Shown one piece after another: positions 1 through 64,000 of a stretch of 64,000 bases of DNA. The position numbers and the translations under genes are program-made. The DNA is taken from positions 744,001 to 808,000 of the forward strand of contig NZ_QTJY01000001.1 in NCBI RefSeq assembly GCF_003703975.1, read 5' to 3'. Position 1 is the stretch's first letter. The number at the start of each line of letters is the position of its first letter. The DNA comes from Larkinella soli. GTDB taxonomy: Bacteria > Bacteroidota > Bacteroidia > Cytophagales > Spirosomataceae. A model generated the notes under the pieces. That model was not told the DNA's origin. It ran no database searches and worked only from the letters and a program-made list of their open reading frames with translations.

Positions 1-900
1 GAGCAGGAGGAAGCCGGTCTGGAACAGAAATACCCGGACTTCCGGGCGCTCATGAACGACATCCGCGACGGGGTACTGCTCTCGCAGGTGATGGAAACCA
101 ACGTCTGGGAAAAATCCCTGACCGACTCGCTCGGCCAGCGAAGCTTTTACGAGCAAAATCGGGAGAAATACCGGTATGACCAGCGGGCGGTGGCCTCCAT
201 TCTGGTCGGCACCAGCCAGGAAACGCTCGATCAGGCTACGGAGATGCTCGCGAAAAGCCCCTATCAGCTCCGGCGGTCGGTGGAAGATCTGGACTATGGC
301 GTGAACCAGACGGCCCTGAGTCCGAAACACCGGGAGTCGCTGTTCGACCTGCTGGTGCTGATGATCAAGAACCCGGATTACCTGGTGGAAGTATCCGGTT
401 CGGCCGACGGCCCCGAGCGCGACACGGTATCGGCCGGACGCATCCGGACGGTCGTCAACTTCCTGACGGCGAACCGGATCCCGGTAATCAGGATCATGGA
501 GAAAGACCACGGCAAATTCCGGCCGGGCGTCAAAGGAGAAAAGGCGCGCCGGGTCACGTTTCAACTATTCTCTACCTCGAAAAAAGATGTGGAAAAGATC
601 CTGAACGCCAAAACACCGGGCACCATTTCCATGACGGAAGGGACTTTCTCCAAAGGGGCGAACCCGTTCCTGGATGCGGTTCCCTGGCAGCCCGGCACCC
701 ATACCGCCCGGCAGGCCGGCAAGGTCGGCGTGGTGAAGATCGAGCGGATCGAGGCCCCGCGGGTGAAAACCTTCGAGGAAGCCCGGGGCGCGGTCATCAA
801 CGACTACCAGGCCCTGCTGGAAAAACAGTGGCTCGACCGGCTGAAACAGCAGTATCCGGTACAGGCCAACGACGAGGAAGTACGGAAACTGGTAAAATAA
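1..900 (+). CDS. PpiC/SurA-type peptidyl-prolyl isomerase, C-terminal part
   Basis: The frame is open from base 1, so the gene starts left of the window and only its last 299 residues are present; an internal ATG at 52 is not the true start. The visible part resembles the C-terminal half of Bacteroidota periplasmic parvulin foldases: a helical chaperone-like segment, then a PpiC-like stretch near the end (parallel to the LDAV..WQPG..KVGVVKIE region) and a basic C-terminal helix. These proteins assist folding of outer-membrane proteins. A second foldase follows 93 bases later in the same direction, a common duplicated arrangement. The domain with the catalytic residues may lie upstream, so activity cannot be judged. 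Confidence 0.75.
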   Translation, partial: EQEEAGLEQKYPDFRALMNDIRDGVLLSQVMETNVWEKSLTDSLGQRSFYEQNREKYRYDQRAVASILVGTSQETLDQATEMLAKSPYQLRRSVEDLDYGVNQTALSPKHRESLFDLLVLMIKNPDYLVEVSGSADGPERDTVSAGRIRTVVNFLTANRIPVIRIMEKDHGKFRPGVKGEKARRVTFQLFSTSKKDVEKILNAKTPGTISMTEGTFSKGANPFLDAVPWQPGTHTARQAGKVGVVKIERIEAPRVKTFEEARGAVINDYQALLEKQWLDRLKQQYPVQANDEEVRKLVK

Positions 901-993
901 TTTTAACATGATTTAACAGATTGCGACCCGCACTTTAGCGAAAAATCGTCCCGAAAGCGTTAATATTGAATAGTAAACCTGAATGATATTTTG

Positions 994-2355
994 ATGAAGT
1001 ATTTCATTCCCAGATTATTTTCCCTAACGGCCCTGCTGCTTCCGGCGGCCATCCCGGCCTTTTCTCAGGGACAGCCCTACAGCCTGAACAAGATCATTGC
1101 AAAGATCGATAACTACTACGTACTCAAATCGGATCTTGAACAGGCCAAACAGTCGTACGTCCAGCAGAACCAGACGCCCCCGGCGGACTGCCAGCTGCTG
1201 GAGAGCCTCGTTGTCCAGAAAATGCTTCTGGCCAAAGCCGAAATCGACTCCGTAACGGTGGAAGACAAGATGGTGGAGAACCAGATGGACAGCCGGATGT
1301 CGTACATGATCCAGCAGTTCGGCTCGGAAAAGAACCTGGTGGAAGCCTACGGGAAAAGCATCGAATCTCTGAAAAGTGAACTCCGTCAGGAAGTGAAAGA
1401 GCAGATGCTCGGCCAGCGGATGCAGACCAAGATCACCGACGACGTCAAGGTCAGCCCGAGCGAGGTCCGGAAATTCTTCAACAGCATCCCCAAAGACAGC
1501 CTTCCCTACATCCCGGCGGAAGCGGAAATCGCCCACATCGTCCGGTTTGCCAAGGTAACCCGGGAACAGAAGGATGAACTGCGCAAACGCCTGCTCGCCC
1601 TGAAAGAACGCGTTCAGAAGGGAGAAGATTTTGCCAAACTGGCCGGCGAATTCTCGGAAGACGTCGGCTCGGCCCAGAAGGGCGGTGACCTCGGCTTCGC
1701 CAAACGCGGGATGATGGTGCCGGAATTCGAAGGAGCGGCCCTCAAACTGAAACCGGGTGAAATGTCGGATATCGTCGAATCGGACTTCGGCCTGCACCTG
1801 ATCCAGCTGATCGAAACCCGCGGGGCCGAATACCACGCCCGGCACATCCTGCTCCGGCCGGATTATAACCGCCTTGACGTGACCGACCCGACCCGTTTCC
1901 TCGACAGCATCCGGACCCTGATCCTTACCGATACGCTCAAGTTTGAAAGAGCCGCCAAGGATTTTTCCGAAGACAAAGGGACGGCGGACGCCGGCGGTAT
2001 TCTCCGCGATCCCCAGACCAACAGTTCCCTAATGGCCCTCGACGGCACGATGGATTATTCGCTGTTTATGACGCTGGACACGATGAAGGTCGGAGCGGTC
2101 AGCCCGCCGTTGCCCTACCGGACGGAAGACGGCAAGAGCGCCGTGCGGATTTTGTATTACAAACGGAAAGTGAACCCGCATACGGCCAACCTGAAAGACG
2201 ATTATGAAAAGATCGGCAACATCGTCATGGCGAATAAAAAGAACAAAGCGATCGATGGGTGGTTTAAAAAGGCAGTGGGCGACGTTTACATCAAGGTCGA
2301 TCCGGAATACGAAAGCTGCCGGATCATCGGGACCCAGAAAACCGAAGGCCCCTGA
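994..2355 (+). CDS. SurA-like periplasmic chaperone with two parvulin domains
   Basis: A 453-residue protein with an N-terminal signal peptide (hydrophobic stretch ending ..AIPAFSQG). A SurA N-terminal helical domain covers about residues 25-165. It is followed by a PpiC domain (about 175-272, with the typical GEDFAKLAGEFSED and GGDLGF signatures) and a second more divergent parvulin repeat (about 278-390, again FSEDKGTADAGG). The family escorts unfolded outer-membrane proteins through the periplasm. ATG at 994 is preferred over the TTG directly before it. It follows another foldase and precedes a moxR gene, which suits a conserved envelope-biogenesis cluster. The exact symbol (surA versus ppiD-like) is not decided. 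Confidence 0.85.
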   Translation: MKYFIPRLFSLTALLLPAAIPAFSQGQPYSLNKIIAKIDNYYVLKSDLEQAKQSYVQQNQTPPADCQLLESLVVQKMLLAKAEIDSVTVEDKMVENQMDSRMSYMIQQFGSEKNLVEAYGKSIESLKSELRQEVKEQMLGQRMQTKITDDVKVSPSEVRKFFNSIPKDSLPYIPAEAEIAHIVRFAKVTREQKDELRKRLLALKERVQKGEDFAKLAGEFSEDVGSAQKGGDLGFAKRGMMVPEFEGAALKLKPGEMSDIVESDFGLHLIQLIETRGAEYHARHILLRPDYNRLDVTDPTRFLDSIRTLILTDTLKFERAAKDFSEDKGTADAGGILRDPQTNSSLMALDGTMDYSLFMTLDTMKVGAVSPPLPYRTEDGKSAVRILYYKRKVNPHTANLKDDYEKIGNIVMANKKNKAIDGWFKKAVGDVYIKVDPEYESCRIIGTQKTEGP

Positions 2356-2402
2356 CAGCCGCCGGCCTGAAATAATTCTCAACACCTAACTCTTCACACT
2401 CT

Positions 2403-3368
2403 GTGGTACAGTACAATTCCGACGTTGCGGCTGCTGAAGCGCTGAATGAAGCGTACAAACGACTGAAAAACGAAATCGGCAAGGTGGTGATCGGCCAGGA
2501 CGAGACCGTAAGGCTCCTTCTGACGGCCATTTTCTGCCAGGGTCACTGTCTCCTCGTGGGTGTGCCCGGCCTGGCGAAAACGCTGCTCATCCAGACCATC
2601 GCCGGTGCCCTCGACCTGAGCTTCAACCGGATACAGTTCACCCCGGACCTGATGCCGTCCGACATCCTCGGTTCCGAAACGCTCGACCAGGAACGGCGGT
2701 TCAAATTCATCAAAGGCCCCGTTTTCGCCAACATCATCCTGGCCGACGAAATCAACCGGACTCCGCCCAAAACCCAGTCGGCGCTGCTCGAAGCCATGCA
2801 GGAGTACGCCGTGACGATTGCGGGGCAGAAATACCCGCTGGGCCGGCCGTTCTTCGTTCTGGCCACGCAGAACCCCATCGAGCAGGAAGGGACCTACCCT
2901 CTGCCGGAAGCCCAGCTCGACCGTTTCATGTTCAACGTCTTTCTGGACTATCCCTCCTACCAATCCGAACTGGACATCGTGAAATCGACTACCTCCGACG
3001 AGCGGTATCAGGTTCAGAAAGTGATCTCCGGCGAGGAAATCACCACCTTTCAGCACCTGGTTCGCCGGGTTCCGGTGGTCGATAACGTGGTGGAATACGC
3101 CGTTAAACTGGTTCACAAAACCCGGCCCAATACGGAATTGGCCGCTGCGGATTCCAATACCTACCTGGAGTGGGGTGCCGGACCGCGGGCCTCGCAGGCT
3201 CTGATTCTGGCCGCCAAGTGCAACGCCCTTCTCAACGGCAAATACTCCCCTGATATCGAGGACGTTCGGGCGGTTGCCTACCCGATCCTGCGCCACCGCA
3301 TCGTCCGGAACTTCAAGGCGGAAGCCGAAGGCATCACGGTCGATCAGTTGATCAAACGAATGCTTTAA
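2403..3368 (+). CDS. MoxR-family AAA+ ATPase
   Basis: 321 residues. The Walker A motif GVPGLAKT is at about residues 53-60, with Walker B (IILADEINR) near 112-120, sensor 1 (ATQNPIEQEGTYPLPEAQLDRF) and the C-terminal lid domain typical of MoxR ATPases (AAA_3 plus AAA_lid). These act as chaperone-like ATPases, often with von Willebrand factor A proteins, in maturation of complexes or envelope stress responses. The start appears to be GTG at 2403, as no in-frame ATG lies near. No partner vWA gene follows; the gene ends at a strong bidirectional terminator shared with the convergent GH30 gene. Confidence 0.9.
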   Translation: MVQYNSDVAAAEALNEAYKRLKNEIGKVVIGQDETVRLLLTAIFCQGHCLLVGVPGLAKTLLIQTIAGALDLSFNRIQFTPDLMPSDILGSETLDQERRFKFIKGPVFANIILADEINRTPPKTQSALLEAMQEYAVTIAGQKYPLGRPFFVLATQNPIEQEGTYPLPEAQLDRFMFNVFLDYPSYQSELDIVKSTTSDERYQVQKVISGEEITTFQHLVRRVPVVDNVVEYAVKLVHKTRPNTELAAADSNTYLEWGAGPRASQALILAAKCNALLNGKYSPDIEDVRAVAYPILRHRIVRNFKAEAEGITVDQLIKRML

Positions 3369-3395
3369 AACGGTATTGCCATCCCCCTCTTTCCT

Positions 3396-3425
3396 GAAAA
3401 AGCCGGTTTTGGAACCGGCTTTTTC
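3396..3425. terminator. bidirectional intrinsic terminator
   Basis: An AAAAAGCCGGTT / AACCGGCTTTTT hairpin with a TTGG loop and A/T tracts on both sides lies exactly between the convergent moxR and GH30 genes, so it can stop transcription from either side. Confidence 0.85.
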
Positions 3426-3427
3426 GT

Positions 3428-5095
3428 TTAATTGCCGGTAAGGGTAATAATGGAGGCAGCCGGCAGCAGCAGGGTTTTCCCTGGCGAAAAGGCTTCTTTG
3501 GCCGCACAGTCGTCGTCCGAAGTCGTTCGAAACTGCTTCCATTGGGCAGGCAGACCGGTACCGGTGATTCTTACGGCCCGGTCGGTATCGCCGGTATTGA
3601 TCAGAACCAGGGTTTTCTGGCCGGTTTCCGGATGGGAGAAAGCCAGCGGCAACACTTCGGAAAGGTCGGAATCGGCCTCGTTGCGGACGGCTCCGGGCCG
3701 GATATAGCGGTAGAATTGTTTCGAGGTATAAAACCGTTTGCTTTTCACCCCGGCCGAATTCATCAGGCTGTATTCATCCAGCGTGCCCGTGCTGAGGGTC
3801 CAGAACAGCCAGGCCGAACTGTTGCCGAAGCGCAGGGCCGTATACATGGCCGACGCCAGCCGGACGGCCCCTTTCATGTCGTTAGAATAGCCGGAGGTCT
3901 CGGTCTGCCAGAGCGGCAGCCGGTACGGCGCGCCCCAGTTATACATCGTCTGCCAGGTTTGGGCATCCTGCGAACCGGCCGTCACCCCGTCCAAAGCGTA
4001 GCCGTGTACCGCCACGAACCCCACGTACTGCCGGGCTTCAGGATCGTTCAGGGTCGGCTGGGTCATGGATCGGACGCCATCGAGCCAGCCGACGTCCTCG
4101 GGCAGAAACAGCCGGGTAGTGATGCCCTCCTTCCGGAAACGGCCGCCGACCGTTTTAATCAGGTCCCGAAGGGCTTCGCCATTATAGACGCAGGATTGAT
4201 AAAACTGCGAAAACCGGGGTTCGTTCTGCAAACTCAGACCATACGGCTCCACCCCGATCTCCCGTTTGAAAATCCGGACGAAAGCCGTACAGTACTCGGC
4301 AAACTCCTCGTAATTCTCTTTTTTCAGCTGATTGGAACCGGCATTCGGGTTGGGGTTGTAGGCCGGGGCGGAGTTATCTTTGGTACCGTTGTCCAGCCGG
4401 TTATTCCATTTCATCCACTCGGGCGGGCTCCAGACGGAAATGATGAATTTCTCCACCCCGGCGGCTTTCATGGCCTTCAGGTGCGGAATTCGGCGGCCGA
4501 AATGCGCGTGGTGATTCGGGAGGTCGCGGGTCAGGTTATACTTCGACAGGTCGGTGACGTTGGGGTCGGTATTGTCGTTTTCCGGCTCGAAGCTGGTCGG
4601 AATTTCGTCCCGCAGGATCGTCAGCCCGAGGTCGTTCACCACCGCATCCACGAAGGCCTCGCTCGTGAGTGGCCCGTTCGACCAGTAGACATCCTGCGCT
4701 CCGAAGCCGCCGAACCCTTCGATGGTCTGGTTCTTTTTGCTCAGGTCGACGGTCACCTGCCCCACGGCGGTCTGCACGATGACGGTTTCGGAAACGGGTT
4801 CGGACTTGCCGTCCGTTACACTGACCCTGACGGTATAGGGCCGGTTGATCTCCCTGAAAACGAAAGTTTCCTTATCGGCTCCGGCCCGGACGGTCCCTTC
4901 TCCGAATTCCCACCGGTAGGTCAGCGGGTCAAAATCCGCATCGACGGCTGCGGCCTCAAACCGGTAGGTGTACGGATCGACGGAGGTCAGGACGGCCTTC
5001 AGCGTCAGCGATGCGGGAGGTCGGTTGGGGACGCCCCCGGTATCTTTACAGGCAAAAGCAAGCAGCAGCAGGGTCAGGCAGGATTTCGCTTTCAT
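3428..5095 (-). CDS. secreted GH30-family glycoside hydrolase with PKD-like domain (lipoprotein)
   Basis: 555 residues. A lipoprotein signal (LLLAFAC, Cys16) is followed by a PKD/Ig-like domain (about 25-110, with YRWEFGEG and YTVRVSVTDG), then a GH30 (beta/alpha)8 domain with the side beta-sandwich. The acid/base Glu is visible in LSLQNEP (E292) and the nucleophile in WQTETSGY (E399). GH30 enzymes cleave beta-glucosidic or xylan-type linkages with retention. The overall look (EGFGGFGAQD, VWSPPEWMKW) fits the glucuronoxylanase or endo-beta-1,6-glucanase side of the family, but the substrate cannot be fixed. The cell location would be surface-anchored. It is transcribed leftward as a single gene. 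Confidence 0.88.
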   Translation of the reverse strand: MKAKSCLTLLLLAFACKDTGGVPNRPPASLTLKAVLTSVDPYTYRFEAAAVDADFDPLTYRWEFGEGTVRAGADKETFVFREINRPYTVRVSVTDGKSEPVSETVIVQTAVGQVTVDLSKKNQTIEGFGGFGAQDVYWSNGPLTSEAFVDAVVNDLGLTILRDEIPTSFEPENDNTDPNVTDLSKYNLTRDLPNHHAHFGRRIPHLKAMKAAGVEKFIISVWSPPEWMKWNNRLDNGTKDNSAPAYNPNPNAGSNQLKKENYEEFAEYCTAFVRIFKREIGVEPYGLSLQNEPRFSQFYQSCVYNGEALRDLIKTVGGRFRKEGITTRLFLPEDVGWLDGVRSMTQPTLNDPEARQYVGFVAVHGYALDGVTAGSQDAQTWQTMYNWGAPYRLPLWQTETSGYSNDMKGAVRLASAMYTALRFGNSSAWLFWTLSTGTLDEYSLMNSAGVKSKRFYTSKQFYRYIRPGAVRNEADSDLSEVLPLAFSHPETGQKTLVLINTGDTDRAVRITGTGLPAQWKQFRTTSDDDCAAKEAFSPGKTLLLPAASIITLTGN

Positions 5096-5297
5096 AACGA
5101 AAAAGGATCGGAGACGGGAATGCGACGGTTGGTGGAAATCCGTGGGAGCCAGGGGTTCCCACGGATTGGCTTACTAACCTATAAATGAAAGCTATGCTCT
5201 GAAACAAACATGGCACGAATGCCGAACTTTACTGTCCTGCCTTGTAGGGTATCGCCCGGTAAAATGTGTAGATTTAGCCCCCCCTAAACGTTTTTCG

Positions 5298-7769
5298 ATG
5301 AAATCACTGTACGGCCTGCTCCTGTTCGTATTAGGTACCAGCCTGACCTCCTATTCACAAACCGTTCTTACCCAGACCCTTCGGGGCCGGGTGGTCGACA
5401 AGGATTCCAGGTACCCGCTCATCGGGGCCACCATTCAGGTCGTCGACCTCTCCGCTTCCCAACCGGCCGGCACGATCTCCGATACGCTGGGCCGTTACCG
5501 AATCCCCGGCGTGCCGGTCGGCCGCCGGACCGTCCGAATTTCACTGGTGGGGTTTAAAGAGGTCCTGCTGAACAACATTATCGTCGATGCCGGCCGGGAA
5601 ACGATCCTGGATGCCGAACTGGAAGAATCCGTCACCGAACTGGCCACCATCGTCGTCAAGGCCCAGCGAACCGGCGAGGCCCGCAATGAAATGGCCGTGG
5701 TATCGGCCCGCCAGTTTTCCGTCGATGAAGCCGACCGCTACGCCGGAAGCCGGGGAGAACCCGCCCGCATGGCCTCCAACTTCGCCGGGGTCCAGGGGGC
5801 CGACGACTCCCGCAACGACATCGTCATCCGCGGCAACTCGCCCAGCGGGGTGTTGTGGCGTGTGGAGGGCGTATCGATCCCGAACCCGAACCACTTCGCC
5901 ATTCCCGGCACCTCCGGCGGGCCGGTCAGCATCATCAGCAACAAGATGCTGGCCAACTCGGATTTCTTCACCGGCGCCTTCCCGGGCGAATTCGCCAATG
6001 GCATCGCCGGGGTGTTCGACCTGCGGCTGCGCAACGGAAACAACGAAAAGCACCAGCGTTCCTTCCAGTTCGGCTTTCTCGGCACCGAGGGGCAGGTGGA
6101 AGGGCCGCTGTCCCGGAAAACCGGCTCGTCCTATTTTGCCTCCTTCCGGTATGCCAACCTCTGGCTGTTCAATCAGATCGGGATCGACATCGGTACGCAG
6201 GCCGTTCCCTCCTATCAGGACGCGTCGTTCCGGTTCAGTTTTCCGCTCCGCAACAACGCCCGGCTTTCGCTCTGGGGCTTCGGCGGCACCAGCACAATCG
6301 ACCTGCTCATCAGCAAACAGACCGTGGCCGATCGGAATATCTACGGCCAGAACGACCGCGATCAGTATTACACCTCCCGCATGGGCGTGGCCGGTCTGAC
6401 GTACGAAAAACCGCTGACCCGGCAGACCTTTTTTAAAGCCACTCTGGCCGTTTCAGGCAACGTGCAGGACGCCAACCACGACTATCTGTTCATTCGAAAA
6501 GGAACCGACGGGAACCCATTGATTCAGAATAATCGCTACGTGATCGACTCGCTCCGGCCCATTCTGGATTACCGGTTTGCGGAAACCAAAACGGCGCTGG
6601 CGGCAACGGTCAACCATAAGTTCTCGGCCCGGAGCACGCTGAAGGCCGGCCTGAATGCCGACGTCTATTTCTTCCATTTCATCGACAGCGTCCGGGCCGT
6701 GACGAGTCTGCCCAACACTCCTATCCGGCTGGCGCCGTGGGAAACCCGCTGGGATTCGCGCCGGACGGCCGTGCAGCTTCAGCCGTATGTCCAGTGGCGG
6801 GTCAACCTGACCGACCGGCTGAGCCTGAGCGCCGGCCTGACGAGCTTTTACTTTTCGCTCAACAATCACAGCTTCTCCCCCATCGAACCCCGGGCGGGGC
6901 TGGTCTGGGACCTGCCGAACCGCCAGAAACTGTCGGCCGCGGTCGGGCTGCACAGCCAGATTCAGCCGTCCTATGTCTATTTCTACGGTCGAAACCTCAA
7001 TGGGGAAGCCCGCAGCAGCGATCTGCTGAACCTCAACACCGGCCTGACGAAAAGCTGGCATTATGTGACCGGCTACGACCGCCTGCTGGGCCGGAATATG
7101 CGGCTGAAAATCGAGGCTTATTACCAGCGGCTGTTCAACGTTCCGGTCGAGGAGCAGCGCAGTTCGTTTTCCATCCTGAACACGGGGGCGTCGTTTACCC
7201 GGGTATTTCCGGGCAAGCTGGTCAACAAAGGAACCGGAAGAAACTACGGGGCCGAACTGACGCTGGAGAAGTTTTTCAGCGACGGCTATTACTTTCTGGT
7301 CACGGGCTCGGTGTTCGACGCGAAATACCGGGGGTCTGACGGTGTGCTTCGAAATACCGACTTCAACGGAAAATATGCCTTCAACGCCCTGTACGCGAAG
7401 GAGTTCGTGCTGCGCCGGTCGGCAGGGCGGTATACGAGCCTGAACCTGGGCGCCAAATTTACGGCCATCGGCGGAAGGCGCTTCGGGCCGGTAGACGTCG
7501 TGGCTTCCCAGGCCGCCCAGGAGATCGTCTTCCAGAGCGACACCCGCAACTCGCAGCAGTTTCCCGATTACCGCCGGCTGGACCTGAAAGTGGATTACAA
7601 GATCAACCGGCGCCGGCTGACCCACACGATCGCCGTCGATCTGGTGAACATCCTCGGCATTCAGAACGTACTGACGCTCAGCTACGCACCTCAGCCCGAC
7701 GGCAGTTTTATCAAGCGCGAATACCAGTTGGGATTTCTGCCGGTATTCTTCTACCGGATCGACTTTTGA
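5298..7769 (+). CDS. TonB-dependent outer-membrane receptor with carboxypeptidase-regulatory-like N-terminus
   Basis: 823 residues. A signal peptide (..TSYSQ) is followed by a CarboxypepD_reg-like domain (about 28-115), a plug domain with RGNSPSGVLWRVEGVSIPNPNHFAIPG (about 175-205), and a long beta-barrel ending in the aromatic VFFYRIDF. Such proteins import siderophores, oligosaccharides or other ligands across the outer membrane with energy from TonB-ExbBD. There is no SusD partner, so a polysaccharide role is not supported. It is monocistronic here and its end lies 4 bp from the convergent mocA-like gene. Confidence 0.9.
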   Translation: MKSLYGLLLFVLGTSLTSYSQTVLTQTLRGRVVDKDSRYPLIGATIQVVDLSASQPAGTISDTLGRYRIPGVPVGRRTVRISLVGFKEVLLNNIIVDAGRETILDAELEESVTELATIVVKAQRTGEARNEMAVVSARQFSVDEADRYAGSRGEPARMASNFAGVQGADDSRNDIVIRGNSPSGVLWRVEGVSIPNPNHFAIPGTSGGPVSIISNKMLANSDFFTGAFPGEFANGIAGVFDLRLRNGNNEKHQRSFQFGFLGTEGQVEGPLSRKTGSSYFASFRYANLWLFNQIGIDIGTQAVPSYQDASFRFSFPLRNNARLSLWGFGGTSTIDLLISKQTVADRNIYGQNDRDQYYTSRMGVAGLTYEKPLTRQTFFKATLAVSGNVQDANHDYLFIRKGTDGNPLIQNNRYVIDSLRPILDYRFAETKTALAATVNHKFSARSTLKAGLNADVYFFHFIDSVRAVTSLPNTPIRLAPWETRWDSRRTAVQLQPYVQWRVNLTDRLSLSAGLTSFYFSLNNHSFSPIEPRAGLVWDLPNRQKLSAAVGLHSQIQPSYVYFYGRNLNGEARSSDLLNLNTGLTKSWHYVTGYDRLLGRNMRLKIEAYYQRLFNVPVEEQRSSFSILNTGASFTRVFPGKLVNKGTGRNYGAELTLEKFFSDGYYFLVTGSVFDAKYRGSDGVLRNTDFNGKYAFNALYAKEFVLRRSAGRYTSLNLGAKFTAIGGRRFGPVDVVASQAAQEIVFQSDTRNSQQFPDYRRLDLKVDYKINRRRLTHTIAVDLVNILGIQNVLTLSYAPQPDGSFIKREYQLGFLPVFFYRIDF

Positions 7770-7773
7770 TTGC

Positions 7774-8370
7774 TTAAGGGTTCTGTTGAAGAAAGGTATC
7801 GACGTCCCCCGGAGTATCGAGGTCGACGCGGCCGGGTTCGAACGGCACCTCGGCGCAGTCCTGTGGGTATTCCATGAACAGTTTTTTAGCGCCGGCGTCT
7901 CCCTCCAGACTGAGCAGGTCCTGAATGTACTTCCGGTCGAAGAGGGCCGGAACGCCCAGGCTGCCTCCGTAGCTGGAAGCCACGATGCCCTTGCCGGATT
8001 CGGCGTAGACGTGGGCCAGTTGCAGAAGCAGGCCCCGGTCGACGTGCGGCTGGTCGGTGAGCAGGAACAGCACGGCGTCGAACTCCTTCTGGGTAAGATA
8101 CAAAGCCGCCAGGCCGGTTTTGATGGAAGAGGCCAGCCCCTGTTCCCAATGCCGGTTTTCCATGATCGTCACCGGCAGCCGGTCCAGTTCCGTAACGATC
8201 TGCTCCCGGTTGGCGCCCAAAACCACTACCACCGGCCGGAACGGGGTGGACAGGGCCGTATCGACCACTCGCCGGATCAGGGTTCTTCCCTCCCAGGCCA
8301 CCAGTTGTTTCGGTTGGCCGCCCATGCGGGACGATGCTCCGGCCGCCAGTATCACAACGCCGATGTTCAT
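7774..8370 (-). CDS. MobA/MocA-like nucleotidyltransferase
   Basis: 198 residues with the nucleotidyltransferase signature LAAGASSRMGGQPKQL near the N-terminus (residues 8-23) and a metal-binding TDQPHV segment (about 106-111). This family transfers CMP or GMP to molybdopterin (MocA/MobA). The adjoining XdhC-like gene, 5 bp upstream in the same direction, supports a role in molybdenum-cofactor tailoring for a xanthine-dehydrogenase-like enzyme, although no such enzyme is encoded nearby. Confidence 0.85.
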   Translation of the reverse strand: MNIGVVILAAGASSRMGGQPKQLVAWEGRTLIRRVVDTALSTPFRPVVVVLGANREQIVTELDRLPVTIMENRHWEQGLASSIKTGLAALYLTQKEFDAVLFLLTDQPHVDRGLLLQLAHVYAESGKGIVASSYGGSLGVPALFDRKYIQDLLSLEGDAGAKKLFMEYPQDCAEVPFEPGRVDLDTPGDVDTFLQQNP

Positions 8371-8375
8371 AAGCC

Positions 8376-9347
8376 TTACAGATCGACCAGCGCCTGTCCG
8401 GTCTGGTGGATCGGAGCGGTTTTATACTTCAGAGGCTGGGCTGAAGCTTTGCGGAAAAACGCCTGAATCTCCGTCACGACCGACAGAGCGATTTCCTGCG
8501 GGGTTTCGGCGCCCACGTCCAGACCTACCGGCCAGAAAACCCGGTCGAGGTCGGTGCCCTTCACAAAATCGGCCACTTCGGCCAGCAGAGCGTCGCCCCG
8601 TTTTTTCGGACCCAGTAAGCCGATGTAGGGAATGTCGGATTGCAGCAATTCCTGCAGAACGGCCCGGTCGTATTTAAAGTTATGAGAAATCAGCACGGCG
8701 GCCGAATACCGGTCGATGGGTACCTGGCTCCGGACCTGGTCCCGCGGCACGGCCAGCATCTCGTCGGCCTCCCCGAAGCGCCGGGGCTGGAGGTGGGCCA
8801 CGCAGTCGTCCGTCACGACCACCCGCCAGCCGACCTGTTTGGCGAGTTTCACCAGCGGAACCGCATCGTAGCCTCCGCCGAACACCAGCAGCTGAATATC
8901 GGGTTTGAGTTCTTCGGTGAACACCCCGGCCCCGTCGGGCAGAGAGGTCGTAAGCGACACCGGGCGTCGTTCCTGCATGATGCGATCGAGGGTTTCGAGC
9001 GGGTTGTCGGCTTCGGTCGGGTCGATGGGCTGGATCAGAACGTCCAGAACACCGTTGCAGCCAAGGCCGATGCCGAAGTTCTCCCCGTCGGGATTGGACG
9101 TATCGTAGGTAACCAGTCGCGCGGTGCCGGTCATCATCACCTCACGGGCTTTCCGGAGCGCGTCTCCTTCGAGACAGCCTCCGCTGATGGCCCCTATCCA
9201 CATACCGTCGTCGGTGATGTACATGCGCGCTCCCGGACGGCGGTAGCCCGAACCCGTCAGGCCGACCACCGTGGCCAGGGCGGCTTTCCGCTCGTTGAAA
9301 TCGGTTTTCCGATACGCTCGGATGATTTGCTGAAATTCGTGGATCAT
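8376..9347 (-). CDS. XdhC/CoxI-family protein
   Basis: 323 residues. The N-terminal XdhC_CoxI domain carries GSGYRRPGARMYI and GAISGGCLEGDAL. The C-terminal Rossmann-type domain starts at LLVFGGGYDAVPLVKLAKQVGWRVVVTDD. XdhC proteins bind the molybdenum cofactor and help sulfuration and insertion into xanthine dehydrogenase-type enzymes. The start chosen is ATG at 9347 (MIHEFQQ), because the only upstream start is TTG. It is co-directional with, and almost touching, the mocA-like gene. Confidence 0.87.
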   Translation of the reverse strand: MIHEFQQIIRAYRKTDFNERKAALATVVGLTGSGYRRPGARMYITDDGMWIGAISGGCLEGDALRKAREVMMTGTARLVTYDTSNPDGENFGIGLGCNGVLDVLIQPIDPTEADNPLETLDRIMQERRPVSLTTSLPDGAGVFTEELKPDIQLLVFGGGYDAVPLVKLAKQVGWRVVVTDDCVAHLQPRRFGEADEMLAVPRDQVRSQVPIDRYSAAVLISHNFKYDRAVLQELLQSDIPYIGLLGPKKRGDALLAEVADFVKGTDLDRVFWPVGLDVGAETPQEIALSVVTEIQAFFRKASAQPLKYKTAPIHQTGQALVDL

Positions 9348-9385
9348 ACGTTTCTGCTGAATAATCAAAAATCAGCATTCAAAAA

Positions 9386-10150
9386 TCAAATTTCAACATT
9401 TTTATGATGAATGATCTCCGGCGGGTAGCCGACCTCCACCAAAAACAAGCCACCGGGGGGGGCGGAACGGCCGGCCTTCCGGCGGTCTTTCGCCCGCATG
9501 ATCTGCTGAAACTCCTCCACCGACATCCGCCCCTGCCCGACTTCCAGCATCGTACCGACCAAAGCCCGCACCATTCCGTACAGAAACCGGTTGGCGCGGG
9601 TGTGAAAAACCAGCACCCCGTTTTCATGACGCCATTCGGCCAGATCCATCTCGCAGCGGAAATGGGCCACGGTCGTCCGCACCTTGCTGAAACTCTGAAA
9701 ATCGGTCTGCTCCCGTAACAGCCTGCCCACTTCGTTCATCCGATCCACGTCCAGATGCGGCTGAAACACGTATAGCTGATCTTCCCGGAAGGGGTCCTTC
9801 TGCCGGGCGATGCGGTACTGATAATACCGGTAAACCGCCGAATACCGGGCATGGGCATCGGCATCGACGGGAAAGATGGTCCGGACGGCAATATCGGCGG
9901 GAAGGATGCAATTGAGGGCGTGGACGAACGGCCCGATGTTCCCGAGAGGTTTTTCCAGGTCGAAATGGGCAAACTGCTGCCCCGCATGAACGCCTGAATC
10001 GGTACGCCCGCTGCCGACAATCCCGACGGACTGCCGGAGCAGGGTACTCAGTTTCTTTTCAATCACTTCCTGAACGGAGATCCCGTTCGCCTGTGTCTGC
10101 CAGCCGTGGTAGTTCGTACCCCGGTAGGCCAGCTCCATAAAATAGCGCAT
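9386..10150 (-). CDS. truA: tRNA pseudouridine(38-40) synthase TruA
   Basis: 254 residues beginning MRYFMELAYRGTNYHGWQ; the catalytic GRTDSGVHA motif (Asp in RTD) lies near residue 48. The enzyme isomerises U38-40 in the anticodon stem of tRNAs. Upstream in-frame starts would not match the family start, so ATG at 10150 is preferred. A -7 box TATTTTTG ends 7 bases before this ATG, suggesting a leaderless mRNA. Confidence 0.92.
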   Translation of the reverse strand: MRYFMELAYRGTNYHGWQTQANGISVQEVIEKKLSTLLRQSVGIVGSGRTDSGVHAGQQFAHFDLEKPLGNIGPFVHALNCILPADIAVRTIFPVDADAHARYSAVYRYYQYRIARQKDPFREDQLYVFQPHLDVDRMNEVGRLLREQTDFQSFSKVRTTVAHFRCEMDLAEWRHENGVLVFHTRANRFLYGMVRALVGTMLEVGQGRMSVEEFQQIMRAKDRRKAGRSAPPGGLFLVEVGYPPEIIHHKNVEI

Positions 10151-10156
10151 AAGAGG

Positions 10157-10164
10157 CAAAAATA
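10157..10164 (-). promoter_or_regulatory. candidate -7 box of truA
   Basis: On the minus strand this reads TATTTTTG, matching the Bacteroidota -7 consensus TAnnTTTG. It lies 7 bases upstream of the truA ATG, which would make the transcript leaderless or nearly so. No clear -33 TTTG was seen. Confidence 0.4.
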
Positions 10165-10192
10165 ACGCGCTCCGGCGCAATTCCCGAATGGT

Positions 10193-10939
10193 CTACATGT
10201 ACTTCAGGTCGTTATTCTTCTTCAGTCGGATGATGTGCAGGCCGTTCAGCAGCCGGATCAGCGGGTAGGTGGGGTCGAACTCGTGCCAGCGGAAGCCGAA
10301 ATTGGCCCGGCCGCCGTATTTATGGTGGTTGTTATGATAGGATTCACCCATCATCAGAAAATCGAAGGGAAGCAGATTTTTGGCCGTATCGTCCACCTGA
10401 AAGTTGACGTAACCGTAGCGGTGGGCATACCAGTTGATGATCGCGCCGTGGACCGGCCCCATCAGGTAATGAATCGGCAGCAACAGAAACATCCACCAGG
10501 CAGTGGCGAAATACATGTAAAACAGCGTGTAGGCCACCCCCCAGGCGATCCGGACGAACCAGCGGTCGCCGAGCCATTCCATGAATTCCCAGTTGGGAAC
10601 GCCCTTCTTGAACTTCGGGTCGATGGAATCCCGGTTTTTCAGAATGTCATTATAGAAGCTTTTCGTCTTCCACATCATGTCGAAGAGATTTTCGGAGTAA
10701 TCGGGCGAATGGGGGTCACGACTGGTATCGGCATAGGCATGGTGCAGCCGGTGCATGATGCCGTAGGCCCTCGGGCTGAGAAAGGACGAACCCTGGCTGA
10801 CGAAGGTGACGGCGTAGAAGAATTTTTCCCAGAAGGGGCTCATCGTGAACATCTGGTGAGCCGCGTAACGGTGGAGGAAGAAGGTCTGCATCAATACCGA
10901 AAGGTACCAGTGCAGCAGGAAGAACGTGATGATGATCAT
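10193..10939 (-). CDS. membrane fatty-acid (acyl-CoA) desaturase
   Basis: 248 residues with the three histidine boxes of the membrane di-iron desaturase family: HRYAAH (23-28), HRLHH (63-67) and HNNHH (202-206). Hydrophobic segments lie at about 2-20, 38-52, 131-150 and 150-166. The family introduces a double bond into acyl chains and controls membrane fluidity. The ATG at 10939 is chosen over a TTG ten codons upstream. It is co-directional with truA, 42 bp away. Confidence 0.85.
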   Translation of the reverse strand: MIIITFFLLHWYLSVLMQTFFLHRYAAHQMFTMSPFWEKFFYAVTFVSQGSSFLSPRAYGIMHRLHHAYADTSRDPHSPDYSENLFDMMWKTKSFYNDILKNRDSIDPKFKKGVPNWEFMEWLGDRWFVRIAWGVAYTLFYMYFATAWWMFLLLPIHYLMGPVHGAIINWYAHRYGYVNFQVDDTAKNLLPFDFLMMGESYHNNHHKYGGRANFGFRWHEFDPTYPLIRLLNGLHIIRLKKNNDLKYM

Positions 10940-11068
10940 TGAAAGTGGTCGTATTGTATCAGACGACAAAACAAGGCCGTCCGCGACCGTCGGGGTATGA
11001 TCAAAATCAGTCGTTCTTCCTGTTTCCTGACAGGGCGGATGCCCTTATTGGGCCCTTGAAGCGGGATT

Positions 11069-13321
11069 TTATTCGACCAGCTTCGCCAGTGAATTGTCGT
11101 ACAGACCTTTAGCTTCGGCTACGTTTCCAAGCGTTTCGCCGTCGACCCGGAAATCGCCGGAGGTAACTTCGCCGAGCCGGCTGAAGGCGGCCCCGGTTGA
11201 CCCGAGGAAGGCCTCGAATTCGGCCTGCCGTTCCGTCCGGACCGACACCAGCACCCGGCTCTGGCTTTCGCCGAACAGGAAGGCGTCTTTCCGGAAAGCC
11301 GGGTCGGTCTGCACCGAAAAGCCGAGTTGTCCGGCCATGGCGGATTCGGCCAGGGCCACGAAGAGCCCACCGTCCGAAAGGTCGTGACAGGAGGCAATCA
11401 GTTTCCGCGTAATGAGGTCTTTCACCACCTGCTGCACCGCAAATTCCTCCTCCAGATCGAACGCCGGAGCCGGAGATGCCTTGACGCCCCGGTACGAATA
11501 CAGGTATTCGGAAGATGCAATGTCGTTATTGGACTGCCCGACGAGGTAGAGCGCGTCGCCCTCCTGCCCGAAGGCCAGAGTCATGCGGTTTTCGGGATTT
11601 TCCATCAGACCGAGCATCCCGATGGTGGGCGTCGGAAAGACCGGCCCTTCGTCCGAGCTCTGGTTGTAAAAGCTGACGTTTCCTCCCGTCACCGGGGTTG
11701 CGAATTTTTCGCAGGCCTTCTTCATGCCTTTGATGGCACCCACAAACTGCCAGTAGACTTCCGGCACGTAGGGATTCCCGAAGTTCAGGCAGTTGGTGAT
11801 CGCCAGCGGCTCTCCGCCGGTGCAGACGATGTTCCGGGCGGCTTCGGCCACGGCGATGGCGCAGCCTTCTTCCGGGTCGGCGTTGACGTAGCGGCTGTTG
11901 CAGTCGACGGTAATGACGATGGATTTGTCCGTGCCTTTCACGCTGACCACGGCTGCATCGGAGGGCGCATTGGTGGAACGGTTGGCCGTCCCGACCATCG
12001 AGTCATACTGTTCGTAAACCCAACGGCGGGAGCAGATATTCGGATGAGTGAGCAGGTGGTCGGCAACGGCCTTCAGCTCTCCGGCCTGCACGTCCTGCAC
12101 ATCTTCGATGTTAAAACGCTTAAACTCCTGGTAGTAAGCCGGTTCCCGGCATTCCCGGTGATACTGCGGTGCACCCCCGCCCAGCACGAGGTCGTCGGCC
12201 GGCACGTCGGCCACCAGTTCGCCGTAGCGGTAGAACTTCAGCCGGCCGGTATCGGTCACGGTCCCGATCTGCTCACAGTTCAGGTCCCATTTCTCGAAAA
12301 TCCCGCGGATAACGTCCTCCTTTCCTTTTTCGATCACGACCAGCATCCGCTCCTGTGATTCGGAAAGCAGAATTTCGAACGGCTCCATGTTGGGCTGGCG
12401 GGTCGGGACACGGTCGAGGTCGATGTCCATGCCGTGTTCGCCCTTGGCGCTCATTTCGGAGGTCGAGCAGATGATACCGGCCGCCCCCATGTCCTGAATG
12501 CCGATGACCTGACCGGTGGCGATGACCTCCAGCGTAGCTTCGAGCAGCAGTTTTTCCATGAACGGGTCGCCGACCTGCACGGCCGGAAGCTTCTCGGTCG
12601 ATTTGTCGGATATGTCCTCCGATGCGAAGGTGGCACCGTGAATACCGTCTTTGCCCGTGGCCGAGCCGACGATGAACACCGGGTTACCGACGCCGTAGGC
12701 AATGGCTTTTGCCACCATGCCCACCTCCACGATCCCGGCCGAGAAGGCGTTGACCAGCGGGTTGACGTTGTAACAGTCGTCGAAATAGACTTCCCCGCCC
12801 ACTGTCGGGATTCCGAACGCATTGCCGTAGTCGCCGATGCCTTTCACGACCCCCTTGAGGAGCCGGCGGGTTTTGGGCAGCGACAGGTTACCGAAACGCA
12901 GGGAGTTGAGCTGGGCGATGGGCCGGGCGCCCATCGTAAAAATATCGCGGTTGATACCGCCGACCCCGGTGGCCGCCCCCTGGTAGGGTTCGATGGCCGA
13001 GGGGTGGTTGTGGGATTCGATCTTGAAGCTGCACGCCAGCCCGTCGCCGATGTCCACCAGACCGGCATTTTCCTCCCCGGCTTTGGCGAGCATCCGGTCG
13101 GAGTCGCGGGGCAGGGTTTTGAGCCAGACGATGGAGTTTTTGTACGAACAGTGTTCCGACCACATTACCGAGAAGATACTCAGCTCGGTAAAGTTGGGCT
13201 TGCGGCCCAGGATGGTGCAGATGCGGTCGTATTCTTCGGGAAGCAGGCCCAGTTTGCGGGCGGTTTCAACGGTTGGTAGCGGGGAATGGTTCGCTGTTTG
13301 TTCGGTTGCTTCGGCAGACAT
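11069..13321 (-). CDS. purL: phosphoribosylformylglycinamidine synthase subunit PurL
   Basis: 750 residues, the length of the small-type PurL that works with PurS and PurQ. It shows the family signatures [34 protein letters not shown] and a repeated AIRS-like architecture with a second half beginning near [14 protein letters not shown]. It catalyses ATP- and glutamine-dependent conversion of FGAR to FGAM in purine synthesis. The start is ATG 13321 (MSAEATEQ); the only earlier start is TTG. purS and purQ are not in this window. Confidence 0.95.
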
Positions 13322-13349
13322 TCGGTTCAAACGGAATGGGATTGTGGGG

Positions 13350-13357
13350 CAAAGGTA
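13350..13357 (-). promoter_or_regulatory. candidate -7 box of purL
   Basis: Read on the minus strand this is TACCTTTG, an exact match to TAnnTTTG, 28 bases upstream of the purL ATG. A -33 element is not obvious. Confidence 0.45.
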
Positions 13358-13418
13358 CGGCTTTTCGGGGGAAATGGTATTTTTTGATAAATTGGTTCAC
13401 CTCTAAAACCGCCCCTTT

Positions 13419-13946
13419 ATGTTCCCGCTCTGGTCTGCCTTCGTTTTTGCCCTGCTCGCTCTGGTCGGTGCCTTTTTGCTCGTCAAAAGTATCGGCGGCA
13501 TGATTTCGGTGTATCAATCCGGTCCCCGCTTCGAGCACTCGGCCCGGATGCCGGCCTTTTCGGTCGAGCTGCCCAGCGCCGGCGCCTATGAAATTGCCGT
13601 CAAACGACCCTACCTCACCGGCATCATACCGTCAAACGTCCCCTTCCGGCTGACGTCCGAACCTGATGGTGAATCCGTTGCCGTGCAGACCGGACTGAAC
13701 CTGCTCTCCCAGCGCAAGGATTTTTCGGGAAACCGCATCGTTCCCGTGGCCGGATTCTCCGTCGACCGGCCGGGCCGTTACCGGCTGACGAACCCGTCCG
13801 TCGAATCGTTCCGGGAAAAGGATCAGCTGCTGATCATGCCCCGCACCGGTTCGAAAGGGTTTCTGCTGATCTTCGGCATCCTGGGCTCGGCCTTTCTGTT
13901 TATCGGCGGCACGGTGCTGTTTATTCTGACCCTCATAAAACGCTGA
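13419..13946 (+). CDS. hypothetical two-helix membrane protein
   Basis: 175 residues with one transmembrane helix at each end (about 5-27 and 148-170) and a central roughly 120-residue extracytoplasmic segment rich in beta-prone sequence. No family was recognised. It diverges from purL and ends 3 bp from a convergent LytTR gene. Confidence 0.6.
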   Translation: MFPLWSAFVFALLALVGAFLLVKSIGGMISVYQSGPRFEHSARMPAFSVELPSAGAYEIAVKRPYLTGIIPSNVPFRLTSEPDGESVAVQTGLNLLSQRKDFSGNRIVPVAGFSVDRPGRYRLTNPSVESFREKDQLLIMPRTGSKGFLLIFGILGSAFLFIGGTVLFILTLIKR

Positions 13947-13949
13947 CCA

Positions 13950-14321
13950 TCAGCAGCCTACACTCCCGTTCGGTAGCTGTTCGAGGAGCAGGTTGCGCAC
14001 CAGCCGTATCCGACGCCGGGAGGCTGCCAGCCGGGTTCCGTCGGTAAGCACCAGCACCATTTCCTTACCGGACCGGCCGTATACCCGACTGATATGGAGT
14101 GGGTTGACCAGGGCTTTTTTGTTGATCCGGATAAAATTCGGGAGCCGCTCCTGCCAGCGGGCCAGCGTGATCGCCGTCAGTTCAGGGGCGGCCCGGCACC
14201 AGTGAAACCGGGTGTAATTTTCGTCCGCTTCGACCCAGATCAGGCCCGCCGGCGAAATGGGTTTCAGAAAGCCTCCGGATCGAACGAAGCCGGGAGGCTG
14301 GAGGTCGATGGGTTGGTTCAT
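13950..14321 (-). CDS. LytTR-type DNA-binding protein, stand-alone
   Basis: 123 residues consisting almost wholly of a LytTR domain: IWVEADENYTRFHW, then FIRINKKALVNPLHISRVYGRSGKEMVLVLTDGTRLAASRRR. There is no receiver domain in front. LytTR proteins bind direct repeats upstream of target genes. The ATG at 14321 is preferred because upstream residues are low-complexity basic sequence with no match. The target is unknown. Confidence 0.75.
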   Translation of the reverse strand: MNQPIDLQPPGFVRSGGFLKPISPAGLIWVEADENYTRFHWCRAAPELTAITLARWQERLPNFIRINKKALVNPLHISRVYGRSGKEMVLVLTDGTRLAASRRRIRLVRNLLLEQLPNGSVGC

Positions 14322-14597
14322 GGCGCAGTTGCCGGAAAATCGGTTTAGGAATCTGTCCGCACGACGCGCACAAATGTTACCCTCCGACCGTCTCAACCCA
14401 ATGACTTTCGTCAGCCGCCTACCTGATTTTCCGGAAAAGCGTCCGCTGCCCAATATTTTTTCAAAAATCCAGCCGTACCGTGACCTCCGTTGCCGACCGG
14501 CGTCTTAATGTCGATCAGAGAGAGAGTAATTACGGTTTGGACAGTAAGTCAGCCGGGTAGCCCAGCCGCCCGGCTGCTTCGTTTTCAGGCGGTGCGT

Positions 14598-14816
14598 TCA
14601 GCCGATATGGAGGAAATTGCGGTTGCAGGCATAACATCTGTAGGCTTTGTTCGGCAGCCAGAACAGCAGGGTTTTAAGGTAACCCGGTCGTTTGACGCGC
14701 TCCAGGTGGGTGTCGTGATGACAGGTGGGGCAGCTCCTTCTGAGCGCCGGGCGGAATACGACCAGGGTCACCAGCAGAAAGACGACCGCGGCCACAATGA
14801 GAGTTATCCAGAGCAT
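14598..14816 (-). CDS. small membrane protein with a zinc-ribbon
   Basis: 72 residues. One N-terminal transmembrane helix (MLWITLIVAAVVFLLVTLVV) is followed by a CPTC...CYAC four-cysteine ribbon that could bind zinc. No named family was recognised. An in-frame extension upstream is unconvincing. Confidence 0.5.
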   Translation of the reverse strand: MLWITLIVAAVVFLLVTLVVFRPALRRSCPTCHHDTHLERVKRPGYLKTLLFWLPNKAYRCYACNRNFLHIG

Positions 14817-14950
14817 ACACGTAGGGGAAACGCCCCGAAAGTACTTATTTATCAGACAAAAACAAGATTCTTTTGCCGGAATTGATTGTTCGGTATTTGT
14901 GCCCGGAACAAACACAAACCGCCTTTTTTCCGACCATATCGCTTAAATAA

Positions 14951-16051
14951 TCATCGGAAACCAGACACCTGTCTTTTCCTGAATTCCACTTCAAGCCGTC
15001 TTCTTATTTCGACCGCCGATGGTTCCCGGGCCACCACCCTTCCCTGCCGGTCCAGCAGTACATACTCGGGAGAGCGGTCGATGGCGAGGACGTCGGCGAT
15101 CGGCTGCCACCGGTCCGGCCGAACCTTCAGGTACCGCCAGGGAACCGGCAGGCCACTGGCTGGCCGGGCCGGGGAGGCCGTTTCCGGCTCGACGGCGAGG
15201 GTAATGATTTCCAGCCCCTTCGGTTTAAAGACCTCATAGACTTTTTCCAGCTCCCGACGCCCGACCCGGCATGCTTCCAGCCAGGGTTGGCAGAGATCGA
15301 TCAGAATATATCGGCTTTTGCTTTGGAAGATGCCAGCCGCCAACCCAGGCAGTTCGTCGAGGGCCAAACGGGGAATTTGCCTTCCCGGCTTTTTGGATTC
15401 GATCCGGTCCCGAAGGGTTTGGTAGGAAGTTAAACCGGAAAAAGTTGCCAATCGATTCAATAAATCCGCTTCCTGAGCGAAGGAAAGCCAGCCGTAAATC
15501 CGCCGGAACAAATACCAGCTGACCGGCGATTCGGGTTCACTTTCAATGGCTTGAAGCACTGCCCGATGGTAAGCCTCCCGCACCGAATCCGCCCGCAACC
15601 GCCGGATTTCCAGTTGGGAAGAATCGGTCGTGATAGAGTTCCCCCAGGGTTCCTCTTTGGATTGATACCGCTGAAAGTCGCTCCGGAGCCGCTGCCAGCG
15701 CCGGGTCGAGGGAGAATCGGGAAACCGCTTTTCAGGAGTCAGGTCGGGATGAAGCAGAACTGTAGTTCGGGCCTGATCCAGAAACAGCGGGATGTCGTCT
15801 CCGGCACCTTCGATCCAGAGATAGGCCGATGCCGGTTCTTCCAGATTGACCTGAAGCAGCACCTCCCCGTTCCGGACCGAGCCGGTATCGATCAGCGGCT
15901 GTCGGCCCTCGACCGAAACGACCAGATGCACCTCCCTCCCGTTCCAGGATTCGGGCGTTCGGCACAGAACGGTTTTCAGGCTCTGGGCTTTTCCGTCAAA
16001 CAGAAACAGGGCCAGAAACACCGTAGCAAGGATGCGAATCGCTGAAAACAT
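14951..16051 (-). CDS. secreted DUF4369/thioredoxin-like protein lacking the CxxC pair
   Basis: 366 residues with a signal peptide (start at ATG 16051, MFSAIRILATVFLALFLF). A beta-rich N-terminal domain resembles DUF4369, and the C-terminal thioredoxin-like fold resembles TlpA/AhpC-TSA proteins of Bacteroidota. Where TlpA has WCxxC, this protein reads IDLCQPWLEACRV, with cysteines six residues apart instead of CxxC, so classical disulfide redox activity is doubtful. It lies alone on the minus strand. Confidence 0.6.
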   Translation of the reverse strand: MFSAIRILATVFLALFLFDGKAQSLKTVLCRTPESWNGREVHLVVSVEGRQPLIDTGSVRNGEVLLQVNLEEPASAYLWIEGAGDDIPLFLDQARTTVLLHPDLTPEKRFPDSPSTRRWQRLRSDFQRYQSKEEPWGNSITTDSSQLEIRRLRADSVREAYHRAVLQAIESEPESPVSWYLFRRIYGWLSFAQEADLLNRLATFSGLTSYQTLRDRIESKKPGRQIPRLALDELPGLAAGIFQSKSRYILIDLCQPWLEACRVGRRELEKVYEVFKPKGLEIITLAVEPETASPARPASGLPVPWRYLKVRPDRWQPIADVLAIDRSPEYVLLDRQGRVVAREPSAVEIRRRLEVEFRKRQVSGFR

Positions 16052-16126
16052 AAAGAGAGCGTCGGGGGTCCAACGCTCTCTCAACGAATGATGTGGTCAG
16101 GAATTGCCCGGTTAGGCCGGTGGGTT

Positions 16127-16558
16127 TCAGGCCGCCGACTGATTCTGGTGCTGGAACTCATTCAGGGCTTCCGGGTCGGAATACATGACCTCCCAGATGT
16201 GGCCGTCGAGGTCCTGAAATCCGTGATAATACATCCAGCCGTGGTCTTTCTTCTCAACGGGGAGTTCGGCCCCGGCGGCCTCGGCTTTCCGTACCATTTC
16301 GTCGACGGCCTCGCGGCTTTCGAGGGTCAGAGCCAGAATCACCTCCGTGGTTTGGGTCGCGTCGCTGATGGCTTTCTTCGTGAATGTCTGGAAGAACTTC
16401 TCCACGAGCAGCATGGCGAAGATGTTGTCGCCGATGATCATGCAGGTGGCGTTTTCGTCGGTGAACTGGGGGTTGAACGTAAAGCCGAGTTCGGTGAAGA
16501 AAGCGACGGAGCGGTTAAGGTCTTTTACCGGGAGGTTCACAAAAATTTGCGTGGCCAT
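16127..16558 (-). CDS. VOC-family (glyoxalase/extradiol dioxygenase-like) protein
   Basis: 143 residues of the compact VOC fold seen in Bacteroidota 'glyoxalase/bleomycin resistance' proteins: IFVNLPVKDLNRSVAFFTELGF at the N-terminus and GWMYYHGFQDLDGHIWEVMY near the end, with the conserved Glu in the final WEVMY strand. The substrate is unknown. A perfect -7 box lies just upstream. Confidence 0.8.
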   Translation of the reverse strand: MATQIFVNLPVKDLNRSVAFFTELGFTFNPQFTDENATCMIIGDNIFAMLLVEKFFQTFTKKAISDATQTTEVILALTLESREAVDEMVRKAEAAGAELPVEKKDHGWMYYHGFQDLDGHIWEVMYSDPEALNEFQHQNQSAA

Positions 16559-16586
16559 AAAGTAGTTGTTGTTAAGGTTACCTTAC

Positions 16587-16594
16587 AAAGATAC
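16587..16594 (-). promoter_or_regulatory. candidate -7 box of the VOC gene
   Basis: On the minus strand this is TATCTTTG, an exact TAnnTTTG match, 28 bases before the ATG at 16558. Confidence 0.45.
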
Positions 16595-16772
16595 CTTCCG
16601 GAATCCAGTCCGGGCGGGTGTGATTCCGGCAGAATACGAGGGCAATTGCGGCAGGTTTTTTGATTGCAAAAAAGGGCCGTTTTTACGCATTCCAGGGGCT
16701 TTTTTTCGCAGAACCTGAGCAGGTCGGACAAAATATTTCGGTGGCCCGTTCAAAGGGGGCTGCGGGCGGGCC

Positions 16773-17195
16773 TCACTGATCGCAGAGCCCGTTCTGCCGG
16801 GCCGGGTCCACCAGCCGGACGGCGCTTCTCAGCCCTTCGCCGTCGTTGTAGATGGCCCGAAGCAATTGCGGGTCGACGCCCTCCCAGCGGCAGGACGTTC
16901 CGCTCTGAATGTCGGTTTCAAGCCCTAACTGCGCCTTGCCGGGCTGGTAGTGAATGGCGTGCTGCCTCATCCCCGGAGGCTGATCGAAGCGGTAAATAAC
17001 CTTATACTCTCCGCCGGTCGGCAGGGCGTTGGCGGCATAGCGGTCGAGCAGGGTTTTGACGGCCTGCTGTTCGGCTTCGGTGCGGGTGCGGTAATTGCCG
17101 ATGTTTTCGTAGCCGAAGGGAGCGTAATTTTCCTGAAAAATGCAGCCGTCGAGCAGGAGCAGCCCGAAAAGGGCACTCAGGGCAAATTTTTCCAT
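16773..17195 (-). CDS. hypothetical lipoprotein
   Basis: 140 residues with a lipobox (LLLLDGC, Cys18) and a soluble domain of about 115 residues containing two further cysteines (SGTSCRW and GLCDQ). No family was recognised. Confidence 0.6.
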   Translation of the reverse strand: MEKFALSALFGLLLLDGCIFQENYAPFGYENIGNYRTRTEAEQQAVKTLLDRYAANALPTGGEYKVIYRFDQPPGMRQHAIHYQPGKAQLGLETDIQSGTSCRWEGVDPQLLRAIYNDGEGLRSAVRLVDPARQNGLCDQ

Positions 17196-17260
17196 AAAAG
17201 GTGTGGTTTTTTGGGATGATAGTTTCTATAGACTTGGGGTCGCTCTGCGACTGGTTTCAA

Positions 17261-17956
17261 CTACATTTGTTCCTGATTGAAGGTCGCTTTGACCTGATAA
17301 AGCCGAAGAATTTTCGACCGGGCAAGTTCAATGTCACCATAAGCCGGATTATGGCTACGGAGAATAATTTTATCGGCATCCATACCATGCCTTTCCACAT
17401 ATTTTACGACGCGAAATTTCGTCGTTACTATCAGATAGACAGAACCATAGGAAAACGGGTCATCCAATGCAACTTCTCTGCACAGGATGATCGCCCCGGA
17501 CTTAATATATTCGGACATTGAATTACCAAAAAACCGAATTCCGAATTGACAATCATGAATTCCCGGCAGGTAAATATATTCTTTCGCTTCTACTTTTTGC
17601 ACACCGGATTGATATTGATTTAATAAAGACTCAATCGAGTCAAAAAAAGGAATTCGATTAGCTAAAAATAACCGCTCGAAACGGCTGGTGTTTGATTCTT
17701 TAAATGAAAAAGCTTCACCCTTTTCATTTCCTTTCATTTCCTCCAAAAATTGTTCAAAATTCTCCCCATCAATCAACGTGCTAAAAGGGATTTGTAAGGC
17801 CCTCGAAATCTTACCGATGCTTTTGGCTGTAAGAGAAATCGTTCCATTTAGCATTTTTGAAAGGCTTTGTTCGGAAAGATTCGCCATTTTTGCCAACTCT
17901 CTCCTTTTTAAATCCCGAATGAGCAGAATCTTTTTTATACGGTCCCGTGGCTCCAT
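17261..17956 (-). CDS. XRE HTH - S24 peptidase-type repressor
   Basis: 231 residues. The N-terminal HTH covers about 1-60 (RRELAKMANLSEQSLSKMLNG). The C-terminal S24/LexA-like domain has the nucleophile Ser in FFGNSMSEYIKSGAIILCRE and a plausible catalytic Lys in TKFRVVKYVERH. This is CI/LexA-like repressor architecture. In-frame sequence upstream of ATG 17956 is basic and overlaps the operator-like region, so the short form is chosen. It is AT-rich compared with its neighbours and divergent from the small HTH gene at 18152, like a phage or mobile-element switch, but no element genes follow. Confidence 0.75.
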   Translation of the reverse strand: MEPRDRIKKILLIRDLKRRELAKMANLSEQSLSKMLNGTISLTAKSIGKISRALQIPFSTLIDGENFEQFLEEMKGNEKGEAFSFKESNTSRFERLFLANRIPFFDSIESLLNQYQSGVQKVEAKEYIYLPGIHDCQFGIRFFGNSMSEYIKSGAIILCREVALDDPFSYGSVYLIVTTKFRVVKYVERHGMDADKIILRSHNPAYGDIELARSKILRLYQVKATFNQEQM

Positions 17957-18012
17957 AAAGCATAGAAAAACAAAACAAACCTTTTCTTTTTTCAAGTTCA
18001 GGTGTGAGATAG

Positions 18013-18040
18013 TTCGTAAAAACTTGTCAGTTTTTGCGAA
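18013..18040. promoter_or_regulatory. operator-like inverted repeat
   Basis: An imperfect dyad, TTCGtAAAAACT-tgtc-AGTTTTTgCGAA, lies in the intergenic region between the divergent S24 repressor and HTH gene, the expected place for a repressor operator. Confidence 0.4.
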
Positions 18041-18151
18041 TTTTGACACTTTTTTACGGACTTTTGAAAGCTTCACAAAAGCGTTTATTGAACGCATTAA
18101 CTTTCAAGTTTATCAATTATAATTGTACACACAAAGTAGTTAAAAAATTAA

Positions 18152-18397
18152 ATGACTTTAACTAAGGAGCAATGCAGTGATTTAAAACAGCGGCTGTATG
18201 CCCTGTCGGATTTCGGCGGTGAGAAGAAAGTGGCGGAGCTGGCCGGCGTCACGACGCGGGTGATCCAGAAGGTCAAAACCGGCGGTAACGTACGGGTCGA
18301 AACGATGGAAGCTATCCTGAATGCCCTGGTGGCCCTGGAAGCCGAACGCAGCCACCGGCTGGAAAAGCTGGGCCGGATTCTCCCTCCTCATCCCTGA
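18152..18397 (+). CDS. small HTH protein
   Basis: 81 residues with a helix-turn-helix-like stretch (EKKVAELAGVTTRVIQKVKTGGNVRVETMEAILNAL). It is divergent from the S24 repressor and probably the Cro-like or target gene of a small decayed switch. No downstream genes share its direction. Confidence 0.5.
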   Translation: MTLTKEQCSDLKQRLYALSDFGGEKKVAELAGVTTRVIQKVKTGGNVRVETMEAILNALVALEAERSHRLEKLGRILPPHP

Positions 18398-18573
18398 AGC
18401 CGCCCCCACTTTTCTCCTTTTTTCTCTCCCGCTTGACGCCGTTGCCCTGCACTCTGCCCTACCTTTTCTACCAACTTCCGGTTGCTCAGCGGCCTGAATG
18501 AGAGACCTGTTCCCTTCCTGCCGACGGTAAAAGCCTTCGACCTTCCTGCTCGTTTGTCCTCCCGACGCCTTTT

Positions 18574-18760
18574 TGTCATCCCGAGGAACGAGGGATCTTT
18601 TGGCCGGGGGTTCATAGAGAAAACTCCTTGCCTCGTGAGACCACCCCCCGGCCGGGGGGTGGTCTCCGGATACTGGAGGAAGTTTGTGGCAACTCATCAC
18701 GCATGACCCAATCTACCAGAGCGCCGAAGCACAGGATCCCTCTTGCGTCGGGATGACAAA
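18574..18760. repeat. inverted pair of GTCATCCCGA.. intergenic repeats
   Basis: TGTCATCCCGAGG..GAGGGATC on the plus strand at 18574 is mirrored by GGATCCCTC..GTCGGGATGACA at 18732-18760. This kind of dispersed intergenic repeat is common in Bacteroidota genomes. It encloses the 30-bp palindrome. Confidence 0.55.
18637..18666. repeat. perfect 30-bp GC-rich palindrome
   Basis: GAGACCACCCCCCGG directly followed by its reverse complement, with no loop. It could extrude as a cruciform or form an RNA hairpin, but it lacks a T-tract, so it is not an ordinary terminator. Confidence 0.7.
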
Positions 18761-19106
18761 ACCGGCGGAGGCATCCCAACTAAAAGCCGGAAGACAAACG
18801 GCACACAGTGCTGTGCCTCGCAACGGCGACCCGGCCTACCGGGGGCTGGTGGTCAATTAAGGCCCAGCCTCCTTACCGATAATCTCCCAACCAGACAACA
18901 CGCAGCCTAAGTTTTTCCGGACTTAACAAAAAAGTAATCTTTCCTGATTTGGACCAAATCAACTCACACAACTACTTATTTTTCAATCCATTGCGGCTCT
19001 ACCGGAATTATTTTGATAAATTTCCCGACACTGGTTATTAACCTTTGTGTCCGATAATTTATTTTAGATCGATTAACTCTATCAACAAACCCTAAACTAG
19101 TTCTCC

Positions 19107-20288
19107 ATGAGAAAGCTTCGACTTTTTTCGAGTGCCATTGCCCTGCTCATCGTGATGGTTACCGGATGTAAGGACGTTACGACCGAGGTGGCCGTCAGGC
19201 CCACACCCGCCAACCGGGCCGCCCGAATCTCCGCCGACCAGCTCGATAAACTCGCCAGATTGTGGGCCTCCCGCCCGGCCGGTTTCGAACAGCGGCTCCA
19301 GGAGGCCGCCGACCGGTTTGCCGCCCAGCATCCCGAATACCGGGGTGTCGTCAAACGGGCGCTTGGCGCGGCCGAAACCGCCTGCGACGCTAATACGCCC
19401 GTCAACCAGTGGCTCAGCAGCGAAATTGCCGACTGGCGGGGTACGCCCATCGCTACGTACGTCCTCGGCCTGGATATGCTGAATCTGCCTACTTACGATG
19501 CGCTGCTGTTCGAGAACAGCTCGGCCAACCAGACCTTCGGGCCGAACGGTGAGTACACCCAGCGGCTGACCAAGACCTTCAAGGATCTGAAGCGTTTCTG
19601 GAACATCGATACCGACGGGATGGTCCTGGCGGCCATGCACGGCCGAATGCTTTCCGATCCTGAGCGCCTGTACCGGACCTACCTGGACGCCTACGGTCTC
19701 TCCCCGGCCGATGCCGCCTATTACACCAATTTCGTGCTGTCGGTCGTGCAGACCTTTCCGCAGCTTCGGAACGGCGACCACCCGATCTTCACCTTCAACG
19801 CTTTCGCCCTGGAAGGGTTCTTCTTCCCGCCGGTGGGCCAGATTCCGAACAAGATCATCATGGGCGACGGCTTTCTGCAGGGGCTGGATGCCATCGGTTA
19901 CGGGGACGTAGGTCCGCAGGCGGTGCTGGCGCACGAATTCGGGCATCAAATCCAGTTCCAGCTAAATCTGTTCGGCGATGAAGACACTCCGGAAGCCACT
20001 CGCCGGACGGAGCTGATGGCCGACGCCTATTCGGCCTATTACCTCTCCCACGCCCGGGGTGCGTCGATGCAGTGGAAGCGCGTGCAGCAGTTTCTCCAGG
20101 TATTCTATAACATCGGCGACTGCTCCTTCACCAGCCCTGACCACCACGGCACCCCGGCCCAGCGCATGGCGGCCGCCCGATGGGCCTACGAACTGGCCGA
20201 CAACGCCCAGAAGCAGGGCCACATCCTGACTGCTCAGGAGTTTACCGCCAGATTTGAAGCCGCCCTGCCCGGAATCCTGGCGCATTAA
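19107..20288 (+). CDS. lipoprotein zinc metalloprotease
   Basis: 393 residues with a lipobox (VMVTGC, Cys21). The zincin motif HEFGH is at 276-280, with a downstream glutamate-containing ELMADAYSAYY (E302) that looks like the third zinc ligand of a gluzincin-type site. The N-terminal 250 residues are helical and unassigned. The substrate is unknown and the location would be periplasmic or surface. It ends at a very strong terminator. Confidence 0.72.
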   Translation: MRKLRLFSSAIALLIVMVTGCKDVTTEVAVRPTPANRAARISADQLDKLARLWASRPAGFEQRLQEAADRFAAQHPEYRGVVKRALGAAETACDANTPVNQWLSSEIADWRGTPIATYVLGLDMLNLPTYDALLFENSSANQTFGPNGEYTQRLTKTFKDLKRFWNIDTDGMVLAAMHGRMLSDPERLYRTYLDAYGLSPADAAYYTNFVLSVVQTFPQLRNGDHPIFTFNAFALEGFFFPPVGQIPNKIIMGDGFLQGLDAIGYGDVGPQAVLAHEFGHQIQFQLNLFGDEDTPEATRRTELMADAYSAYYLSHARGASMQWKRVQQFLQVFYNIGDCSFTSPDHHGTPAQRMAAARWAYELADNAQKQGHILTAQEFTARFEAALPGILAH

Positions 20289-20298
20289 TTTTAAACTG

Positions 20299-20356
20299 GT
20301 AAAAAAGTGGAGGCTGAGAAACCGAAAATCCGGTTTCTCAGCCTCCACTTTTTTAC
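20299..20356 (+). terminator. terminator with 26-bp perfect stem
   Basis: Arms 20299-20324 and 20331-20356 are perfect reverse complements (26 bp) with a 6-base loop, containing the A-tract/T-tract typical of intrinsic terminators. It directly follows the metalloprotease stop codon. Confidence 0.85.
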
Positions 20357-20402
20357 GAAACAATCCCCCGGAACATAGGGTTGAGCAAATTCTTGAATGA
20401 TG

Positions 20403-20459
20403 GAGTTGTTGAATGTAGCGCTGCAAAGCAGAAAATGGCAGCGCTACATTCAACAACTC
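20403..20459. repeat. 22-bp inverted repeat before DUF2945 gene
   Basis: GAGTTGTTGAATGTAGCGCT.. (20403-20424) and its exact reverse complement (20438-20459) enclose 13 bases. The right arm is followed by a second CAACAACTC unit. It sits 15 bases upstream of the ATG at 20475, so it would be in the 5' leader; it may be a REP-like element. Confidence 0.65.
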
Positions 20460-20474
20460 AACAACTCAACCATT

Positions 20475-20684
20475 ATGATCAAAAAAGGCGCGACGGTACG
20501 CTGGAAGTATGGCAAGGGCCATGCGGAAGGCAAAGTGGTGGAGGTGCACCGCGAAGAGGTGGAAAAGACCATCGAAGGCAAGAAGATCAAGCGCAACGGC
20601 ACCGACGACAACCCGGCGCTGGTCATCGAGCAGGACGACAAACAGGTGGTTCTGAAACTGGAAAGTGAAGTGGAAGAAAAGTAA
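20475..20684 (+). CDS. DUF2945 (Hva1/Tudor-like) small protein
   Basis: 69 residues beginning MIKKGATVRWKYGKGHAEGKVVEV and ending QVVLKLESEVEEK, the pattern of the DUF2945 'hypervirulence-associated Tudor-domain' family. The molecular role is unknown. The start at 20475 excludes the upstream inverted repeat. It is followed after 13 bp by a DUF3140 gene, a pairing that suggests one transcription unit. Confidence 0.7.
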   Translation: MIKKGATVRWKYGKGHAEGKVVEVHREEVEKTIEGKKIKRNGTDDNPALVIEQDDKQVVLKLESEVEEK

Positions 20685-20697
20685 AACCGCAGATTCG

Positions 20698-21027
20698 ATG
20701 AAAGACGAGGAAAAAGACGAGGTGTTCGACGAGTTCCGCGAACTGGTCAACATGACGCCGGCCGAACTGGAAAAGTGGCTGGAAACCGAAGAATCGAAAT
20801 CCGTGGGCTGGGACAGCGGAGACGGCGAGTCGGTCGGCCACAAATCAGGCGAACGCATCGTAGAAATCCGCCGGAAAAAGCGCTCTGACCTGAGCGAGCC
20901 CGACTTCGAGCATATGCGCAAGGTGATCGGTTATATCAAACGCCACCGCGCCCAGCGACCGAAGGAAGTCGAAGGCAGCAACTGGGAGTATTCCCTGAAA
21001 AATTGGGGGCACAATCCCGAAAAGTGA
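20698..21027 (+). CDS. DUF3140-family protein
   Basis: 109 residues, highly charged: DEFRELVNMTPAELEKWLETEESKSVGW, then SGERIVEIRRKKRSDLSEPDFEHMRKVIGYIKRHRAQRP. It matches the DUF3140 pattern, sometimes described as DNA-binding, though the function is unproven. ATG 20698 is chosen; an earlier start overlaps the preceding gene. Confidence 0.7.
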   Translation: MKDEEKDEVFDEFRELVNMTPAELEKWLETEESKSVGWDSGDGESVGHKSGERIVEIRRKKRSDLSEPDFEHMRKVIGYIKRHRAQRPKEVEGSNWEYSLKNWGHNPEK

Positions 21028-21032
21028 AAATT

Positions 21033-21066
21033 GGGGAGAGGGGCCGGCCCTTCTCCCTTTTTTTAT
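21033..21066. terminator. intrinsic terminator
   Basis: GGGGAGAGGGGCC / GGCCCTTCTCCC hairpin with one mismatch and a run of seven T. It ends the DUF2945-DUF3140 unit and overlaps the end of the convergent pseudogene. Confidence 0.75.
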
Positions 21067-21650
21067 TTTTTACTCCGGGAAGGGCCGGTATTCAGCACTC
21101 CGGCGTCATACACGATCTTCCCTCCTACCATCGTCAGCACACTTTCCGTTTGCAACAGCCGCGGGTTCGTCACTTTAAAGATGTTCTGCGGTAATACCGC
21201 CAGGTCGGCCCACTTCCCGACCGTCAGCGTCCCTTTGTTTGATTCTTCAAATTCGGCAAAAGCCGCCGTGCGGGTATTAGCGATCACGGCCTGCTCCCGG
21301 GTGATGGCTTCGGCCGGCAGGTGCGGAAGCGTACTGACCATCAGGATGTTAAGGTACGGGTTCAGCGGCCCGTCCGATCCGATCGCCAGCGGAATACCGG
21401 CTTTCATCAGCGACCCGAAAGCCGCGTTGAAACCGGGTCGGCTGAGGAAGCCGGCGATCAGCAGAACGGCAAAATGCGTCGGATTCTGCACGACTACGAT
21501 GCCCAGTTTCTTCGCCTTTTATTGATAAACCGGGAAGCGAAGACCGTCGCCGTGCTCGATCCGAACGCGCCGGGGCTTCCAGTCTGAGGTCAGGTGCATG
21601 GGCCGCCGGAAACCGGGCAGCAGCCAAAATAGAAGAAGCAGGCGTTTCAT
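21063..21650 (-). pseudogene. amidohydrolase remnant (internal deletion plus nonsense codon)
   Basis: Reading from ATG 21650 gives a signal-peptide-like start (MKRLLLLFWLLPGF). It jumps after about 25 residues into the late amidohydrolase motif VRIEHGDGL and meets TAA at 21519-21521. It then continues in the same frame with KAKKLGIVVVQNPTHF and the C-terminal amidohydrolase region (GIPLAIGSDGP.., KGTLTVGKWADLAVL). The N-terminal metal-binding part and barrel are missing. This was a secreted imidazolonepropionase/TRZ-like amidohydrolase and is now inactive. Confidence 0.75.
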
Positions 21651-21697
21651 GGGAGTAAACGAATGGTTACTTCGCAAACCTAAGGTACCTGAATCAC

Positions 21698-22156
21698 TCA
21701 GGAGGTGTACAAATCCGACAAGTCATGGTAGACCCGGATGCTGGTATAAAGCTTCATGGAAAAAAGTCCCTCCTGCCGGATCAGTCCGGAGGGAGTCGTG
21801 CCGGAAAATTCCTCGAAACGGCTTTTCGCCGGATTCCGCAGCCGGTATTGCCGAACCAGAAACTGCTCCACCACGGCTACCTTCTGCTCCGGCAGGCCGG
21901 GTTCGGCCAGGATGCTGAGGTCGATCCGCCGGGACTGCGGCCCGACGAGGATGCTGAGCGGAATCCGGTTCTCCCGGTTTTAATGACCGACATGGTTTCG
22001 CAAGGGACGGCCCGTGTAAAAGGACAGCACCTGTTCAGGAGCCGGGGGAAAAAGTTTCACCACCGGCCGGTCGCCCCCGGTCCGGTCGCGGAAGACCATG
22101 ATGGCCTGCACATGCGGGCGCAGTTCGGGGACAGCAATATAAAATCGAAGAAACAT
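21698..22156 (-). pseudogene. AraC-like regulator remnant with in-frame stop
   Basis: One frame from ATG 22156 (MFLRFYIAVPELRPHVQAIMVF) reads through an in-frame TAA at 21980-21982 into NRENRIPLSILVGPQ..., ending at 21698. The first part looks like the N-terminal sensing domain (DUF6597-like) of Bacteroidota AraC proteins. The C-terminal HTH pair is absent or heavily deleted. Adjacent to another pseudogene, this marks a decaying locus. Confidence 0.5.
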
Positions 22157-22267
22157 GTTTTAATTTAGTAAATTTTGAAGTTGCTGAATACCTATAGGAA
22201 TGATTAGCTTCGCAAGGGCGATCCTTCCGGGATTCCAGGCGACCTGTTACCCTTAATCAGTTGTGCG

Positions 22268-23053
22268 ATGAGCCTTGAGGAAGAAATTGAATTGAATCGG
22301 TTCGGGCAGGGGCTGGTCCCGGTCGAGGACCTGCTGCGGCAATACCGTGAAGCGACGGAGGAGGAACAGAGCGGGTTGTACAGCAATGTATCTTTTCACC
22401 TCATGGACTTCGACCCTGACGAGGAATCTGTCCGGAAGGCGCTGGAAGAAGCCGGGGTAGCCGAGGACGACCATCTGGCCGAAATGGCCCGGCATGCCTA
22501 TCTGAAGCGGAAAAAGTTTGTCAAAATGAGTTACCCGGTGGAACCCTCGGACCAGGCTTACCATTTCCTGCTCTGCCTGTTCCGGGCGGATTACCAGCAA
22601 CGGTTTGCCGCCGAAAACGACCAGTCGAAAAATTGGTGGTTTTGGGACCTTTCCGATCCGAAGGTCATCGACGCCATCCTGACCACCCGCCGGAACCGGG
22701 TGGATGCGGTGTACAACGACCCGGGTTATCGGGGCGAGTTCGAAGCGCTTGCCAAACTCCATTACGAGGACAAACGGCGGATGGCGGCTCAGTTCAAGGA
22801 ACCGGACCCAAAGGCGGTGCCGGTCGACAAGTTTCTGAATTACGACGAACTGCTGACGGAGTCCCTGAAAGTCAATAAGGAAATGGAAAAATTCAACAAG
22901 CCGATTTTTGCGTTGAATCAGGCGCTGTATAAAGCCCTCTCCAGACAGCTCGGTCTGGACGAGAAGGAAACCCGGGCTATTATGGCCGAGGTCGTGGACC
23001 GGCACATGCGGGAGAAGTACGGGGAAGGCTATTTCGATGTTCCCAAAGAGTAA
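22268..23053 (+). CDS. DUF5958-like hypothetical protein
   Basis: 261 residues, acidic and mostly helical. The N-terminus (LEEEIELNRFGQGLVPVEDLL) resembles DUF5958 proteins; the rest, including SNVSFHLMDF and KNWWFWDLSDPKVIDAIL, was not matched to anything known to me. No signal peptide. The stop is directly followed by the reading frame of the next gene. Confidence 0.55.
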   Translation: MSLEEEIELNRFGQGLVPVEDLLRQYREATEEEQSGLYSNVSFHLMDFDPDEESVRKALEEAGVAEDDHLAEMARHAYLKRKKFVKMSYPVEPSDQAYHFLLCLFRADYQQRFAAENDQSKNWWFWDLSDPKVIDAILTTRRNRVDAVYNDPGYRGEFEALAKLHYEDKRRMAAQFKEPDPKAVPVDKFLNYDELLTESLKVNKEMEKFNKPIFALNQALYKALSRQLGLDEKETRAIMAEVVDRHMREKYGEGYFDVPKE

Positions 23054-23083
23054 ATGACTGACGTTCAAGATCTTGTCGCTGCA

Positions 23084-23581
23084 ATGCGTGTAAAATACCG
23101 TCTGTTCATCATTTTACTCGGCCTGCCGGCTCTCCCGGCGTTCGCCCAGGACCCCTGCCGGCAGGCCATTACGCGCGTAGACGACCCGCGGGAGGGAAAG
23201 GTGACCTACTACACGCCGATGATCCGGCCGGTTTATTTCTCGAAGGAGGTCAGAAAAGGCGTTGCGACCTGGTACCTGAGTCTGCGGGCCTTCGGCGACG
23301 GGGTGAACAACGGCAAGCGGGGCGCCCTCATCCGGCTCGACAACGGCCGGACCCTTCGCAAACCCGAGGCCGAGATTGGCCTCCGCGACAACGAACTCCG
23401 CGACGATTTCGACTATGAATACATCTACACGGCCCACATCCGCCTTACCCCGACTGACCTGGAGTTATTGAAAAAACACCGGATTACCGGATTCAGGCTG
23501 TATGTCTACGAACAGAAAGTGTCGGAACGTGAGCAGGCGGAGGGAGTGCGGGTGCTGGGGTGTCTGACTGAGGGGCAGTAG
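23084..23581 (+). CDS. secreted hypothetical protein
   Basis: 165 residues with a signal peptide when started at ATG 23084 (MRVKYRLFIILLGLPALPAFAQ); an ATG ten codons upstream gives no better signal. The mature part contains two cysteines (DPCRQ and GCLTEG) and beta-rich sequence (VYFSKEVRKGVATWYLSLRAFGDG). No family was recognised. Confidence 0.55.
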   Translation: MRVKYRLFIILLGLPALPAFAQDPCRQAITRVDDPREGKVTYYTPMIRPVYFSKEVRKGVATWYLSLRAFGDGVNNGKRGALIRLDNGRTLRKPEAEIGLRDNELRDDFDYEYIYTAHIRLTPTDLELLKKHRITGFRLYVYEQKVSEREQAEGVRVLGCLTEGQ

Positions 23582-23738
23582 TTTCATTTTAGAGAATAAA
23601 GCGATAAAAACTTGTTTATACAAGTAAAAGTATTACCTTACCACCGGCATTTCAAACTACCCTTCGAACACTACGTTCCCTGCTCTACATCTGGAGGATC
23701 CAACGTACTGCCCTGTCAGGTAACCTCCTATCCAGAAG

Positions 23739-24188
23739 ATGTTAAAGCCATTTATTTTATTCATCGACCAGAATGAAACGAATCATTTTCCGATTCGGTC
23801 CATCATCTCGCAGGTTGTTCCGGAAGTCCGGGTCGAAGCGTATTTCGACTTTCAATCCTTTCTGAACGGGCTGGATCACTTAACCACCTCTCCCAGTCTT
23901 TTTGTGCTTGAAATCTCAAGACCCACCAGGGAGTGTCAGCGGTTGATTCAATACCTGAAAGCGGATGCGCTCTGGAAAAAAATACCGATCGTCATATTCT
24001 GTGATGAAGCCGATCCCGGTCTCCTGAGAGAGTGCTATGACAGCGGAGCGGCTTCGCTGATTGTAAAAGGGAATGATTGGGGCAAATTAAGTCTTGCCCT
24101 GAGGACTACCTTACATTATTGGCTCCACCTTACCCATCTTCCTCATCTGATGTCGGAGGTGCTTCCCGGATTAAGGAAAAGAATCTGA
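23739..24188 (+). CDS. response-regulator receiver-like protein
   Basis: 149 residues with the outline of a stand-alone receiver domain: FILFIDQNETNHFPIRSII, LFVLEIS at the usual phosphoacceptor strand, IPIVIFCDEAD, and GAASLIVKGNDWGKL with Lys near the end. The usual phosphoacceptor Asp is replaced by Glu (LEIS), so phosphorylation is uncertain. No output domain. Confidence 0.6.
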   Translation: MLKPFILFIDQNETNHFPIRSIISQVVPEVRVEAYFDFQSFLNGLDHLTTSPSLFVLEISRPTRECQRLIQYLKADALWKKIPIVIFCDEADPGLLRECYDSGAASLIVKGNDWGKLSLALRTTLHYWLHLTHLPHLMSEVLPGLRKRI

Positions 24189-24293
24189 CCTCCGGAAGAT
24201 CCGGAGTCCGGGTATTTATTTTAATGCCGATTCAAATCAGCCATTTCTGCCATTCGTCCTGAAACGTTCAGATCGTGGCCCATCATTTTCCTT

Positions 24294-24500
24294 ATGACTT
24301 CCCAAGAGTTGATCAAAAAGATTCAGGCAATTCAGACCAGTGAAGACCTCATCGGAGCCGCTTTAGCCGTAGATACGTTTGCAAAGACGGCCGACGCCAT
24401 GGAGTTGAAGCCCGTCCTTTACGCCCTGAGCAGAAAAATCAAGGCCTATATCAACTTGTTGGCAGCCATGCAGGTAAATCAACCGACCAGAATGAACTGA
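24294..24500 (+). CDS. small hypothetical protein
   Basis: 68 residues, predicted helical (MTSQELIKKIQAIQTSEDLIGAAL...). No family was recognised. It is the last host gene before the prophage boundary and is followed by a strong terminator. Confidence 0.4.
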   Translation: MTSQELIKKIQAIQTSEDLIGAALAVDTFAKTADAMELKPVLYALSRKIKAYINLLAAMQVNQPTRMN

Positions 24501-24565
24501 ATAGTGAGGCTTCTTTTGAACCGGAATACCAACTGCGTCCCTGGGAGGCACTTTTTATTAGAAAC

Positions 24566-24602
24566 AAAGAAAGCCGCTGTAAGACAGCGGCTTTCTTTGT
24601 TT
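24566..24602. terminator. intrinsic terminator next to the prophage boundary
   Basis: AAAGAAAGCCGCTG-taaga-CAGCGGCTTTCTTTG, with A and T tracts on the two sides, works in both directions. Read on the minus strand it lies immediately after the tRNA-like 3' end at 24608-24630, where a tRNA terminator would be expected. Confidence 0.8.
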
Positions 24603-24607
24603 CTCTT

Positions 24608-24630
24608 CGCAGAGGGAGAGGGATTTAACC
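24608..24630 (-). other. candidate prophage attachment site (tRNA-Ser 3'-end remnant)
   Basis: On the minus strand the sequence reads GGTTAAATCCCTCTCCCTCTGCG, close to the T-arm/acceptor end of tRNA-Ser (GGTTCGAATCCCTCTC..). The remainder of a tRNA cannot be folded from the sequence further in. A 3' fragment flanked by the tRNA's terminator on the host side is what integration at a tRNA gene leaves. The intact tRNA would be expected at the other prophage end, right of this window. The right-hand repeat was not seen, so this is inference. Confidence 0.45.
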
Positions 24631-24713
24631 AATTTCCTCTAGAAAGCTTAATAATGACCATGTTAGCTACTTGAGCTGACTGGGTGCCACCAACTATGCC
24701 GACAGACCTGCCC

Positions 24714-24737
24714 AAAAATAGGGGCTTGGCGCCCCTA
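24714..24737 (-). terminator. terminator of the prophage repressor
   Basis: On the minus strand: TAGGGGC-gccaa-GCCCCTA followed by TTTTT, 10 bases after the repressor stop codon. Confidence 0.8.
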
Positions 24738-24746
24738 CTGTTGGTT

Positions 24747-25184
24747 TCAGTTCAAGGAGAAGATTACTCCTTCTCGCCATAGCGGTCCAACGGTGTCACC
24801 CATGGATTTTCCCTCCAACAAATGCTTCTGAAGCTGAATCGTATACCGTTGGGTTTCTAGCATCTCTTTCAATTCATTGATTCTAGACTGCATTTGATCG
24901 AATACAATCTGGTCAAACTCCTCTTCGTTCGTTTGCGTGCTCTTCTTTGTACTATTGAACATTTCTCCCTCCCCAGTAGCTAACCATTGAAGGTTTACCT
25001 TCGTTGTCTTAGATAAATTTACGAAGATATTTATTCCCGGGTTTTTAGTCTCCTCTTTGAGGATTGCTGACAAGGTAGGGCCGGTTATTCCCGCTACTTC
25101 TGCAAATTTTGATGCGGGCCAGCCCAAATGGTCTAGAAGCTGCTTAAGCCTCGAGCCGTAGCCCGTAGATATATCTTGAGCCAT
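24747..25184 (-). CDS. prophage Xre-family repressor
   Basis: 145 residues. The N-terminal HTH_3 domain (LKQLLDHLGWPASKFAEVAGITGPTLSAILKEE..NPGINIFVNLSK) is followed by a coiled-coil C-terminus with no protease domain. It is divergent from the early genes with ATCTTTA/TAAAGAT boxes between. It is a likely lysogeny repressor, unable to self-cleave, so induction would need another route. Confidence 0.75.
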   Translation of the reverse strand: MAQDISTGYGSRLKQLLDHLGWPASKFAEVAGITGPTLSAILKEETKNPGINIFVNLSKTTKVNLQWLATGEGEMFNSTKKSTQTNEEEFDQIVFDQMQSRINELKEMLETQRYTIQLQKHLLEGKSMGDTVGPLWREGVIFSLN

Positions 25185-25264
25185 CTTTAGAAATATTTAA
25201 GATTTTATTAGGAATATCTTGTTTAAAGATAAGATATATCTTTTATTTGCTAAAGATATACACC
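25184..25264. promoter_or_regulatory. operator cluster of AAAGATA boxes
   Basis: The divergent intergenic region carries repeated TAAAGATA / TATCTTTA half-sites in both orientations (e.g. ATCTTTAGAAATATTTAAGAT next to the repressor start, TTTAAAGATAAGATATATCT in the middle, and CTAAAGATATAC). The spacing and dyads fit binding by the adjacent Xre repressor. Confidence 0.5.
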
Positions 25265-25290
25265 ATCAAATATAGCTATTTCTATATCTG

Positions 25291-25575
25291 ATGCATGTCA
25301 GTCGCAAAAATATTTTACAAATTCTATGTAAATGGTATATGGCTGACCCGACAATTCCCCAAAATGCATCACCTTCCTTGTTTGTCGTGACGGTGTATGA
25401 ACCCGGCCTGAAACTGGTAGAAGCTCCCAGAGACCTTCAGTTTTCAATTGAGTCCCTAATTAGGATGCGGCTGAAGGAAAGGAGGCAGGCCCCAGCTAGA
25501 GAACCTTACTCCCAGAGGAAGTTGAAGTCAGGATTGTGCCGGTACGGATGGATCCGGTCGAGGACCATTTTTTGA
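25291..25575 (+). CDS. hypothetical early phage protein
   Basis: 94 residues (or 78 from the ATG at 25339, MADPTIPQNASPSLFVV). It is the first rightward frame after the operators. No family was recognised. Its end overlaps the convergent 89-aa frame by about 70 bp, so one of the two may be spurious. Confidence 0.35.
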   Translation: MHVSRKNILQILCKWYMADPTIPQNASPSLFVVTVYEPGLKLVEAPRDLQFSIESLIRMRLKERRQAPAREPYSQRKLKSGLCRYGWIRSRTIF

Positions 25576-25775
25576 AAGGGTTCACAGCAGGCATTCACCT
25601 GCGGCAGGATCACATTGGCATCTGGTTGCATTTGAAGAAAGTTAGTAGTCGCCTGCTCATGGCCTTTAGGACAGCAAATTCCTAGCAAATCCATCTCGTA
25701 AACTTTTTGCGTCAATTGGGCATCCAGGTGCCGGCGAATGTCACCTCCGGTTTGGATTTCGTAACGTATGTTCAT
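25506..25775 (-). CDS. hypothetical small protein
   Basis: 89 residues with natural-looking composition (GICCPKGHEQATTNFLQMQPDANVILPQVNACCEPFQKMVLDRI). It has four cysteines in two CC pairs. No family was recognised. It is on the strand opposite to the early genes. Confidence 0.4.
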   Translation of the reverse strand: MNIRYEIQTGGDIRRHLDAQLTQKVYEMDLLGICCPKGHEQATTNFLQMQPDANVILPQVNACCEPFQKMVLDRIHPYRHNPDFNFLWE

Positions 25776-25823
25776 AGATCAAGCCTCTGATTTTAATTTA
25801 CAATATCCAAAATTCCAACGTAT

Positions 25824-26114
25824 ATGACACCAAAAAGTGCAATTGTTCGATTAATCGGCCAGCTCCCGGCCGACATTGCCGAACAGAAACGGAAGGCCAT
25901 CGAGCTGGACCTGATGGAGCTGGGCGAATGGGAACACTACCGGCAATCGGTGCGCAGGCCGGGCTACAACCTCAAGAATACGCATGTGGCCTGCGCCCAG
26001 GTACTGAAAAAGCACCTGGGATTAACCGACGAGTTTTTCACCTGCGAGGACGGAGAACGTGAGCAGATGATCGCCGAGGTACTCAAACGGTTCTATGAAA
26101 ATCATCTGGTGTAA
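25824..26114 (+). CDS. small early phage protein
   Basis: 96 residues, helical, no recognised family. It starts a tight rightward run; its stop codon is directly followed by the next ATG (26115). Confidence 0.6.
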   Translation: MTPKSAIVRLIGQLPADIAEQKRKAIELDLMELGEWEHYRQSVRRPGYNLKNTHVACAQVLKKHLGLTDEFFTCEDGEREQMIAEVLKRFYENHLV

Positions 26115-26432
26115 ATGTCCGCTTCCATGAACCCACAAACTTCTCACCCAAATGACCTGCCGGAAATCCAGGTGACCGCCCAGGAAGTAAAGGTAAGGTT
26201 GAAAGCCGACGGCGTGGCCGTTTTCGCCCTCAAGCGCATTGAACCCGGATCTCCGATGGTCTTCTTTGACATTGCCATTGAGACCATTGAGCTGCGCGAG
26301 ATGCACGGACTGGTGCACAAGCTGATGCTGGACGTGAATGCTGCCTACGTCAGCGCCGGCCTGGCGGCCCCGTTTCCCGAAGCAGAGCCGTATGCCCGTC
26401 ACTTTTCCAACGGCCCTCCAGGTAACTCGTAG
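26115..26432 (+). CDS. small early phage protein
   Basis: 105 residues; the middle part is beta-rich (VRLKADGVAVFALKRIEPGSPMVFFDIAIETIEL). Not recognised. Translation is probably coupled to the preceding gene. Confidence 0.55.
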   Translation: MSASMNPQTSHPNDLPEIQVTAQEVKVRLKADGVAVFALKRIEPGSPMVFFDIAIETIELREMHGLVHKLMLDVNAAYVSAGLAAPFPEAEPYARHFSNGPPGNS

Positions 26433-26507
26433 AAACACGCGTATATACCTTAACGTTTCCTCATTCCTCTGAGGGTTTCTATCTTTTTACAGCTAAAGCA
26501 TACCTCC

Positions 26508-26864
26508 ATGTCGATTCAACAGATTATCTACTGCTATTTCGAAGGAAAGCCCTACGCAACCTTGGTCAGCTCCCCGTCCTTTCAGCCGGATCCTTCAGAA
26601 CAAATGATCGCCCTGCTTCAGGCCCGTAACCTGGTCAACGAGCTGATCCGCAAACTCTCTCACCAGGTCGATCCGCTGGTGGCCCAGATCGAGGAAAACC
26701 CCGGCCAGATTTCCAATAGCGTCCGGGTTAATCAACTGGGATTTCTGATGACTTTTTTCCAGGCCATCGCCTTGCAGCTGGCCGGCGAAATTCATCAACT
26801 GGAGGAAACGGTCCGGTCCCGGCGTCCGCGGCCCGCCATGCCCCTACCCGGATCGGAATCATGA
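26508..26864 (+). CDS. small early phage protein
   Basis: 118 residues, mostly helical, no recognised family. ATG 26508 follows a 75-bp gap; the stop overlaps the next start (ATGA). Confidence 0.55.
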   Translation: MSIQQIIYCYFEGKPYATLVSSPSFQPDPSEQMIALLQARNLVNELIRKLSHQVDPLVAQIEENPGQISNSVRVNQLGFLMTFFQAIALQLAGEIHQLEETVRSRRPRPAMPLPGSES

Positions 26865-27097
26865 TAGCCCCGCTCACATTTTGGCAGGTGAGGCAAGCCT
26901 ACCGTAGCGATGGCTTCCAAGGCTGGACGCCCCAGCAGCTGCGGGCCGCCTTGACCCTGGTCCAGCACCAGTACCAGATCGTCGCCCGCCAGCGGCCTCA
27001 GACCGACCGGGACGGCTACGAGCGGGCGGAGCTGACCGATCTCTCCGAAGTCATCACGCACCGGCTGGCCACCTCCACCGGTATTCACCCCGGATAA
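26861..27097 (+). CDS. small early phage protein
   Basis: 78 residues. Overlaps the previous stop by 4 bp, the usual sign of translational coupling. The family is unknown; it is rich in aromatic and Gln residues (FQGWTPQQLRAALTLVQHQYQIVARQ). Confidence 0.55.
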   Translation: MIAPLTFWQVRQAYRSDGFQGWTPQQLRAALTLVQHQYQIVARQRPQTDRDGYERAELTDLSEVITHRLATSTGIHPG

Positions 27098-27192
27098 CTC
27101 AATCACCCACCTTTCAATCCCAGGCGTATCAAAGCCCAACTTGTAGCTCCCCAGTGGGGAGAGCCAGGGCCGGGTATGCCCAAACCAACTTT

Positions 27193-27675
27193 ATGATCAC
27201 TACGAATCGCAACATTCTCGAAGTCCGCAAAGCCAACTTCGCCCAGAGCAGCGCACAACTGGCCGGGCGCCTGGCGGAACTGGCTCTGGAGCCGGCCGAC
27301 ACCGGCCTGATCGAGCGGGCCATCAACGACGCCATCGATCTGATCGAAACCCTGGAGGTGCAGGCGGCCACGCCCAAGCACCTGCACGGCGATACGCACC
27401 ACTACCACAACCGCCGGGAAATCCAGTCGGAGGTGTACGTGGCCCAGAAAACCGAATACACCGTCAATGGCAGCCAAGTGGAAAACACGCTGTCCATCGA
27501 GGTCGGCCAAGACAAGCTCTACCGGCTGAGCATGGATCTGATCATCAGCTCTAACGGCCGGCTGGTGATCCGGCCCATCAGCAAAAAGCTCATTACCGCC
27601 GTGGGCGAGATTGCCTTAAACGACGGCGAGGTCAGCCGGCTTCTGGCCTTTTTGAAAACCGACTTCGGCGTATGA
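27193..27675 (+). CDS. early phage protein upstream of primase-like gene
   Basis: 160 residues from ATG 27193 (MITTNRNILEV); earlier in-frame sequence lacks coding character. It has a His-rich patch (HLHGDTHHYHNRRE). It overlaps the DUF3987 gene start by 4 bp, suggesting a partner in replication, but no family was recognised. Confidence 0.55.
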   Translation: MITTNRNILEVRKANFAQSSAQLAGRLAELALEPADTGLIERAINDAIDLIETLEVQAATPKHLHGDTHHYHNRREIQSEVYVAQKTEYTVNGSQVENTLSIEVGQDKLYRLSMDLIISSNGRLVIRPISKKLITAVGEIALNDGEVSRLLAFLKTDFGV

Positions 27676-29120
27676 AAACCTATAATCCAGCCACCTACAG
27701 TCCCAACGGCCGCTCGGAAACCGCCCGGCCCTCCACCAGCGCCTATTCAGCCGTATTATCGGAAGACGATCTGGAAGCCGAATCGATTAAACGCAGGAAG
27801 GGCACGGTCTTTCCCCTGGAGGTCTTCCCTGAGTTCTTAAAGCCATTGATTGCCGTGTTAGTCGATAAGATGCAAGGCGAGCGGGCCTTCATCGGCATGT
27901 CGATGCTCCAGGCGGCCAGCTCGGCCATCGGCTCGTCGCTCCGGGCCCGCATGGGCGACTGGGAGGTGTGTCTTTCGATGTGGGGCTGCTCGGTGGGCAT
28001 TTCCTCCTCGGGCAAATCGATGATTCAGGGCGTGCTGCTGAGGCCTCTGAACAAGATCCAGGACGAGTACAATGAAGAGTACTTCGAACAGCTGCGCCAG
28101 CGCGAACGCGAGTTTTACCGGTCGCTGGACGAAACGGAATCCGGCCGCAGTAAAGGCCGGGAGATACCGCCGGAGCCGACCCAGAAAGTGGTCATGTTTG
28201 AAGACATCACCTTTGAGGCCCTCATCAAGGACGTGCTGCAGCACAACTACAAGGGCGTCACCCGCTACGCCGACGAGCTGCTGAAGTGGATCGACGACAT
28301 GGACCGCTACAAGACCGGCAAATCGGAGGCCAGCTTCTGGACGGCCAGCTGGTCGCCTTCGGCTTCGTTTACCATGCGCCGGGCGGGCGGCAAGCTAACC
28401 TACATTCGCAAGCACCACCTGGTGGCCTCGGTGATGGGTTCAACCCAACCCGATGTGATCTACCGCTTCTACGAGCAGAACCGCCTGCAGACCGGCTTCA
28501 TCTTCCGCATGCTCTGGGCCTTTGCCGAGACCGACCGGGTCATTTCCCCGGATCTCTCCTACTCGATCCCGGAGGAGCTGCTGGGCGCCTACAACGGCAT
28601 GATTCAGCGGCTCTACCAGGAGCTGCCCATGCGCTACGCGACCGATGAGCCGCACGTGGCCCGAGTCACCCGGACCGGCATCAACCGGTTTCAGCAGTGG
28701 CAGGATCAGCATACGCTGCAAATCAACCGGATGGACAGCCTGACGGATAAAAACGTCAAGGCGGGCATCTTCGGAAAGATCAAGGAATACGGACTACGGT
28801 TCGCCCTGATCCTGAAAGTGATGGACATCAGCCGGGACCGGCCTCATCTGAAAGTGGACACCATCGAGGACGAGTACATCTACCGGGCGCTGAAGATCTG
28901 CGACTATTTCATGCACTCGGGTTTTGAAGCCTACCAGACCGCCAAGAGCAAGGTCCTGATTCCGCCGGCCGTGCTGGAATTTGCCTCGCTGCTGAAAGGC
29001 TTCAACTTCAGCCAGAAGGCGCTGGCCGATCACCTGGGCATCACCAAGCAGTCGGTCAACGAAAAACTCAAGCGCTACCTGGACAAATATCCGGCCGCGT
29101 TTCAGGCAAAAAATTCATAG
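27672..29120 (+). CDS. DUF3987 primase/helicase-like replication protein
   Basis: 482 residues. It resembles DUF3987 (YfjI-like) proteins of phages and mobile elements: FPLEVFPEFLKPLI, then a P-loop-like GISSSGKSMIQGVLLRPL, VVMFEDITFEALIKDVLQHNYKGVTRYADELLKWIDDMDRYK, and WTASWSPSASFTMRR. The C-terminus carries a predicted HTH (FNFSQKALADHLGITKQSVNEKLKRYL). Likely role: initiation of prophage replication. The large palindrome begins 3 bp after its stop codon, as expected for an origin next to its initiator. Confidence 0.8.
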   Translation: MKTYNPATYSPNGRSETARPSTSAYSAVLSEDDLEAESIKRRKGTVFPLEVFPEFLKPLIAVLVDKMQGERAFIGMSMLQAASSAIGSSLRARMGDWEVCLSMWGCSVGISSSGKSMIQGVLLRPLNKIQDEYNEEYFEQLRQREREFYRSLDETESGRSKGREIPPEPTQKVVMFEDITFEALIKDVLQHNYKGVTRYADELLKWIDDMDRYKTGKSEASFWTASWSPSASFTMRRAGGKLTYIRKHHLVASVMGSTQPDVIYRFYEQNRLQTGFIFRMLWAFAETDRVISPDLSYSIPEELLGAYNGMIQRLYQELPMRYATDEPHVARVTRTGINRFQQWQDQHTLQINRMDSLTDKNVKAGIFGKIKEYGLRFALILKVMDISRDRPHLKVDTIEDEYIYRALKICDYFMHSGFEAYQTAKSKVLIPPAVLEFASLLKGFNFSQKALADHLGITKQSVNEKLKRYLDKYPAAFQAKNS

Positions 29121-29123
29121 CAC

Positions 29124-29450
29124 CCTGACTTCCTGACCGTTTTTTGTCCAATTTTAAAGCCAAAACACTGATTTTCAACAAATTAACCGGTCAGGGTCGG
29201 TCAGGATTTTGCTGTTTACCAGACACATAACTCGTTGATAATCAGTAGGGTCATGTAAGGGTGAGCGCCCTGACCGACCCTGACCGAAAGTCAGGGTCGG
29301 TCAGGGTAAAGTACCTGACAGCCCGGTATTGATTATCAGCGAGTTAACCAAAATAAAAACAGGAAAATCCTGACCGACCCTGACTGATCAAACACCTCAT
29401 TATCAGCATTTTAATTAAAAATTAGGATAAAAACCGGTCAGGAAGTCAGG
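29124..29450. repeat. 327-bp dyad-symmetric element with nested inverted repeats, candidate origin
   Basis: Four pairs of matching segments are arranged around the single centre 29287. They are 29124-29139/29435-29450 (16 bp exact), 29190-29210/29364-29384 (21 bp exact), 29229-29244/29330-29345 (14 of 16), and an innermost hairpin 29268-29284/29290-29306 (17 bp exact, loop CGAAA). Sequence between the pairs also shows partial symmetry, so the whole element is one imperfect giant palindrome. GTCAGG/CCTGAC units recur throughout. Its position directly after the replication gene suggests an origin or a multi-site regulatory target; a structured RNA or transposon relic are alternatives. Confidence 0.75.
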
Positions 29451-29475
29451 ATACCATTAAAAACAAATTTACAAT

Positions 29476-29616
29476 ATGAAGATTCGGAAAGATCAGTATC
29501 CTCATAAGGGCAAGTCCGGCGGGCTGGAGAACGGCCTCATCTTCCAATGGTTTTTGGGCGGCCAGCAAGCACCCAAGGGTCAAGGATTTAATCTGGTTAG
29601 GTCATTCCATGCCTAG
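29476..29616 (+). CDS. 46-residue small ORF after the dyad
   Basis: ATG 29476 follows the dyad by 26 bp and gives MKIRKDQYPHKGKSGGLENG... to a TAG at 29614. Composition is plausible but the size makes it uncertain. Confidence 0.3.
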   Translation: MKIRKDQYPHKGKSGGLENGLIFQWFLGGQQAPKGQGFNLVRSFHA

Positions 29617-29682
29617 CCTACCCGGAAAAAAGCAGAGCCCTCTATGGCCCCCTGCCTGTTCAACCGATACATCGTGGTGGCT

Positions 29683-29805
29683 ATGAGAAAGAAAGCGAAG
29701 CACAATTACCGGCTAAATACGCCCAAGGCCGTGCTCTAGCTGGCAATCCTGTTGGCTGGGGTGGCCACCGGCAAATTTTGGTACCAGATTATTTTAGCTT
29801 TCTGA
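29683..29805 (+). pseudogene. small membrane-protein frame interrupted by amber codon
   Basis: MRKKAKHNYRLNTPKAVL, then TAG (29737-29739), then in the same frame LAILLAGVATGKFWYQIILAF and TGA at 29803. A basic N-terminus followed by a hydrophobic helix looks like one small membrane protein split by a nonsense codon, or chance. Confidence 0.25.
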
Positions 29806-30213
29806 ATTAGGAGGTAGTTTTGAGGTCCTTATTTAGGACAGAGATGCTTGAACAGACGCGGCCGATAGAGCCGGGTTTTGTGTTTTTGTGAGTCTGATCA
29901 GCTTAAAATTGGGTTGGGACAAAACCTGGGCCCTTTGGGCCAAATTTCTCTATGTAATATGAAAGTAGTATTAATTTTACATATTAAAGTTAATCTCTGC
30001 CGCAAGAGCAGGTTTGTTTGCCTTTTAAGCCCTACGATAGATAATCTAAACCTACCCGGCTCCATAGGCTGGGTCTTGTTTTACCTATAATCACTCTTTC
30101 GCTCTGGCAGTGTATCCGACATATATTTTGTAAGAGTTATAGGCCTGGCTACTTTGCGCCGCTTCGGCGGTCCAACGGGCTTGGTTTCATCAAAATTTGT
30201 CTGGCTATTCTTC
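29806..30213. other. stretch without convincing gene
   Basis: AT-rich sequence with one 70-residue frame (from 29878) of unlikely composition. No terminator or RNA gene was recognised. Confidence 0.5.
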
Positions 30214-30465
30214 TCAATCTCCTTCAATGAGCTTTCGCCAGTCGTTCTGTAGCTGATGCATCGGCTCCAAAAAGGACTGGCCGTCGAAGATTTCTATGGG
30301 CAGGTCCATATTCAAACCTTTGTCTTGAAGCTGCACCCGGGTGGGAACAAAACCCCACTGCCTCATGTGATTGACAAATTCGCAGGCCCCTTCGATCGTC
30401 TCTGGCCAAACAACCAAATTGGGGCAGTCATACCCTCTCATAAAGCCACTCACTTGTAACAACAT
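30214..30465 (-). CDS. hypothetical small protein in cargo zone
   Basis: 83 residues with ordinary composition (RGYDCPNLVVWPETIEGACEFVNHMRQWGFVPTRVQL). No family was recognised. Same direction as the large minus-strand gene downstream. Confidence 0.45.
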   Translation of the reverse strand: MLLQVSGFMRGYDCPNLVVWPETIEGACEFVNHMRQWGFVPTRVQLQDKGLNMDLPIEIFDGQSFLEPMHQLQNDWRKLIEGD

Positions 30466-30510
30466 AGCCGGTTAAAAAAAACAGTAAAACCAAACTTTAA
30501 GGTCTATACG

Positions 30511-30842
30511 TCAATACGAAACTATGTAAAAAAAAAATCCTGGCAAGGAAGGATTAGCCAGTGGCCCTATTTCCCTGTCCTGGCTTGAGAAATGCGGGAG
30601 TAGGAAAGGCCACCCAGTTAAATCGGGAATTGCGACCAGCCTGGTGATGACATGGTTTCTGCTCTTAACAGACTCGAAGAATTCCATTAATTCATCATAG
30701 GTACAATAGACAGCCTGTTTACCTTGTGACCAGGCTATCTTGTTTTCCTTCTAAACTGTAGGTTTTCCCGTCTAGCTACCGTGATGCTTTCGCCAACGAA
30801 TCGAAATTCTAAATGGGTATAAAGGTCTTTAGATATAGACAT
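30511..30842 (-). pseudogene. possible frameshifted small gene
   Basis: ATG 30842 opens MSISKDLYTHLEFRFVGESITVARRENLQ.. and stops at TAG 30735. The next frame, open from 30750, reads KENKIAWSQGKQAVYCTYDELMEFF... and on to TGA at 30511. Both halves look like protein sequence and overlap by about 15 bp, so a single gene of about 110 residues with a frameshift (mutation, sequencing error or programmed) is plausible. A run of ten A lies near the 3' end. Confidence 0.35.
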
Positions 30843-30866
30843 GACCCAAGCTTTCCCCGCTTTACC

Positions 30867-32432
30867 CTATTTAATTGGTAAGCCCAATTGCTCACTGGTT
30901 AATATAGTGGAATAACTAATCCGGAAGGGATACACCTTATCTGACCTCAAACTCCGGTGATCTTGTGTTTTCGGGGTATTTTTACTAGGAGTAAACTTAG
31001 AATCTAAATACCAATCCAACCGAGGTGGGGTATGAAAATCATCATAATACGCAGATCCACTCGGAGCATAAGTGGAAATTAGTCTACGCTTTCTCAAAGT
31101 GACAAGCCGTCGGGAATGGCTGTGCTGAAAAATCATCTCAGTTCCTTCCAGCTGTACTCCTTCAATTTTCACCAAAGTGGTCACCTCCAGGCGACTATTC
31201 ACTAAATCTAATAAACTTTCAATGGTGGGCAATCCTATACTATCACGTGTTAATACAGGAGGATTAGCATGCCAATGAGAATACCGGTACGAAAATTCAT
31301 TTAGGATAGTTTGCTGTCTATCAGCTACGGTCATATAGACCTTTTGAAAAACAACCCATTTTCCGTTCACACTCCTGAGAATAGAAGTGGATTGAACCTT
31401 GGACATAATTTGAGATAGAAATATTAAACCAGGTCTTTTCTCCCAAGATTCGCCTTCTTTTTTATATATTTTAACCATCCAGTAATCCGGGCGAAAGAAA
31501 TTGTTAATCACCGTGCTAAATACACTATCCACAAACCGGCCTTTTTTAGGCGGGTACTGATCATTAATTTCATTAATCGGATTAATGCGACTACTTTCAC
31601 TTAGACTTCTATTTTCTGAACTTGTGCCATTCAAAGCCACCGCTTGCTCTTCTGGATGGAGGTATTCGTAAAACTTTTCCCAATCCTTAAGCTGGTAGAC
31701 CACTTCCCTTAGGTGCTGATTTGGCTGTCGATCATCTACCGTTGCAATCCTTGTTTTTAAAATTGCTTCATATTCCTGATTAGACAGAGGATAAATCAAT
31801 TCAAAATAAAATTTTACCGGATAAAGAGGATAAAGCGCACTATAGGAATTTTGCAATAGTACTTTTTGCTCTTCCACCAATTTTTGCTGTTGTTCCAGGG
31901 ACGTCTCCAATCTTAGATTGCTCGCATTGGCTTGACCTAAAAGTTCGCGTTGCGTTACCTCCTGTTTCTCCAGACTTTTAAGCGTCGTGGTTGAAGCTGC
32001 CAATAAATTGTTTTGTTGCTCAAGGGCCGCCTGAGAACTCGCAGCTAGAACTTGCTGGGCGGTGTCTTGCTTTTGAAGTTTTTGTAAAGTAACAGTCGAG
32101 GCTCCTAATAAGGTCTCCAATCGATCGATCTGAACTCGCTGAGCTGAATCAATCCTGGCTTGTTCGTTTTGCTTTTCAGCTGCTTCTTTCCGCTTGGATA
32201 TTTCATTACGTTTATCCTCGAAAAACTGGCTCATCAGCCCAATGAGCATGGAAACGATAATTCCGGCAGCTACGATCTTCCCGGCCCCGGTTAGGCGGCC
32301 CGTTTCATTTCGGGTCTCATGGTAGGCTCCATACCAACCAAACACGGCGGCGGCTAGGATGGAAAAATACTTGACCAGACGCAGCGCCCAATCCCAGAAG
32401 GATTCTCCAAAAAAAGACTCCGGCTCATTCAT
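30867..32432 (-). CDS. membrane-anchored coiled-coil protein, prophage cargo
   Basis: 521 residues from ATG 32432 (an earlier TTG is ignored). Two N-terminal transmembrane helices (about 18-38 and 52-72) are followed by a long coiled coil (about 75-200) with repeated Q/L/A heptads and a soluble C-terminal domain of about 300 residues not recognised. Base composition is more AT-rich than the phage genes, and it is one of the few genes opposed to the late direction. The layout suits an inner-membrane sensor or superinfection-exclusion protein, but no function is established. Confidence 0.6.
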   Translation of the reverse strand: MNEPESFFGESFWDWALRLVKYFSILAAAVFGWYGAYHETRNETGRLTGAGKIVAAGIIVSMLIGLMSQFFEDKRNEISKRKEAAEKQNEQARIDSAQRVQIDRLETLLGASTVTLQKLQKQDTAQQVLAASSQAALEQQNNLLAASTTTLKSLEKQEVTQRELLGQANASNLRLETSLEQQQKLVEEQKVLLQNSYSALYPLYPVKFYFELIYPLSNQEYEAILKTRIATVDDRQPNQHLREVVYQLKDWEKFYEYLHPEEQAVALNGTSSENRSLSESSRINPINEINDQYPPKKGRFVDSVFSTVINNFFRPDYWMVKIYKKEGESWEKRPGLIFLSQIMSKVQSTSILRSVNGKWVVFQKVYMTVADRQQTILNEFSYRYSHWHANPPVLTRDSIGLPTIESLLDLVNSRLEVTTLVKIEGVQLEGTEMIFQHSHSRRLVTLRKRRLISTYAPSGSAYYDDFHTPPRLDWYLDSKFTPSKNTPKTQDHRSLRSDKVYPFRISYSTILTSEQLGLPIK

Positions 32433-32763
32433 AACCAATCACGATTAAAGTTTGAAACCCCGTAGTAAATTAAAAAGGCTATGCCTTCTTAATGAATGTC
32501 TTAATGGGGGATTTAGAAGGGATGTACTTGGGCAAAAGCTAAGCGTTTCTTTTTACCCTTGGATTAAATTATTCAGCTAGATCACCTATTTTATCTGGCT
32601 CAATTATTGATCTTTATAGATACCCAGTAAGGTATATTGGTCTCTTGATGTCCTGTTTTAGAGTCTGTCCATTTTGCTAATTCGCATTTAGCAATCGATC
32701 GACTTTCCAAAGCAGTATTCATTGCATCCAGGCGCCGAACTTACGTACCCACGAACTTGACTT
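32433..32763. other. 330-bp leader region with promoter P1
   Basis: No gene is seen. It holds the first copy of the late-promoter box (32639-32685), the inverted repeat TTGCTAA/TTAGCAA at 32674-32694, and AT-rich sequence between divergent genes. Confidence 0.6.
32639..32685 (+). promoter_or_regulatory. late promoter P1 (variant box)
   Basis: GGTCTCTTGATGTCCTGTTTT at 32639-32659 differs from the other four copies at two positions in the first half. After exactly 17 bases comes CTAATTCGC (32677-32685). The next ATG is 32764, giving a leader of about 75 nt. Confidence 0.65.
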
Positions 32764-33309
32764 ATGAACCTCTTGACAGTTCCCGTTAAGGTGTTGCCCT
32801 TGGTTGGGAAGTTTCTGTCTACGCATTATTCAACTGACCCGTTCATCATAGCAGCGGATCTGAATCCCTACTCCTCGTTTCTTTGGGCCAGCCTAGAGCG
32901 GTATCCCACTAAAAGAGACAAAATCCTGCCGGTCGGGTATGGGGACTATACGGTGGAGCTGACGCTGGGTATATCGCCCCGGATGGCCCGCCATAGTTTC
33001 GGTAAGTATCTGGCTCCCTCTAAAATAACCGCCTTTAACCGTTTTGTCAAGCAATGCTTTATGGAACGGTTAGTCCGGGAAGTTTATCTGCTGGAGGGCC
33101 ATGGCTACTACGCCAACGACGCCATCCGCAATTTTCTCGATCGCTACGACCTTCTCGAATCCGAACTGGCCCTGGACTCCGCCATTCGCTACTACCATCG
33201 CCACCGGCCCAAAGACAACTTTCCCTTCAAAGTCCGGCGCCGGCCGGCCTCAAAAGTCCTTCCTATTCTGGAGAATACTTCTTTGGACGGACCAAAACTG
33301 GTCGCCTGA
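32764..33309 (+). CDS. first late-region protein, possible regulator
   Basis: 181 residues, basic C-terminus, no recognised family. The segment ISPRMARHSFGKYLAPSKITAFNRFVKQCFMERLVREVYL is helical, and the protein is alone between P1 and P2. A delayed-early/late activator would be expected here, but the HTH assignment is guesswork. Its last codons GTC GCC TGA form part of promoter box P2. Confidence 0.55.
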   Translation: MNLLTVPVKVLPLVGKFLSTHYSTDPFIIAADLNPYSSFLWASLERYPTKRDKILPVGYGDYTVELTLGISPRMARHSFGKYLAPSKITAFNRFVKQCFMERLVREVYLLEGHGYYANDAIRNFLDRYDLLESELALDSAIRYYHRHRPKDNFPFKVRRRPASKVLPILENTSLDGPKLVA

Positions 33310-33346
33310 TGTCCTGTTTTCTGGCCGCCGGCTGCCGTAATCTTGC
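33300..33346 (+). promoter_or_regulatory. late promoter P2
   Basis: Box GTCGCCTGATGTCCTGTTTT ends at 33320; 17 bases later lies TAATCTTGC (33338-33346), and the next gene's ATG is at 33350, only 3 bases on. The -7 element is flanked by the inverted repeat TGCCG/CGGCA (33333-33337, 33346-33350). Confidence 0.75.
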
Positions 33347-33349
33347 GGC

Positions 33350-33814
33350 ATGAGTCTGGATCGATCTGGAAAGTGGAATCCCGGTGGGGGCAGCTGGCTC
33401 GAAGTCGTGCCGGCAGTGGCCATTCAAGAGTATGCACGATCAACTGTCGCAGCCGCCCCCACCGTGACGCTCCGCTCGGGCTGGACCTGGAAACGCATCT
33501 ACTGCACCCAGGGCACGCTCCAGTACCGGGATCAAACCAAAGAGACTGAGAACGGCTATCTTCATGAGCTGGAGATCCGGGGTTTTGCTCCGGATGATTC
33601 CGCCGGCAAGGCCATGCTCATCGACGAGCTGCTGCAGTACCGCCGGTTCTTGGTGCGCTTCCGGGATAATGCCGAATTGACCCGTCTGGCCGGCACGCCC
33701 GTCGAAAGTCTTTTAATGGAGATGGAGCTGGGCACCGACTCCGAAGTACCTGGCCAACGTGGCTATCAACTCAATTTTACCGGCACCCTGACCGCACCGG
33801 CCGCTTATGAATAA
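33350..33814 (+). CDS. phage structural/assembly protein
   Basis: 154 residues beginning MSLDRSGKWNPGGGSWLEVVPAV. Beta-rich, with ELEIRGFAPDDSAGKAMLIDELLQYRRFLVRFRDN. No named family was recognised; its place before the protease suggests a head or neck component. The start lies just after the P2 -7 box, so the mRNA is apparently leaderless. Overlaps the next gene by 8 bp. Confidence 0.6.
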   Translation: MSLDRSGKWNPGGGSWLEVVPAVAIQEYARSTVAAAPTVTLRSGWTWKRIYCTQGTLQYRDQTKETENGYLHELEIRGFAPDDSAGKAMLIDELLQYRRFLVRFRDNAELTRLAGTPVESLLMEMELGTDSEVPGQRGYQLNFTGTLTAPAAYE

Positions 33815-35126
33815 CCGCCATTCCATTGCAATTTCCGAACTGACCTCCGGTCCCTGGCTGATTGATGCCCACGCCGGCCATTTGGCGTTTCAGACGCTGA
33901 TGGAACATGGGGCCCCGGTGGACAGTGTGGTCCGGCCGGCCGAACGGAAAATGGGATTTATACCCCTGGTGGGGCTGGACCTTCCGGATCTCACCAACCA
34001 GGTGTACCTGGCACTGGGCGAGGTCCCTACGCAGGCCGGCGTGCTGGTGATCGAATACGATGGGCTGCTTTACAACTACTCTTCCCGCTGGATCGAAGCC
34101 GAGCTCCGCTGGGCAGACCGTACGCCGGAGATCCTCGGGGTGGTTTTGAAAGTTTCCGGTCCGGGCGGGCTGGAGCACGCGGCCTACCGGGTCAGCGATG
34201 CCGTAGCCGAACTGAAAAAGCCGGTGGTCATGTACTGTGACCATGGTTTGCTGGGCAGCTCCTGGTACCTGGTAGCCTGCCACTGCGACCAGATCGTGGC
34301 CAGCCGTCCGACCGATGAGATCGGGTCGATCGGTGTGTACTGCACCTTTCAGGACTGGTCGGCCGGCTATAAAAAATCCGGGGTGGTCGTCGAGGATATC
34401 TACGCCGAGCAATCCACAGAGAAAAATTTAGAGTACCGCAGGGCCAAAGACGGCGATTTTCAGCCCATGAAGGCGCTGATGACCCAGAAGGCCGAACGGT
34501 TCATTGAAGACGTAAAAAGCCGCCGTCCGGGCGTCAAAGCGACCAAAGCCGGTGATCCTTTCAAGGGGGGTCTCTTTACCGCCGACGTCGCCCTGGAGCT
34601 GGGCCTGGTTGACCAGGTCGGCACCCTGAGCGAAGCCTACGCGACTGTATTGACCCTGATGGTCGAATCTTCCCACGCACAAACCAATCCCGATACCATG
34701 TTTGGATACATGAAACTGGCGGCACTGCTGGCCGTCAAAGGGCTGACTGCCGAGCAGATCACCCAGGAACAAATCGATGCCATCAACGCCGAGCTGACGG
34801 CCAACGGCATTCAAGGACTGGCCCTCGTCAGTCAGGCTCAGTTTGCCTCCGCCGTTGAATCCGCGAATGGATCCACCGGCCTGCAGTCGCAGCTGATGGC
34901 CCAGACGACGCAACTGGCCACGATCACCGCCGAACGGGACACGCTGAAAACGCAGGTGGCCTCTTTGGAAGCGAAAGTGACCGAGCTGGGCGGTGCCCCG
35001 GGCGCCGATCCGACCAACCCCAACAAAACCGTAACTGAAACTCCGGTAGGCGAAATGACGGCCGATAAATTGATTGCCAGCCTGCCCCACAACCAGGAGT
35101 TTGCGAACCTGCCCTACCTGAAATAA
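33807..35126 (+). CDS. S49-family prohead protease with scaffold-like C-terminus
   Basis: 439 residues. The SppA/S49-type (ClpP-fold) N-terminal part has GLLGSSWYLVACHCDQIVASRPTDEIGSIGVY, containing the candidate nucleophile Ser and the family's IGSIGV strand. After about residue 290 comes a helical, Gln/Ala-rich segment (ERDTLKTQVASLEAKVTEL) ending with a KLIASLPHNQEFANLPYLK tail, typical of protease-scaffold fusions that guide and then trim the capsid. Located just before the capsid gene, as in other tailed phages. Confidence 0.8.
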   Translation: MNNRHSIAISELTSGPWLIDAHAGHLAFQTLMEHGAPVDSVVRPAERKMGFIPLVGLDLPDLTNQVYLALGEVPTQAGVLVIEYDGLLYNYSSRWIEAELRWADRTPEILGVVLKVSGPGGLEHAAYRVSDAVAELKKPVVMYCDHGLLGSSWYLVACHCDQIVASRPTDEIGSIGVYCTFQDWSAGYKKSGVVVEDIYAEQSTEKNLEYRRAKDGDFQPMKALMTQKAERFIEDVKSRRPGVKATKAGDPFKGGLFTADVALELGLVDQVGTLSEAYATVLTLMVESSHAQTNPDTMFGYMKLAALLAVKGLTAEQITQEQIDAINAELTANGIQGLALVSQAQFASAVESANGSTGLQSQLMAQTTQLATITAERDTLKTQVASLEAKVTELGGAPGADPTNPNKTVTETPVGEMTADKLIASLPHNQEFANLPYLK

Positions 35127-35127
35127 C

Positions 35128-35235
35128 CGCAACGGCGGACCGTCGCAGCCGCGGACGGCCGCAGTGGCGACGGCCGCGTGGGCGGTCCCACCGCCGTTGC
35201 GAGACCACCGCAGCCGCGGACGGCCGCAGTGGCGA
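35128..35235. repeat. GC-rich hairpin and 27-bp direct repeat between protease and capsid genes
   Basis: CGCAACGGCGGACCG (35128-35142) pairs with CGGTCC-ca-CCGCCGTTGCG (35183-35201). A 27-bp unit starting CGCAGCCGCGGACGG occurs identically at 35144-35170 and 35209-35235, 65 bp apart. The element lies in the leader of the capsid gene. Confidence 0.7.
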
Positions 35236-35278
35236 ACCCCCTACCCTGAATTTTAAGCAACCCTATTTCAAAACACTA

Positions 35279-36223
35279 ATGAACGTAGCTGACATTATCA
35301 CCGAGTACGGTGCCTACTACCAGGATCGGGGCCAGAACCTGGCCAGCCTGTACCAGGTCGCCCGGCAACCGTTCGTCTCCGAAGCTGCCTTTACCCCGGT
35401 GGTCACGGACGAAACGATCTGGACAGCGGCCAAATCCACGTTCACCCGCATCGTTCAACCGTTCCAGAAGGCTTTCACACCGACGGGTACGTTAAAATTC
35501 AGCCCGGTGAGCATTCAGATGTTCCACCTGAAGGCCGATACGGAAGAGTATCCGGATGACCTGGAGGCTACCTACCTGGGCTTCCTCTCCAGCGCCGATC
35601 TGCGCCGGGCCGACTGGCCGTTTATCCGCTATTACCTGGAGAAAGAGTTCTTCCCCCAGATCCAGCAGGATATGGAGCTGAACGAAATCTTCAAAGGGGT
35701 ATACGCTGCCCCGACCCCGGGAACGCCCGGCCTGGTGTCGACTTCCATGAATGGTCTGAAAAAGACCATTGGTGACCACATCACCGCTGGCCGGATCACC
35801 CCCATCACCATGGGCGCGATCCCGACCTCAGACGCTGATTTCGTCACCTACCTGGAGGACTTCGGCGATCTGATCGACAAGAAGTACTGGAACGGCGCCA
35901 TGCAGATCAGTATGTCTCAGGATCTGGAGCGCAAATACCAGCGCGGTCTCCTGGAGAAATACGGCAAAAACACCGTGGGCAACGAGCAGAACCTGACGGT
36001 GAAGTTCACCAACCTGACGGTGAAAGGTCTGTCCAGCCACAACGGCTCGAGCCGGATCTGGACCACGCCGAAGGCCAACGCCGTCGTGCTGAAGAAAAAG
36101 ACCCAGAACACGAAGCTGGTTGACATCCAGTCCGTCGATCGCCAGGTAAAATTCCTGACCGACTTCTGGTACGGTGTCGGCTTCATTCTGCCAGAGATCG
36201 TTTTCTGCAACGACCAGGTTTAA
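35279..36223 (+). CDS. major capsid protein
   Basis: 314 residues. No exact match is recalled, but the position directly after the protease-scaffold gene, the length, the soluble mixed alpha/beta composition and the extended N-terminus (ADIITEYGAYYQDRGQNLASLY) fit an HK97-type major capsid protein. It is flanked by strong RNA hairpins, as is common for highly expressed capsid genes. Confidence 0.65.
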   Translation: MNVADIITEYGAYYQDRGQNLASLYQVARQPFVSEAAFTPVVTDETIWTAAKSTFTRIVQPFQKAFTPTGTLKFSPVSIQMFHLKADTEEYPDDLEATYLGFLSSADLRRADWPFIRYYLEKEFFPQIQQDMELNEIFKGVYAAPTPGTPGLVSTSMNGLKKTIGDHITAGRITPITMGAIPTSDADFVTYLEDFGDLIDKKYWNGAMQISMSQDLERKYQRGLLEKYGKNTVGNEQNLTVKFTNLTVKGLSSHNGSSRIWTTPKANAVVLKKKTQNTKLVDIQSVDRQVKFLTDFWYGVGFILPEIVFCNDQV

Positions 36224-36263
36224 GGTTCCCTTCGATCAAACAACCTCTGACCCATAGCAATAT

Positions 36264-36292
36264 AGCTCGGCAACTCCTCCAGTTGCCGGGCT
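36264..36292 (+). promoter_or_regulatory. hairpin after the capsid gene
   Basis: AGCTCGGCAACT-cctcc-AGTTGCCGGGCT forms a 12-bp stem with one wobble. There is no T-tract, so it is more likely an mRNA stabiliser or processing site than a full terminator. Confidence 0.5.
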
Positions 36293-36303
36293 GCTTAGAG
36301 CCC

Positions 36304-36636
36304 ATGGCAAACGAAACGAAAGCCGCTGAAGTGACTGTTGAGTCCCTCCAGCAAGAACTCGCCAATAAAAGCGCCGAACTGGCCGAAGCCCAGCAAATCA
36401 TCGACGGTCAGGCCCAGACCATTGCCGAGCAGCAGGAGCTGCTGGACAAACTGCAGGCCAGCCCCTCGAAGGTGCCCACCTTCACGCTCGGCAAAAAGAT
36501 CTACGAAGTCCATGCCCCTTCTTTCCAGGTGGGCAAGGAGACCTACACGGTCGAAGCGCTGCTGAAGGATAGGACGCTCCAGAAGGAACTGGTGCAAAAA
36601 GGCGTCGGATTTATCAACGAAAAAGTCGAAGAATAA
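36304..36636 (+). CDS. small phage protein with coiled coil
   Basis: 110 residues from ATG 36304 (MANETKAAEVTVESL). A strong coiled coil at about 8-55 (QQELANKSAELAEAQQIIDGQAQTIAEQQELLDKLQA) is followed by a beta segment. Probably a head-associated protein. Confidence 0.6.
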   Translation: MANETKAAEVTVESLQQELANKSAELAEAQQIIDGQAQTIAEQQELLDKLQASPSKVPTFTLGKKIYEVHAPSFQVGKETYTVEALLKDRTLQKELVQKGVGFINEKVEE

Positions 36637-36637
36637 C

Positions 36638-37180
36638 ATGGGAGGCACCTACAGCTCCATTAAAGCACTGCCGGCGGTCAACCGCATGGGTGGTACGCAG
36701 CAGAAAATCTTCCTGGCCCCTTATGACGACTTCACGACGCTGCAGAAGCCGGATTCGGCCGCTACCAATGTCGCTGATCGGTATAAGATCGCCACGGCGC
36801 ACGTATTAGGTACGGGCAAAGGCTTCATTGAAGTCTATGTGACGAAGGACACCGGCGAGCTGACGATGGAAACCATCGGCGGGCCGGACCGCAACTCGTT
36901 CCTAGCGAAGGGTAAGTTCTACCACCCAGGGGAAGCCGACGAGATCGTGGCCTTCCAGAACCAGGCCAAGAACGACCGTTTCATTCTGCTGGTCCCCCTT
37001 CCGGGAACCAATGAGCTGATCCAGGTCGGCAGCGAACAGTTCCAGGTGCAGATCAAACCGTCCTACGCCACGACCACCAACGGGGGCGACGGCCGGGGTA
37101 CGATGTTCGAATACGAATGTTACTGCCCGGATCTGATCAAGTATACGGCGGCTACCATTCCGATGAAACCTGCCTCGTAA
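36638..37180 (+). CDS. probable major tail (tube) protein
   Basis: 180 residues, beta-rich, with GTGKGFIEVYVTKDTGELTMETIGGPDRNSFLAKGKFYHPGEADEIVAF, a pattern resembling tail-tube proteins of Bacteroidota phages. Its stop overlaps the next ATG (TAATG). Confidence 0.5.
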   Translation: MGGTYSSIKALPAVNRMGGTQQKIFLAPYDDFTTLQKPDSAATNVADRYKIATAHVLGTGKGFIEVYVTKDTGELTMETIGGPDRNSFLAKGKFYHPGEADEIVAFQNQAKNDRFILLVPLPGTNELIQVGSEQFQVQIKPSYATTTNGGDGRGTMFEYECYCPDLIKYTAATIPMKPAS

Positions 37181-37380
37181 TGGCCCGCAAACCCCAATCC
37201 CCCGAAAGCCAGCCGCCTGGGGCTGGCTTTCGTCTTACCGGGCTGGATCCGGAGACCGAAGTGGTCTATGTGCCGCTGACCGGCCGATCCTATGTCCTCA
37301 GCGACCTGACGGCCGATGAAGCCCAGCAGTTGATAGCGCTGAAATGGCCTCACATCGAAGTCGTGGAATCGGTCGCCTGA
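37180..37380 (+). CDS. small phage protein
   Basis: 66 residues; the ATG is nested in the preceding stop codon. It ends GTC GCC TGA, which is also the start of promoter box P3. No family was recognised. Confidence 0.55.
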   Translation: MARKPQSPESQPPGAGFRLTGLDPETEVVYVPLTGRSYVLSDLTADEAQQLIALKWPHIEVVESVA

Positions 37381-37417
37381 TGTCCTGTTTTTTAGTGACG
37401 GCCCGTCCCATTTTTGC
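37371..37417 (+). promoter_or_regulatory. late promoter P3
   Basis: Exact box GTCGCCTGATGTCCTGTTTT (ending 37391), a 17-base spacer, then CATTTTTGC (37409-37417). The next gene begins at 37544, and a terminator lies between. Confidence 0.7.
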
Positions 37418-37420
37418 AGT

Positions 37421-37512
37421 CTACCGCTTGAGCGGTTCCAGCAGGGTGGGTAACGATCGTCTAACGTTTATCCTCGAATAGCGGCCGGCCACACTCGGAC
37501 CGCTATTTTTTT
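37421..37512 (+). ncRNA. candidate 90-nt small RNA or attenuated leader
   Basis: Between P3 and the ATG at 37544 there is a palindrome ACCGCTtgAGCGGT (37423-37436) and, at 37477-37512, an intrinsic terminator. The predicted product would be a short RNA unless RNA polymerase is made termination-resistant. Confidence 0.35.
37477..37512 (+). terminator. intrinsic terminator inside the P3 leader
   Basis: AATAGCGGCCG / CGG-a-CCGCTATT hairpin followed by seven T. It sits upstream of the terminase genes, so they need readthrough, antitermination or another promoter. Confidence 0.75.
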
Positions 37513-37543
37513 ATAACAACCTAGATAGTTAACCCCCTGATGT

Positions 37544-38176
37544 ATGCTCGAGGAAAACGTGCGCACGTGGCTCCAGCAGCCCCAGGATTATTCGGCAGGT
37601 CTGGCGCTGGTCAGGCAGGCCGGAATTCTGTCTTTCTTCACCCTCCGCTTACTGGAGCGGGGAGCGGATGCTTATACCCGAAGCCGGCTGCAGCAGGAGC
37701 TGACCGCCTGGCTGGTCGGCCGTCCGGCCTCCACTCCAGTAGGAAAGGTTACAGTGGCCCTGCCGGCCACGGAGGACCTGCTCCGTCCCCTGGAGGCAGA
37801 GTCCTATCAGCTGATGGACGAGCGCTCCGAACTGAAGGCCCACCTGAGGGCCACCCAGGAGGATGATACAGCGCTGGAAGCCCGCCGGCTGTGGGCTTAC
37901 CGAATCTTGGCCATCACCCGCCAATTGGATGAGCTTTACAGCCGGATGGATTTCGCCCGGGAACACGGCTACCTGCCTCTGGAGAACGACGAGGAAGAAG
38001 TAAGTGAGACCCAGCAGCTGCTGAATCTGAGAACCTACATCAGCCGCTACCAGGGCAAGCTCCGCCGGCCGGGCCTGTCGCCCGATCAACAGCAGAAGTA
38101 CCAAGCCCTGCTGGACCAGTACCGGGCGGAAAAGCAGCGGCTCGAGCGAAAGCTCACCCATCCCCTTTTGATTTAA
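37544..38176 (+). CDS. phage protein with coiled coil
   Basis: 210 residues, helical, rich in Gln/Leu/Arg; the C-terminus (QQKYQALLDQYRAEKQRLERKL) is a coiled coil. No family was recognised. It precedes the small terminase by 6 bp. Confidence 0.5.
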   Translation: MLEENVRTWLQQPQDYSAGLALVRQAGILSFFTLRLLERGADAYTRSRLQQELTAWLVGRPASTPVGKVTVALPATEDLLRPLEAESYQLMDERSELKAHLRATQEDDTALEARRLWAYRILAITRQLDELYSRMDFAREHGYLPLENDEEEVSETQQLLNLRTYISRYQGKLRRPGLSPDQQQKYQALLDQYRAEKQRLERKLTHPLLI

Positions 38177-38182
38177 TTTCTT

Positions 38183-38752
38183 ATGAAATCGGAATCCGAA
38201 CGTTTTCAGGAGGCTTTTGACCATATCATGCGGTGGTACCGCTCGGACGGTCAGAAGCCTCTTTCTCCTCCTCTGGAGGCCCGTCGCCTGCGCTGGGTAG
38301 CCGCCCGCGAATACATCGTACTCTACAAGCCGCTCACCGACTCGGAAATCGTCAAATACCTGGCCAAAACCTACGGCATTTCCGAGCCGCAGGCCTGGCG
38401 CGATGTTCGCGACACGAAGCGGTTTTTTGCGACCATGGAAGCCGTCGACAAGGAGTTTGACAAGATCATGCTCATCGCCCAGATCAAAGACCTCCGCACG
38501 AAAGCCATCCTGCTCGAAGATTATAAAACGGCGGCTAAATGCGACGAGAACCTGATCAAACTGGGCCATTTCGACCAGCCCGGGGAAGGTGGCCCCGCCG
38601 GCAAAACCATTGTCCTGAGCATTGACTTCAACCCGGCCCGAATCGGCGCCAAACCGATCCCCAACCTTCAGCAGATGGTGGAAAAATTCATTGGCGAGCG
38701 GGCCAGGCGGGAATTGATGATCGATGATACCGATTTCGAGGCCGTATCATGA
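38183..38752 (+). CDS. probable terminase small subunit
   Basis: 189 residues with an N-terminal helical DNA-binding-like region (EIVKYLAKTYGISEPQAWRDVRDTKRFF). It overlaps the large subunit gene by 4 bp. Position, size and HTH-like segment support TerS; direct family recognition is weak. Confidence 0.65.
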   Translation: MKSESERFQEAFDHIMRWYRSDGQKPLSPPLEARRLRWVAAREYIVLYKPLTDSEIVKYLAKTYGISEPQAWRDVRDTKRFFATMEAVDKEFDKIMLIAQIKDLRTKAILLEDYKTAAKCDENLIKLGHFDQPGEGGPAGKTIVLSIDFNPARIGAKPIPNLQQMVEKFIGERARRELMIDDTDFEAVS

Positions 38753-40452
38753 GCAATTTGATTAAGCTACCCTCCTCCTCGCTGCTTCCACCGGCGGAAG
38801 CCTTCCAGGGGGAGGCCGAAACCGATCACCGGGAGCTGCACTTTAACTACATCCAGCTGCTGTGCCTTCTCATCGGCGCCCAGCACCTGAAAGCCGTCGC
38901 CGGCCGCGGTACCGGTAAGTCTGAGGGCATCCTGGCGCCCCGGGTGCACACCCTGGTCGAGAAAATGCCCCGCTCCTCTCTGGTGGTGGTCGGCACAACC
39001 TACATTCAGCTTCTGGACCGAACGCTACCAGCACTCTGGAACGGCCTGCACAAGCTGGGCTACGAGCGGGACGTCGACTATTGGGTCCGGCGTTTTCCGG
39101 ATAAAAAACTCAAGCTGGAGCTGCCCTACAACTGCCCGCTGGATCCCCAGCATGCCATCTTCATCCGAAACGGCAATACGGTGACCGCCCTTCGCCTTGT
39201 GGGTCAGGACCGGCCCGGTACCGCCAACGGTCTTTCGGTCAATGCCATCCTGGGCGATGAGGCCAAATTCCTCAATAAAGAAAAGCTGGATTCCGAGGTC
39301 ATGGCCATCAACCGGGGCGATAATGAACGCTTTGGCGAGATCGCTGAGCACCACTCGACGACGTTTACTACGGATATGCCCACCAGCCGGGATGCCCGGT
39401 GGATTCTGGAAGATGAAACCGAATGCCTGAAACCGCATCACCAGAAGGCCATCCGGCTGATCCTGGCCGTCCAGCTCCAGATCTACACCGAAAAGCAGAA
39501 GCTGCAGCGCCGGCCAGGCAATCAGTCGGCCATCGCCCGGATCCGTCAATACGAACGGATGCTCAACGAACTGAGAAAGGGCTTGGTACATTTTGCCGAG
39601 GCCTCCTCTTTTGCCAACGTGCACGCCCTGGGTCTGCAGTACTTCAGGCAGCTCTACCGGACGCTCAACCCGGCTACCTGGAACGCCAACGTCCTCAACA
39701 ACCGGGTGCGGGGGGTAAAAAACGGCTTCTACCCTCACCTCCAGGGCACTAAGCACTACTACGACAGCATCGACTATGCCTATGTGGATAGCGTTGATTT
39801 TGGCGTGAAGGGCTTCAATGACTGCCGGAAGGATGGCGATATAGACCCTAATCAACCCCTGACGATCGGGATGGACTATGGCTCCTCGTTCAACTGTATG
39901 GTGGTAGGCCAGCGAGTTGGGAATGAGGTGCGGTACCAGAAGATCTTTTATGCCGATGGTAACTATAAGATCCATCACGTGGTCCGCCAGTTTACCACCT
40001 ACTACCGCTACTTCTACCGGAAGGAAGTGACCTACGTTTACAACCATACGGCGATCGGTACCGATGGGAAGAGCGATATTACCTATGCCAGTGAGGTGAT
40101 CGATACCCTGGAGAAGGAAGGCTGGAGCGTGCGCCAGGTGTATACCGGGCAGACCGAATCGCACATGTCCCGGTACCTGGCCTGGAACATCGCCCTGTCG
40201 GAAGAGGATGACCGCTTCCCCCGCCAGCGCTTCAACCGGGAGAACACCCGGGTGCTGGTCGACGCCATGCATGATGCCGGCACCAAGGAAGGCAGTAAGG
40301 GCTTCCGGAAGGATAAGAATGCCGAGCGGGATCCGGACGTCGACCAGAGTACGACGACCCACCTGACCGATGCTGCCGATGAGGTGTTCTACTACCTAAC
40401 CATTACTGAGCTAGGCATCGAGGATCTGTTGCCTTTGGCATTCAGTCAATAA
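38749..40452 (+). CDS. terminase large subunit
   Basis: 567 residues. Walker A is GRGTGKS (52-58). A Walker B-like stretch VNAILGDEAKF follows, then an RNase H-like nuclease domain starting near ..LTIGMDYGSSFNCMVVG, with acidic residues further on (HTAIGTDGKSDITYA, DPDVDQSTTTHLTDAADEVFYYL). It packages DNA into the prohead. Its stop marks the left flank of the AT-rich cargo. Confidence 0.88.
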   Translation: MSNLIKLPSSSLLPPAEAFQGEAETDHRELHFNYIQLLCLLIGAQHLKAVAGRGTGKSEGILAPRVHTLVEKMPRSSLVVVGTTYIQLLDRTLPALWNGLHKLGYERDVDYWVRRFPDKKLKLELPYNCPLDPQHAIFIRNGNTVTALRLVGQDRPGTANGLSVNAILGDEAKFLNKEKLDSEVMAINRGDNERFGEIAEHHSTTFTTDMPTSRDARWILEDETECLKPHHQKAIRLILAVQLQIYTEKQKLQRRPGNQSAIARIRQYERMLNELRKGLVHFAEASSFANVHALGLQYFRQLYRTLNPATWNANVLNNRVRGVKNGFYPHLQGTKHYYDSIDYAYVDSVDFGVKGFNDCRKDGDIDPNQPLTIGMDYGSSFNCMVVGQRVGNEVRYQKIFYADGNYKIHHVVRQFTTYYRYFYRKEVTYVYNHTAIGTDGKSDITYASEVIDTLEKEGWSVRQVYTGQTESHMSRYLAWNIALSEEDDRFPRQRFNRENTRVLVDAMHDAGTKEGSKGFRKDKNAERDPDVDQSTTTHLTDAADEVFYYLTITELGIEDLLPLAFSQ

Positions 40453-40600
40453 GTATTTTACATACAAATAGTTTTTTCTAGAAATTCTCTTCTCTGCATG
40501 CGGTTTATTTAAAAAGTTCTCAATTTTTTTACTAAAATACCCTTTACAGTATTTTTTAATCAATTTAGAAAAAATAAAATGTCTTGCACAACCAAATAAC

Positions 40601-41611
40601 ATGAAAATCACAGAAGCTTTAATTAAAGCAATCAAAGAAAGGCAAGAAAAATTAACAGAAACTGACCAACTTAATGAAAATATTATAGACGCAGTTAACT
40701 TAATAAATCAAGAGCTCTTAAAACAAGGAATAAGGAGTACCATCAATAAAGACGACATTGAATTTAGCCCCGAATTCTTATGGGAAAAAACCTACTTTTC
40801 ATGGGATCCTAAATTAAAAAGGAATTTAATTCTAAGGAAAAGAAATTTAAGCAATATTATCTTCAATCACTATTATCCTAGTCCTTCAAATACCACATTT
40901 TATCATTTTACAAGCTTAAAAAATTTTGAAAGCATTGTTAAAAATAAAGAATTGTGGCTTTTCAACTTATTAAAACGATTTAACCAAGGAGAATTTCGGT
41001 ATTTCTATAAAGATCATGGGCTAACAGGCTATAAGATAAACTCTGACATTGATGGAGTTATAATGGAGGAGTCGCTAATGAGTAAAGCTTTCTACATTTC
41101 ATTCGCAAGGTCTTCATCAATTAAAATTGATGAAGAGGAAGATTTATGGACTAGCTTTGGTGAAAGTGGCCATGGAGTAAGAATAGAGTTTGATATTGTT
41201 CCAAAAATATCTGATTTCAGAAACATATTTTATAAAGATGACAAAACACCGATAAAAGATCTCTTAATCAATAAGCTATCAAAAAAGATCAAGAAAAAGT
41301 TCAAACGTAACTTTATGATTTCTGGAATATCAAAAATTGGAGGTTTCTATTTACATAGTGACTTAAAAATAGAAAATGAAACAAGGCTACTAATAAAAGA
41401 GTACTCAGACGAATACGAATTCAACTTTACAAAATTTCCTAGTATTGGAAAAGTAAAATATATTAAGCTAAGGTTTGACTCTGATTATGCTGAAATTAAA
41501 ATAAATTCAGTTCAGCCTGGCATTTACTGTAATGAAGATAAAGTGAGAGAAGTTTTTGAAAAGTATCCTTTAGCATATAATCCTAGCATAGTAAATAAGC
41601 CAAACTTCTAA
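40601..41611 (+). CDS. DUF2971-like protein, prophage cargo
   Basis: 336 residues. It shows the two DUF2971 landmarks FYHFTSLKNFESIVKNKELWLFNLLKRFN (about 103-131) and YISFARSSSIKIDEEEDLWTSFGESGHGVRIEFD, with an N-terminal helical extension of about 95 residues. No biochemical role is established that I know of. The gene is markedly AT-rich and Lys/Ile/Asn-rich, unlike its neighbours, a sign of recent acquisition. It pairs with the DUF3800-like gene 77 bp downstream. Confidence 0.65.
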   Translation: MKITEALIKAIKERQEKLTETDQLNENIIDAVNLINQELLKQGIRSTINKDDIEFSPEFLWEKTYFSWDPKLKRNLILRKRNLSNIIFNHYYPSPSNTTFYHFTSLKNFESIVKNKELWLFNLLKRFNQGEFRYFYKDHGLTGYKINSDIDGVIMEESLMSKAFYISFARSSSIKIDEEEDLWTSFGESGHGVRIEFDIVPKISDFRNIFYKDDKTPIKDLLINKLSKKIKKKFKRNFMISGISKIGGFYLHSDLKIENETRLLIKEYSDEYEFNFTKFPSIGKVKYIKLRFDSDYAEIKINSVQPGIYCNEDKVREVFEKYPLAYNPSIVNKPNF

Positions 41612-41688
41612 ACTCGAAAACAAAAATGTTACAATTCCAATATTAGCTTCATTCAACTGTTGCTTCTTCACAATATGATGTTATAGTT

Positions 41689-42762
41689 ATGAACTCTAAC
41701 GAAAGAATTTATTTAGATGAGGCAGGAAATACTGGCCAAGATTTGTTAAATCGAGATCAGAAAGTGTTTGTATTAGCTTCAAATAACTTTTCTACTAATA
41801 AATGCGATGAAATTGTCTCATTATTTAAGAGCACCTCAGAACTTCATTTTTACAATTTGAAATCCAGTAAAGCAGGTCGAGAAGCACTTATAAATTTTTT
41901 AAATCATTATTTAATCAGTGAGGAAAACATCTTCAACGTAGTAACAAACAAAGAATACAGCGTTGTTGGGCAGATTGTGGACCTCCTCATTGAGCATGTT
42001 ATGCATAAAAAAGGCATTGATATTTATCAACACGGATATAACATAACATTAACTAATTTCATTTATTACGCTATAAAAAATTTTTGGACATATGATATGG
42101 TCTATTATTTCTTATCAGATTTTATCAAAATGATTAGATTAAAATCAAAGGAAAGTATAAAAAAGTTTTTTATGACCGTATTGGAGCTAGACGCAGTCTC
42201 AAAAAGAAACTTCTTTCTTAAGCCGATTTTAGAAAGCCAAAGTTACATAAATGATATTTTAGAACCAGTAGATAAGTTTTCGATTGATTTAACACTGCCA
42301 AGTTTTTACGTAATTTGCGATTATTGGTATAAAAAGATGAAAAATAAATTAATTATTATTCAAGACGATTCTCACCAAATGAAGCATTATAATGAAATAA
42401 TTGATTTTACAATAGGCATGGACACTGAAATTACTGAAGTTGGATACGGCGAAAAGAAAATGACGTTCCCAACACAGATTGACAAACTTCAAATGGCAGA
42501 CTCCAAAAGCAATAAAGGTGTTCAGATTTCAGACATTATTGCTAGTTCTATTGCTTTTGTGTTTAATAATAAAAACCAAAAACAAGAAAAATTTGTAAAC
42601 GAAATAAAAGAATCAAAGTTATTTAATTTAAGCAATAACCATATAATATGGCCTCAAGCCATATTTACCCCAGAAGAACTTAGTCTCAATTTAAATTATG
42701 GAGAGAACATATTAGACTTTCTTGCTCAGCAAAAGCAAAAGTGGGCTGGGAGAAGTAAGTAA
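41689..42762 (+). CDS. DUF3800-like protein, prophage cargo
   Basis: 357 residues. The N-terminal IYLDEAGNTG matches the DES/AG-type start of DUF3800. Acidic residues recur in IIIQDDSHQ, and the C-terminal QMADSKSNKGVQISDIIA is the second family motif. The family is thought to have an RNase H-like fold with acidic catalytic residues, so a nuclease role is an inference. Same AT-rich composition as the DUF2971-like partner. Confidence 0.7.
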   Translation: MNSNERIYLDEAGNTGQDLLNRDQKVFVLASNNFSTNKCDEIVSLFKSTSELHFYNLKSSKAGREALINFLNHYLISEENIFNVVTNKEYSVVGQIVDLLIEHVMHKKGIDIYQHGYNITLTNFIYYAIKNFWTYDMVYYFLSDFIKMIRLKSKESIKKFFMTVLELDAVSKRNFFLKPILESQSYINDILEPVDKFSIDLTLPSFYVICDYWYKKMKNKLIIIQDDSHQMKHYNEIIDFTIGMDTEITEVGYGEKKMTFPTQIDKLQMADSKSNKGVQISDIIASSIAFVFNNKNQKQEKFVNEIKESKLFNLSNNHIIWPQAIFTPEELSLNLNYGENILDFLAQQKQKWAGRSK

Positions 42763-43281
42763 ACTACAGGACCATTTTAATATTTTTTTAATTTAAGTGG
42801 CTAGCTTCAAATTTTATTAAAATTAATAGAATACTTTATACAGTCTAATGAAGCCTCAAATTGAATTTTTAATTTCGACTATTATTTTCATATACCGTGC
42901 ATTCGGAATATTTTGCAATTGCACCGGCCGGTAGTGCGTGGCGGGGTTTTCTCTGAGGAACAGATGACCATTTTGAAAAATATTCAGAAAATTTTGCTGT
43001 TTATCAGACAATTACGCCCAAAATGTTGATAATTACGGTGAAAAAACGCTCTGCCCAAACGGCCTCCCGCGCGGTGCAATTGTTCACAGACTGAGCGAGT
43101 TAGGTCCCAAAACCGAAATTCCGGAAAATCCGACATTGACCACTTTAAATTCCAGGAATTCCGGGAATTTAGACAAAGCCCCCCTCCCCAACCCCCTGGG
43201 CAACCTGGTCGCCTGATGTCCTGTTTTCCTCGCGCCTGACGCTGCAATTTGCCGCCTGAAAATCCCCCGAACCGGGCCGGC
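42763..43281. other. right flank of the cargo, with remnant frame and promoter P4
   Basis: AT-rich up to about 42.9 kb, then normal phage composition. A start-less frame is open from about 42975 to the TGA at 43214-43216 and ends ..GNLDKAPLPNPLGNLVA, the same terminal VA-stop as genes ending in other promoter boxes. 42991-43010 repeats 19 of 20 bases of the dyad arm at 29206-29225. Promoter P4 lies at 43207-43253. Confidence 0.5.
43207..43253 (+). promoter_or_regulatory. late promoter P4
   Basis: Exact box (ending 43227), a 17-base spacer, then CAATTTGCC (43245-43253). The surrounding bases GCnGCAAtTTGCnGC form a short near-palindrome. The next ATG is 43282. Confidence 0.7.
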
Positions 43282-43641
43282 ATGAATCGTTCCGATGACC
43301 ATGTAACACACACCACCACGCTGCGAATGCTTTCCTGGCGGGAAGCGCTGGCCATTCTCGAAAGATGCGATGCGAAAGGGGGGGCCCGCCCCTTTTCCAT
43401 CACCTTTTGCACGGCCAATCCCGAGAAGAAAACGGGTGGTGAGATCATCCACTACGACAAAGCCATCTGGCACGTGCGCGGGGGCCGGGTGAAACCCCGG
43501 GCAAAAGAAGCCGTCACGGCCGAAACCAAGGGATCCTCCACCGGCCGCTGGTCCCGAAGGATCCGGGCCGTCGACAGTGACCAGATCCGGCGGGTGCATG
43601 TGCACCTGATCCTTGAAATTAACGGCCAGCCCATCAAATGA
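43282..43641 (+). CDS. small phage protein before portal
   Basis: 119 residues from ATG 43282; an upstream TTG would lie within the -7 box. Contains SWREALAILERCDAKGGARPFSITFCTANPEKKTGGEIIHY. No family was recognised; overlaps the portal start by 4 bp. Confidence 0.55.
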   Translation: MNRSDDHVTHTTTLRMLSWREALAILERCDAKGGARPFSITFCTANPEKKTGGEIIHYDKAIWHVRGGRVKPRAKEAVTAETKGSSTGRWSRRIRAVDSDQIRRVHVHLILEINGQPIK

Positions 43642-45011
43642 GTCAGATCCAGTTTAACGAAAACGAAAACGTCGCCTTCCTGCCGGCCGTGCAGGCAGTG
43701 GTCAACCTTCCGGGCCTGGCGCTGGCCGCCGGATCGGGCCGGTCCACGGCGGGTGGCGTGATCGGCGCCCTGCCCTCTGAGCCGGTCCGGCAAAAGGTTC
43801 AGGTCCCCGGCGATGAGCGGATCGCTTACTGGGGCGATGGCAACGATTTCCCCCAGCAGGTCATCGCCCGGGCCTCTAAAAACACGGTCATCCCAGCCAC
43901 GCTGAGCAAAAAAGCGGCCCTGTGGATTGGCGGAGGCGTGTTTGCCGCGGCTGATGAGACCTCCCAGCAGCCGGTAAAAGACCCCGATATTCAGGCGTTT
44001 ATGAGCAATATCACCACCAAGCGGTATCTGCTGGAGACGGCGCTCGATATTGCCTGGTTTGTCAACGCCTTCCCTGAATTCATCCTCTCGAAAAACCGGG
44101 AGAAGATCGTCCAGCTGCACGCCAACGAAACGGCCTACTGCCGCTGGGGCCGCATGGACGAGAAAAACGGGGAGATGGACCGCGTCTACCTGAATGCCAA
44201 CTGGCCCCAGGCGACGGCCACCGACCCGGAAACCATTTCGCTGCCCTGCATTAACCCCTACCGGTTCGACCGGGTGAACTGGGTGCGCGGCCGCAAGGAC
44301 TTTAAATTCATCTACCCGCTCTCCTACCCTTCCCCAGGCAAATCCTATTACCAGCTGGCCAACTGGGACAGTGCCCGCTCGGGAGGCTGGCTCGACGTGC
44401 TCGAAGCCATCCCCCAGTTCAAGAAGTACGCCATGGAAAACCAGATGTCGATCAAATATCACATTGAAGTGCCCCAGGAATACTGGTCGACGGTGTACGG
44501 TGAGCGCTGGAAAACGGCCAACTACGAGGGAAAACGGGCCATCCGGGACGAGTTCCTGACGAGTCTGATGGACCGGCTGACCAACGTCAAAAATGCCCAC
44601 AAAGGCATTATTACCGACAAGTGGTTTGACATTAAAACCCAGCAGTGGCAGACGATCGTCATCAATGTGCTCGACGACAAGCACATGGAGGGCAAATACA
44701 ATGAGGATTACACGGAGGGGAATGCCAACCTCTTCTACGCCCTGGAGTACGACCCGACCATGTCGGGTTTCGCCGGCGGGTCCAAGATGGGCAGCCGCTC
44801 GGGCGGCTCCGACAAGCGGGAAGCCTTCTGGATCTTCCTCAGTCAGTCGAAACCCTACCGGGACCGGATTATTGAGCCATTTGATTTTGTGGCCGAATAC
44901 AACGGCTGGAAACAGCGCTGGCCGGAGCTGACCTTCAAGTTCCGCGATACACTGCTGACGACGCTGGACACGGGCCATTCCACCGCAGATGTAAACACGC
45001 CGGCGTCATGA
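43638..45011 (+). CDS. portal protein
   Basis: 457 residues of typical portal layout: an N-terminal part with YWGDGNDFPQQVIARASKN, a core with several Trp/Tyr-rich beta segments (NPYRFDRVNWVRGRKDFKFIYPLSYPSPG), and a C-terminus with AEYNGWKQRWPELTFKFRDTLLTTL. It forms the dodecameric vertex channel. Adjacent genes (head-tail protein, lysis genes) support this. The family name is assigned by pattern and context. Confidence 0.65.
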   Translation: MSQIQFNENENVAFLPAVQAVVNLPGLALAAGSGRSTAGGVIGALPSEPVRQKVQVPGDERIAYWGDGNDFPQQVIARASKNTVIPATLSKKAALWIGGGVFAAADETSQQPVKDPDIQAFMSNITTKRYLLETALDIAWFVNAFPEFILSKNREKIVQLHANETAYCRWGRMDEKNGEMDRVYLNANWPQATATDPETISLPCINPYRFDRVNWVRGRKDFKFIYPLSYPSPGKSYYQLANWDSARSGGWLDVLEAIPQFKKYAMENQMSIKYHIEVPQEYWSTVYGERWKTANYEGKRAIRDEFLTSLMDRLTNVKNAHKGIITDKWFDIKTQQWQTIVINVLDDKHMEGKYNEDYTEGNANLFYALEYDPTMSGFAGGSKMGSRSGGSDKREAFWIFLSQSKPYRDRIIEPFDFVAEYNGWKQRWPELTFKFRDTLLTTLDTGHSTADVNTPAS

Positions 45012-45934
45012 AACTGATCTTCAAAGACCTCGAGACCCTAAGGAAAGTGGTCGCCGTCAACGCCGATCTTTCCTTTGAGAACCTGGCGCCCTATCTGCAC
45101 AGCGCCCAGCTGTTCGTCGCCCGTTTTGTGGGGGAAGCCCTCGTCGACGGCCTGGCCACGGCCGTCTTTTCCAATGCGAATCTGAACCAGGTGCAGCAGG
45201 CCCTCTGGGACCGGATCAGAGTGCCGGTAGCCAACCTGGCCACGGCCAAATACGCCCGCTTCAAAAACGTGATGATCACCGACGCCGGCGTGCTGCGCAC
45301 TTCTTCCGAGCAGCAGAAAGACGCTTTTGAATGGCAGCTCAGTCAGGCCCTGGCGCAGCTGCAGGAGGAAGCCTGGCAGGGCCTGGAATACCTTCTGCGG
45401 TTTCTGGAAGAGAAAAAGGCGGATTATCCGGCCTATACGGACTCGGCCGAATACGCCACCCACCAGGCGTCCCTGATCCGATCGGCCCAGGTCTTCAGCC
45501 GGTATTACTTCATTGCCGACAGCCGGCTGACCTTCTGGAGCCTGCAGTCGTGCCTGAGGGCCGCCGAGGCCCGGGTGATCCGGCCGCTGCTCGGTAGCGT
45601 TTATGCTACCCTGCTGGCGGAGGCCAACCTGTCGGATGAGCAGACGCTCCAGCTGGACGGCGCCCGCCGGGCCCTGGCCTATGAGACCATCAGCCGGGCG
45701 CTGCGCGAACGGATTGTGGAGGTCACCGACGCGGGCGTGCAGGTCAACGCCATCAGCCAGTATACGCTCAGCCGGCACCAGACGCCGGCCTCCGACATCC
45801 GGCTGCAGCAGACGCTGGCATACATCGACCAGCAGGCGGCTGCCGCCCTGGCCGATCTGGCCGGTACCCTCACCGATCCCACCACACCTGGCAGCGGCCT
45901 GGGCGTGCAGGGGGATAAAATCATCGCTTTTTAA
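45008..45934 (+). CDS. DUF6712-like head-tail connector protein
   Basis: 308 residues, mostly helical with long Ala/Leu-rich helices (VQQALWDRIRVPVANLATAKYARFKNVMITDAGVLR). It resembles the DUF6712 proteins placed after the portal in Bacteroidota phages; the role in head-tail joining is inferred from position. Overlaps the portal stop by 4 bp. Confidence 0.55.
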   Translation: MKLIFKDLETLRKVVAVNADLSFENLAPYLHSAQLFVARFVGEALVDGLATAVFSNANLNQVQQALWDRIRVPVANLATAKYARFKNVMITDAGVLRTSSEQQKDAFEWQLSQALAQLQEEAWQGLEYLLRFLEEKKADYPAYTDSAEYATHQASLIRSAQVFSRYYFIADSRLTFWSLQSCLRAAEARVIRPLLGSVYATLLAEANLSDEQTLQLDGARRALAYETISRALRERIVEVTDAGVQVNAISQYTLSRHQTPASDIRLQQTLAYIDQQAAAALADLAGTLTDPTTPGSGLGVQGDKIIAF

Positions 45935-45960
45935 CCACCCGATATTCTGCGATTTCGCAG
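45928..45960 (+). promoter_or_regulatory. weak candidate promoter before the lysis cassette
   Basis: A T-run ending at 45932, a 17-base spacer and CGATTTCGC (45950-45958) copy the geometry of the late promoters. The near-palindrome CTGCGATTTCGCAG has the same centre relative to the -7 element as in P2 and P5. The upstream activator-like box is absent. Confidence 0.3.
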
Positions 45961-46007
45961 GATTTATCCTTGCACCAAACCGCCCAACTGCCAATAAGGT
46001 AAACTGT

Positions 46008-46280
46008 ATGCGCATCAAACCTACGAAAGCGGAAGCCCTGTGCCTGGTGATCGGCCTGGTGATCGGCACAGTGGCCTGGCTTCTGCTGCGGCCCCGCAGA
46101 ACAGCGACCCCTGCCATTACAGTGGTGGTCCCTTACGACGCCCACCGCGACAGCCTGATTCTGAAAGGAGACTCCTCGAGCCGGGCCGTCACAATCATTC
46201 AACAACGTACCCATCAAACCCTGAAAACGTATGAAGCCACGCGTCATCGCTTTGATTCTCTTACCGTTCATCTGCCTTAG
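46008..46280 (+). CDS. small membrane-anchored protein, possible spanin or holin component
   Basis: 90 residues with one N-terminal transmembrane helix (ALCLVIGLVIGTVAWLLL) and an exported tail of about 60 residues. It overlaps the next gene by 50 bp in another frame, an arrangement known from Rz/Rz1 spanins, although the topology here is not identical. Confidence 0.5.
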   Translation: MRIKPTKAEALCLVIGLVIGTVAWLLLRPRRTATPAITVVVPYDAHRDSLILKGDSSSRAVTIIQQRTHQTLKTYEATRHRFDSLTVHLP

Positions 46281-46779
46281 TCTCTCGCTTCAGGCCCAGA
46301 CGGCGGACGTTCTGCTCCTGAAAAAAGGAGCCCCTTTTCCCTTTGCCAGCGGGGCCGCCCTGGATCAGCGGGTGTATGATCAGGTGAAAGCCAAGCTGGC
46401 CGCGGCCGAGCAGCTGCGCATCGATGGCGAGAAAGCCATTGCCGACCTGAAGCTACAGATTACAGCGCTGGAAACGGCCCTGAAGGACAAACAGGCGATC
46501 ATCGAATATGATGCCCAGTCCTACCGGGAGCTGTATCAAAAATACGCGGTGGCCACCGAAGCCCTGAAGGCCGCCGACCACCAGGTGCAGCAGACTACCG
46601 ACGTCATCGAGCGGGTCAAAGCATTGCTACCCCGCAAGCTCCGGAAACGGTCGCTGACGGCTCCGGAAATCGCCCTTTCCCTAGAAGAAATGGCCGAAAA
46701 GCTTCGAAAACGCCCGCTGAAATGGGGACTGGCCGGCGCCCTGCTCGGCGCCATCGGCGCCCTGGTCATCGCCCTTTAA
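46231..46779 (+). CDS. exported coiled-coil protein with C-terminal membrane anchor
   Basis: 182 residues: signal peptide (..LSLQAQ), coiled coil at about 50-120, and a C-terminal hydrophobic helix (WGLAGALLGAIGALVIAL). It could span the periplasm as part of the lysis machinery. The assignment is from topology and from the holin- and endolysin-like genes following. Confidence 0.5.
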   Translation: MKPRVIALILLPFICLSLSLQAQTADVLLLKKGAPFPFASGAALDQRVYDQVKAKLAAAEQLRIDGEKAIADLKLQITALETALKDKQAIIEYDAQSYRELYQKYAVATEALKAADHQVQQTTDVIERVKALLPRKLRKRSLTAPEIALSLEEMAEKLRKRPLKWGLAGALLGAIGALVIAL

Positions 46780-46793
46780 CCCCTTTTACCGCT

Positions 46794-47294
46794 ATGAATA
46801 TGAACGTGCTGATTTCCAGCTTCCCCTATATCACCCTAGGCCTGGGCCTGACGCTGTTTCTGACCTGGCTTTACAGCAGCTTCCAGGGGCGCATTGCCCG
46901 TTTTGTGGCCCCGGTGATCCAGTTTCTGGCCCGCCACATCTTCGTCACCCACCTGGTGGGGCTGATCATCCTGTCGATGATCTCCCTGAGTGTGGTCATC
47001 GCTCTCAAACCGTGGGTGCTGGCCACCGATCCCAGCGCCCGACCCTACGACGAGACGCTGCTGCAGAAGGTGCCGTTGACGCTGGCCTGCCTGATGATCC
47101 TCTGCCCGGTGGCGCTGCTGATCATCCGCATCACCATGCCGGGCCAGTACGACTACCTGAATTTTTCCAACAAGGACCTGGGTCCCGACCACGACTTCAA
47201 ACAGCTGACCCCATGCCAACGACTGCTCATCGCCTTGGGCTTTTACTGCTTTATCTTATTCCTGGGAGTACAGCTCTTTACGGGCAGCCTGTAA
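46794..47294 (+). CDS. multi-helix membrane protein, candidate holin
   Basis: 166 residues from ATG 46794 with four hydrophobic helices (about 8-28, 48-72, 90-112, 144-164). It lies between the spanin-like and endolysin genes and overlaps the latter, so a holin is the best guess. No holin family is recognised. Confidence 0.45.
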   Translation: MNMNVLISSFPYITLGLGLTLFLTWLYSSFQGRIARFVAPVIQFLARHIFVTHLVGLIILSMISLSVVIALKPWVLATDPSARPYDETLLQKVPLTLACLMILCPVALLIIRITMPGQYDYLNFSNKDLGPDHDFKQLTPCQRLLIALGFYCFILFLGVQLFTGSL

Positions 47295-47836
47295 ACCAGG
47301 CCCTCTACCGGGAACGGACGGTGGCCGTCGCCCGCCAATACCTTTCGGTGCGTGAGCTGACGAGGCGCAACGATCACCCGGCTATCCAGACCTTCTGGAC
47401 GCTCATCCACCCGGCCTACTACCGCAGCCGCCCGCCCTGGTGCGCAGCCTTCGTGTATTTCTGCCTCCGCTCGGCGGGTCTGCGCCCTCCGGTGAAAACA
47501 CCGGCGCTGGCGGCAGCCTGGTACCGAAAATCGCTGACCGTCTGGACGTACAATCCCCATGGCAACCAGCGCCGGGGGGCCGAACCGCCTAAAGCGTCCC
47601 TGGTGCTCTACCAGTTTAAAACGGCCGGCGGCTACCGCATCGGCCACGTCGGCCTGCTGGCCGATCAGCGCCGAAAGGCCACCGATGATTTTATGGTGCT
47701 GGAGGGAAACACCTCGGCCGCCGGTGCCGTGGAGCTCACCGAGCGCGACCGGGAAGGCAACGGCGTCTATCTCAAACGCCGATCCCCCCGCTCCATTTAC
47801 GCCATTGTCGACTGGATCCCTATCAGTATGCCATGA
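47213..47836 (+). CDS. endolysin-like cysteine peptidase (CHAP/NlpC-type)
   Basis: 207 residues from ATG 47213, with an N-terminal hydrophobic signal (LGLLLLYLIPGSTALYG). The cysteine nucleophile lies in PPWCAAFVYFCLRSAG (Cys77) and the histidine in RIGHVGLLAD (His145), the order and spacing of CHAP-like amidase/peptidases. It would cleave peptidoglycan. Overlaps the holin-like gene by about 80 bp and the next gene by 4 bp. Confidence 0.75.
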   Translation: MPTTAHRLGLLLLYLIPGSTALYGQPVNQALYRERTVAVARQYLSVRELTRRNDHPAIQTFWTLIHPAYYRSRPPWCAAFVYFCLRSAGLRPPVKTPALAAAWYRKSLTVWTYNPHGNQRRGAEPPKASLVLYQFKTAGGYRIGHVGLLADQRRKATDDFMVLEGNTSAAGAVELTERDREGNGVYLKRRSPRSIYAIVDWIPISMP

Positions 47837-48624
47837 ACACCATCGACCTGCGTCTGCCGGCCAAGGCCCCCGTACACTTTCAGGGGCCTTCCGAATGGAA
47901 CGAAGTGACTCCCCGCCAATGGCTGCAATGGGTGCGCTGGCAGACGGACCTGGAAGGAGCTATGGCCGGCCGCTTCCTGCTGCTGCAGCTGTGGTTTGGT
48001 CTGAAGTTTCGCACCCTCAGGCTGCTGGATGAAGCCCAGCAGCTGCGGCTTCTGGAGCTGCTGGACTGGACCGATCGCCACCCTTCCCGCTGGATGCTGC
48101 CCGTGATCTGGATCCGCGGCCGGCGCTGGGTTGGCCCGGGGGATCAGCTGGAGCACCTGACCTTCGGGGAGTTCGTCTTTGCCGAGGCCGCCCGCACCCG
48201 CTACCAGGCTGCTCCCAGTCGGGAAGACCTCGAGGAGCTGGCGGCCATTCTCTACCGGCCGGCCCGCTGGCCCTGGCAACACCCGGGCGAAGGGGGCCGC
48301 AGCCGCTTTGACCGCCACCAGCTGGAGGGCCATAGAGGCCGGATGGCCGCTCTTCCAGCGGCCATCCTGAAGGGAACGCTGATCAACTACCTAGGGGCTC
48401 TCGAGCAGCTGCCCCGGGCCTTCCCGCACCTATACAAGGGGAGCGGTTCAAGTGATCAAACCTCTGGCAGCTGGCTGGATGTGGGCCTGCAGATGGCCCG
48501 GCAGACCACCGCCTTCGGCTCCTACCACCAGCTGGAGAACACCAACCTCTACCTGGTGCTGACCACGCTGGATGCCATGCTGAAAGAGAATGAAGATCTG
48601 GAGCGCAAACTGAAAGAGAGATGA
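47833..48624 (+). CDS. phage assembly protein of unknown family
   Basis: 263 residues, Trp-rich (EWNEVTPRQWLQWVRWQTDLEG, WTDRHPSRWMLPVIWIRGRRWVG). Coupled by ATGA overlaps on both sides. Not recognised. Confidence 0.5.
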   Translation: MNTIDLRLPAKAPVHFQGPSEWNEVTPRQWLQWVRWQTDLEGAMAGRFLLLQLWFGLKFRTLRLLDEAQQLRLLELLDWTDRHPSRWMLPVIWIRGRRWVGPGDQLEHLTFGEFVFAEAARTRYQAAPSREDLEELAAILYRPARWPWQHPGEGGRSRFDRHQLEGHRGRMAALPAAILKGTLINYLGALEQLPRAFPHLYKGSGSSDQTSGSWLDVGLQMARQTTAFGSYHQLENTNLYLVLTTLDAMLKENEDLERKLKER

Positions 48625-49133
48625 GCAGCCTGGAAGAATTTTATGAAGCCTACGGCCAGAGCCTGGCCACGCGCCTGGCCTCGATTGGCCACACCGAGCC
48701 CAAGCCCCGGTTCATCTTCGTTGACGAAATGGGCCAACCCGATGAGCTGATCCGGGCTACCACCAGCAAGCTGAAGGAGAAAACCAACGTGCTGGTCTGG
48801 GAGGCCTTCACCGAGCGGCTGGGCGACGGCCGGCGCGATAACTACCACACCCGGGTGATGGGCAGCCTGGCGGTCCTGCGCAAGGAAGGCACCGACACGG
48901 GTAGCCAGAAAACCGCCATCCGGATGGGCCGGCAGACGGCCCTGAAGGTGATGGCCCTGATGCTGCAGGACACGCTTGATGGGGAGCTGGCCCAGGAGGG
49001 CATCCAGCTACAGTTTGACGGCCAGGACGGGGAGAAAATCCGCCTGGCCAGCGGCTGGTGCGGATGGGGCTACACCTTCGACTGGCTGGTGGGGCTGGAC
49101 CTGACCTTAACCGAGTCGGATCTGGTCGCCTGA
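48621..49133 (+). CDS. phage protein of unknown family
   Basis: 170 residues; the final codons GTC GCC TGA overlap promoter box P5. No family was recognised; position between lysis and tail blocks suggests a tail-completion role. Confidence 0.5.
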   Translation: MSSLEEFYEAYGQSLATRLASIGHTEPKPRFIFVDEMGQPDELIRATTSKLKEKTNVLVWEAFTERLGDGRRDNYHTRVMGSLAVLRKEGTDTGSQKTAIRMGRQTALKVMALMLQDTLDGELAQEGIQLQFDGQDGEKIRLASGWCGWGYTFDWLVGLDLTLTESDLVA

Positions 49134-49170
49134 TGTCCTGTTTTTCGGCCGGGGGATGCCCGAATTTCGG
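49124..49170 (+). promoter_or_regulatory. late promoter P5
   Basis: Exact box (ending 49144), 17-base spacer, then GAATTTCGG (49162-49170). Inverted repeat ATGCCC/GGGCAT (49156-49161, 49170-49175) frames the -7 element. The preferred ATG of the next gene is 49174, 12 bases after the start of the -7 element, exactly as at P2. Confidence 0.75.
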
Positions 49171-49173
49171 GGC

Positions 49174-52100
49174 ATGGTGACCATCCTGCAACAACCCGAC
49201 GATGTAGCTCTGAGCAAAGGCGGCAGGCTGGAGTATGTCTTCAGCGGCAACGGCCGCTTTGTCCATACCGGCGTCAAGGGAACCAACGCCATTCTGTTCA
49301 AAGGCCCCGTCCTGGAAGGCGACGTGATCAACCTGTTCTGGAAGGGCCGCAACCTGAAAATGGTGGCCCGCGAGAACCCGGTAGAAACGAATGAATTTCC
49401 GACCGGCGCCGGCGACAAAGCCTACACCCAGACGATCCTGCCCTATTTCCGGGACTTCTACCCCATCGAGCAGGATTTTGACGTAACGGTTCCGGAAGAA
49501 GCGGTTCTGATTGGGCTGAATTTTCTGGCCAAACGGCCCGGCCCGCCCTACAACCTTTCCCCCTACCTGTTCGGAAATATTGAAATACCGTCCCCGGTGC
49601 TTCTGGGGGTCAACGAAGAGGTGCGGCCCCGCTACAGCGTCTATGTGGAGCTGTGGGCCAAACGGGGCGACGATACCGCCTTTAAACGCCTGTCGGGAAC
49701 GCCCCTGGAGACCGACGCCCAGGGCCGGGCCACCTACGATCCGGCCACCACCCTGCACAGCTACCTGACGGCCGACCTGCCGCTCTGGAACGCGCACACC
49801 GCCCAGGCGTCGGTGAAGTCCAGGGCCGAATACTACGTCCGCTACGCGGAGGCCTGGGGCGAACCGCTGGCGATCGGCCGGCTGACTAAACACACCACCA
49901 ATCGGGTGCACCTGGGCGGTATGCCCTACGAGCAGCTGGGCCGCTTTGAGCTGGCCGATTTTGTCGCCGGCAGCGATGGGCTGCAGCGGGCGCTGCGCAT
50001 TGGCCCTACCACCCGCTACATCCGTTTCGACGAGCCGCAGTACCTGACCTTTCTGAACCTGAAGGGTGCGCTGACAGGCGCCCGCCTGGAGGTCGTTCTC
50101 AAGCTGGACGACAACTCGTCGATTGCCTTAACAAAGCACGAGCTGGCCACCCTGGCCACCCACGATAAAATCACCTTTCCGGTGGGTCCCCAGCAGGTGG
50201 GCATCCCCGCCGTACTGGCCGACGCACCCGGACGAACGCTGAAGGAATATACCGTCCAGCTGAAGACGCAGGATGGCGAGGCCCATTCGATCCTCTACCG
50301 CTACGTGGTCGACTACCGGTACCGGTCTTTTATCCGGCATTTTGCCTACATCAACAGCCTTGGGTCACTGGATACGCTGACGACCTACGGCCAGGGCAGC
50401 CCCGAGCTGGACCTGTTCCATGAGCAGGCCGAGCGGCACCTGCTGCCTTCGGCCTACGAGCTGACCGATGGGCAGTTTGTCGAATACGATACGGCCATCC
50501 AGCAGCGGGTGGAGGTCACCTCGGGCTGGCGCACCGACGCCGAGCTCCGGCTGTGGAAGGATTTTTACCGGGCGGAAAGCCGCTGGCGGCTGTTTTCGGC
50601 CAAGGCCCTGCCCATCGCCCTGATCTCCAAGTCGATCAAAGAGAAGAAGGATGATGATACCAACTTCGCCCACCGCTTCGAGTATACCTATCGCTACAAG
50701 GACGAGTTCACCTACGATCCGGCCGATGAGGTGGAACCGCCACCCCCGCCAGGGCTGCTGCCCGCCGGCACGGTGGTCATCTCCCCGACCTCACCGACGA
50801 CCAACAACCGGGATGACTCGGTTCCGGAGGTCGTCCGCACCATCGGTTCCCAGAAAATGCTGGACTGGGACCAGGCCCACGCCTGGGGCGATCATGCCTC
50901 TCAGGGCTATCTGACGCAACAATCCGGCTCCGATGTCTTTGCCGGCAAAACTCATAGCCACAGCTACTCGGAGCTGGCGGATAAACCAGGCCTGAATCAA
51001 TTGGAAAATCTGAATGCGCCGGATAAGACACCGGAGATTAAGACCGTCAAGCTGGCCAGCCCGAAGGCGGCCCAGTCGGTCGTCGAAATCCTCCTGAGAA
51101 ATACAGAAACGGGAGAGATCGAAAAAGCGTCAGCGGCCCAGCTGAAGGCCGCCCTGGGCATCGTGGGGGGCGGCACCGGTGGAGGCCAGGAGCCCGAGGG
51201 CATCCTGTTTACCTTCACGGATGCCCCTTTCGGCCATACGTTTACCCACAACCTGGGCACGCTGTCGGTAAGCGGCAAAGTCTTTAACGAGTTCGGATCC
51301 GAGGTAAAAACAGCCTGGATCGAGCCCATCAGCGAAACGCAGGCCGCCCTGCGGTTCTACACCGAGGCCAACGGCCAGTACGGAACGCTGACGGGCAGCG
51401 CCCGCATCTGGGAAACCCAGGAGGAGATTCCCGACGATCCGGGCGGGGAAGAGCCGCCCCCGCCCACGCCGGTCAATTTCATCAAGGCTGAATGGCTGGC
51501 CACCGGCGAAGCGGGCTACCCGTTGAACCTGCGGACCTTTCTGTCAGCGCAGCCGGCCGAAGGCTGGGAATACAAGTGGGCCACGACGTCGACCTGGGCA
51601 GCCATGGCGCTGCAGTCGGGAACCGAATGGTACTACTACATCCCTTCGCCCTCGTTCCTGCAGCCGGGCACGCAGCCCCGCCAGCTGGACATGCGCCGGG
51701 GCGGCACCAGCGAGATCATTTCGGTGATCGTGCCTCCGGGCCTGCCGGACGATGAGGACTTCTGGCACGAGCTCCTCCGGGGCACGACGACGCCCATTCC
51801 GGAAACGGCGGTGGAGACGACCATCAAGCCGGCCGCCCTGCAGAAGGTAGGGCACTCCAGGGCCGCTTCCCGCGATACCTCCTGGTGGTATGCCGCCCAG
51901 GGGCTGGTCAAAACCATGCTCGTGGCCGTCGACAATGCCGGCACCCCGCTGGCCAGCCAACCCTTCGGCAACGGCTGGAAGGGGGGACTTTTCTACGATA
52001 CCGAGCCGGAGATCTACGATTCGACCGATCCCTGGGAGCGCGTCTGGCGCAACAACCCCACGGCTGCCGGCGTCAACGGACTGACCACCGGCCTGAAGGT

Positions 52101-52554
52101 CATCCAGAAGATCTGGCTGGCGGCCGAGCCCAATGTGATCTTCGTCACGCCGGCTTACACAATTACCGCCAGCACGGCCGGCATCGTGGAAAATTCCCTG
52201 GTGGTCCAGCAGCCCGACCCGGACCCGGATCCGGGACCGATCGACCCCAATCTGCCGGTGGAAGGACGCCTGCAGGTGGGCATCGAGCCGCTGAGCCGCG
52301 ATTACCTCAACGTGGAGCTGAAGTCCTTTACCAACGGCAAGGCGGTGCTCCGGGATAAGACGGAAACCGGACCCCGGCAGGGTATTCTGTACACGGCCAA
52401 CGGGCAGATCATCGCCAACCTGGAGAACCTGTCCTGGGAAACGTACATGCCCATTTTTATTCAGAAGCACTCCCTGAATATGAATTACAACACCCTGGCC
52501 GACCAGATGGCCTACGGCTATTTCCACGACCAGATGTCGGTCATAATTTACTAA
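49174..52554 (+). CDS. large tail/baseplate protein
   Basis: 1126 residues. ATG 49174 (MVTILQQPDDVALSKGG) is chosen over ATG 49156, which lies upstream of the probable transcription start within the dyad. Beta-rich N-terminal part with repeated FDV/YV strands; proline-rich linkers (EVEPPPPPGLLPAG; GGEEPPPPTP); then sequences like HSHSYSELADKPGLNQLENL, usual in tail fibres. The C-terminal third has WYYYIPSP-type and TGLKVIQKIW segments. Probably a tail tip or fibre-bearing protein. Confidence 0.6.
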   Translation: MVTILQQPDDVALSKGGRLEYVFSGNGRFVHTGVKGTNAILFKGPVLEGDVINLFWKGRNLKMVARENPVETNEFPTGAGDKAYTQTILPYFRDFYPIEQDFDVTVPEEAVLIGLNFLAKRPGPPYNLSPYLFGNIEIPSPVLLGVNEEVRPRYSVYVELWAKRGDDTAFKRLSGTPLETDAQGRATYDPATTLHSYLTADLPLWNAHTAQASVKSRAEYYVRYAEAWGEPLAIGRLTKHTTNRVHLGGMPYEQLGRFELADFVAGSDGLQRALRIGPTTRYIRFDEPQYLTFLNLKGALTGARLEVVLKLDDNSSIALTKHELATLATHDKITFPVGPQQVGIPAVLADAPGRTLKEYTVQLKTQDGEAHSILYRYVVDYRYRSFIRHFAYINSLGSLDTLTTYGQGSPELDLFHEQAERHLLPSAYELTDGQFVEYDTAIQQRVEVTSGWRTDAELRLWKDFYRAESRWRLFSAKALPIALISKSIKEKKDDDTNFAHRFEYTYRYKDEFTYDPADEVEPPPPPGLLPAGTVVISPTSPTTNNRDDSVPEVVRTIGSQKMLDWDQAHAWGDHASQGYLTQQSGSDVFAGKTHSHSYSELADKPGLNQLENLNAPDKTPEIKTVKLASPKAAQSVVEILLRNTETGEIEKASAAQLKAALGIVGGGTGGGQEPEGILFTFTDAPFGHTFTHNLGTLSVSGKVFNEFGSEVKTAWIEPISETQAALRFYTEANGQYGTLTGSARIWETQEEIPDDPGGEEPPPPTPVNFIKAEWLATGEAGYPLNLRTFLSAQPAEGWEYKWATTSTWAAMALQSGTEWYYYIPSPSFLQPGTQPRQLDMRRGGTSEIISVIVPPGLPDDEDFWHELLRGTTTPIPETAVETTIKPAALQKVGHSRAASRDTSWWYAAQGLVKTMLVAVDNAGTPLASQPFGNGWKGGLFYDTEPEIYDSTDPWERVWRNNPTAAGVNGLTTGLKVIQKIWLAAEPNVIFVTPAYTITASTAGIVENSLVVQQPDPDPDPGPIDPNLPVEGRLQVGIEPLSRDYLNVELKSFTNGKAVLRDKTETGPRQGILYTANGQIIANLENLSWETYMPIFIQKHSLNMNYNTLADQMAYGYFHDQMSVIIY

Positions 52555-52557
52555 GCG

Positions 52558-53994
52558 ATGATTGTCAAACGAGTCGTCCTACCGAAACTCAAATACGGAC
52601 AGAACACCGAGTATGTCCGCACCCAGCCAGGGCTGACGGGCTTTCCCGACAACCGGTTTATCGTCATCACTCCGCGGGAAGATATTCCCAACGAGACCTA
52701 CATCAACAAGGGCATCGACGGGCTGATCCTCAACGGCGGGGTCAATCCGGTAGACACGCCCTTTGCCAACCGATCGGTCTGTATGGGCAACGGCTGGATC
52801 AAGGACCGCGCCCAGTCGGTGCTCGGGGGCAAGCACATTGGGGACTTTACCGAAACCGAGTGCCGGCAGGCCGTGCAGAACTACCTGAACAACGGCCGAT
52901 CGGGCGGGTATAAGTACCTCACCGGCCAGATGTACGAGGCCTACGGCGGTGCCGAGGCCTGGCGGCTCATCGCCGGCAGCAACCAGGACCGCTGGATCTA
53001 TTCCGAGATCCAGAACGTGATCGGCGCCCAGGGCGGCCTGTGCTTTGGGGATTACGACGGTCACATGCTGCTGATGCGGTTCGACGATTATTCGAACCCC
53101 AACATGCACCGCAGCAGCTGGGGCAACCCCGCCCAGTCGCTCATCACCGCCAAAAGCGCCACACCCTTCAACAACTGCTTTTTTACGTCGGCCAACCCGG
53201 CCTGGCAATACCGCCATGGGCTGATCAACACCTACAACCACTGGCCGCTGAATCCGAGAAACTTCGTGTTTTCGCACATCGCCGGCTTTCACTTCGATGC
53301 CCAGGCGAAGATTGCTGTGGGCACCAACCGGAAAACCTGCGCATTCGGATGGGCCTCGGAAGCCCAGTTTACCGACTACCTGCAGAAGTTTCAGTATAAG
53401 CTGCCGCTGACGGGGGGCTACTACGAAAGCTGGCACTTTGCCAACTACTCCTTCGCCCTGAAGGTGATGATCGACTTTCTGTCGTATCTGATGCTCGACG
53501 GCGGGGTGATCAACTGGCAGTCGGAAAACCGTTACGGCAACAACCCCGAGGTAATCCCCTCCAACGGCGTGCAGGACGGCCGCCAGCACCGCTATTACGG
53601 CTCGGGCAACCCGGTGCGGGGGGTCAACCAGAGCGCCTATGATCCGAGCAAGACCTACGCCTTCCCCGTGCGGCCGATCGGTTTTGAAGATGCCCAGTGG
53701 ATTGCCGCCGACTGGTACGCCCAGGCGGTGGCCTGGGCCGGCCAGGCCTACACCCACCCCCGCCAGACGGTCGGCTCCTCCAGCATCGAGGTCACGCCCA
53801 CCTACCTGTTGGATGCTCACCTGGACGGCAAGTGGCTCTCGTTCATGGGCGGCCAGGGCAACCGGCGGTGGGTGTTCACCCTGAACCTGGCCGACCAGGG
53901 CACCTGGTCGACGCCGACGTTCAACCTCTCCGGAGGCAGTCTGACCCGTGAGCTGAATCACGGTACCCCCTACCTGTTTTTAATCGAACTGTAA
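52558..53994 (+). CDS. tail-associated protein of unknown family
   Basis: 478 residues, aromatic-rich with Asn/Trp-containing strands (GNGWIKDRAQSVLGG, DYDGHMLLMRFDDYSNPNMHRSSWGN) and a C-terminal carbohydrate-binding-like beta-sandwich ending LTRELNHGTPYLFLIEL. The central part might be a glycoside hydrolase-like or host-recognition domain, but no motif is convincing. Confidence 0.5.
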   Translation: MIVKRVVLPKLKYGQNTEYVRTQPGLTGFPDNRFIVITPREDIPNETYINKGIDGLILNGGVNPVDTPFANRSVCMGNGWIKDRAQSVLGGKHIGDFTETECRQAVQNYLNNGRSGGYKYLTGQMYEAYGGAEAWRLIAGSNQDRWIYSEIQNVIGAQGGLCFGDYDGHMLLMRFDDYSNPNMHRSSWGNPAQSLITAKSATPFNNCFFTSANPAWQYRHGLINTYNHWPLNPRNFVFSHIAGFHFDAQAKIAVGTNRKTCAFGWASEAQFTDYLQKFQYKLPLTGGYYESWHFANYSFALKVMIDFLSYLMLDGGVINWQSENRYGNNPEVIPSNGVQDGRQHRYYGSGNPVRGVNQSAYDPSKTYAFPVRPIGFEDAQWIAADWYAQAVAWAGQAYTHPRQTVGSSSIEVTPTYLLDAHLDGKWLSFMGGQGNRRWVFTLNLADQGTWSTPTFNLSGGSLTRELNHGTPYLFLIEL

Positions 53995-54002
53995 ACAACC
54001 CC

Positions 54003-57000
54003 ATGAAAAAGACGCTGCTGCTGCTGACGGCCTACCTCTGCTTCCTTACCGCTTTCGCCCAGGAGCCGGTCGATCCGGTCTTTGTGCCGGCCGATACGCT
54101 GACTCCGCCCCGGCTGCTGCCGGCCCAGCCGGGCCACCTGCAGGAGCTCCGCCGGGATACGCTGGGCAATACCTACCTGATGAACAAGGCCAAAAAGCCG
54201 GTGCAGGTCTCGGCCGTGAGCATCTCCCAGAAAAGCCAGTTCAAACGCCAGTACGCGCCGGAGGTGATCTATAAGGGCCAGCTCTTTGAGCGCAAGGCCG
54301 GCACGGTGACGGCCGCCACGCCAGGTTATGATTACGCCATTTTCCCGGCGCAGACGGGCTATTATTACGAAATCATCGTCCAGGAGGGCATCAGCGTCAA
54401 AGTCTTCGGGGCGCTGGGTATCGACGGCCCGGATTATACCACGAATCTGGCTAAAGCCCGGGCTTACGCCGAATACCGGAAACTGGCCCTGCTGATCCCC
54501 GCCGGCGTGTTTCGCTTCGCCGGCCTGACGCTGGCCGTCGACAGCCTGGTGATCCGGGGCGTGCCGCTGCGGTCCATCCTGAAGAAAACATCCACCCGGG
54601 GCAACGGTATCGACATTCACGCCAACCACTGCCGGGTGTTTGGGGTGACCGTCGACGGCAATGCCTCGCAACTGGATGGGGGTTTCTGGGTCACCGGGAT
54701 TGGCAACGACGTCGACCAGTGCCGGGCACTGAACTGCGACGCCTTCAGCTTCTGCATCAACGGCACCTACAGCAACGGAGCGGCTTTTGTCAAAATGCCG
54801 ACGGCCTTCAACCGGGTGCGTAACTCGGAGGCCAAAGGCCAGAAGCGCTACCACTCCATTGGCGCCAAGGCGGCTTTTCTGGCCGGGGATTCGGCCGTGC
54901 ATACGCTGTTTGAAAACGACCGGGCCATCGACTGCTTCCTTCCGGAAGCCGGCGACTATTTCGACAGTGATTGGGCCCCTTACACCCGGTTCCTGAACTG
55001 TACGGCCCAGAGTACCTCGGGACTTTCCGGAGCCTCCGGCCTGCATACGGAAGGCGAGCAGCCGTCCACCAACCACTACGTCTACATCGAGAATTTTACG
55101 GCCATCAACATGCTGCGGGGCTTTTCGTTTTCGGAAAACTCCCGGGTATCGATGACGGGTAACAACCAGGCGATCGGCTGCCAGCGGGCGCTGGTCAACT
55201 ACAGCGCCTATACCTCTTCGATCTCGGGGCTGAAAGCCATCGGCTGCGGCAGCGGGATTTCCGGGCTGATTTCGGCAGTCATTGAAAATGCCAGATCCGC
55301 GACGCTGAGCAACGTGGAGGTGATCGGTACCGTGGGAGGCGCCCAGGAGCTTTTGAACTACAACGGGGCCCCGGCTAACAGTACGGAGGATCCGCTGACG
55401 ATCCGCAACTCGGTCTTCAACGGGCCGGTGCGCTTTTCCAACGACAACGTGGGCAGCTATTTCGTCGACGTCTCCGGAACGGCTTTCAACAACTCCTCGG
55501 TCGACTGGTACAACAACGTGGGCCTGAGGATAACCTTCACCGGCTGCGTGTTCCGCAACACAGTCGTCAGCGGTGCCCGCGCGAAGCGGATCGAATTCAA
55601 CGGCTGCCGGTTCGTCACCGCCAACAATACCCAGGTCGCCCTGAATTACCCGATTACCGACAACATCAACACCCTGGTTCGAAACAGCCATTTTGATGGG
55701 TTTAACCGGATTACCGACTGGGCCACGCTGGGACTGGGCATCACCTACGCCAACCTGGTCAACCCGCCTAAGAATCTTCCGGAAGACCGCTTTGTGCAGG
55801 GGGGTGATAATACGCGCAGCACCTACGTTTCGAGCCTCGATCAGGAGCTGCAGTCGGGTTTTTACACCGCTTCGGGAAGTGGTACGGGCTCCCCCTTCTC
55901 CCAGGCGACGCCGTACAACGTCATCAACCTGCACGAGACGAACGGGGGTACGAGCTATTTCGGTCATCCCAGCGGCTATTTCACCAACCAGATCGCCATG
56001 GACATTGCCGGCGGCCCCATGTACCGGCGCTTCCATAACGGGGGCGGCAGCTGGCAGCCCTGGCACAAGGTCCACGACAACAGCTGGTTTCCCGTCGACA
56101 TTACCGCCAGTCCAGTCCTCGGGCAGACGATCCGGTTTGATGGCACCCGCTTTGTGCAGGGGAAGCTGGGAGTCACCGATCTACAGATCAGCGGAACGCC
56201 GGATGGAACAAAATTCCTCCGAGACGATGGAAGCTGGGCAGCTCCGGCCGGCGGCAGCGGAACGGGTGATATGGCCAAAGCCACCTACGATGCAAACAGC
56301 AACAACAAGGTCGACGGCGCCGAATCGGCCGACGCTGTACCCTGGACGGGCGTCACCGGCAAGCCTTCCAGCTTCACGCCCAGCGCCCACACCCACCCTC
56401 TGGCCGAGATTCAGGCCACTGGAACCCGGGATGCCACCACCTTCCTTCGGGGCGATGGCACCTTTGCCGTGCCGCCCGGCGGTGGGGGCGGCTCCTATAC
56501 CGACGAGCAGGCCCAGGATGCCGCGGCCTCCCTGGTTACCAGCGGGTTTCACCTGGGGGTCAAAACCACCTACGACGACGCCCTGAACCGGCTGAGCCTG
56601 ACGGCCATTACGCCCTATTACCAGGATTACCTCATCAATGGGATCGCCCTGGAAACAGCACCGCTGACTAATGCCACCACCACCGATGCCAACCTGGGCG
56701 GATCGGGCGTAGCTCTGTTTCGGGAAGTGGTAGCCCCCCTATCCGTGACCATCGACAAAGTGGCTTTTCATGTGGCCGTGGTCGGCAGCGGCCTTTCCGC
56801 CACGGCGGGAGCGAACGGGGTGGGCCTGTACGATATCAGCGGCAACCGCCTGGCCTGGGCCGACTGCCAGACGGCCTTCACCACCACCGGCTTTAAAACC
56901 GTTTCGCTGAACACGAACGTGACGCTGGTGGCCGGCAGCCGGTACCGGATCGTGGCGGTGGCCACCGGGTCGACCTCCCCCCAGTTTCGGGTGCATAGCT

Positions 57001-57155
57001 CGGCCAGCCTCATCAACGCCAACGTGAACACCTCGCCCTACCGGCAGTCGACGAAGGGCTCCACCACGCTGGATGCGACCTTGACCTTCGGCTCAGGCTG
57101 GACGGCGGAGACCAACTCGCGGGCCTGGATTGGTTTCACCGTCTTACCCGAATGA
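54003..57155 (+). CDS. tail spike with beta-helix, signal-peptide-like N-terminus
   Basis: 1050 residues. It starts MKKTLLLLTAYLCFLTAFAQ, a textbook signal peptide. A pectate-lyase-type domain follows (SVKVFGALGIDGPDYTTNLAKARAYAEYRK...), a right-handed beta-helix of about 450 residues, then tail-fibre repeats (DGTKFLRDDGSWAAP, ATTFLRGDGTFAVPP, SAHTHPLAEI) and a C-terminal beta domain. It is likely a receptor-binding or capsule-degrading spike. The signal peptide is unusual for a virion protein. Confidence 0.7.
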   Translation: MKKTLLLLTAYLCFLTAFAQEPVDPVFVPADTLTPPRLLPAQPGHLQELRRDTLGNTYLMNKAKKPVQVSAVSISQKSQFKRQYAPEVIYKGQLFERKAGTVTAATPGYDYAIFPAQTGYYYEIIVQEGISVKVFGALGIDGPDYTTNLAKARAYAEYRKLALLIPAGVFRFAGLTLAVDSLVIRGVPLRSILKKTSTRGNGIDIHANHCRVFGVTVDGNASQLDGGFWVTGIGNDVDQCRALNCDAFSFCINGTYSNGAAFVKMPTAFNRVRNSEAKGQKRYHSIGAKAAFLAGDSAVHTLFENDRAIDCFLPEAGDYFDSDWAPYTRFLNCTAQSTSGLSGASGLHTEGEQPSTNHYVYIENFTAINMLRGFSFSENSRVSMTGNNQAIGCQRALVNYSAYTSSISGLKAIGCGSGISGLISAVIENARSATLSNVEVIGTVGGAQELLNYNGAPANSTEDPLTIRNSVFNGPVRFSNDNVGSYFVDVSGTAFNNSSVDWYNNVGLRITFTGCVFRNTVVSGARAKRIEFNGCRFVTANNTQVALNYPITDNINTLVRNSHFDGFNRITDWATLGLGITYANLVNPPKNLPEDRFVQGGDNTRSTYVSSLDQELQSGFYTASGSGTGSPFSQATPYNVINLHETNGGTSYFGHPSGYFTNQIAMDIAGGPMYRRFHNGGGSWQPWHKVHDNSWFPVDITASPVLGQTIRFDGTRFVQGKLGVTDLQISGTPDGTKFLRDDGSWAAPAGGSGTGDMAKATYDANSNNKVDGAESADAVPWTGVTGKPSSFTPSAHTHPLAEIQATGTRDATTFLRGDGTFAVPPGGGGGSYTDEQAQDAAASLVTSGFHLGVKTTYDDALNRLSLTAITPYYQDYLINGIALETAPLTNATTTDANLGGSGVALFREVVAPLSVTIDKVAFHVAVVGSGLSATAGANGVGLYDISGNRLAWADCQTAFTTTGFKTVSLNTNVTLVAGSRYRIVAVATGSTSPQFRVHSSASLINANVNTSPYRQSTKGSTTLDATLTFGSGWTAETNSRAWIGFTVLPE

Positions 57156-57159
57156 TGGT

Positions 57160-57429
57160 ATGGCCACACGAAGAATTTACCTGAAGGGCGTGCCGGATTG
57201 GGTGGTGGCTATGTGCATCATCCTGCTGGAGCCGCTGAAATATTTCGGCTACTCGTGCCTGTACTCCGCGGTCGGCTCCGGGGTGGCCACTCAGGGCGAA
57301 CCCGTTAACGCCATGGTCCTCACGGGGGTGGCAGGCCTGATCCTGATCAGCCTGAGGGACGCTCTGAAAAAATTCGTCGAATTGTGCACCGAAATTCCCG
57401 ATGATCGAAATCCGCAATCTCGAGGGTGA
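57160..57429 (+). CDS. small two-helix membrane protein
   Basis: 89 residues with two hydrophobic segments (about 12-32 and 48-68). Located between spike and tail protein genes; could be a second holin or a conversion protein. No family was recognised. Its end overlaps the next gene by 29 bp. Confidence 0.45.
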   Translation: MATRRIYLKGVPDWVVAMCIILLEPLKYFGYSCLYSAVGSGVATQGEPVNAMVLTGVAGLILISLRDALKKFVELCTEIPDDRNPQSRG

Positions 57430-59365
57430 GACCTTACAGGTGAATCCCGGCCAGCGCCTGACCATCGAGCAGGCCAGTACGCTCATGACGGACGACGAAC
57501 TTCCGGGTAGCTTCAGCTACCCGATTTCGTTTCCATTGAATGATGCAAACCGGCGGTTTCTGCAGTATGCCTACCGGCCCGATGCCCTGGAAGCCCGCAT
57601 GGAGCTGCCCGTGCAGGTGCGCCTGGAAGGCCATCTCTACCGGCGCTGTACTTTCCGGTACCGGATCCAGGACGGCAAAGGCGACGGCTTTCTGAAGATC
57701 GACTCGGGAGAGCTGGGCGAGAAGCTGCGCAAGCAGACGCTGCTGGAGGCCATCCCCGATGCCATCGACCTGGGTGTGGGACTGACCATCACCAACGGCA
57801 TCGCCGTGCCGGGCGCCATGAAGCTCTACGCCACGCTGGATCCGGGCCGCGAGCCATTTACCTTCTTTCCGGTGCGGAACGAGGGCTTTATGGAGCCGGT
57901 CACCGAGTTCAATTCCACCAAACTGGCCTGGTACCAGCGCCAGGATGGCATCAACGCCTACAATACGTTCAGCTCCAGCTTTGTCGTCGACACGCCCCTG
58001 AAGCTGGGCTTTCATGCCGTGCCGTTTTTCTATCTGCGCTGGGTGCTGGACCGCCTGATGCGGGGCCTGGGCTACCGGCTGGAAGGGGACTGGATCGATC
58101 TGGAGGAAACCAGTCGCCTGGTCATCTTCAACCAGACGGCGATGATGTCGGCCAGCCGGTCGGGCAGCCCTTTCCGGATTCAGGCGGGGATGCACCTGCC
58201 GGATATGACCGTTTCCGATTTTTTGAGGGCCATCCGTCAGAAGTACGGGCTGACGTTTGTCTTCAACGCCCAGGCGGGCGTCTGCCGGATCCGCACCTTC
58301 GACAGCCTGCGCCGGCAGGTGGAACTCGTCGACCTGAGCCCCTACCAGCTGAAGGGCTACAGCATCGAAGACGGCGAGCAGAAGGGGTATTCCATCCTGG
58401 AGGGCATCGATGAAAAGGACAAGCTGTTTCAGAATCCGGCCGGCGAGATCCTCAAACCCCAGCCGATGGTCATCGGTGCCGGGCTGACGGAGGTGCAGCT
58501 GAAGGTAGGCTCTACGAAAATGACCACCTGGAACAGCCAGCTGGTGCCGCACGTGAATCAACCAGGCAACCTGATCGACGAGATTTATAAGGAGTCCGAC
58601 CGCTACCTGGAGAACGGAAAACGCCCCTATCCGATGGCGCTGCGGCTGCTCTCCTACCGGGGCATCTTCAACAACGTGCTCAACGGTACCACCTACCCCA
58701 GCGCCAATGGGGAATACACGCAGCTGACGGGCCGCTACGGCGTCTGGCAGGGCGGCCTGCGGTCGTATTACTTCTTTCGGGACAACACCCGCAAAGCCGA
58801 GGTACGGCTGCTGCTGCCCATGGCCCAGCTGGGCAAGCTTAACCTGGATGACCGGGTGGGCCTCCGCCTTGAGGACCGAGCACTGACGCCTTTTCTGATC
58901 AACCGCTGGCAGTTCGAAGCGGCTGAATCGGATTCGGTGCTGATGCGCCTGGAGTGCCAGACGCTGCCCACGGGCGCCGAGGAGACGGCCGATTACGAGA
59001 ACGACTCGTCCGGTCAGATCTATGCTACCCTGGAGATCCGGAAAGGGCCGATGCTGACGCTGCCAGGCAATGGAGGTGTATCGGTCATTGTCCAGCTGGC
59101 CGACGTGGTGGTCAAATTCTACGGCAGTGAAAACCGCAGCCCGGCCGTGGAGGTCTCGGGCCTGCCGGTGGTGCTGAGGATCTCGACGTTCTCGGGCTTT
59201 TCGGCGACCACCAACGATGTGCAGCTGACGGCCTCGGGCACCGAGTTCACACTGCTGAATGACTTTGCCATCTACCGGAAGGTGATGCGCGGGGCGGTGG
59301 TGGAATCCGAATCCTCCGCCGGATTCTTTCTGGTACCCACCGATGGTTATATCACCCTGCCATGA
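57401..59365 (+). CDS. large tail protein
   Basis: 654 residues starting MIEIRNLEGETLQVNPGQRLTIEQASTLM. Its LPGSFSYPISFPLNDANRRFL and FLRAIRQKYGLTFVFNAQAGVCRIRTFDSL segments resemble baseplate/hub-like tail proteins of Bacteroidota phages. It overlaps the following gene by 4 bp. The exact family is unresolved. Confidence 0.55.
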   Translation: MIEIRNLEGETLQVNPGQRLTIEQASTLMTDDELPGSFSYPISFPLNDANRRFLQYAYRPDALEARMELPVQVRLEGHLYRRCTFRYRIQDGKGDGFLKIDSGELGEKLRKQTLLEAIPDAIDLGVGLTITNGIAVPGAMKLYATLDPGREPFTFFPVRNEGFMEPVTEFNSTKLAWYQRQDGINAYNTFSSSFVVDTPLKLGFHAVPFFYLRWVLDRLMRGLGYRLEGDWIDLEETSRLVIFNQTAMMSASRSGSPFRIQAGMHLPDMTVSDFLRAIRQKYGLTFVFNAQAGVCRIRTFDSLRRQVELVDLSPYQLKGYSIEDGEQKGYSILEGIDEKDKLFQNPAGEILKPQPMVIGAGLTEVQLKVGSTKMTTWNSQLVPHVNQPGNLIDEIYKESDRYLENGKRPYPMALRLLSYRGIFNNVLNGTTYPSANGEYTQLTGRYGVWQGGLRSYYFFRDNTRKAEVRLLLPMAQLGKLNLDDRVGLRLEDRALTPFLINRWQFEAAESDSVLMRLECQTLPTGAEETADYENDSSGQIYATLEIRKGPMLTLPGNGGVSVIVQLADVVVKFYGSENRSPAVEVSGLPVVLRISTFSGFSATTNDVQLTASGTEFTLLNDFAIYRKVMRGAVVESESSAGFFLVPTDGYITLP

Positions 59366-59841
59366 CCTACGACGAGCTCGGTATCCACGAAAAAATCAAC
59401 CTGAAGCAGGTCCTCAACACCTGGGCGTATTACGCCACCGACCATTTCCGCGATGAGCTGGATAAGAAGGTCTACCGGGTACGGGCCACGCGCAGCGGAT
59501 CCCGCCGGAAGCAGAATAAAACGGCTACGGGAGCGCTGCGTCGAGCCTGGTACCATCAGGTGGGAAGTGAGCGCGTAGTGATGCAGTTTCTGCTCTACGG
59601 TCGCTTCGTCGACATGGGCGTGGGCAAAGGCACCAGCCACAACGATCGGGGTGCTTCCCGTTTGCTCCGGGAAGGATCACCCGCGGGTCCGACCCCTCGG
59701 CGGAAGCGGAAGCCCTGGTACTCCAAACGCAAAGGCTATGAGGTCAAGCGCCTGCGCGAGATCCTGGCCGAGCGCCACGTGACGGTGCCCCTCCAGGCGC
59801 TGGAAAGCATGTTAGAATTTCCCATTACCCTCACCGTATAA
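59362..59841 (+). CDS. gp10-like tail-completion protein
   Basis: 159 residues, basic, with FLLYGRFVDMGVGKGTSHND and KRKPWYSKRKGYEVKRLREILAERH, a layout seen in HK97 gp10-like/neck proteins of Bacteroidota phages. It ends one base before the tape measure ATG. Confidence 0.5.
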   Translation: MTYDELGIHEKINLKQVLNTWAYYATDHFRDELDKKVYRVRATRSGSRRKQNKTATGALRRAWYHQVGSERVVMQFLLYGRFVDMGVGKGTSHNDRGASRLLREGSPAGPTPRRKRKPWYSKRKGYEVKRLREILAERHVTVPLQALESMLEFPITLTV

Positions 59842-62800
59842 TGGCAAACCAGAACGAAAAAGCGGTCATTGACCTGGTGATCAACGGCCGCCAGTCCGAA
59901 GCGACTCTAAAAGATATCGCGGCAGCGGCCGTGGGCGCCCGCAAGGAATTGAACCGCATGAAGGAAGCCGACGATCCGGCCGCCTATGCGGCCAAGGTCA
60001 AACAGGTGCAGGCCCTCAACGGAGCCCTGAATGATCATTCTGCCCGGATCCGCCAGGTGTCGAGTGGCTGGAAAGAGTTTATCGCCAACCCGATGGCCGT
60101 GGGTAAAACCATCCTCGGCGGGGCCGTTTTCGGGGCAGCCGCCGTGGGCCTGCAGTCGCTGGTGGGCCTGTTTCCCCAGGTGCTGGAGGGCGGTCTGAAA
60201 CTGGCTGACCAGCTGGCCGATATCTCCAAAGCGACGGATATGACCGATGGCGAGGTCAAAGGGCTGAACCAGGCCCTCAAAGGGCTGGATACGCGCACGC
60301 CCACGGAGGAGCTGCGGGAAATGGCGGTGGTGGCCGGCCAGTTCGGCATTGCCAAAAACGAGGTAGCCGATTTTGTCAAGTCGGCCGACATGCTTAACGT
60401 GGCCCTGGGCGATCAGTTCGGCAGCGCCGAAGAGACGGCCGGCACGATGCTTAAGCTGCGCAACACCTTCCTGGACATCAAATTCGATAAGGTCGACCAG
60501 GACATGCTGCACATCGGAAACGCCATCAACCAGCTGGAGGCCGATGGAGCCGCCACGGCATCCGTGATGGCCGACTTTGCCAGCCGGATCGGCGGGGTCG
60601 CCATTCCCATGGGTCTCACTACGCCCCAGACGCTGGGGCTGTCGGCCGCCCTGCAGGAGATGAACGTGACGGCCGAGCGGGGATCCTCCGCCGTCGTCGA
60701 CATTCTCTCCAGCATGACGAAGGCTCCGGAAAGCTTTGCCAAATACGCCCGGGGCGTCGATGGGGCCAAGATGTCGAACAAACAGTTCATCGACCTGGTC
60801 AACAAGGATCTGATGGGCGCCATGCTGGCCGTGGCCCGGGGCTTCAACACGGGCGACACCTCCGCCACCGGCATGGCTTCGAAGCTGGACGACATGAACC
60901 TGAAGGGCAACGGGGTGATGGAGATCTTCATGAAGCTGGCCAGCAACACCCAGCTGGTCACCGACAAGATTGACCTGGCGGGCAAATCCATCGACAACAC
61001 CGGCTCGATCACCAATGAATTCAATAAAAAGAACAACGAGCTGGCCATCAACCTCAAGAAGATCAAGGAGTTCTTCGGGGATCTGCTGACCGGGGACGGC
61101 ATTGTGGGATTTGCCGCGGGCCTGGCGGGCGCCACCGCCCGGATCCTGGGCCTGAAAGATGCCGTGGCTGAAACCAACAAAGCCTTCCAGCAGCAGCGGG
61201 AGAAAGTTCAGGCGCTGGAGAAGAACCTGGGCCCCATGCTGGACCGGCACGATGAGTTGAAGAAAAAGACGAAACTGTCAAAGGACGAGCAGGCGGAGCT
61301 GAAGAAGATCGTCGGTCAGGTGGCCGATATCGTCCCCTCGGCCGTCACCCAGTTCGATAAGTACGGCCGGGCGCTGGATATCAGCTCCAGCAAAGGGCGG
61401 GAATTTATCGAGGTGCAGAAGGAGCTGCTGAAGTTTCAGAATAAAAAGGCCATCGACGAAACGAAGGAAAGCCTGGCCGAACTCCAGCGTCAGCTGGAAG
61501 CCGGGGTGGCTCAGCGCAAAGGTGGATATATTACAGACAATAATGGGATGGGCCGATACCAGACCCGGAAGATGACCGACGAGGAGCTCCGAATTCTGGA
61601 CAAAGCCAATGCGGATCTGCTGAAGAAAATTCAGGAGCGGCAGACCCTGCTAAAAGGCCTGGATGGCTCCTATCTGGATCAGCCGGTCAACCCCGGTTCG
61701 AAAAAGGTCCCCGAGGAGTCGACCGAGTTCGGAACGGCCCAGACGGCCGCTGAGAAGGAAGCTGAAAAGAAGAAGCAGAAGGCCGGCGACAAAGCCAAAA
61801 AGCAGGCGGAAAAGCAGGAAGACGAGCTCGAGCGAATGCTGACCGACGCCCGGGCCAAACACCTGGCGTCTACCGAGAATGACTTCGCTAAAGAGCAGAT
61901 CCTGTTTGCCGAGAAATACACCAAAATGTTCGAGCTGGCGAGTGGTCATACCGATAAAATGACCGAGGTAACGGAGGTGATGTATGCTGAGCTGGCCGAC
62001 ATCGAGAAACGGGAAGCCGAGCGCCAGAAAAAGCAGAAGGAGGAGGAATACAAGCTGAAGGTGAAAGCCGCCGAGGAAGAGCTGGAGCTGTTAATGGAGG
62101 ACAAACGGGCCAGGCTGGCCCTGGAGGTGGCCGAGAAAAAGATCACGCCCGAGGAGGCGCAGGTGAAAGATCTGGAGCTGGAGAAAACCTACCTGGAAGC
62201 CAAACGGCTGCTCTATGCTACGTTCTATCAGCAGCTGGCCGATCTGGGCTTTGCCGATAAGGAAAAGCAGCAGCAGATTGCTGAGGAAAAGAAAGCGGCC
62301 CTGGCCAAAATTGACCAGGATATCCAGCAGTCCGACCGGGATCACACGCTGGCCCGGGTGGATGCCAGCGAGGAAATGAAGAACCGGATGGTGCAGGCGC
62401 TGGACTATATTGCCGAGTCGGAATGGAACCTTGTCCAGACCCGGGCGGATGCAGCTGCTCAAGGGCTTTCGATTTTAGGGGGCTTTTTCAAAGAATCCTC
62501 CGGAATCCAGAAGGCCATCTTTGCTGCCGAGAAAGCGTTTGCCATTGCCTCAATCGTCGTTTCTCTGCAGAAACAGCTGGCGGCCATTCGCCTGGCGGCC
62601 GACCTGCAGGCGACCGCGGCCGCGGCAATCCCGTTTGCGGGACCGTTCCTGGCGGCCGCGGCGAAAGCCATGGGGGTTAAAAATGCGGTAGCCGCAAAGA
62701 TCCAGGCTGGGATCAGCATCGCCACCATTGCTGCCCAGACGGTGCAGCAGGTGGCTATGAAAGCCGAAGGGGGGTATACGGACGTCGCGACGCTGTCGGG

Positions 62801-63194
62801 CGATCCAACTGGGTTTGTCAGTCGGCCGACACTGTTCAATCAGGGCCGGCGCAGTTTCATTGCCGGCGAGAAGGGCCGGGAGTTTATCATCAACGGCCGG
62901 GCGCTGCGCAATCCAGCGGTGGCCAACCTGGCCGGGGCGCTGGACATCATGCAGCGGACGGGTAACTTTTCGATGCTGCAGCAACAATCTTCGAAGCCGG
63001 CTCAGATGGTGAATCCTGTTCCGATTGAACAATTGGAAGCCATTTTAACGGAACTTCGGCTGAACCGAATGGAGCTGCAGACCAACACGGCCGCCACGAA
63101 AGACGTGGCCAACCGGCCGATTACCAACAACTACCGGATCCAGGAGGAGTACGCCAATCGGATCGGGCAAATACGGCAGGAAACGCAGATTTGA
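59841..63194 (+). CDS. tail tape measure protein
   Basis: 1117 residues. A TP901-type core lies at about 115-330 (ISKATDMTDGEVKGLNQALKGL, ALQEMNVTAERGSSAVVDILSSMTKAPESFAKYARGVD). A very long coiled coil rich in E/K/A follows (about 430-860). Hydrophobic helices come after that (AFAIASIVVSLQKQLAAIRLAADLQATAAAAIPFAGPFLAAAAKAMG). This is the tail-length ruler. No genes downstream belong to the tail block, unusual because tip genes often follow. Confidence 0.85.
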   Translation: MANQNEKAVIDLVINGRQSEATLKDIAAAAVGARKELNRMKEADDPAAYAAKVKQVQALNGALNDHSARIRQVSSGWKEFIANPMAVGKTILGGAVFGAAAVGLQSLVGLFPQVLEGGLKLADQLADISKATDMTDGEVKGLNQALKGLDTRTPTEELREMAVVAGQFGIAKNEVADFVKSADMLNVALGDQFGSAEETAGTMLKLRNTFLDIKFDKVDQDMLHIGNAINQLEADGAATASVMADFASRIGGVAIPMGLTTPQTLGLSAALQEMNVTAERGSSAVVDILSSMTKAPESFAKYARGVDGAKMSNKQFIDLVNKDLMGAMLAVARGFNTGDTSATGMASKLDDMNLKGNGVMEIFMKLASNTQLVTDKIDLAGKSIDNTGSITNEFNKKNNELAINLKKIKEFFGDLLTGDGIVGFAAGLAGATARILGLKDAVAETNKAFQQQREKVQALEKNLGPMLDRHDELKKKTKLSKDEQAELKKIVGQVADIVPSAVTQFDKYGRALDISSSKGREFIEVQKELLKFQNKKAIDETKESLAELQRQLEAGVAQRKGGYITDNNGMGRYQTRKMTDEELRILDKANADLLKKIQERQTLLKGLDGSYLDQPVNPGSKKVPEESTEFGTAQTAAEKEAEKKKQKAGDKAKKQAEKQEDELERMLTDARAKHLASTENDFAKEQILFAEKYTKMFELASGHTDKMTEVTEVMYAELADIEKREAERQKKQKEEEYKLKVKAAEEELELLMEDKRARLALEVAEKKITPEEAQVKDLELEKTYLEAKRLLYATFYQQLADLGFADKEKQQQIAEEKKAALAKIDQDIQQSDRDHTLARVDASEEMKNRMVQALDYIAESEWNLVQTRADAAAQGLSILGGFFKESSGIQKAIFAAEKAFAIASIVVSLQKQLAAIRLAADLQATAAAAIPFAGPFLAAAAKAMGVKNAVAAKIQAGISIATIAAQTVQQVAMKAEGGYTDVATLSGDPTGFVSRPTLFNQGRRSFIAGEKGREFIINGRALRNPAVANLAGALDIMQRTGNFSMLQQQSSKPAQMVNPVPIEQLEAILTELRLNRMELQTNTAATKDVANRPITNNYRIQEEYANRIGQIRQETQI

Positions 63195-63221
63195 TGCCTG
63201 GGGAATTTCCTATAATTGACT

Positions 63222-63229
63222 TACCTTTG
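63222..63229 (+). promoter_or_regulatory. candidate -7 box of the structured RNA
   Basis: TACCTTTG, an exact TAnnTTTG match, 4 bases before the first paired arm of the RNA candidate. The nearest TTTG at 63190-63193 is 28 bases upstream, longer than the usual spacing, so the -33 element is unclear. Confidence 0.45.
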
Positions 63230-63233
63230 TGGT

Positions 63234-63373
63234 GCTCAATTTGATGTATACGCGGGGTCAGCGCTGTCCGAAGTGGCGGTGCTGCACCCCCGTATTCATA
63301 TTGTAATGATATGAATAATTCCCCCGCGTATACGGAGAATTGAGCAACGGGACCGGCAGCACCGCCGTTTTTT
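63234..63373 (+). ncRNA. candidate structured small RNA (about 140 nt)
   Basis: The closing stem is GCTCAATT/AATTGAGC (63234-63241, 63338-63345), then an internal TGAT/GGAG loop, then a 12-bp stem GTATACGCGGGG/CCCCGCGTATAC (63246-63257, 63322-63333). Inside is a 9-bp hairpin TATTCATAT/ATATGAATA (63293-63301, 63309-63317). An intrinsic terminator follows. An 11-base segment (63275-63285) is also complementary to part of the terminator (63356-63366). The design resembles a stable regulatory RNA; no Rfam family could be assigned by eye. Confidence 0.6.
63346..63373 (+). terminator. terminator of the structured RNA
   Basis: AACGG-gac-CGG-cagca-CCG-CCGTT hairpin followed by a run of T. The 11-base region 63356-63366 can alternatively pair with 63275-63285. 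Confidence 0.65.
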
Positions 63374-63435
63374 GTACTTGGTCTACTTTCTTATATATTA
63401 AATTTTATCCGGTGCATTCCCGTATTGCTTCCATT

Positions 63436-64000
63436 TCAATTTACACTCAAATTATGAGTTTTCTGCAGCCTCAATTTAAAGCTCAAACCTGAGGCCGTTA
63501 ATTCATAAGTTCCGTGGTAGCCTGGAAAAAAATCTGTTTCCTTCACCAAGCCATAACCTCCTAATCTTTTTGAACAATTAATGCCAAAGCTTTCCGACGT
63601 AGCAATTTGGGCATGTTTTTGGTATCTCGGAATTAAAAAATAAAAAGCATGTAATAAACCTAGATTTTGATCGCCGAATATATTTCTAATATTATCTAAA
63701 ATAATATGGTCATCTGGTTTAAGGGCTGGTAACAAATCTGCTATCGGATCATTTAATAGCATTTCATATAACTCTTCAAAAGTAAGTCCATTATATAGAT
63801 TTAGAGTTGTATTATTCTTTCTAATTAATTCCCTTAATTCTGCATTTTCCTTACTTAGCCTTGTTAATTCCTCAGCCATAGGACCAGAATTCACTACATC
63901 ACTTCCCTTTACCCACCCTTCAAGTTCTTTATCGTGTAAAAAGTTAGGCAATGTTTCATGAATAAAAATTTTTATATCTTTTTCGTCATCCCAAAATCTC
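63436..64000 (-). CDS. AT-rich cargo protein, C-terminal part (DUF4062-like beginning)
   Basis: The minus-strand frame is open to the window edge (the first visible residues read RFWDDEKDIKIFIHETLPNFLHDKELEGWVKGSD), so the gene is partial and its start lies right of 64000. The visible part has a helical, Glu/Lys-rich segment and ends with a beta-rich region. The opening resembles the end of DUF4062 (FW..EKD..GWVRG), a domain with TIR-like relatives; this is weak recognition. Composition is AT-rich and unlike the tail genes, as in the other cargo. Confidence 0.4.
   Translation of the reverse strand, partial: RFWDDEKDIKIFIHETLPNFLHDKELEGWVKGSDVVNSGPMAEELTRLSKENAELRELIRKNNTTLNLYNGLTFEELYEMLLNDPIADLLPALKPDDHIILDNIRNIFGDQNLGLLHAFYFLIPRYQKHAQIATSESFGINCSKRLGGYGLVKETDFFPGYHGTYELTASGLSFKLRLQKTHNLSVN

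Follow-up and report, generated by a model that had tools for sequence, protein, structure and literature searches.

The late gene blocks of a prophage in Larkinella soli are preceded by a promoter-like element made of a TGTC core, a gap of 24 nt and a -7 element of the NAnnTTTG type, and comparison across genomes shows that this element stands at the starts of late operons in phages of several Bacteroidota groups. We anticipate, with a probability of roughly 72%, that these are late promoters read by the host polymerase and switched on by a phage activator belonging to the family of a 181-aa protein encoded beside the first of them.

The window (the whole stretch of 64,000 nucleotides analysed) was scanned for the box with up to three mismatches. 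GTCGCCTGATGTCCTGTTTT occurs exactly at 33301, 37372, 43208 and 49125, and a fifth box at 32640 differs from it at two positions; all five are on the (+) strand and are separated by exactly 17 nt from a -7-like element. The original prediction of five boxes with a 17-base spacer and a -7 element thus holds. At the same threshold 100 shuffles of the window gave no match, and in the L. soli genome (6,923,102 bases, 82 contigs) the sole matches were the five window boxes, all forward, with no copy beyond the prophage's own. The control, the box pattern read backwards, had zero matches in this genome.

Of the five promoters, P1 (32640..32659, +; TGTC at 32649) is the weakest in both box and -7 element; the latter, CTAATTCG (32677..32684, +), is a poor match. 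A distance of 124 nt separates the start of the box from its gene, which encodes the 181-aa protein (32764..33309, +), a candidate late activator. P2 (33301..33320, +; TGTC at 33310) lies over the stop codon of this gene, and its -7-like element TAATCTTG (33338..33345, +) is followed 4 nt on by the ATG at 33350 of g2 (33350..33814, +), the first gene after P2 and a conserved late gene of 154 aa. The next gene, g3 (33807..35126, +), is a head maturation protease by family match (Peptidase_S49). P3 (37372..37391, +; TGTC at 37381) and P5 (49125..49144, +; TGTC at 49134) also cover the stop codon of a preceding ORF, and the boxes at 33301, 37372 and 49125 encode the final residues (VA) of these ORFs. 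The -7-like elements are CATTTTTG at P3 (37409..37416, +) and GAATTTCG at P5 (49162..49169, +), the latter with an ATG at 49174, again 4 nt on. P4 (43208..43227, +; TGTC at 43217) has CAATTTGC (43245..43252, +), and the first ATG of the open frame behind it is at 43282. A terminase large subunit homologue is encoded between P3 and P4 (38749..40452, +). The claim that each box is just upstream of a gene block needs a reservation at 37372, since a terminator-like hairpin with a T run (37476..37513, +) precedes the gene at 37544. In the relatives examined, hairpins with T runs were also seen by eye before the homologue of this gene.

A prophage of the same genus (G135) has six boxes, five of them at places matching those in the window, and its -7 elements are mostly cleaner. 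Identity between the 181-aa proteins is only 43-48%; the box places are nevertheless shared. Five further relatives (G220, G194, G201, G157 and G110) carry their own box versions before orthologous genes, with the TGTC spacing kept, although in G110 the box lies 3 nt further upstream. The box sequence differs among phages within one bacterial family. The constant part is the core, TGTC and often TGTCCTTTT, whose distance to the -7 element is fixed; the upstream half varies among phages. The direct repeat CCTG-N4-CCTG, proposed as a possible binding site for an activator, is found in 4/5 window boxes and 5/6 G135 boxes and is absent from the boxes examined in the other relatives; it was rejected as the activator's repeat for this reason. 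When related prophages and isolated phages are compared, the idea of a shared late-promoter code is, on the other hand, strongly supported. The 14-mer TGATGTCCTGTTTT was matched in 31 of the family's 222 genomes; 29 of these had only one or two copies, taken here as chance, and in viral contigs chance matches are likely at 14 bases. Of two scans based on g2, one found two loci and the other a single locus.

Across 50 regions, the combination of TGTC, a 24-nt spacer and an NAnnTTTG-type element was found at 109 forward and 10 reverse sites, against a shuffle expectation of 13.45, and every other spacer from 16 to 32 gave 6-13 sites. The identical test on nine further regions, picked by the 181-aa protein and with sites mostly from three of them, gave 14 forward and 3 reverse sites where 2.85 were expected, again with a peak at 24. 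Forward and reverse counts were 5/0 in G745, 4/1 in G903, 2/0 in G208b, 2/0 in G626 and 1/2 in G533; the remaining 4/9 (G332, G000b, G232 and G763) had zero sites. Only five of these genomes (G745, G903, G533, G626 and G763) are from outside the order of the window, and G626 is not independent of phage Mea, whose box it carries. Twelve regions had been fetched, and L364, L365 and L371, contig ends of 2-3 kb, were left out. With a broader -7 pattern, 100 forward sites and no reverse site repeat in register within their own phage, including two from a duplication in phage 6H and two doubtful ones in G362a. Both pairs (the G362a sites read TGGC, the 6H hits lie in the duplicated segment) were dropped before covariation and base counts; four G157 and five Leef_1 sites missed by automatic grouping were added by hand, a sixth Leef_1 match, at 469, being left out.

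Over the resulting 105 sites, the first position of the -7 element, mostly free in the search pattern, is C in 59, G in 30, T in 10 and A in 6. Positions favoured by the pattern are A at position 2 (94), T at positions 5 (99) and 6 (105) and G at position 8 (92). No conserved TTTG stands near -33 in these sites; TGTC followed mostly by CTTTTT is there. An ATG begins 3-8 nt after the -7 element in 50/105 sites, so leaderless transcripts may be common among the late mRNAs.

Phages of Polaribacter, Cellulophaga and Bacteroides also have the core. In seven records of isolated or named phages there are 33 phage-specific TGTC boxes in forward and one in reverse orientation, 18 of them with the -7 pattern of the 50-region test in register. 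In eight phage records with a homologue of the 181-aa protein (three already within the 50 regions, one with its homologue below threshold), a slightly broader -7 pattern gave 29 forward and 11 reverse sites with a peak at 24. Three Bacteroidota phage records lacking the homologue gave 3 forward and 3 reverse sites, with no peak or excess. Polaribacter phage Leef_1 has six copies of TGTCCTTTT, each shortly before an annotated gene, and no box within the stretch examined before its gp39 gene. Ingeline_1 has clear boxes, yet its homologue is below threshold (E 0.011-0.015); phage 6H encodes a weak homologue, yet shows no excess of sites. The homologue gene of phage Mea is behind the primase gene, outside the late module. 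In viral contigs, TGTCCTTTTT-N18-CAGYTTTG matched 44 stretches, 8/44 of which encode a homologue of the 181-aa protein, and five contigs have three matches each.

At E <= 0.1 the 181-aa protein matched nothing in Pfam or among the PHROGs. Eleven homologues gave six weak Pfam families at E <= 1 (best E 0.036; HTH_Tnp_Tc5 once at 0.042) and a best PHROG match of E 0.012, with one 'transcriptional regulator' family at 0.17; the best match among PDB sequences was E 0.13. A tblastn search with the single sequence found no phage record at E <= 1, and profiles built in this analysis did find homologues. In the predicted model (pLDDT 80, pTM 0.72), strands span 4-10 and 64-70, and we read its helices 117-127 and 137-147 as a putative helix-turn-helix-like end. 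No PDB structure matched the model at E <= 0.001 (best E 3.0). Its best viral structure match is Leef_1 gp39 (YP_010357040; Foldseek E 1.1e-6, TM 0.67 and 0.77), annotated as hypothetical, which is also a profile homologue (E 5.7e-16).

A homologue is encoded in each of the 34 regions that gave a grouped box, a co-occurrence partly built in because the protein or its neighbour gene served to select most regions. Conversely, 15/49 homologue-bearing regions have no grouped box. These include G110 and G244, whose boxes were seen otherwise, and several short contig ends; G417b, G172b, G165 and 6H have no grouped box despite capsid and terminase genes. Box distance correlates with protein distance (Mantel, 34 regions; r 0.63) and with terminase distance (r 0.72), G110 being left out owing to its displaced box. 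With terminase controlled, nothing is left for the helix-turn-helix part (r 0.003, p 0.49), and only the N-terminal part and the long helix remain weakly correlated with the 10 upstream nt (r 0.18-0.19; p 0.01-0.02, uncorrected). Coevolution was therefore rejected as proof of the activator, the covariation being non-specific. The 181-aa protein stays the leading candidate for the activator.

In the mechanism we favour, host RNA polymerase with the primary sigma factor would recognise the -7 element, and a phage-encoded activator would bind the box, with the core falling between about -39 and -30, where the -33 element would otherwise lie. The bound activator would recruit polymerase and so switch on the late blocks together; that this activator is the 181-aa protein is less certain. 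In 6/7 collinear prophages the 181-aa gene is behind a P1-type box, which could provide positive feedback once some expression begins. At P2 and P5 the spacing from -7 element to ATG implies that transcription would start at the ATG or a few nt away, giving leaderless late mRNAs.

The box could instead be the -35 element of an alternative sigma factor, with the 181-aa protein as a diverged sigma-like factor or a polymerase redirector. In length the protein is comparable to ECF sigma factors, TGTC is roughly at the -35 place and its spacing is invariant. However, neither the protein nor the 11 homologues matched sigma-70/ECF regions 2 and 4 in Pfam, the two strands and the lack of a solved-structure match at E <= 0.001 do not fit, and the box is conserved over ~20 nt within one phage, longer than a usual -35 element. 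Even with a first -7 base of T in only 10/105 sites, different from the host consensus TAnnTTTG (PMC7366714), we regard this as unlikely. Alternatively, the box may be read by a regulator or alternative sigma factor of the host, or by a different phage protein, leaving the 181-aa protein a bystander conserved as a late gene. The non-specific covariation, the poor P1 and the regions with the protein and no grouped box would agree with this. A host factor would not explain why boxes vary among phages of one bacterial family, however, and the host genome has no copies outside the prophage; the three Bacteroidota phages lacking the protein have no excess of the pattern, and none of seven genes that precede the late module in the window was matched in all six collinear relatives. 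We regard this reading as unlikely as well. That the boxes are seams of cassette recombination, or packaging or replication sites, might be suggested by the 3/5 boxes at the 3' end of an ORF and by near-identical copies within a phage; it is very hard to reconcile with the fixed -7 spacing, the single orientation, the ATG often close behind and the keeping of place while the sequence changes between phages, and we give it next to no weight.

Activated late promoters of the host polymerase remain our preferred reading, and they resemble those of phage Mu, whose activators are small proteins with a C-terminal helix-turn-helix. In Mu, activator C serves the late promoters lys, I, P and mom (PMC4461284), and Mor the middle promoter Pm (PMC4390567); as there, several late-block promoters would depend on one phage activator (here a candidate) and host polymerase, the box lying on the -35 region or upstream of it. 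Unlike Mor, the 181-aa protein and the 11 homologues have no Mor/C family profile match in Pfam (E <= 0.1 for the protein, E <= 1 for the homologues) and the model no structural match to solved Mor/C activators (none in PDB at E <= 0.001), and by eye the box has no inverted repeat of the kind described for Mor (PMC4390567). The host phylum and the -7 element also differ from Mu, and many sites are apparently leaderless. Primary sigma promoters of Bacteroidota carry TAnnTTTG at -7 together with a TTTG near -33 (PMC7366714). The phage -7 elements likewise mostly end in TTTG or TTCG, whereas their first base is C or G in 89/105 sites and a fixed TGTC replaces the TTTG with its variable spacer.

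The portion of the open-licence literature covered yielded no description of a late-promoter code for Bacteroidota phages. We lean slightly towards the view that tailed phages throughout the phylum, gut phages included, share a late system with a TGTC core, an exact 24-nt spacer, a modified -7 element, an unrecognised activator family with its own fold and largely leaderless mRNAs. Box sequences drifting along phage lineages could then insulate prophages that share a host from one another. The promoter signature and candidate activator would allow late operons of Bacteroidota phages to be annotated directly, and could supply phage-controlled expression parts for these bacteria. They also yield a testable claim on leaderless translation in a phylum said to lack Shine-Dalgarno sequences (PMC6847099). 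An ATG is 3-7 nt behind the -7 element in 47/105 phage sites, compared with about 3.7% of 5' UTRs under 10 nt in PMC7366714.

The box GTCGCCTGATGTCCTGTTTT occurs at 33301, 37372, 43208 and 49125 (P2 to P5) and, with two differences, at 32640 (P1), always on the forward strand, in agreement with the original prediction. A search of the whole genome (6,923,102 bases, up to three mismatches) found no match beyond these five. As had also been claimed, exactly 17 nt separate each box from its -7 element, which is CTAATTCG at P1 and TAATCTTG, CATTTTTG, CAATTTGC and GAATTTCG at P2 to P5. In three cases the box and the stop codon of the ORF before it overlap. The surrounding region is a prophage late module encoding a head maturation protease, a terminase and a minor tail/tape measure protein, upstream of which are genes for a CI-like repressor and a DUF3987 protein.

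A terminator-like hairpin (37476-37513) lies downstream of P3, in the stretch 37372-37544, so that P3 would yield an RNA of about 100 nt or require read-through into the next gene. The same layout occurs in G135, a genome of the same genus. At P5, the mechanically called start (49156) falls within the promoter, and relatives indicate 49174 instead. The late module also carries a low-GC insert (40500-43000; 36% GC at 40-42 kb) containing a DUF3800 gene at 41689 and, at 40601, a second gene that weakly matches a candidate defence family (E 0.0017).

The gene between P1 and P2 (32764-33309, forward) encodes a 181-aa protein with matches in 12 of the 222 genomes of the family, including its own. 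Late modules collinear with that of the window were found in G135, G220, G194, G201, G157 and G110. G135 carries six copies of the box, of which five are exact and the sixth has a single difference; by position, five correspond to P1 to P5 and one is extra, and the -7 elements are GAATTTTG, GACTTTTG or CAATTTGC. Each of the other five relatives has its own version: GTCGGTTGATGTCGTTTTTT in G220 (three copies), GATTGATTGTTGTCCTGT in G194 (four), GCTTGAGTGTTGTCATT in G201 (four, one carrying a mismatch), GTCGGTTGATGTCAT and variants in G157 (four), and TGCCCTCCTWT and variants in G110 (four, with 3 nt more before the -7 element). The relatives' boxes precede the counterparts of the first gene after P2 (33350-33814) and of the genes at 43249 and 49174. 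A box also precedes the 181-aa gene in all collinear relatives except G220, and a box at the P3 position was observed in the window and G135 alone.

Prophages from a different family within the order have a box that, judged by eye, is much like TTTTTTGTGTCCTTTTT and often directly follows a hairpin and T run. In a set of 50 regions, three of them phage records and the other 47 from prophages, TGTC, 24 nt and a -7 pattern of the NAnnTTTG type gave 109 forward and 10 reverse matches, against 13.45 in block shuffles; the other spacers from 16 to 32 gave 6-13 forward matches each. Because this pattern was composed after part of the data had been viewed, it was rerun unchanged on nine further regions, picked for carrying a homologue of the 181-aa protein and including five from other orders. 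These gave 14 forward, 3 reverse and 2.85 shuffled matches, again with a peak at 24; the signal came mostly from three regions (G745, G903 and G626), and four had no such site. In viral contigs, TGTCCTTTTT-N18-CAGYTTTG was found in 44 stretches, with three apiece in five contigs.

Isolated and named phages carry comparable repeats. Leef_1 has six forward and no reverse copies of TGTCCTTTT, each shortly upstream of an annotated gene. Mea has five of ACGCTGTCCT, laban6-1 five of TGTCACAA, and TGTCCTTT occurs seven times in Ingeline_1 (plus one reverse) and four times in Bacteroides phage BT-TP2; fecal phage MT835542 and a Porphyromonas prophage have three boxes each. Together, these seven records hold 33 forward boxes and one reverse, with the -7 pattern of the 50-region scan in register at 18 of the 33 and a loose pattern at 29. 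When the -7 pattern was widened slightly, eight records carrying a homologue gave 29 forward and 11 reverse sites peaking at 24; the Bacteroidota phages B40-8, FCL-2 and RAP44, which lack a homologue, gave 3 and 3 with no peak. Phage 6H, whose homologue is weak, had no site excess. Microcystis phage Mea-Yong924-1 (MZ447863) has a Bacteroidota-type late promoter, terminase and 181-aa homologue under a cyanobacterial name, so its host assignment is worth checking.

An ATG opening at least 50 codons lies 3-7 nt past the -7 element at 47 of 105 sites (exactly 4 nt at 29 of these), compared with 86 of 1049 for any forward-strand NAnnTTTG. A second group (21/105) has its ATG at 20-22 nt. Those genes behind the sites that have a window homologue match either the 181-aa gene or one of a small set of late genes. 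If transcription begins about 4 nt past the element, the distance its name implies, the 3-7 nt group would be without a leader. In Bacteroides thetaiotaomicron, PMC7366714 puts 5′ UTRs below 10 nt at only about 3.7%. In 19 prophage regions of the other family, chosen by eye, a dyad (GCATCG...CGATGC) spans from the last -7 base to the head protease start codon; pairing holds in 98.1% of cells, and in each of two pairs both partners are changed in a single sequence. An operator is one possible role, a 5′ hairpin covering the ATG another.

The boxes most likely form a late-promoter regulon served by a phage activator and the host polymerase, a working mode like that of Mu C, although the window protein falls outside that family by the tests made. 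The 181-aa protein has no convincing Pfam, PHROGs or PDB-sequence match. An AlphaFold2 model built from 11 homologues (pLDDT 80, pTM 0.72) has strands at 4-10 and 64-70 and helices at 12-22, 35-45, 72-82, 85-112, 117-127 and 137-147; we read the last two predicted helices as a helix-turn-helix, and residues 153-181 have pLDDT below 50. No solved structure matched the model, and its best viral model match is Leef_1 gp39. A homologue is encoded in every one of the 34 regions with a grouped box (repeated in register within one phage), and 15 of the 49 regions with a homologue lack a grouped box. Box distances correlate with distances of the 181-aa protein (r 0.63) and of the terminase (0.72), with little of the former left once terminase is controlled for. 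What favours this protein as the activator is thus not covariation but its predicted DNA-binding end, how regularly it occurs, the position of its gene behind P1, the separate location of that gene in Mea, and the finding that none of seven upstream window genes tested is common to all collinear relatives.

A sigma-like role is the main rival to an activator, because TGTC lies near the -35 place at fixed spacing and the -7 element differs from the host consensus in its first base (T in 10/105). Among open-licence papers we found no comparable late-promoter system, and an earlier description may exist elsewhere; in the main text of the Leef_1 paper (PMC8776804) the whole words 'promoter' and 'transcription' are both absent.

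The Larkinella soli genome encodes a second, distant homologue of the 181-aa protein (G000:C3:332797-333195), with no TGTC-N24 site within the 20 kb taken. In another genome, G113 (ten contigs), the protein occurs once in a late module and in ten further copies that are 84-95% identical to one of them. The five contigs of known length span 6-46 kb, capsid and terminase genes are absent from the four stretches examined, and the copies possibly belong to a multicopy element or satellite.
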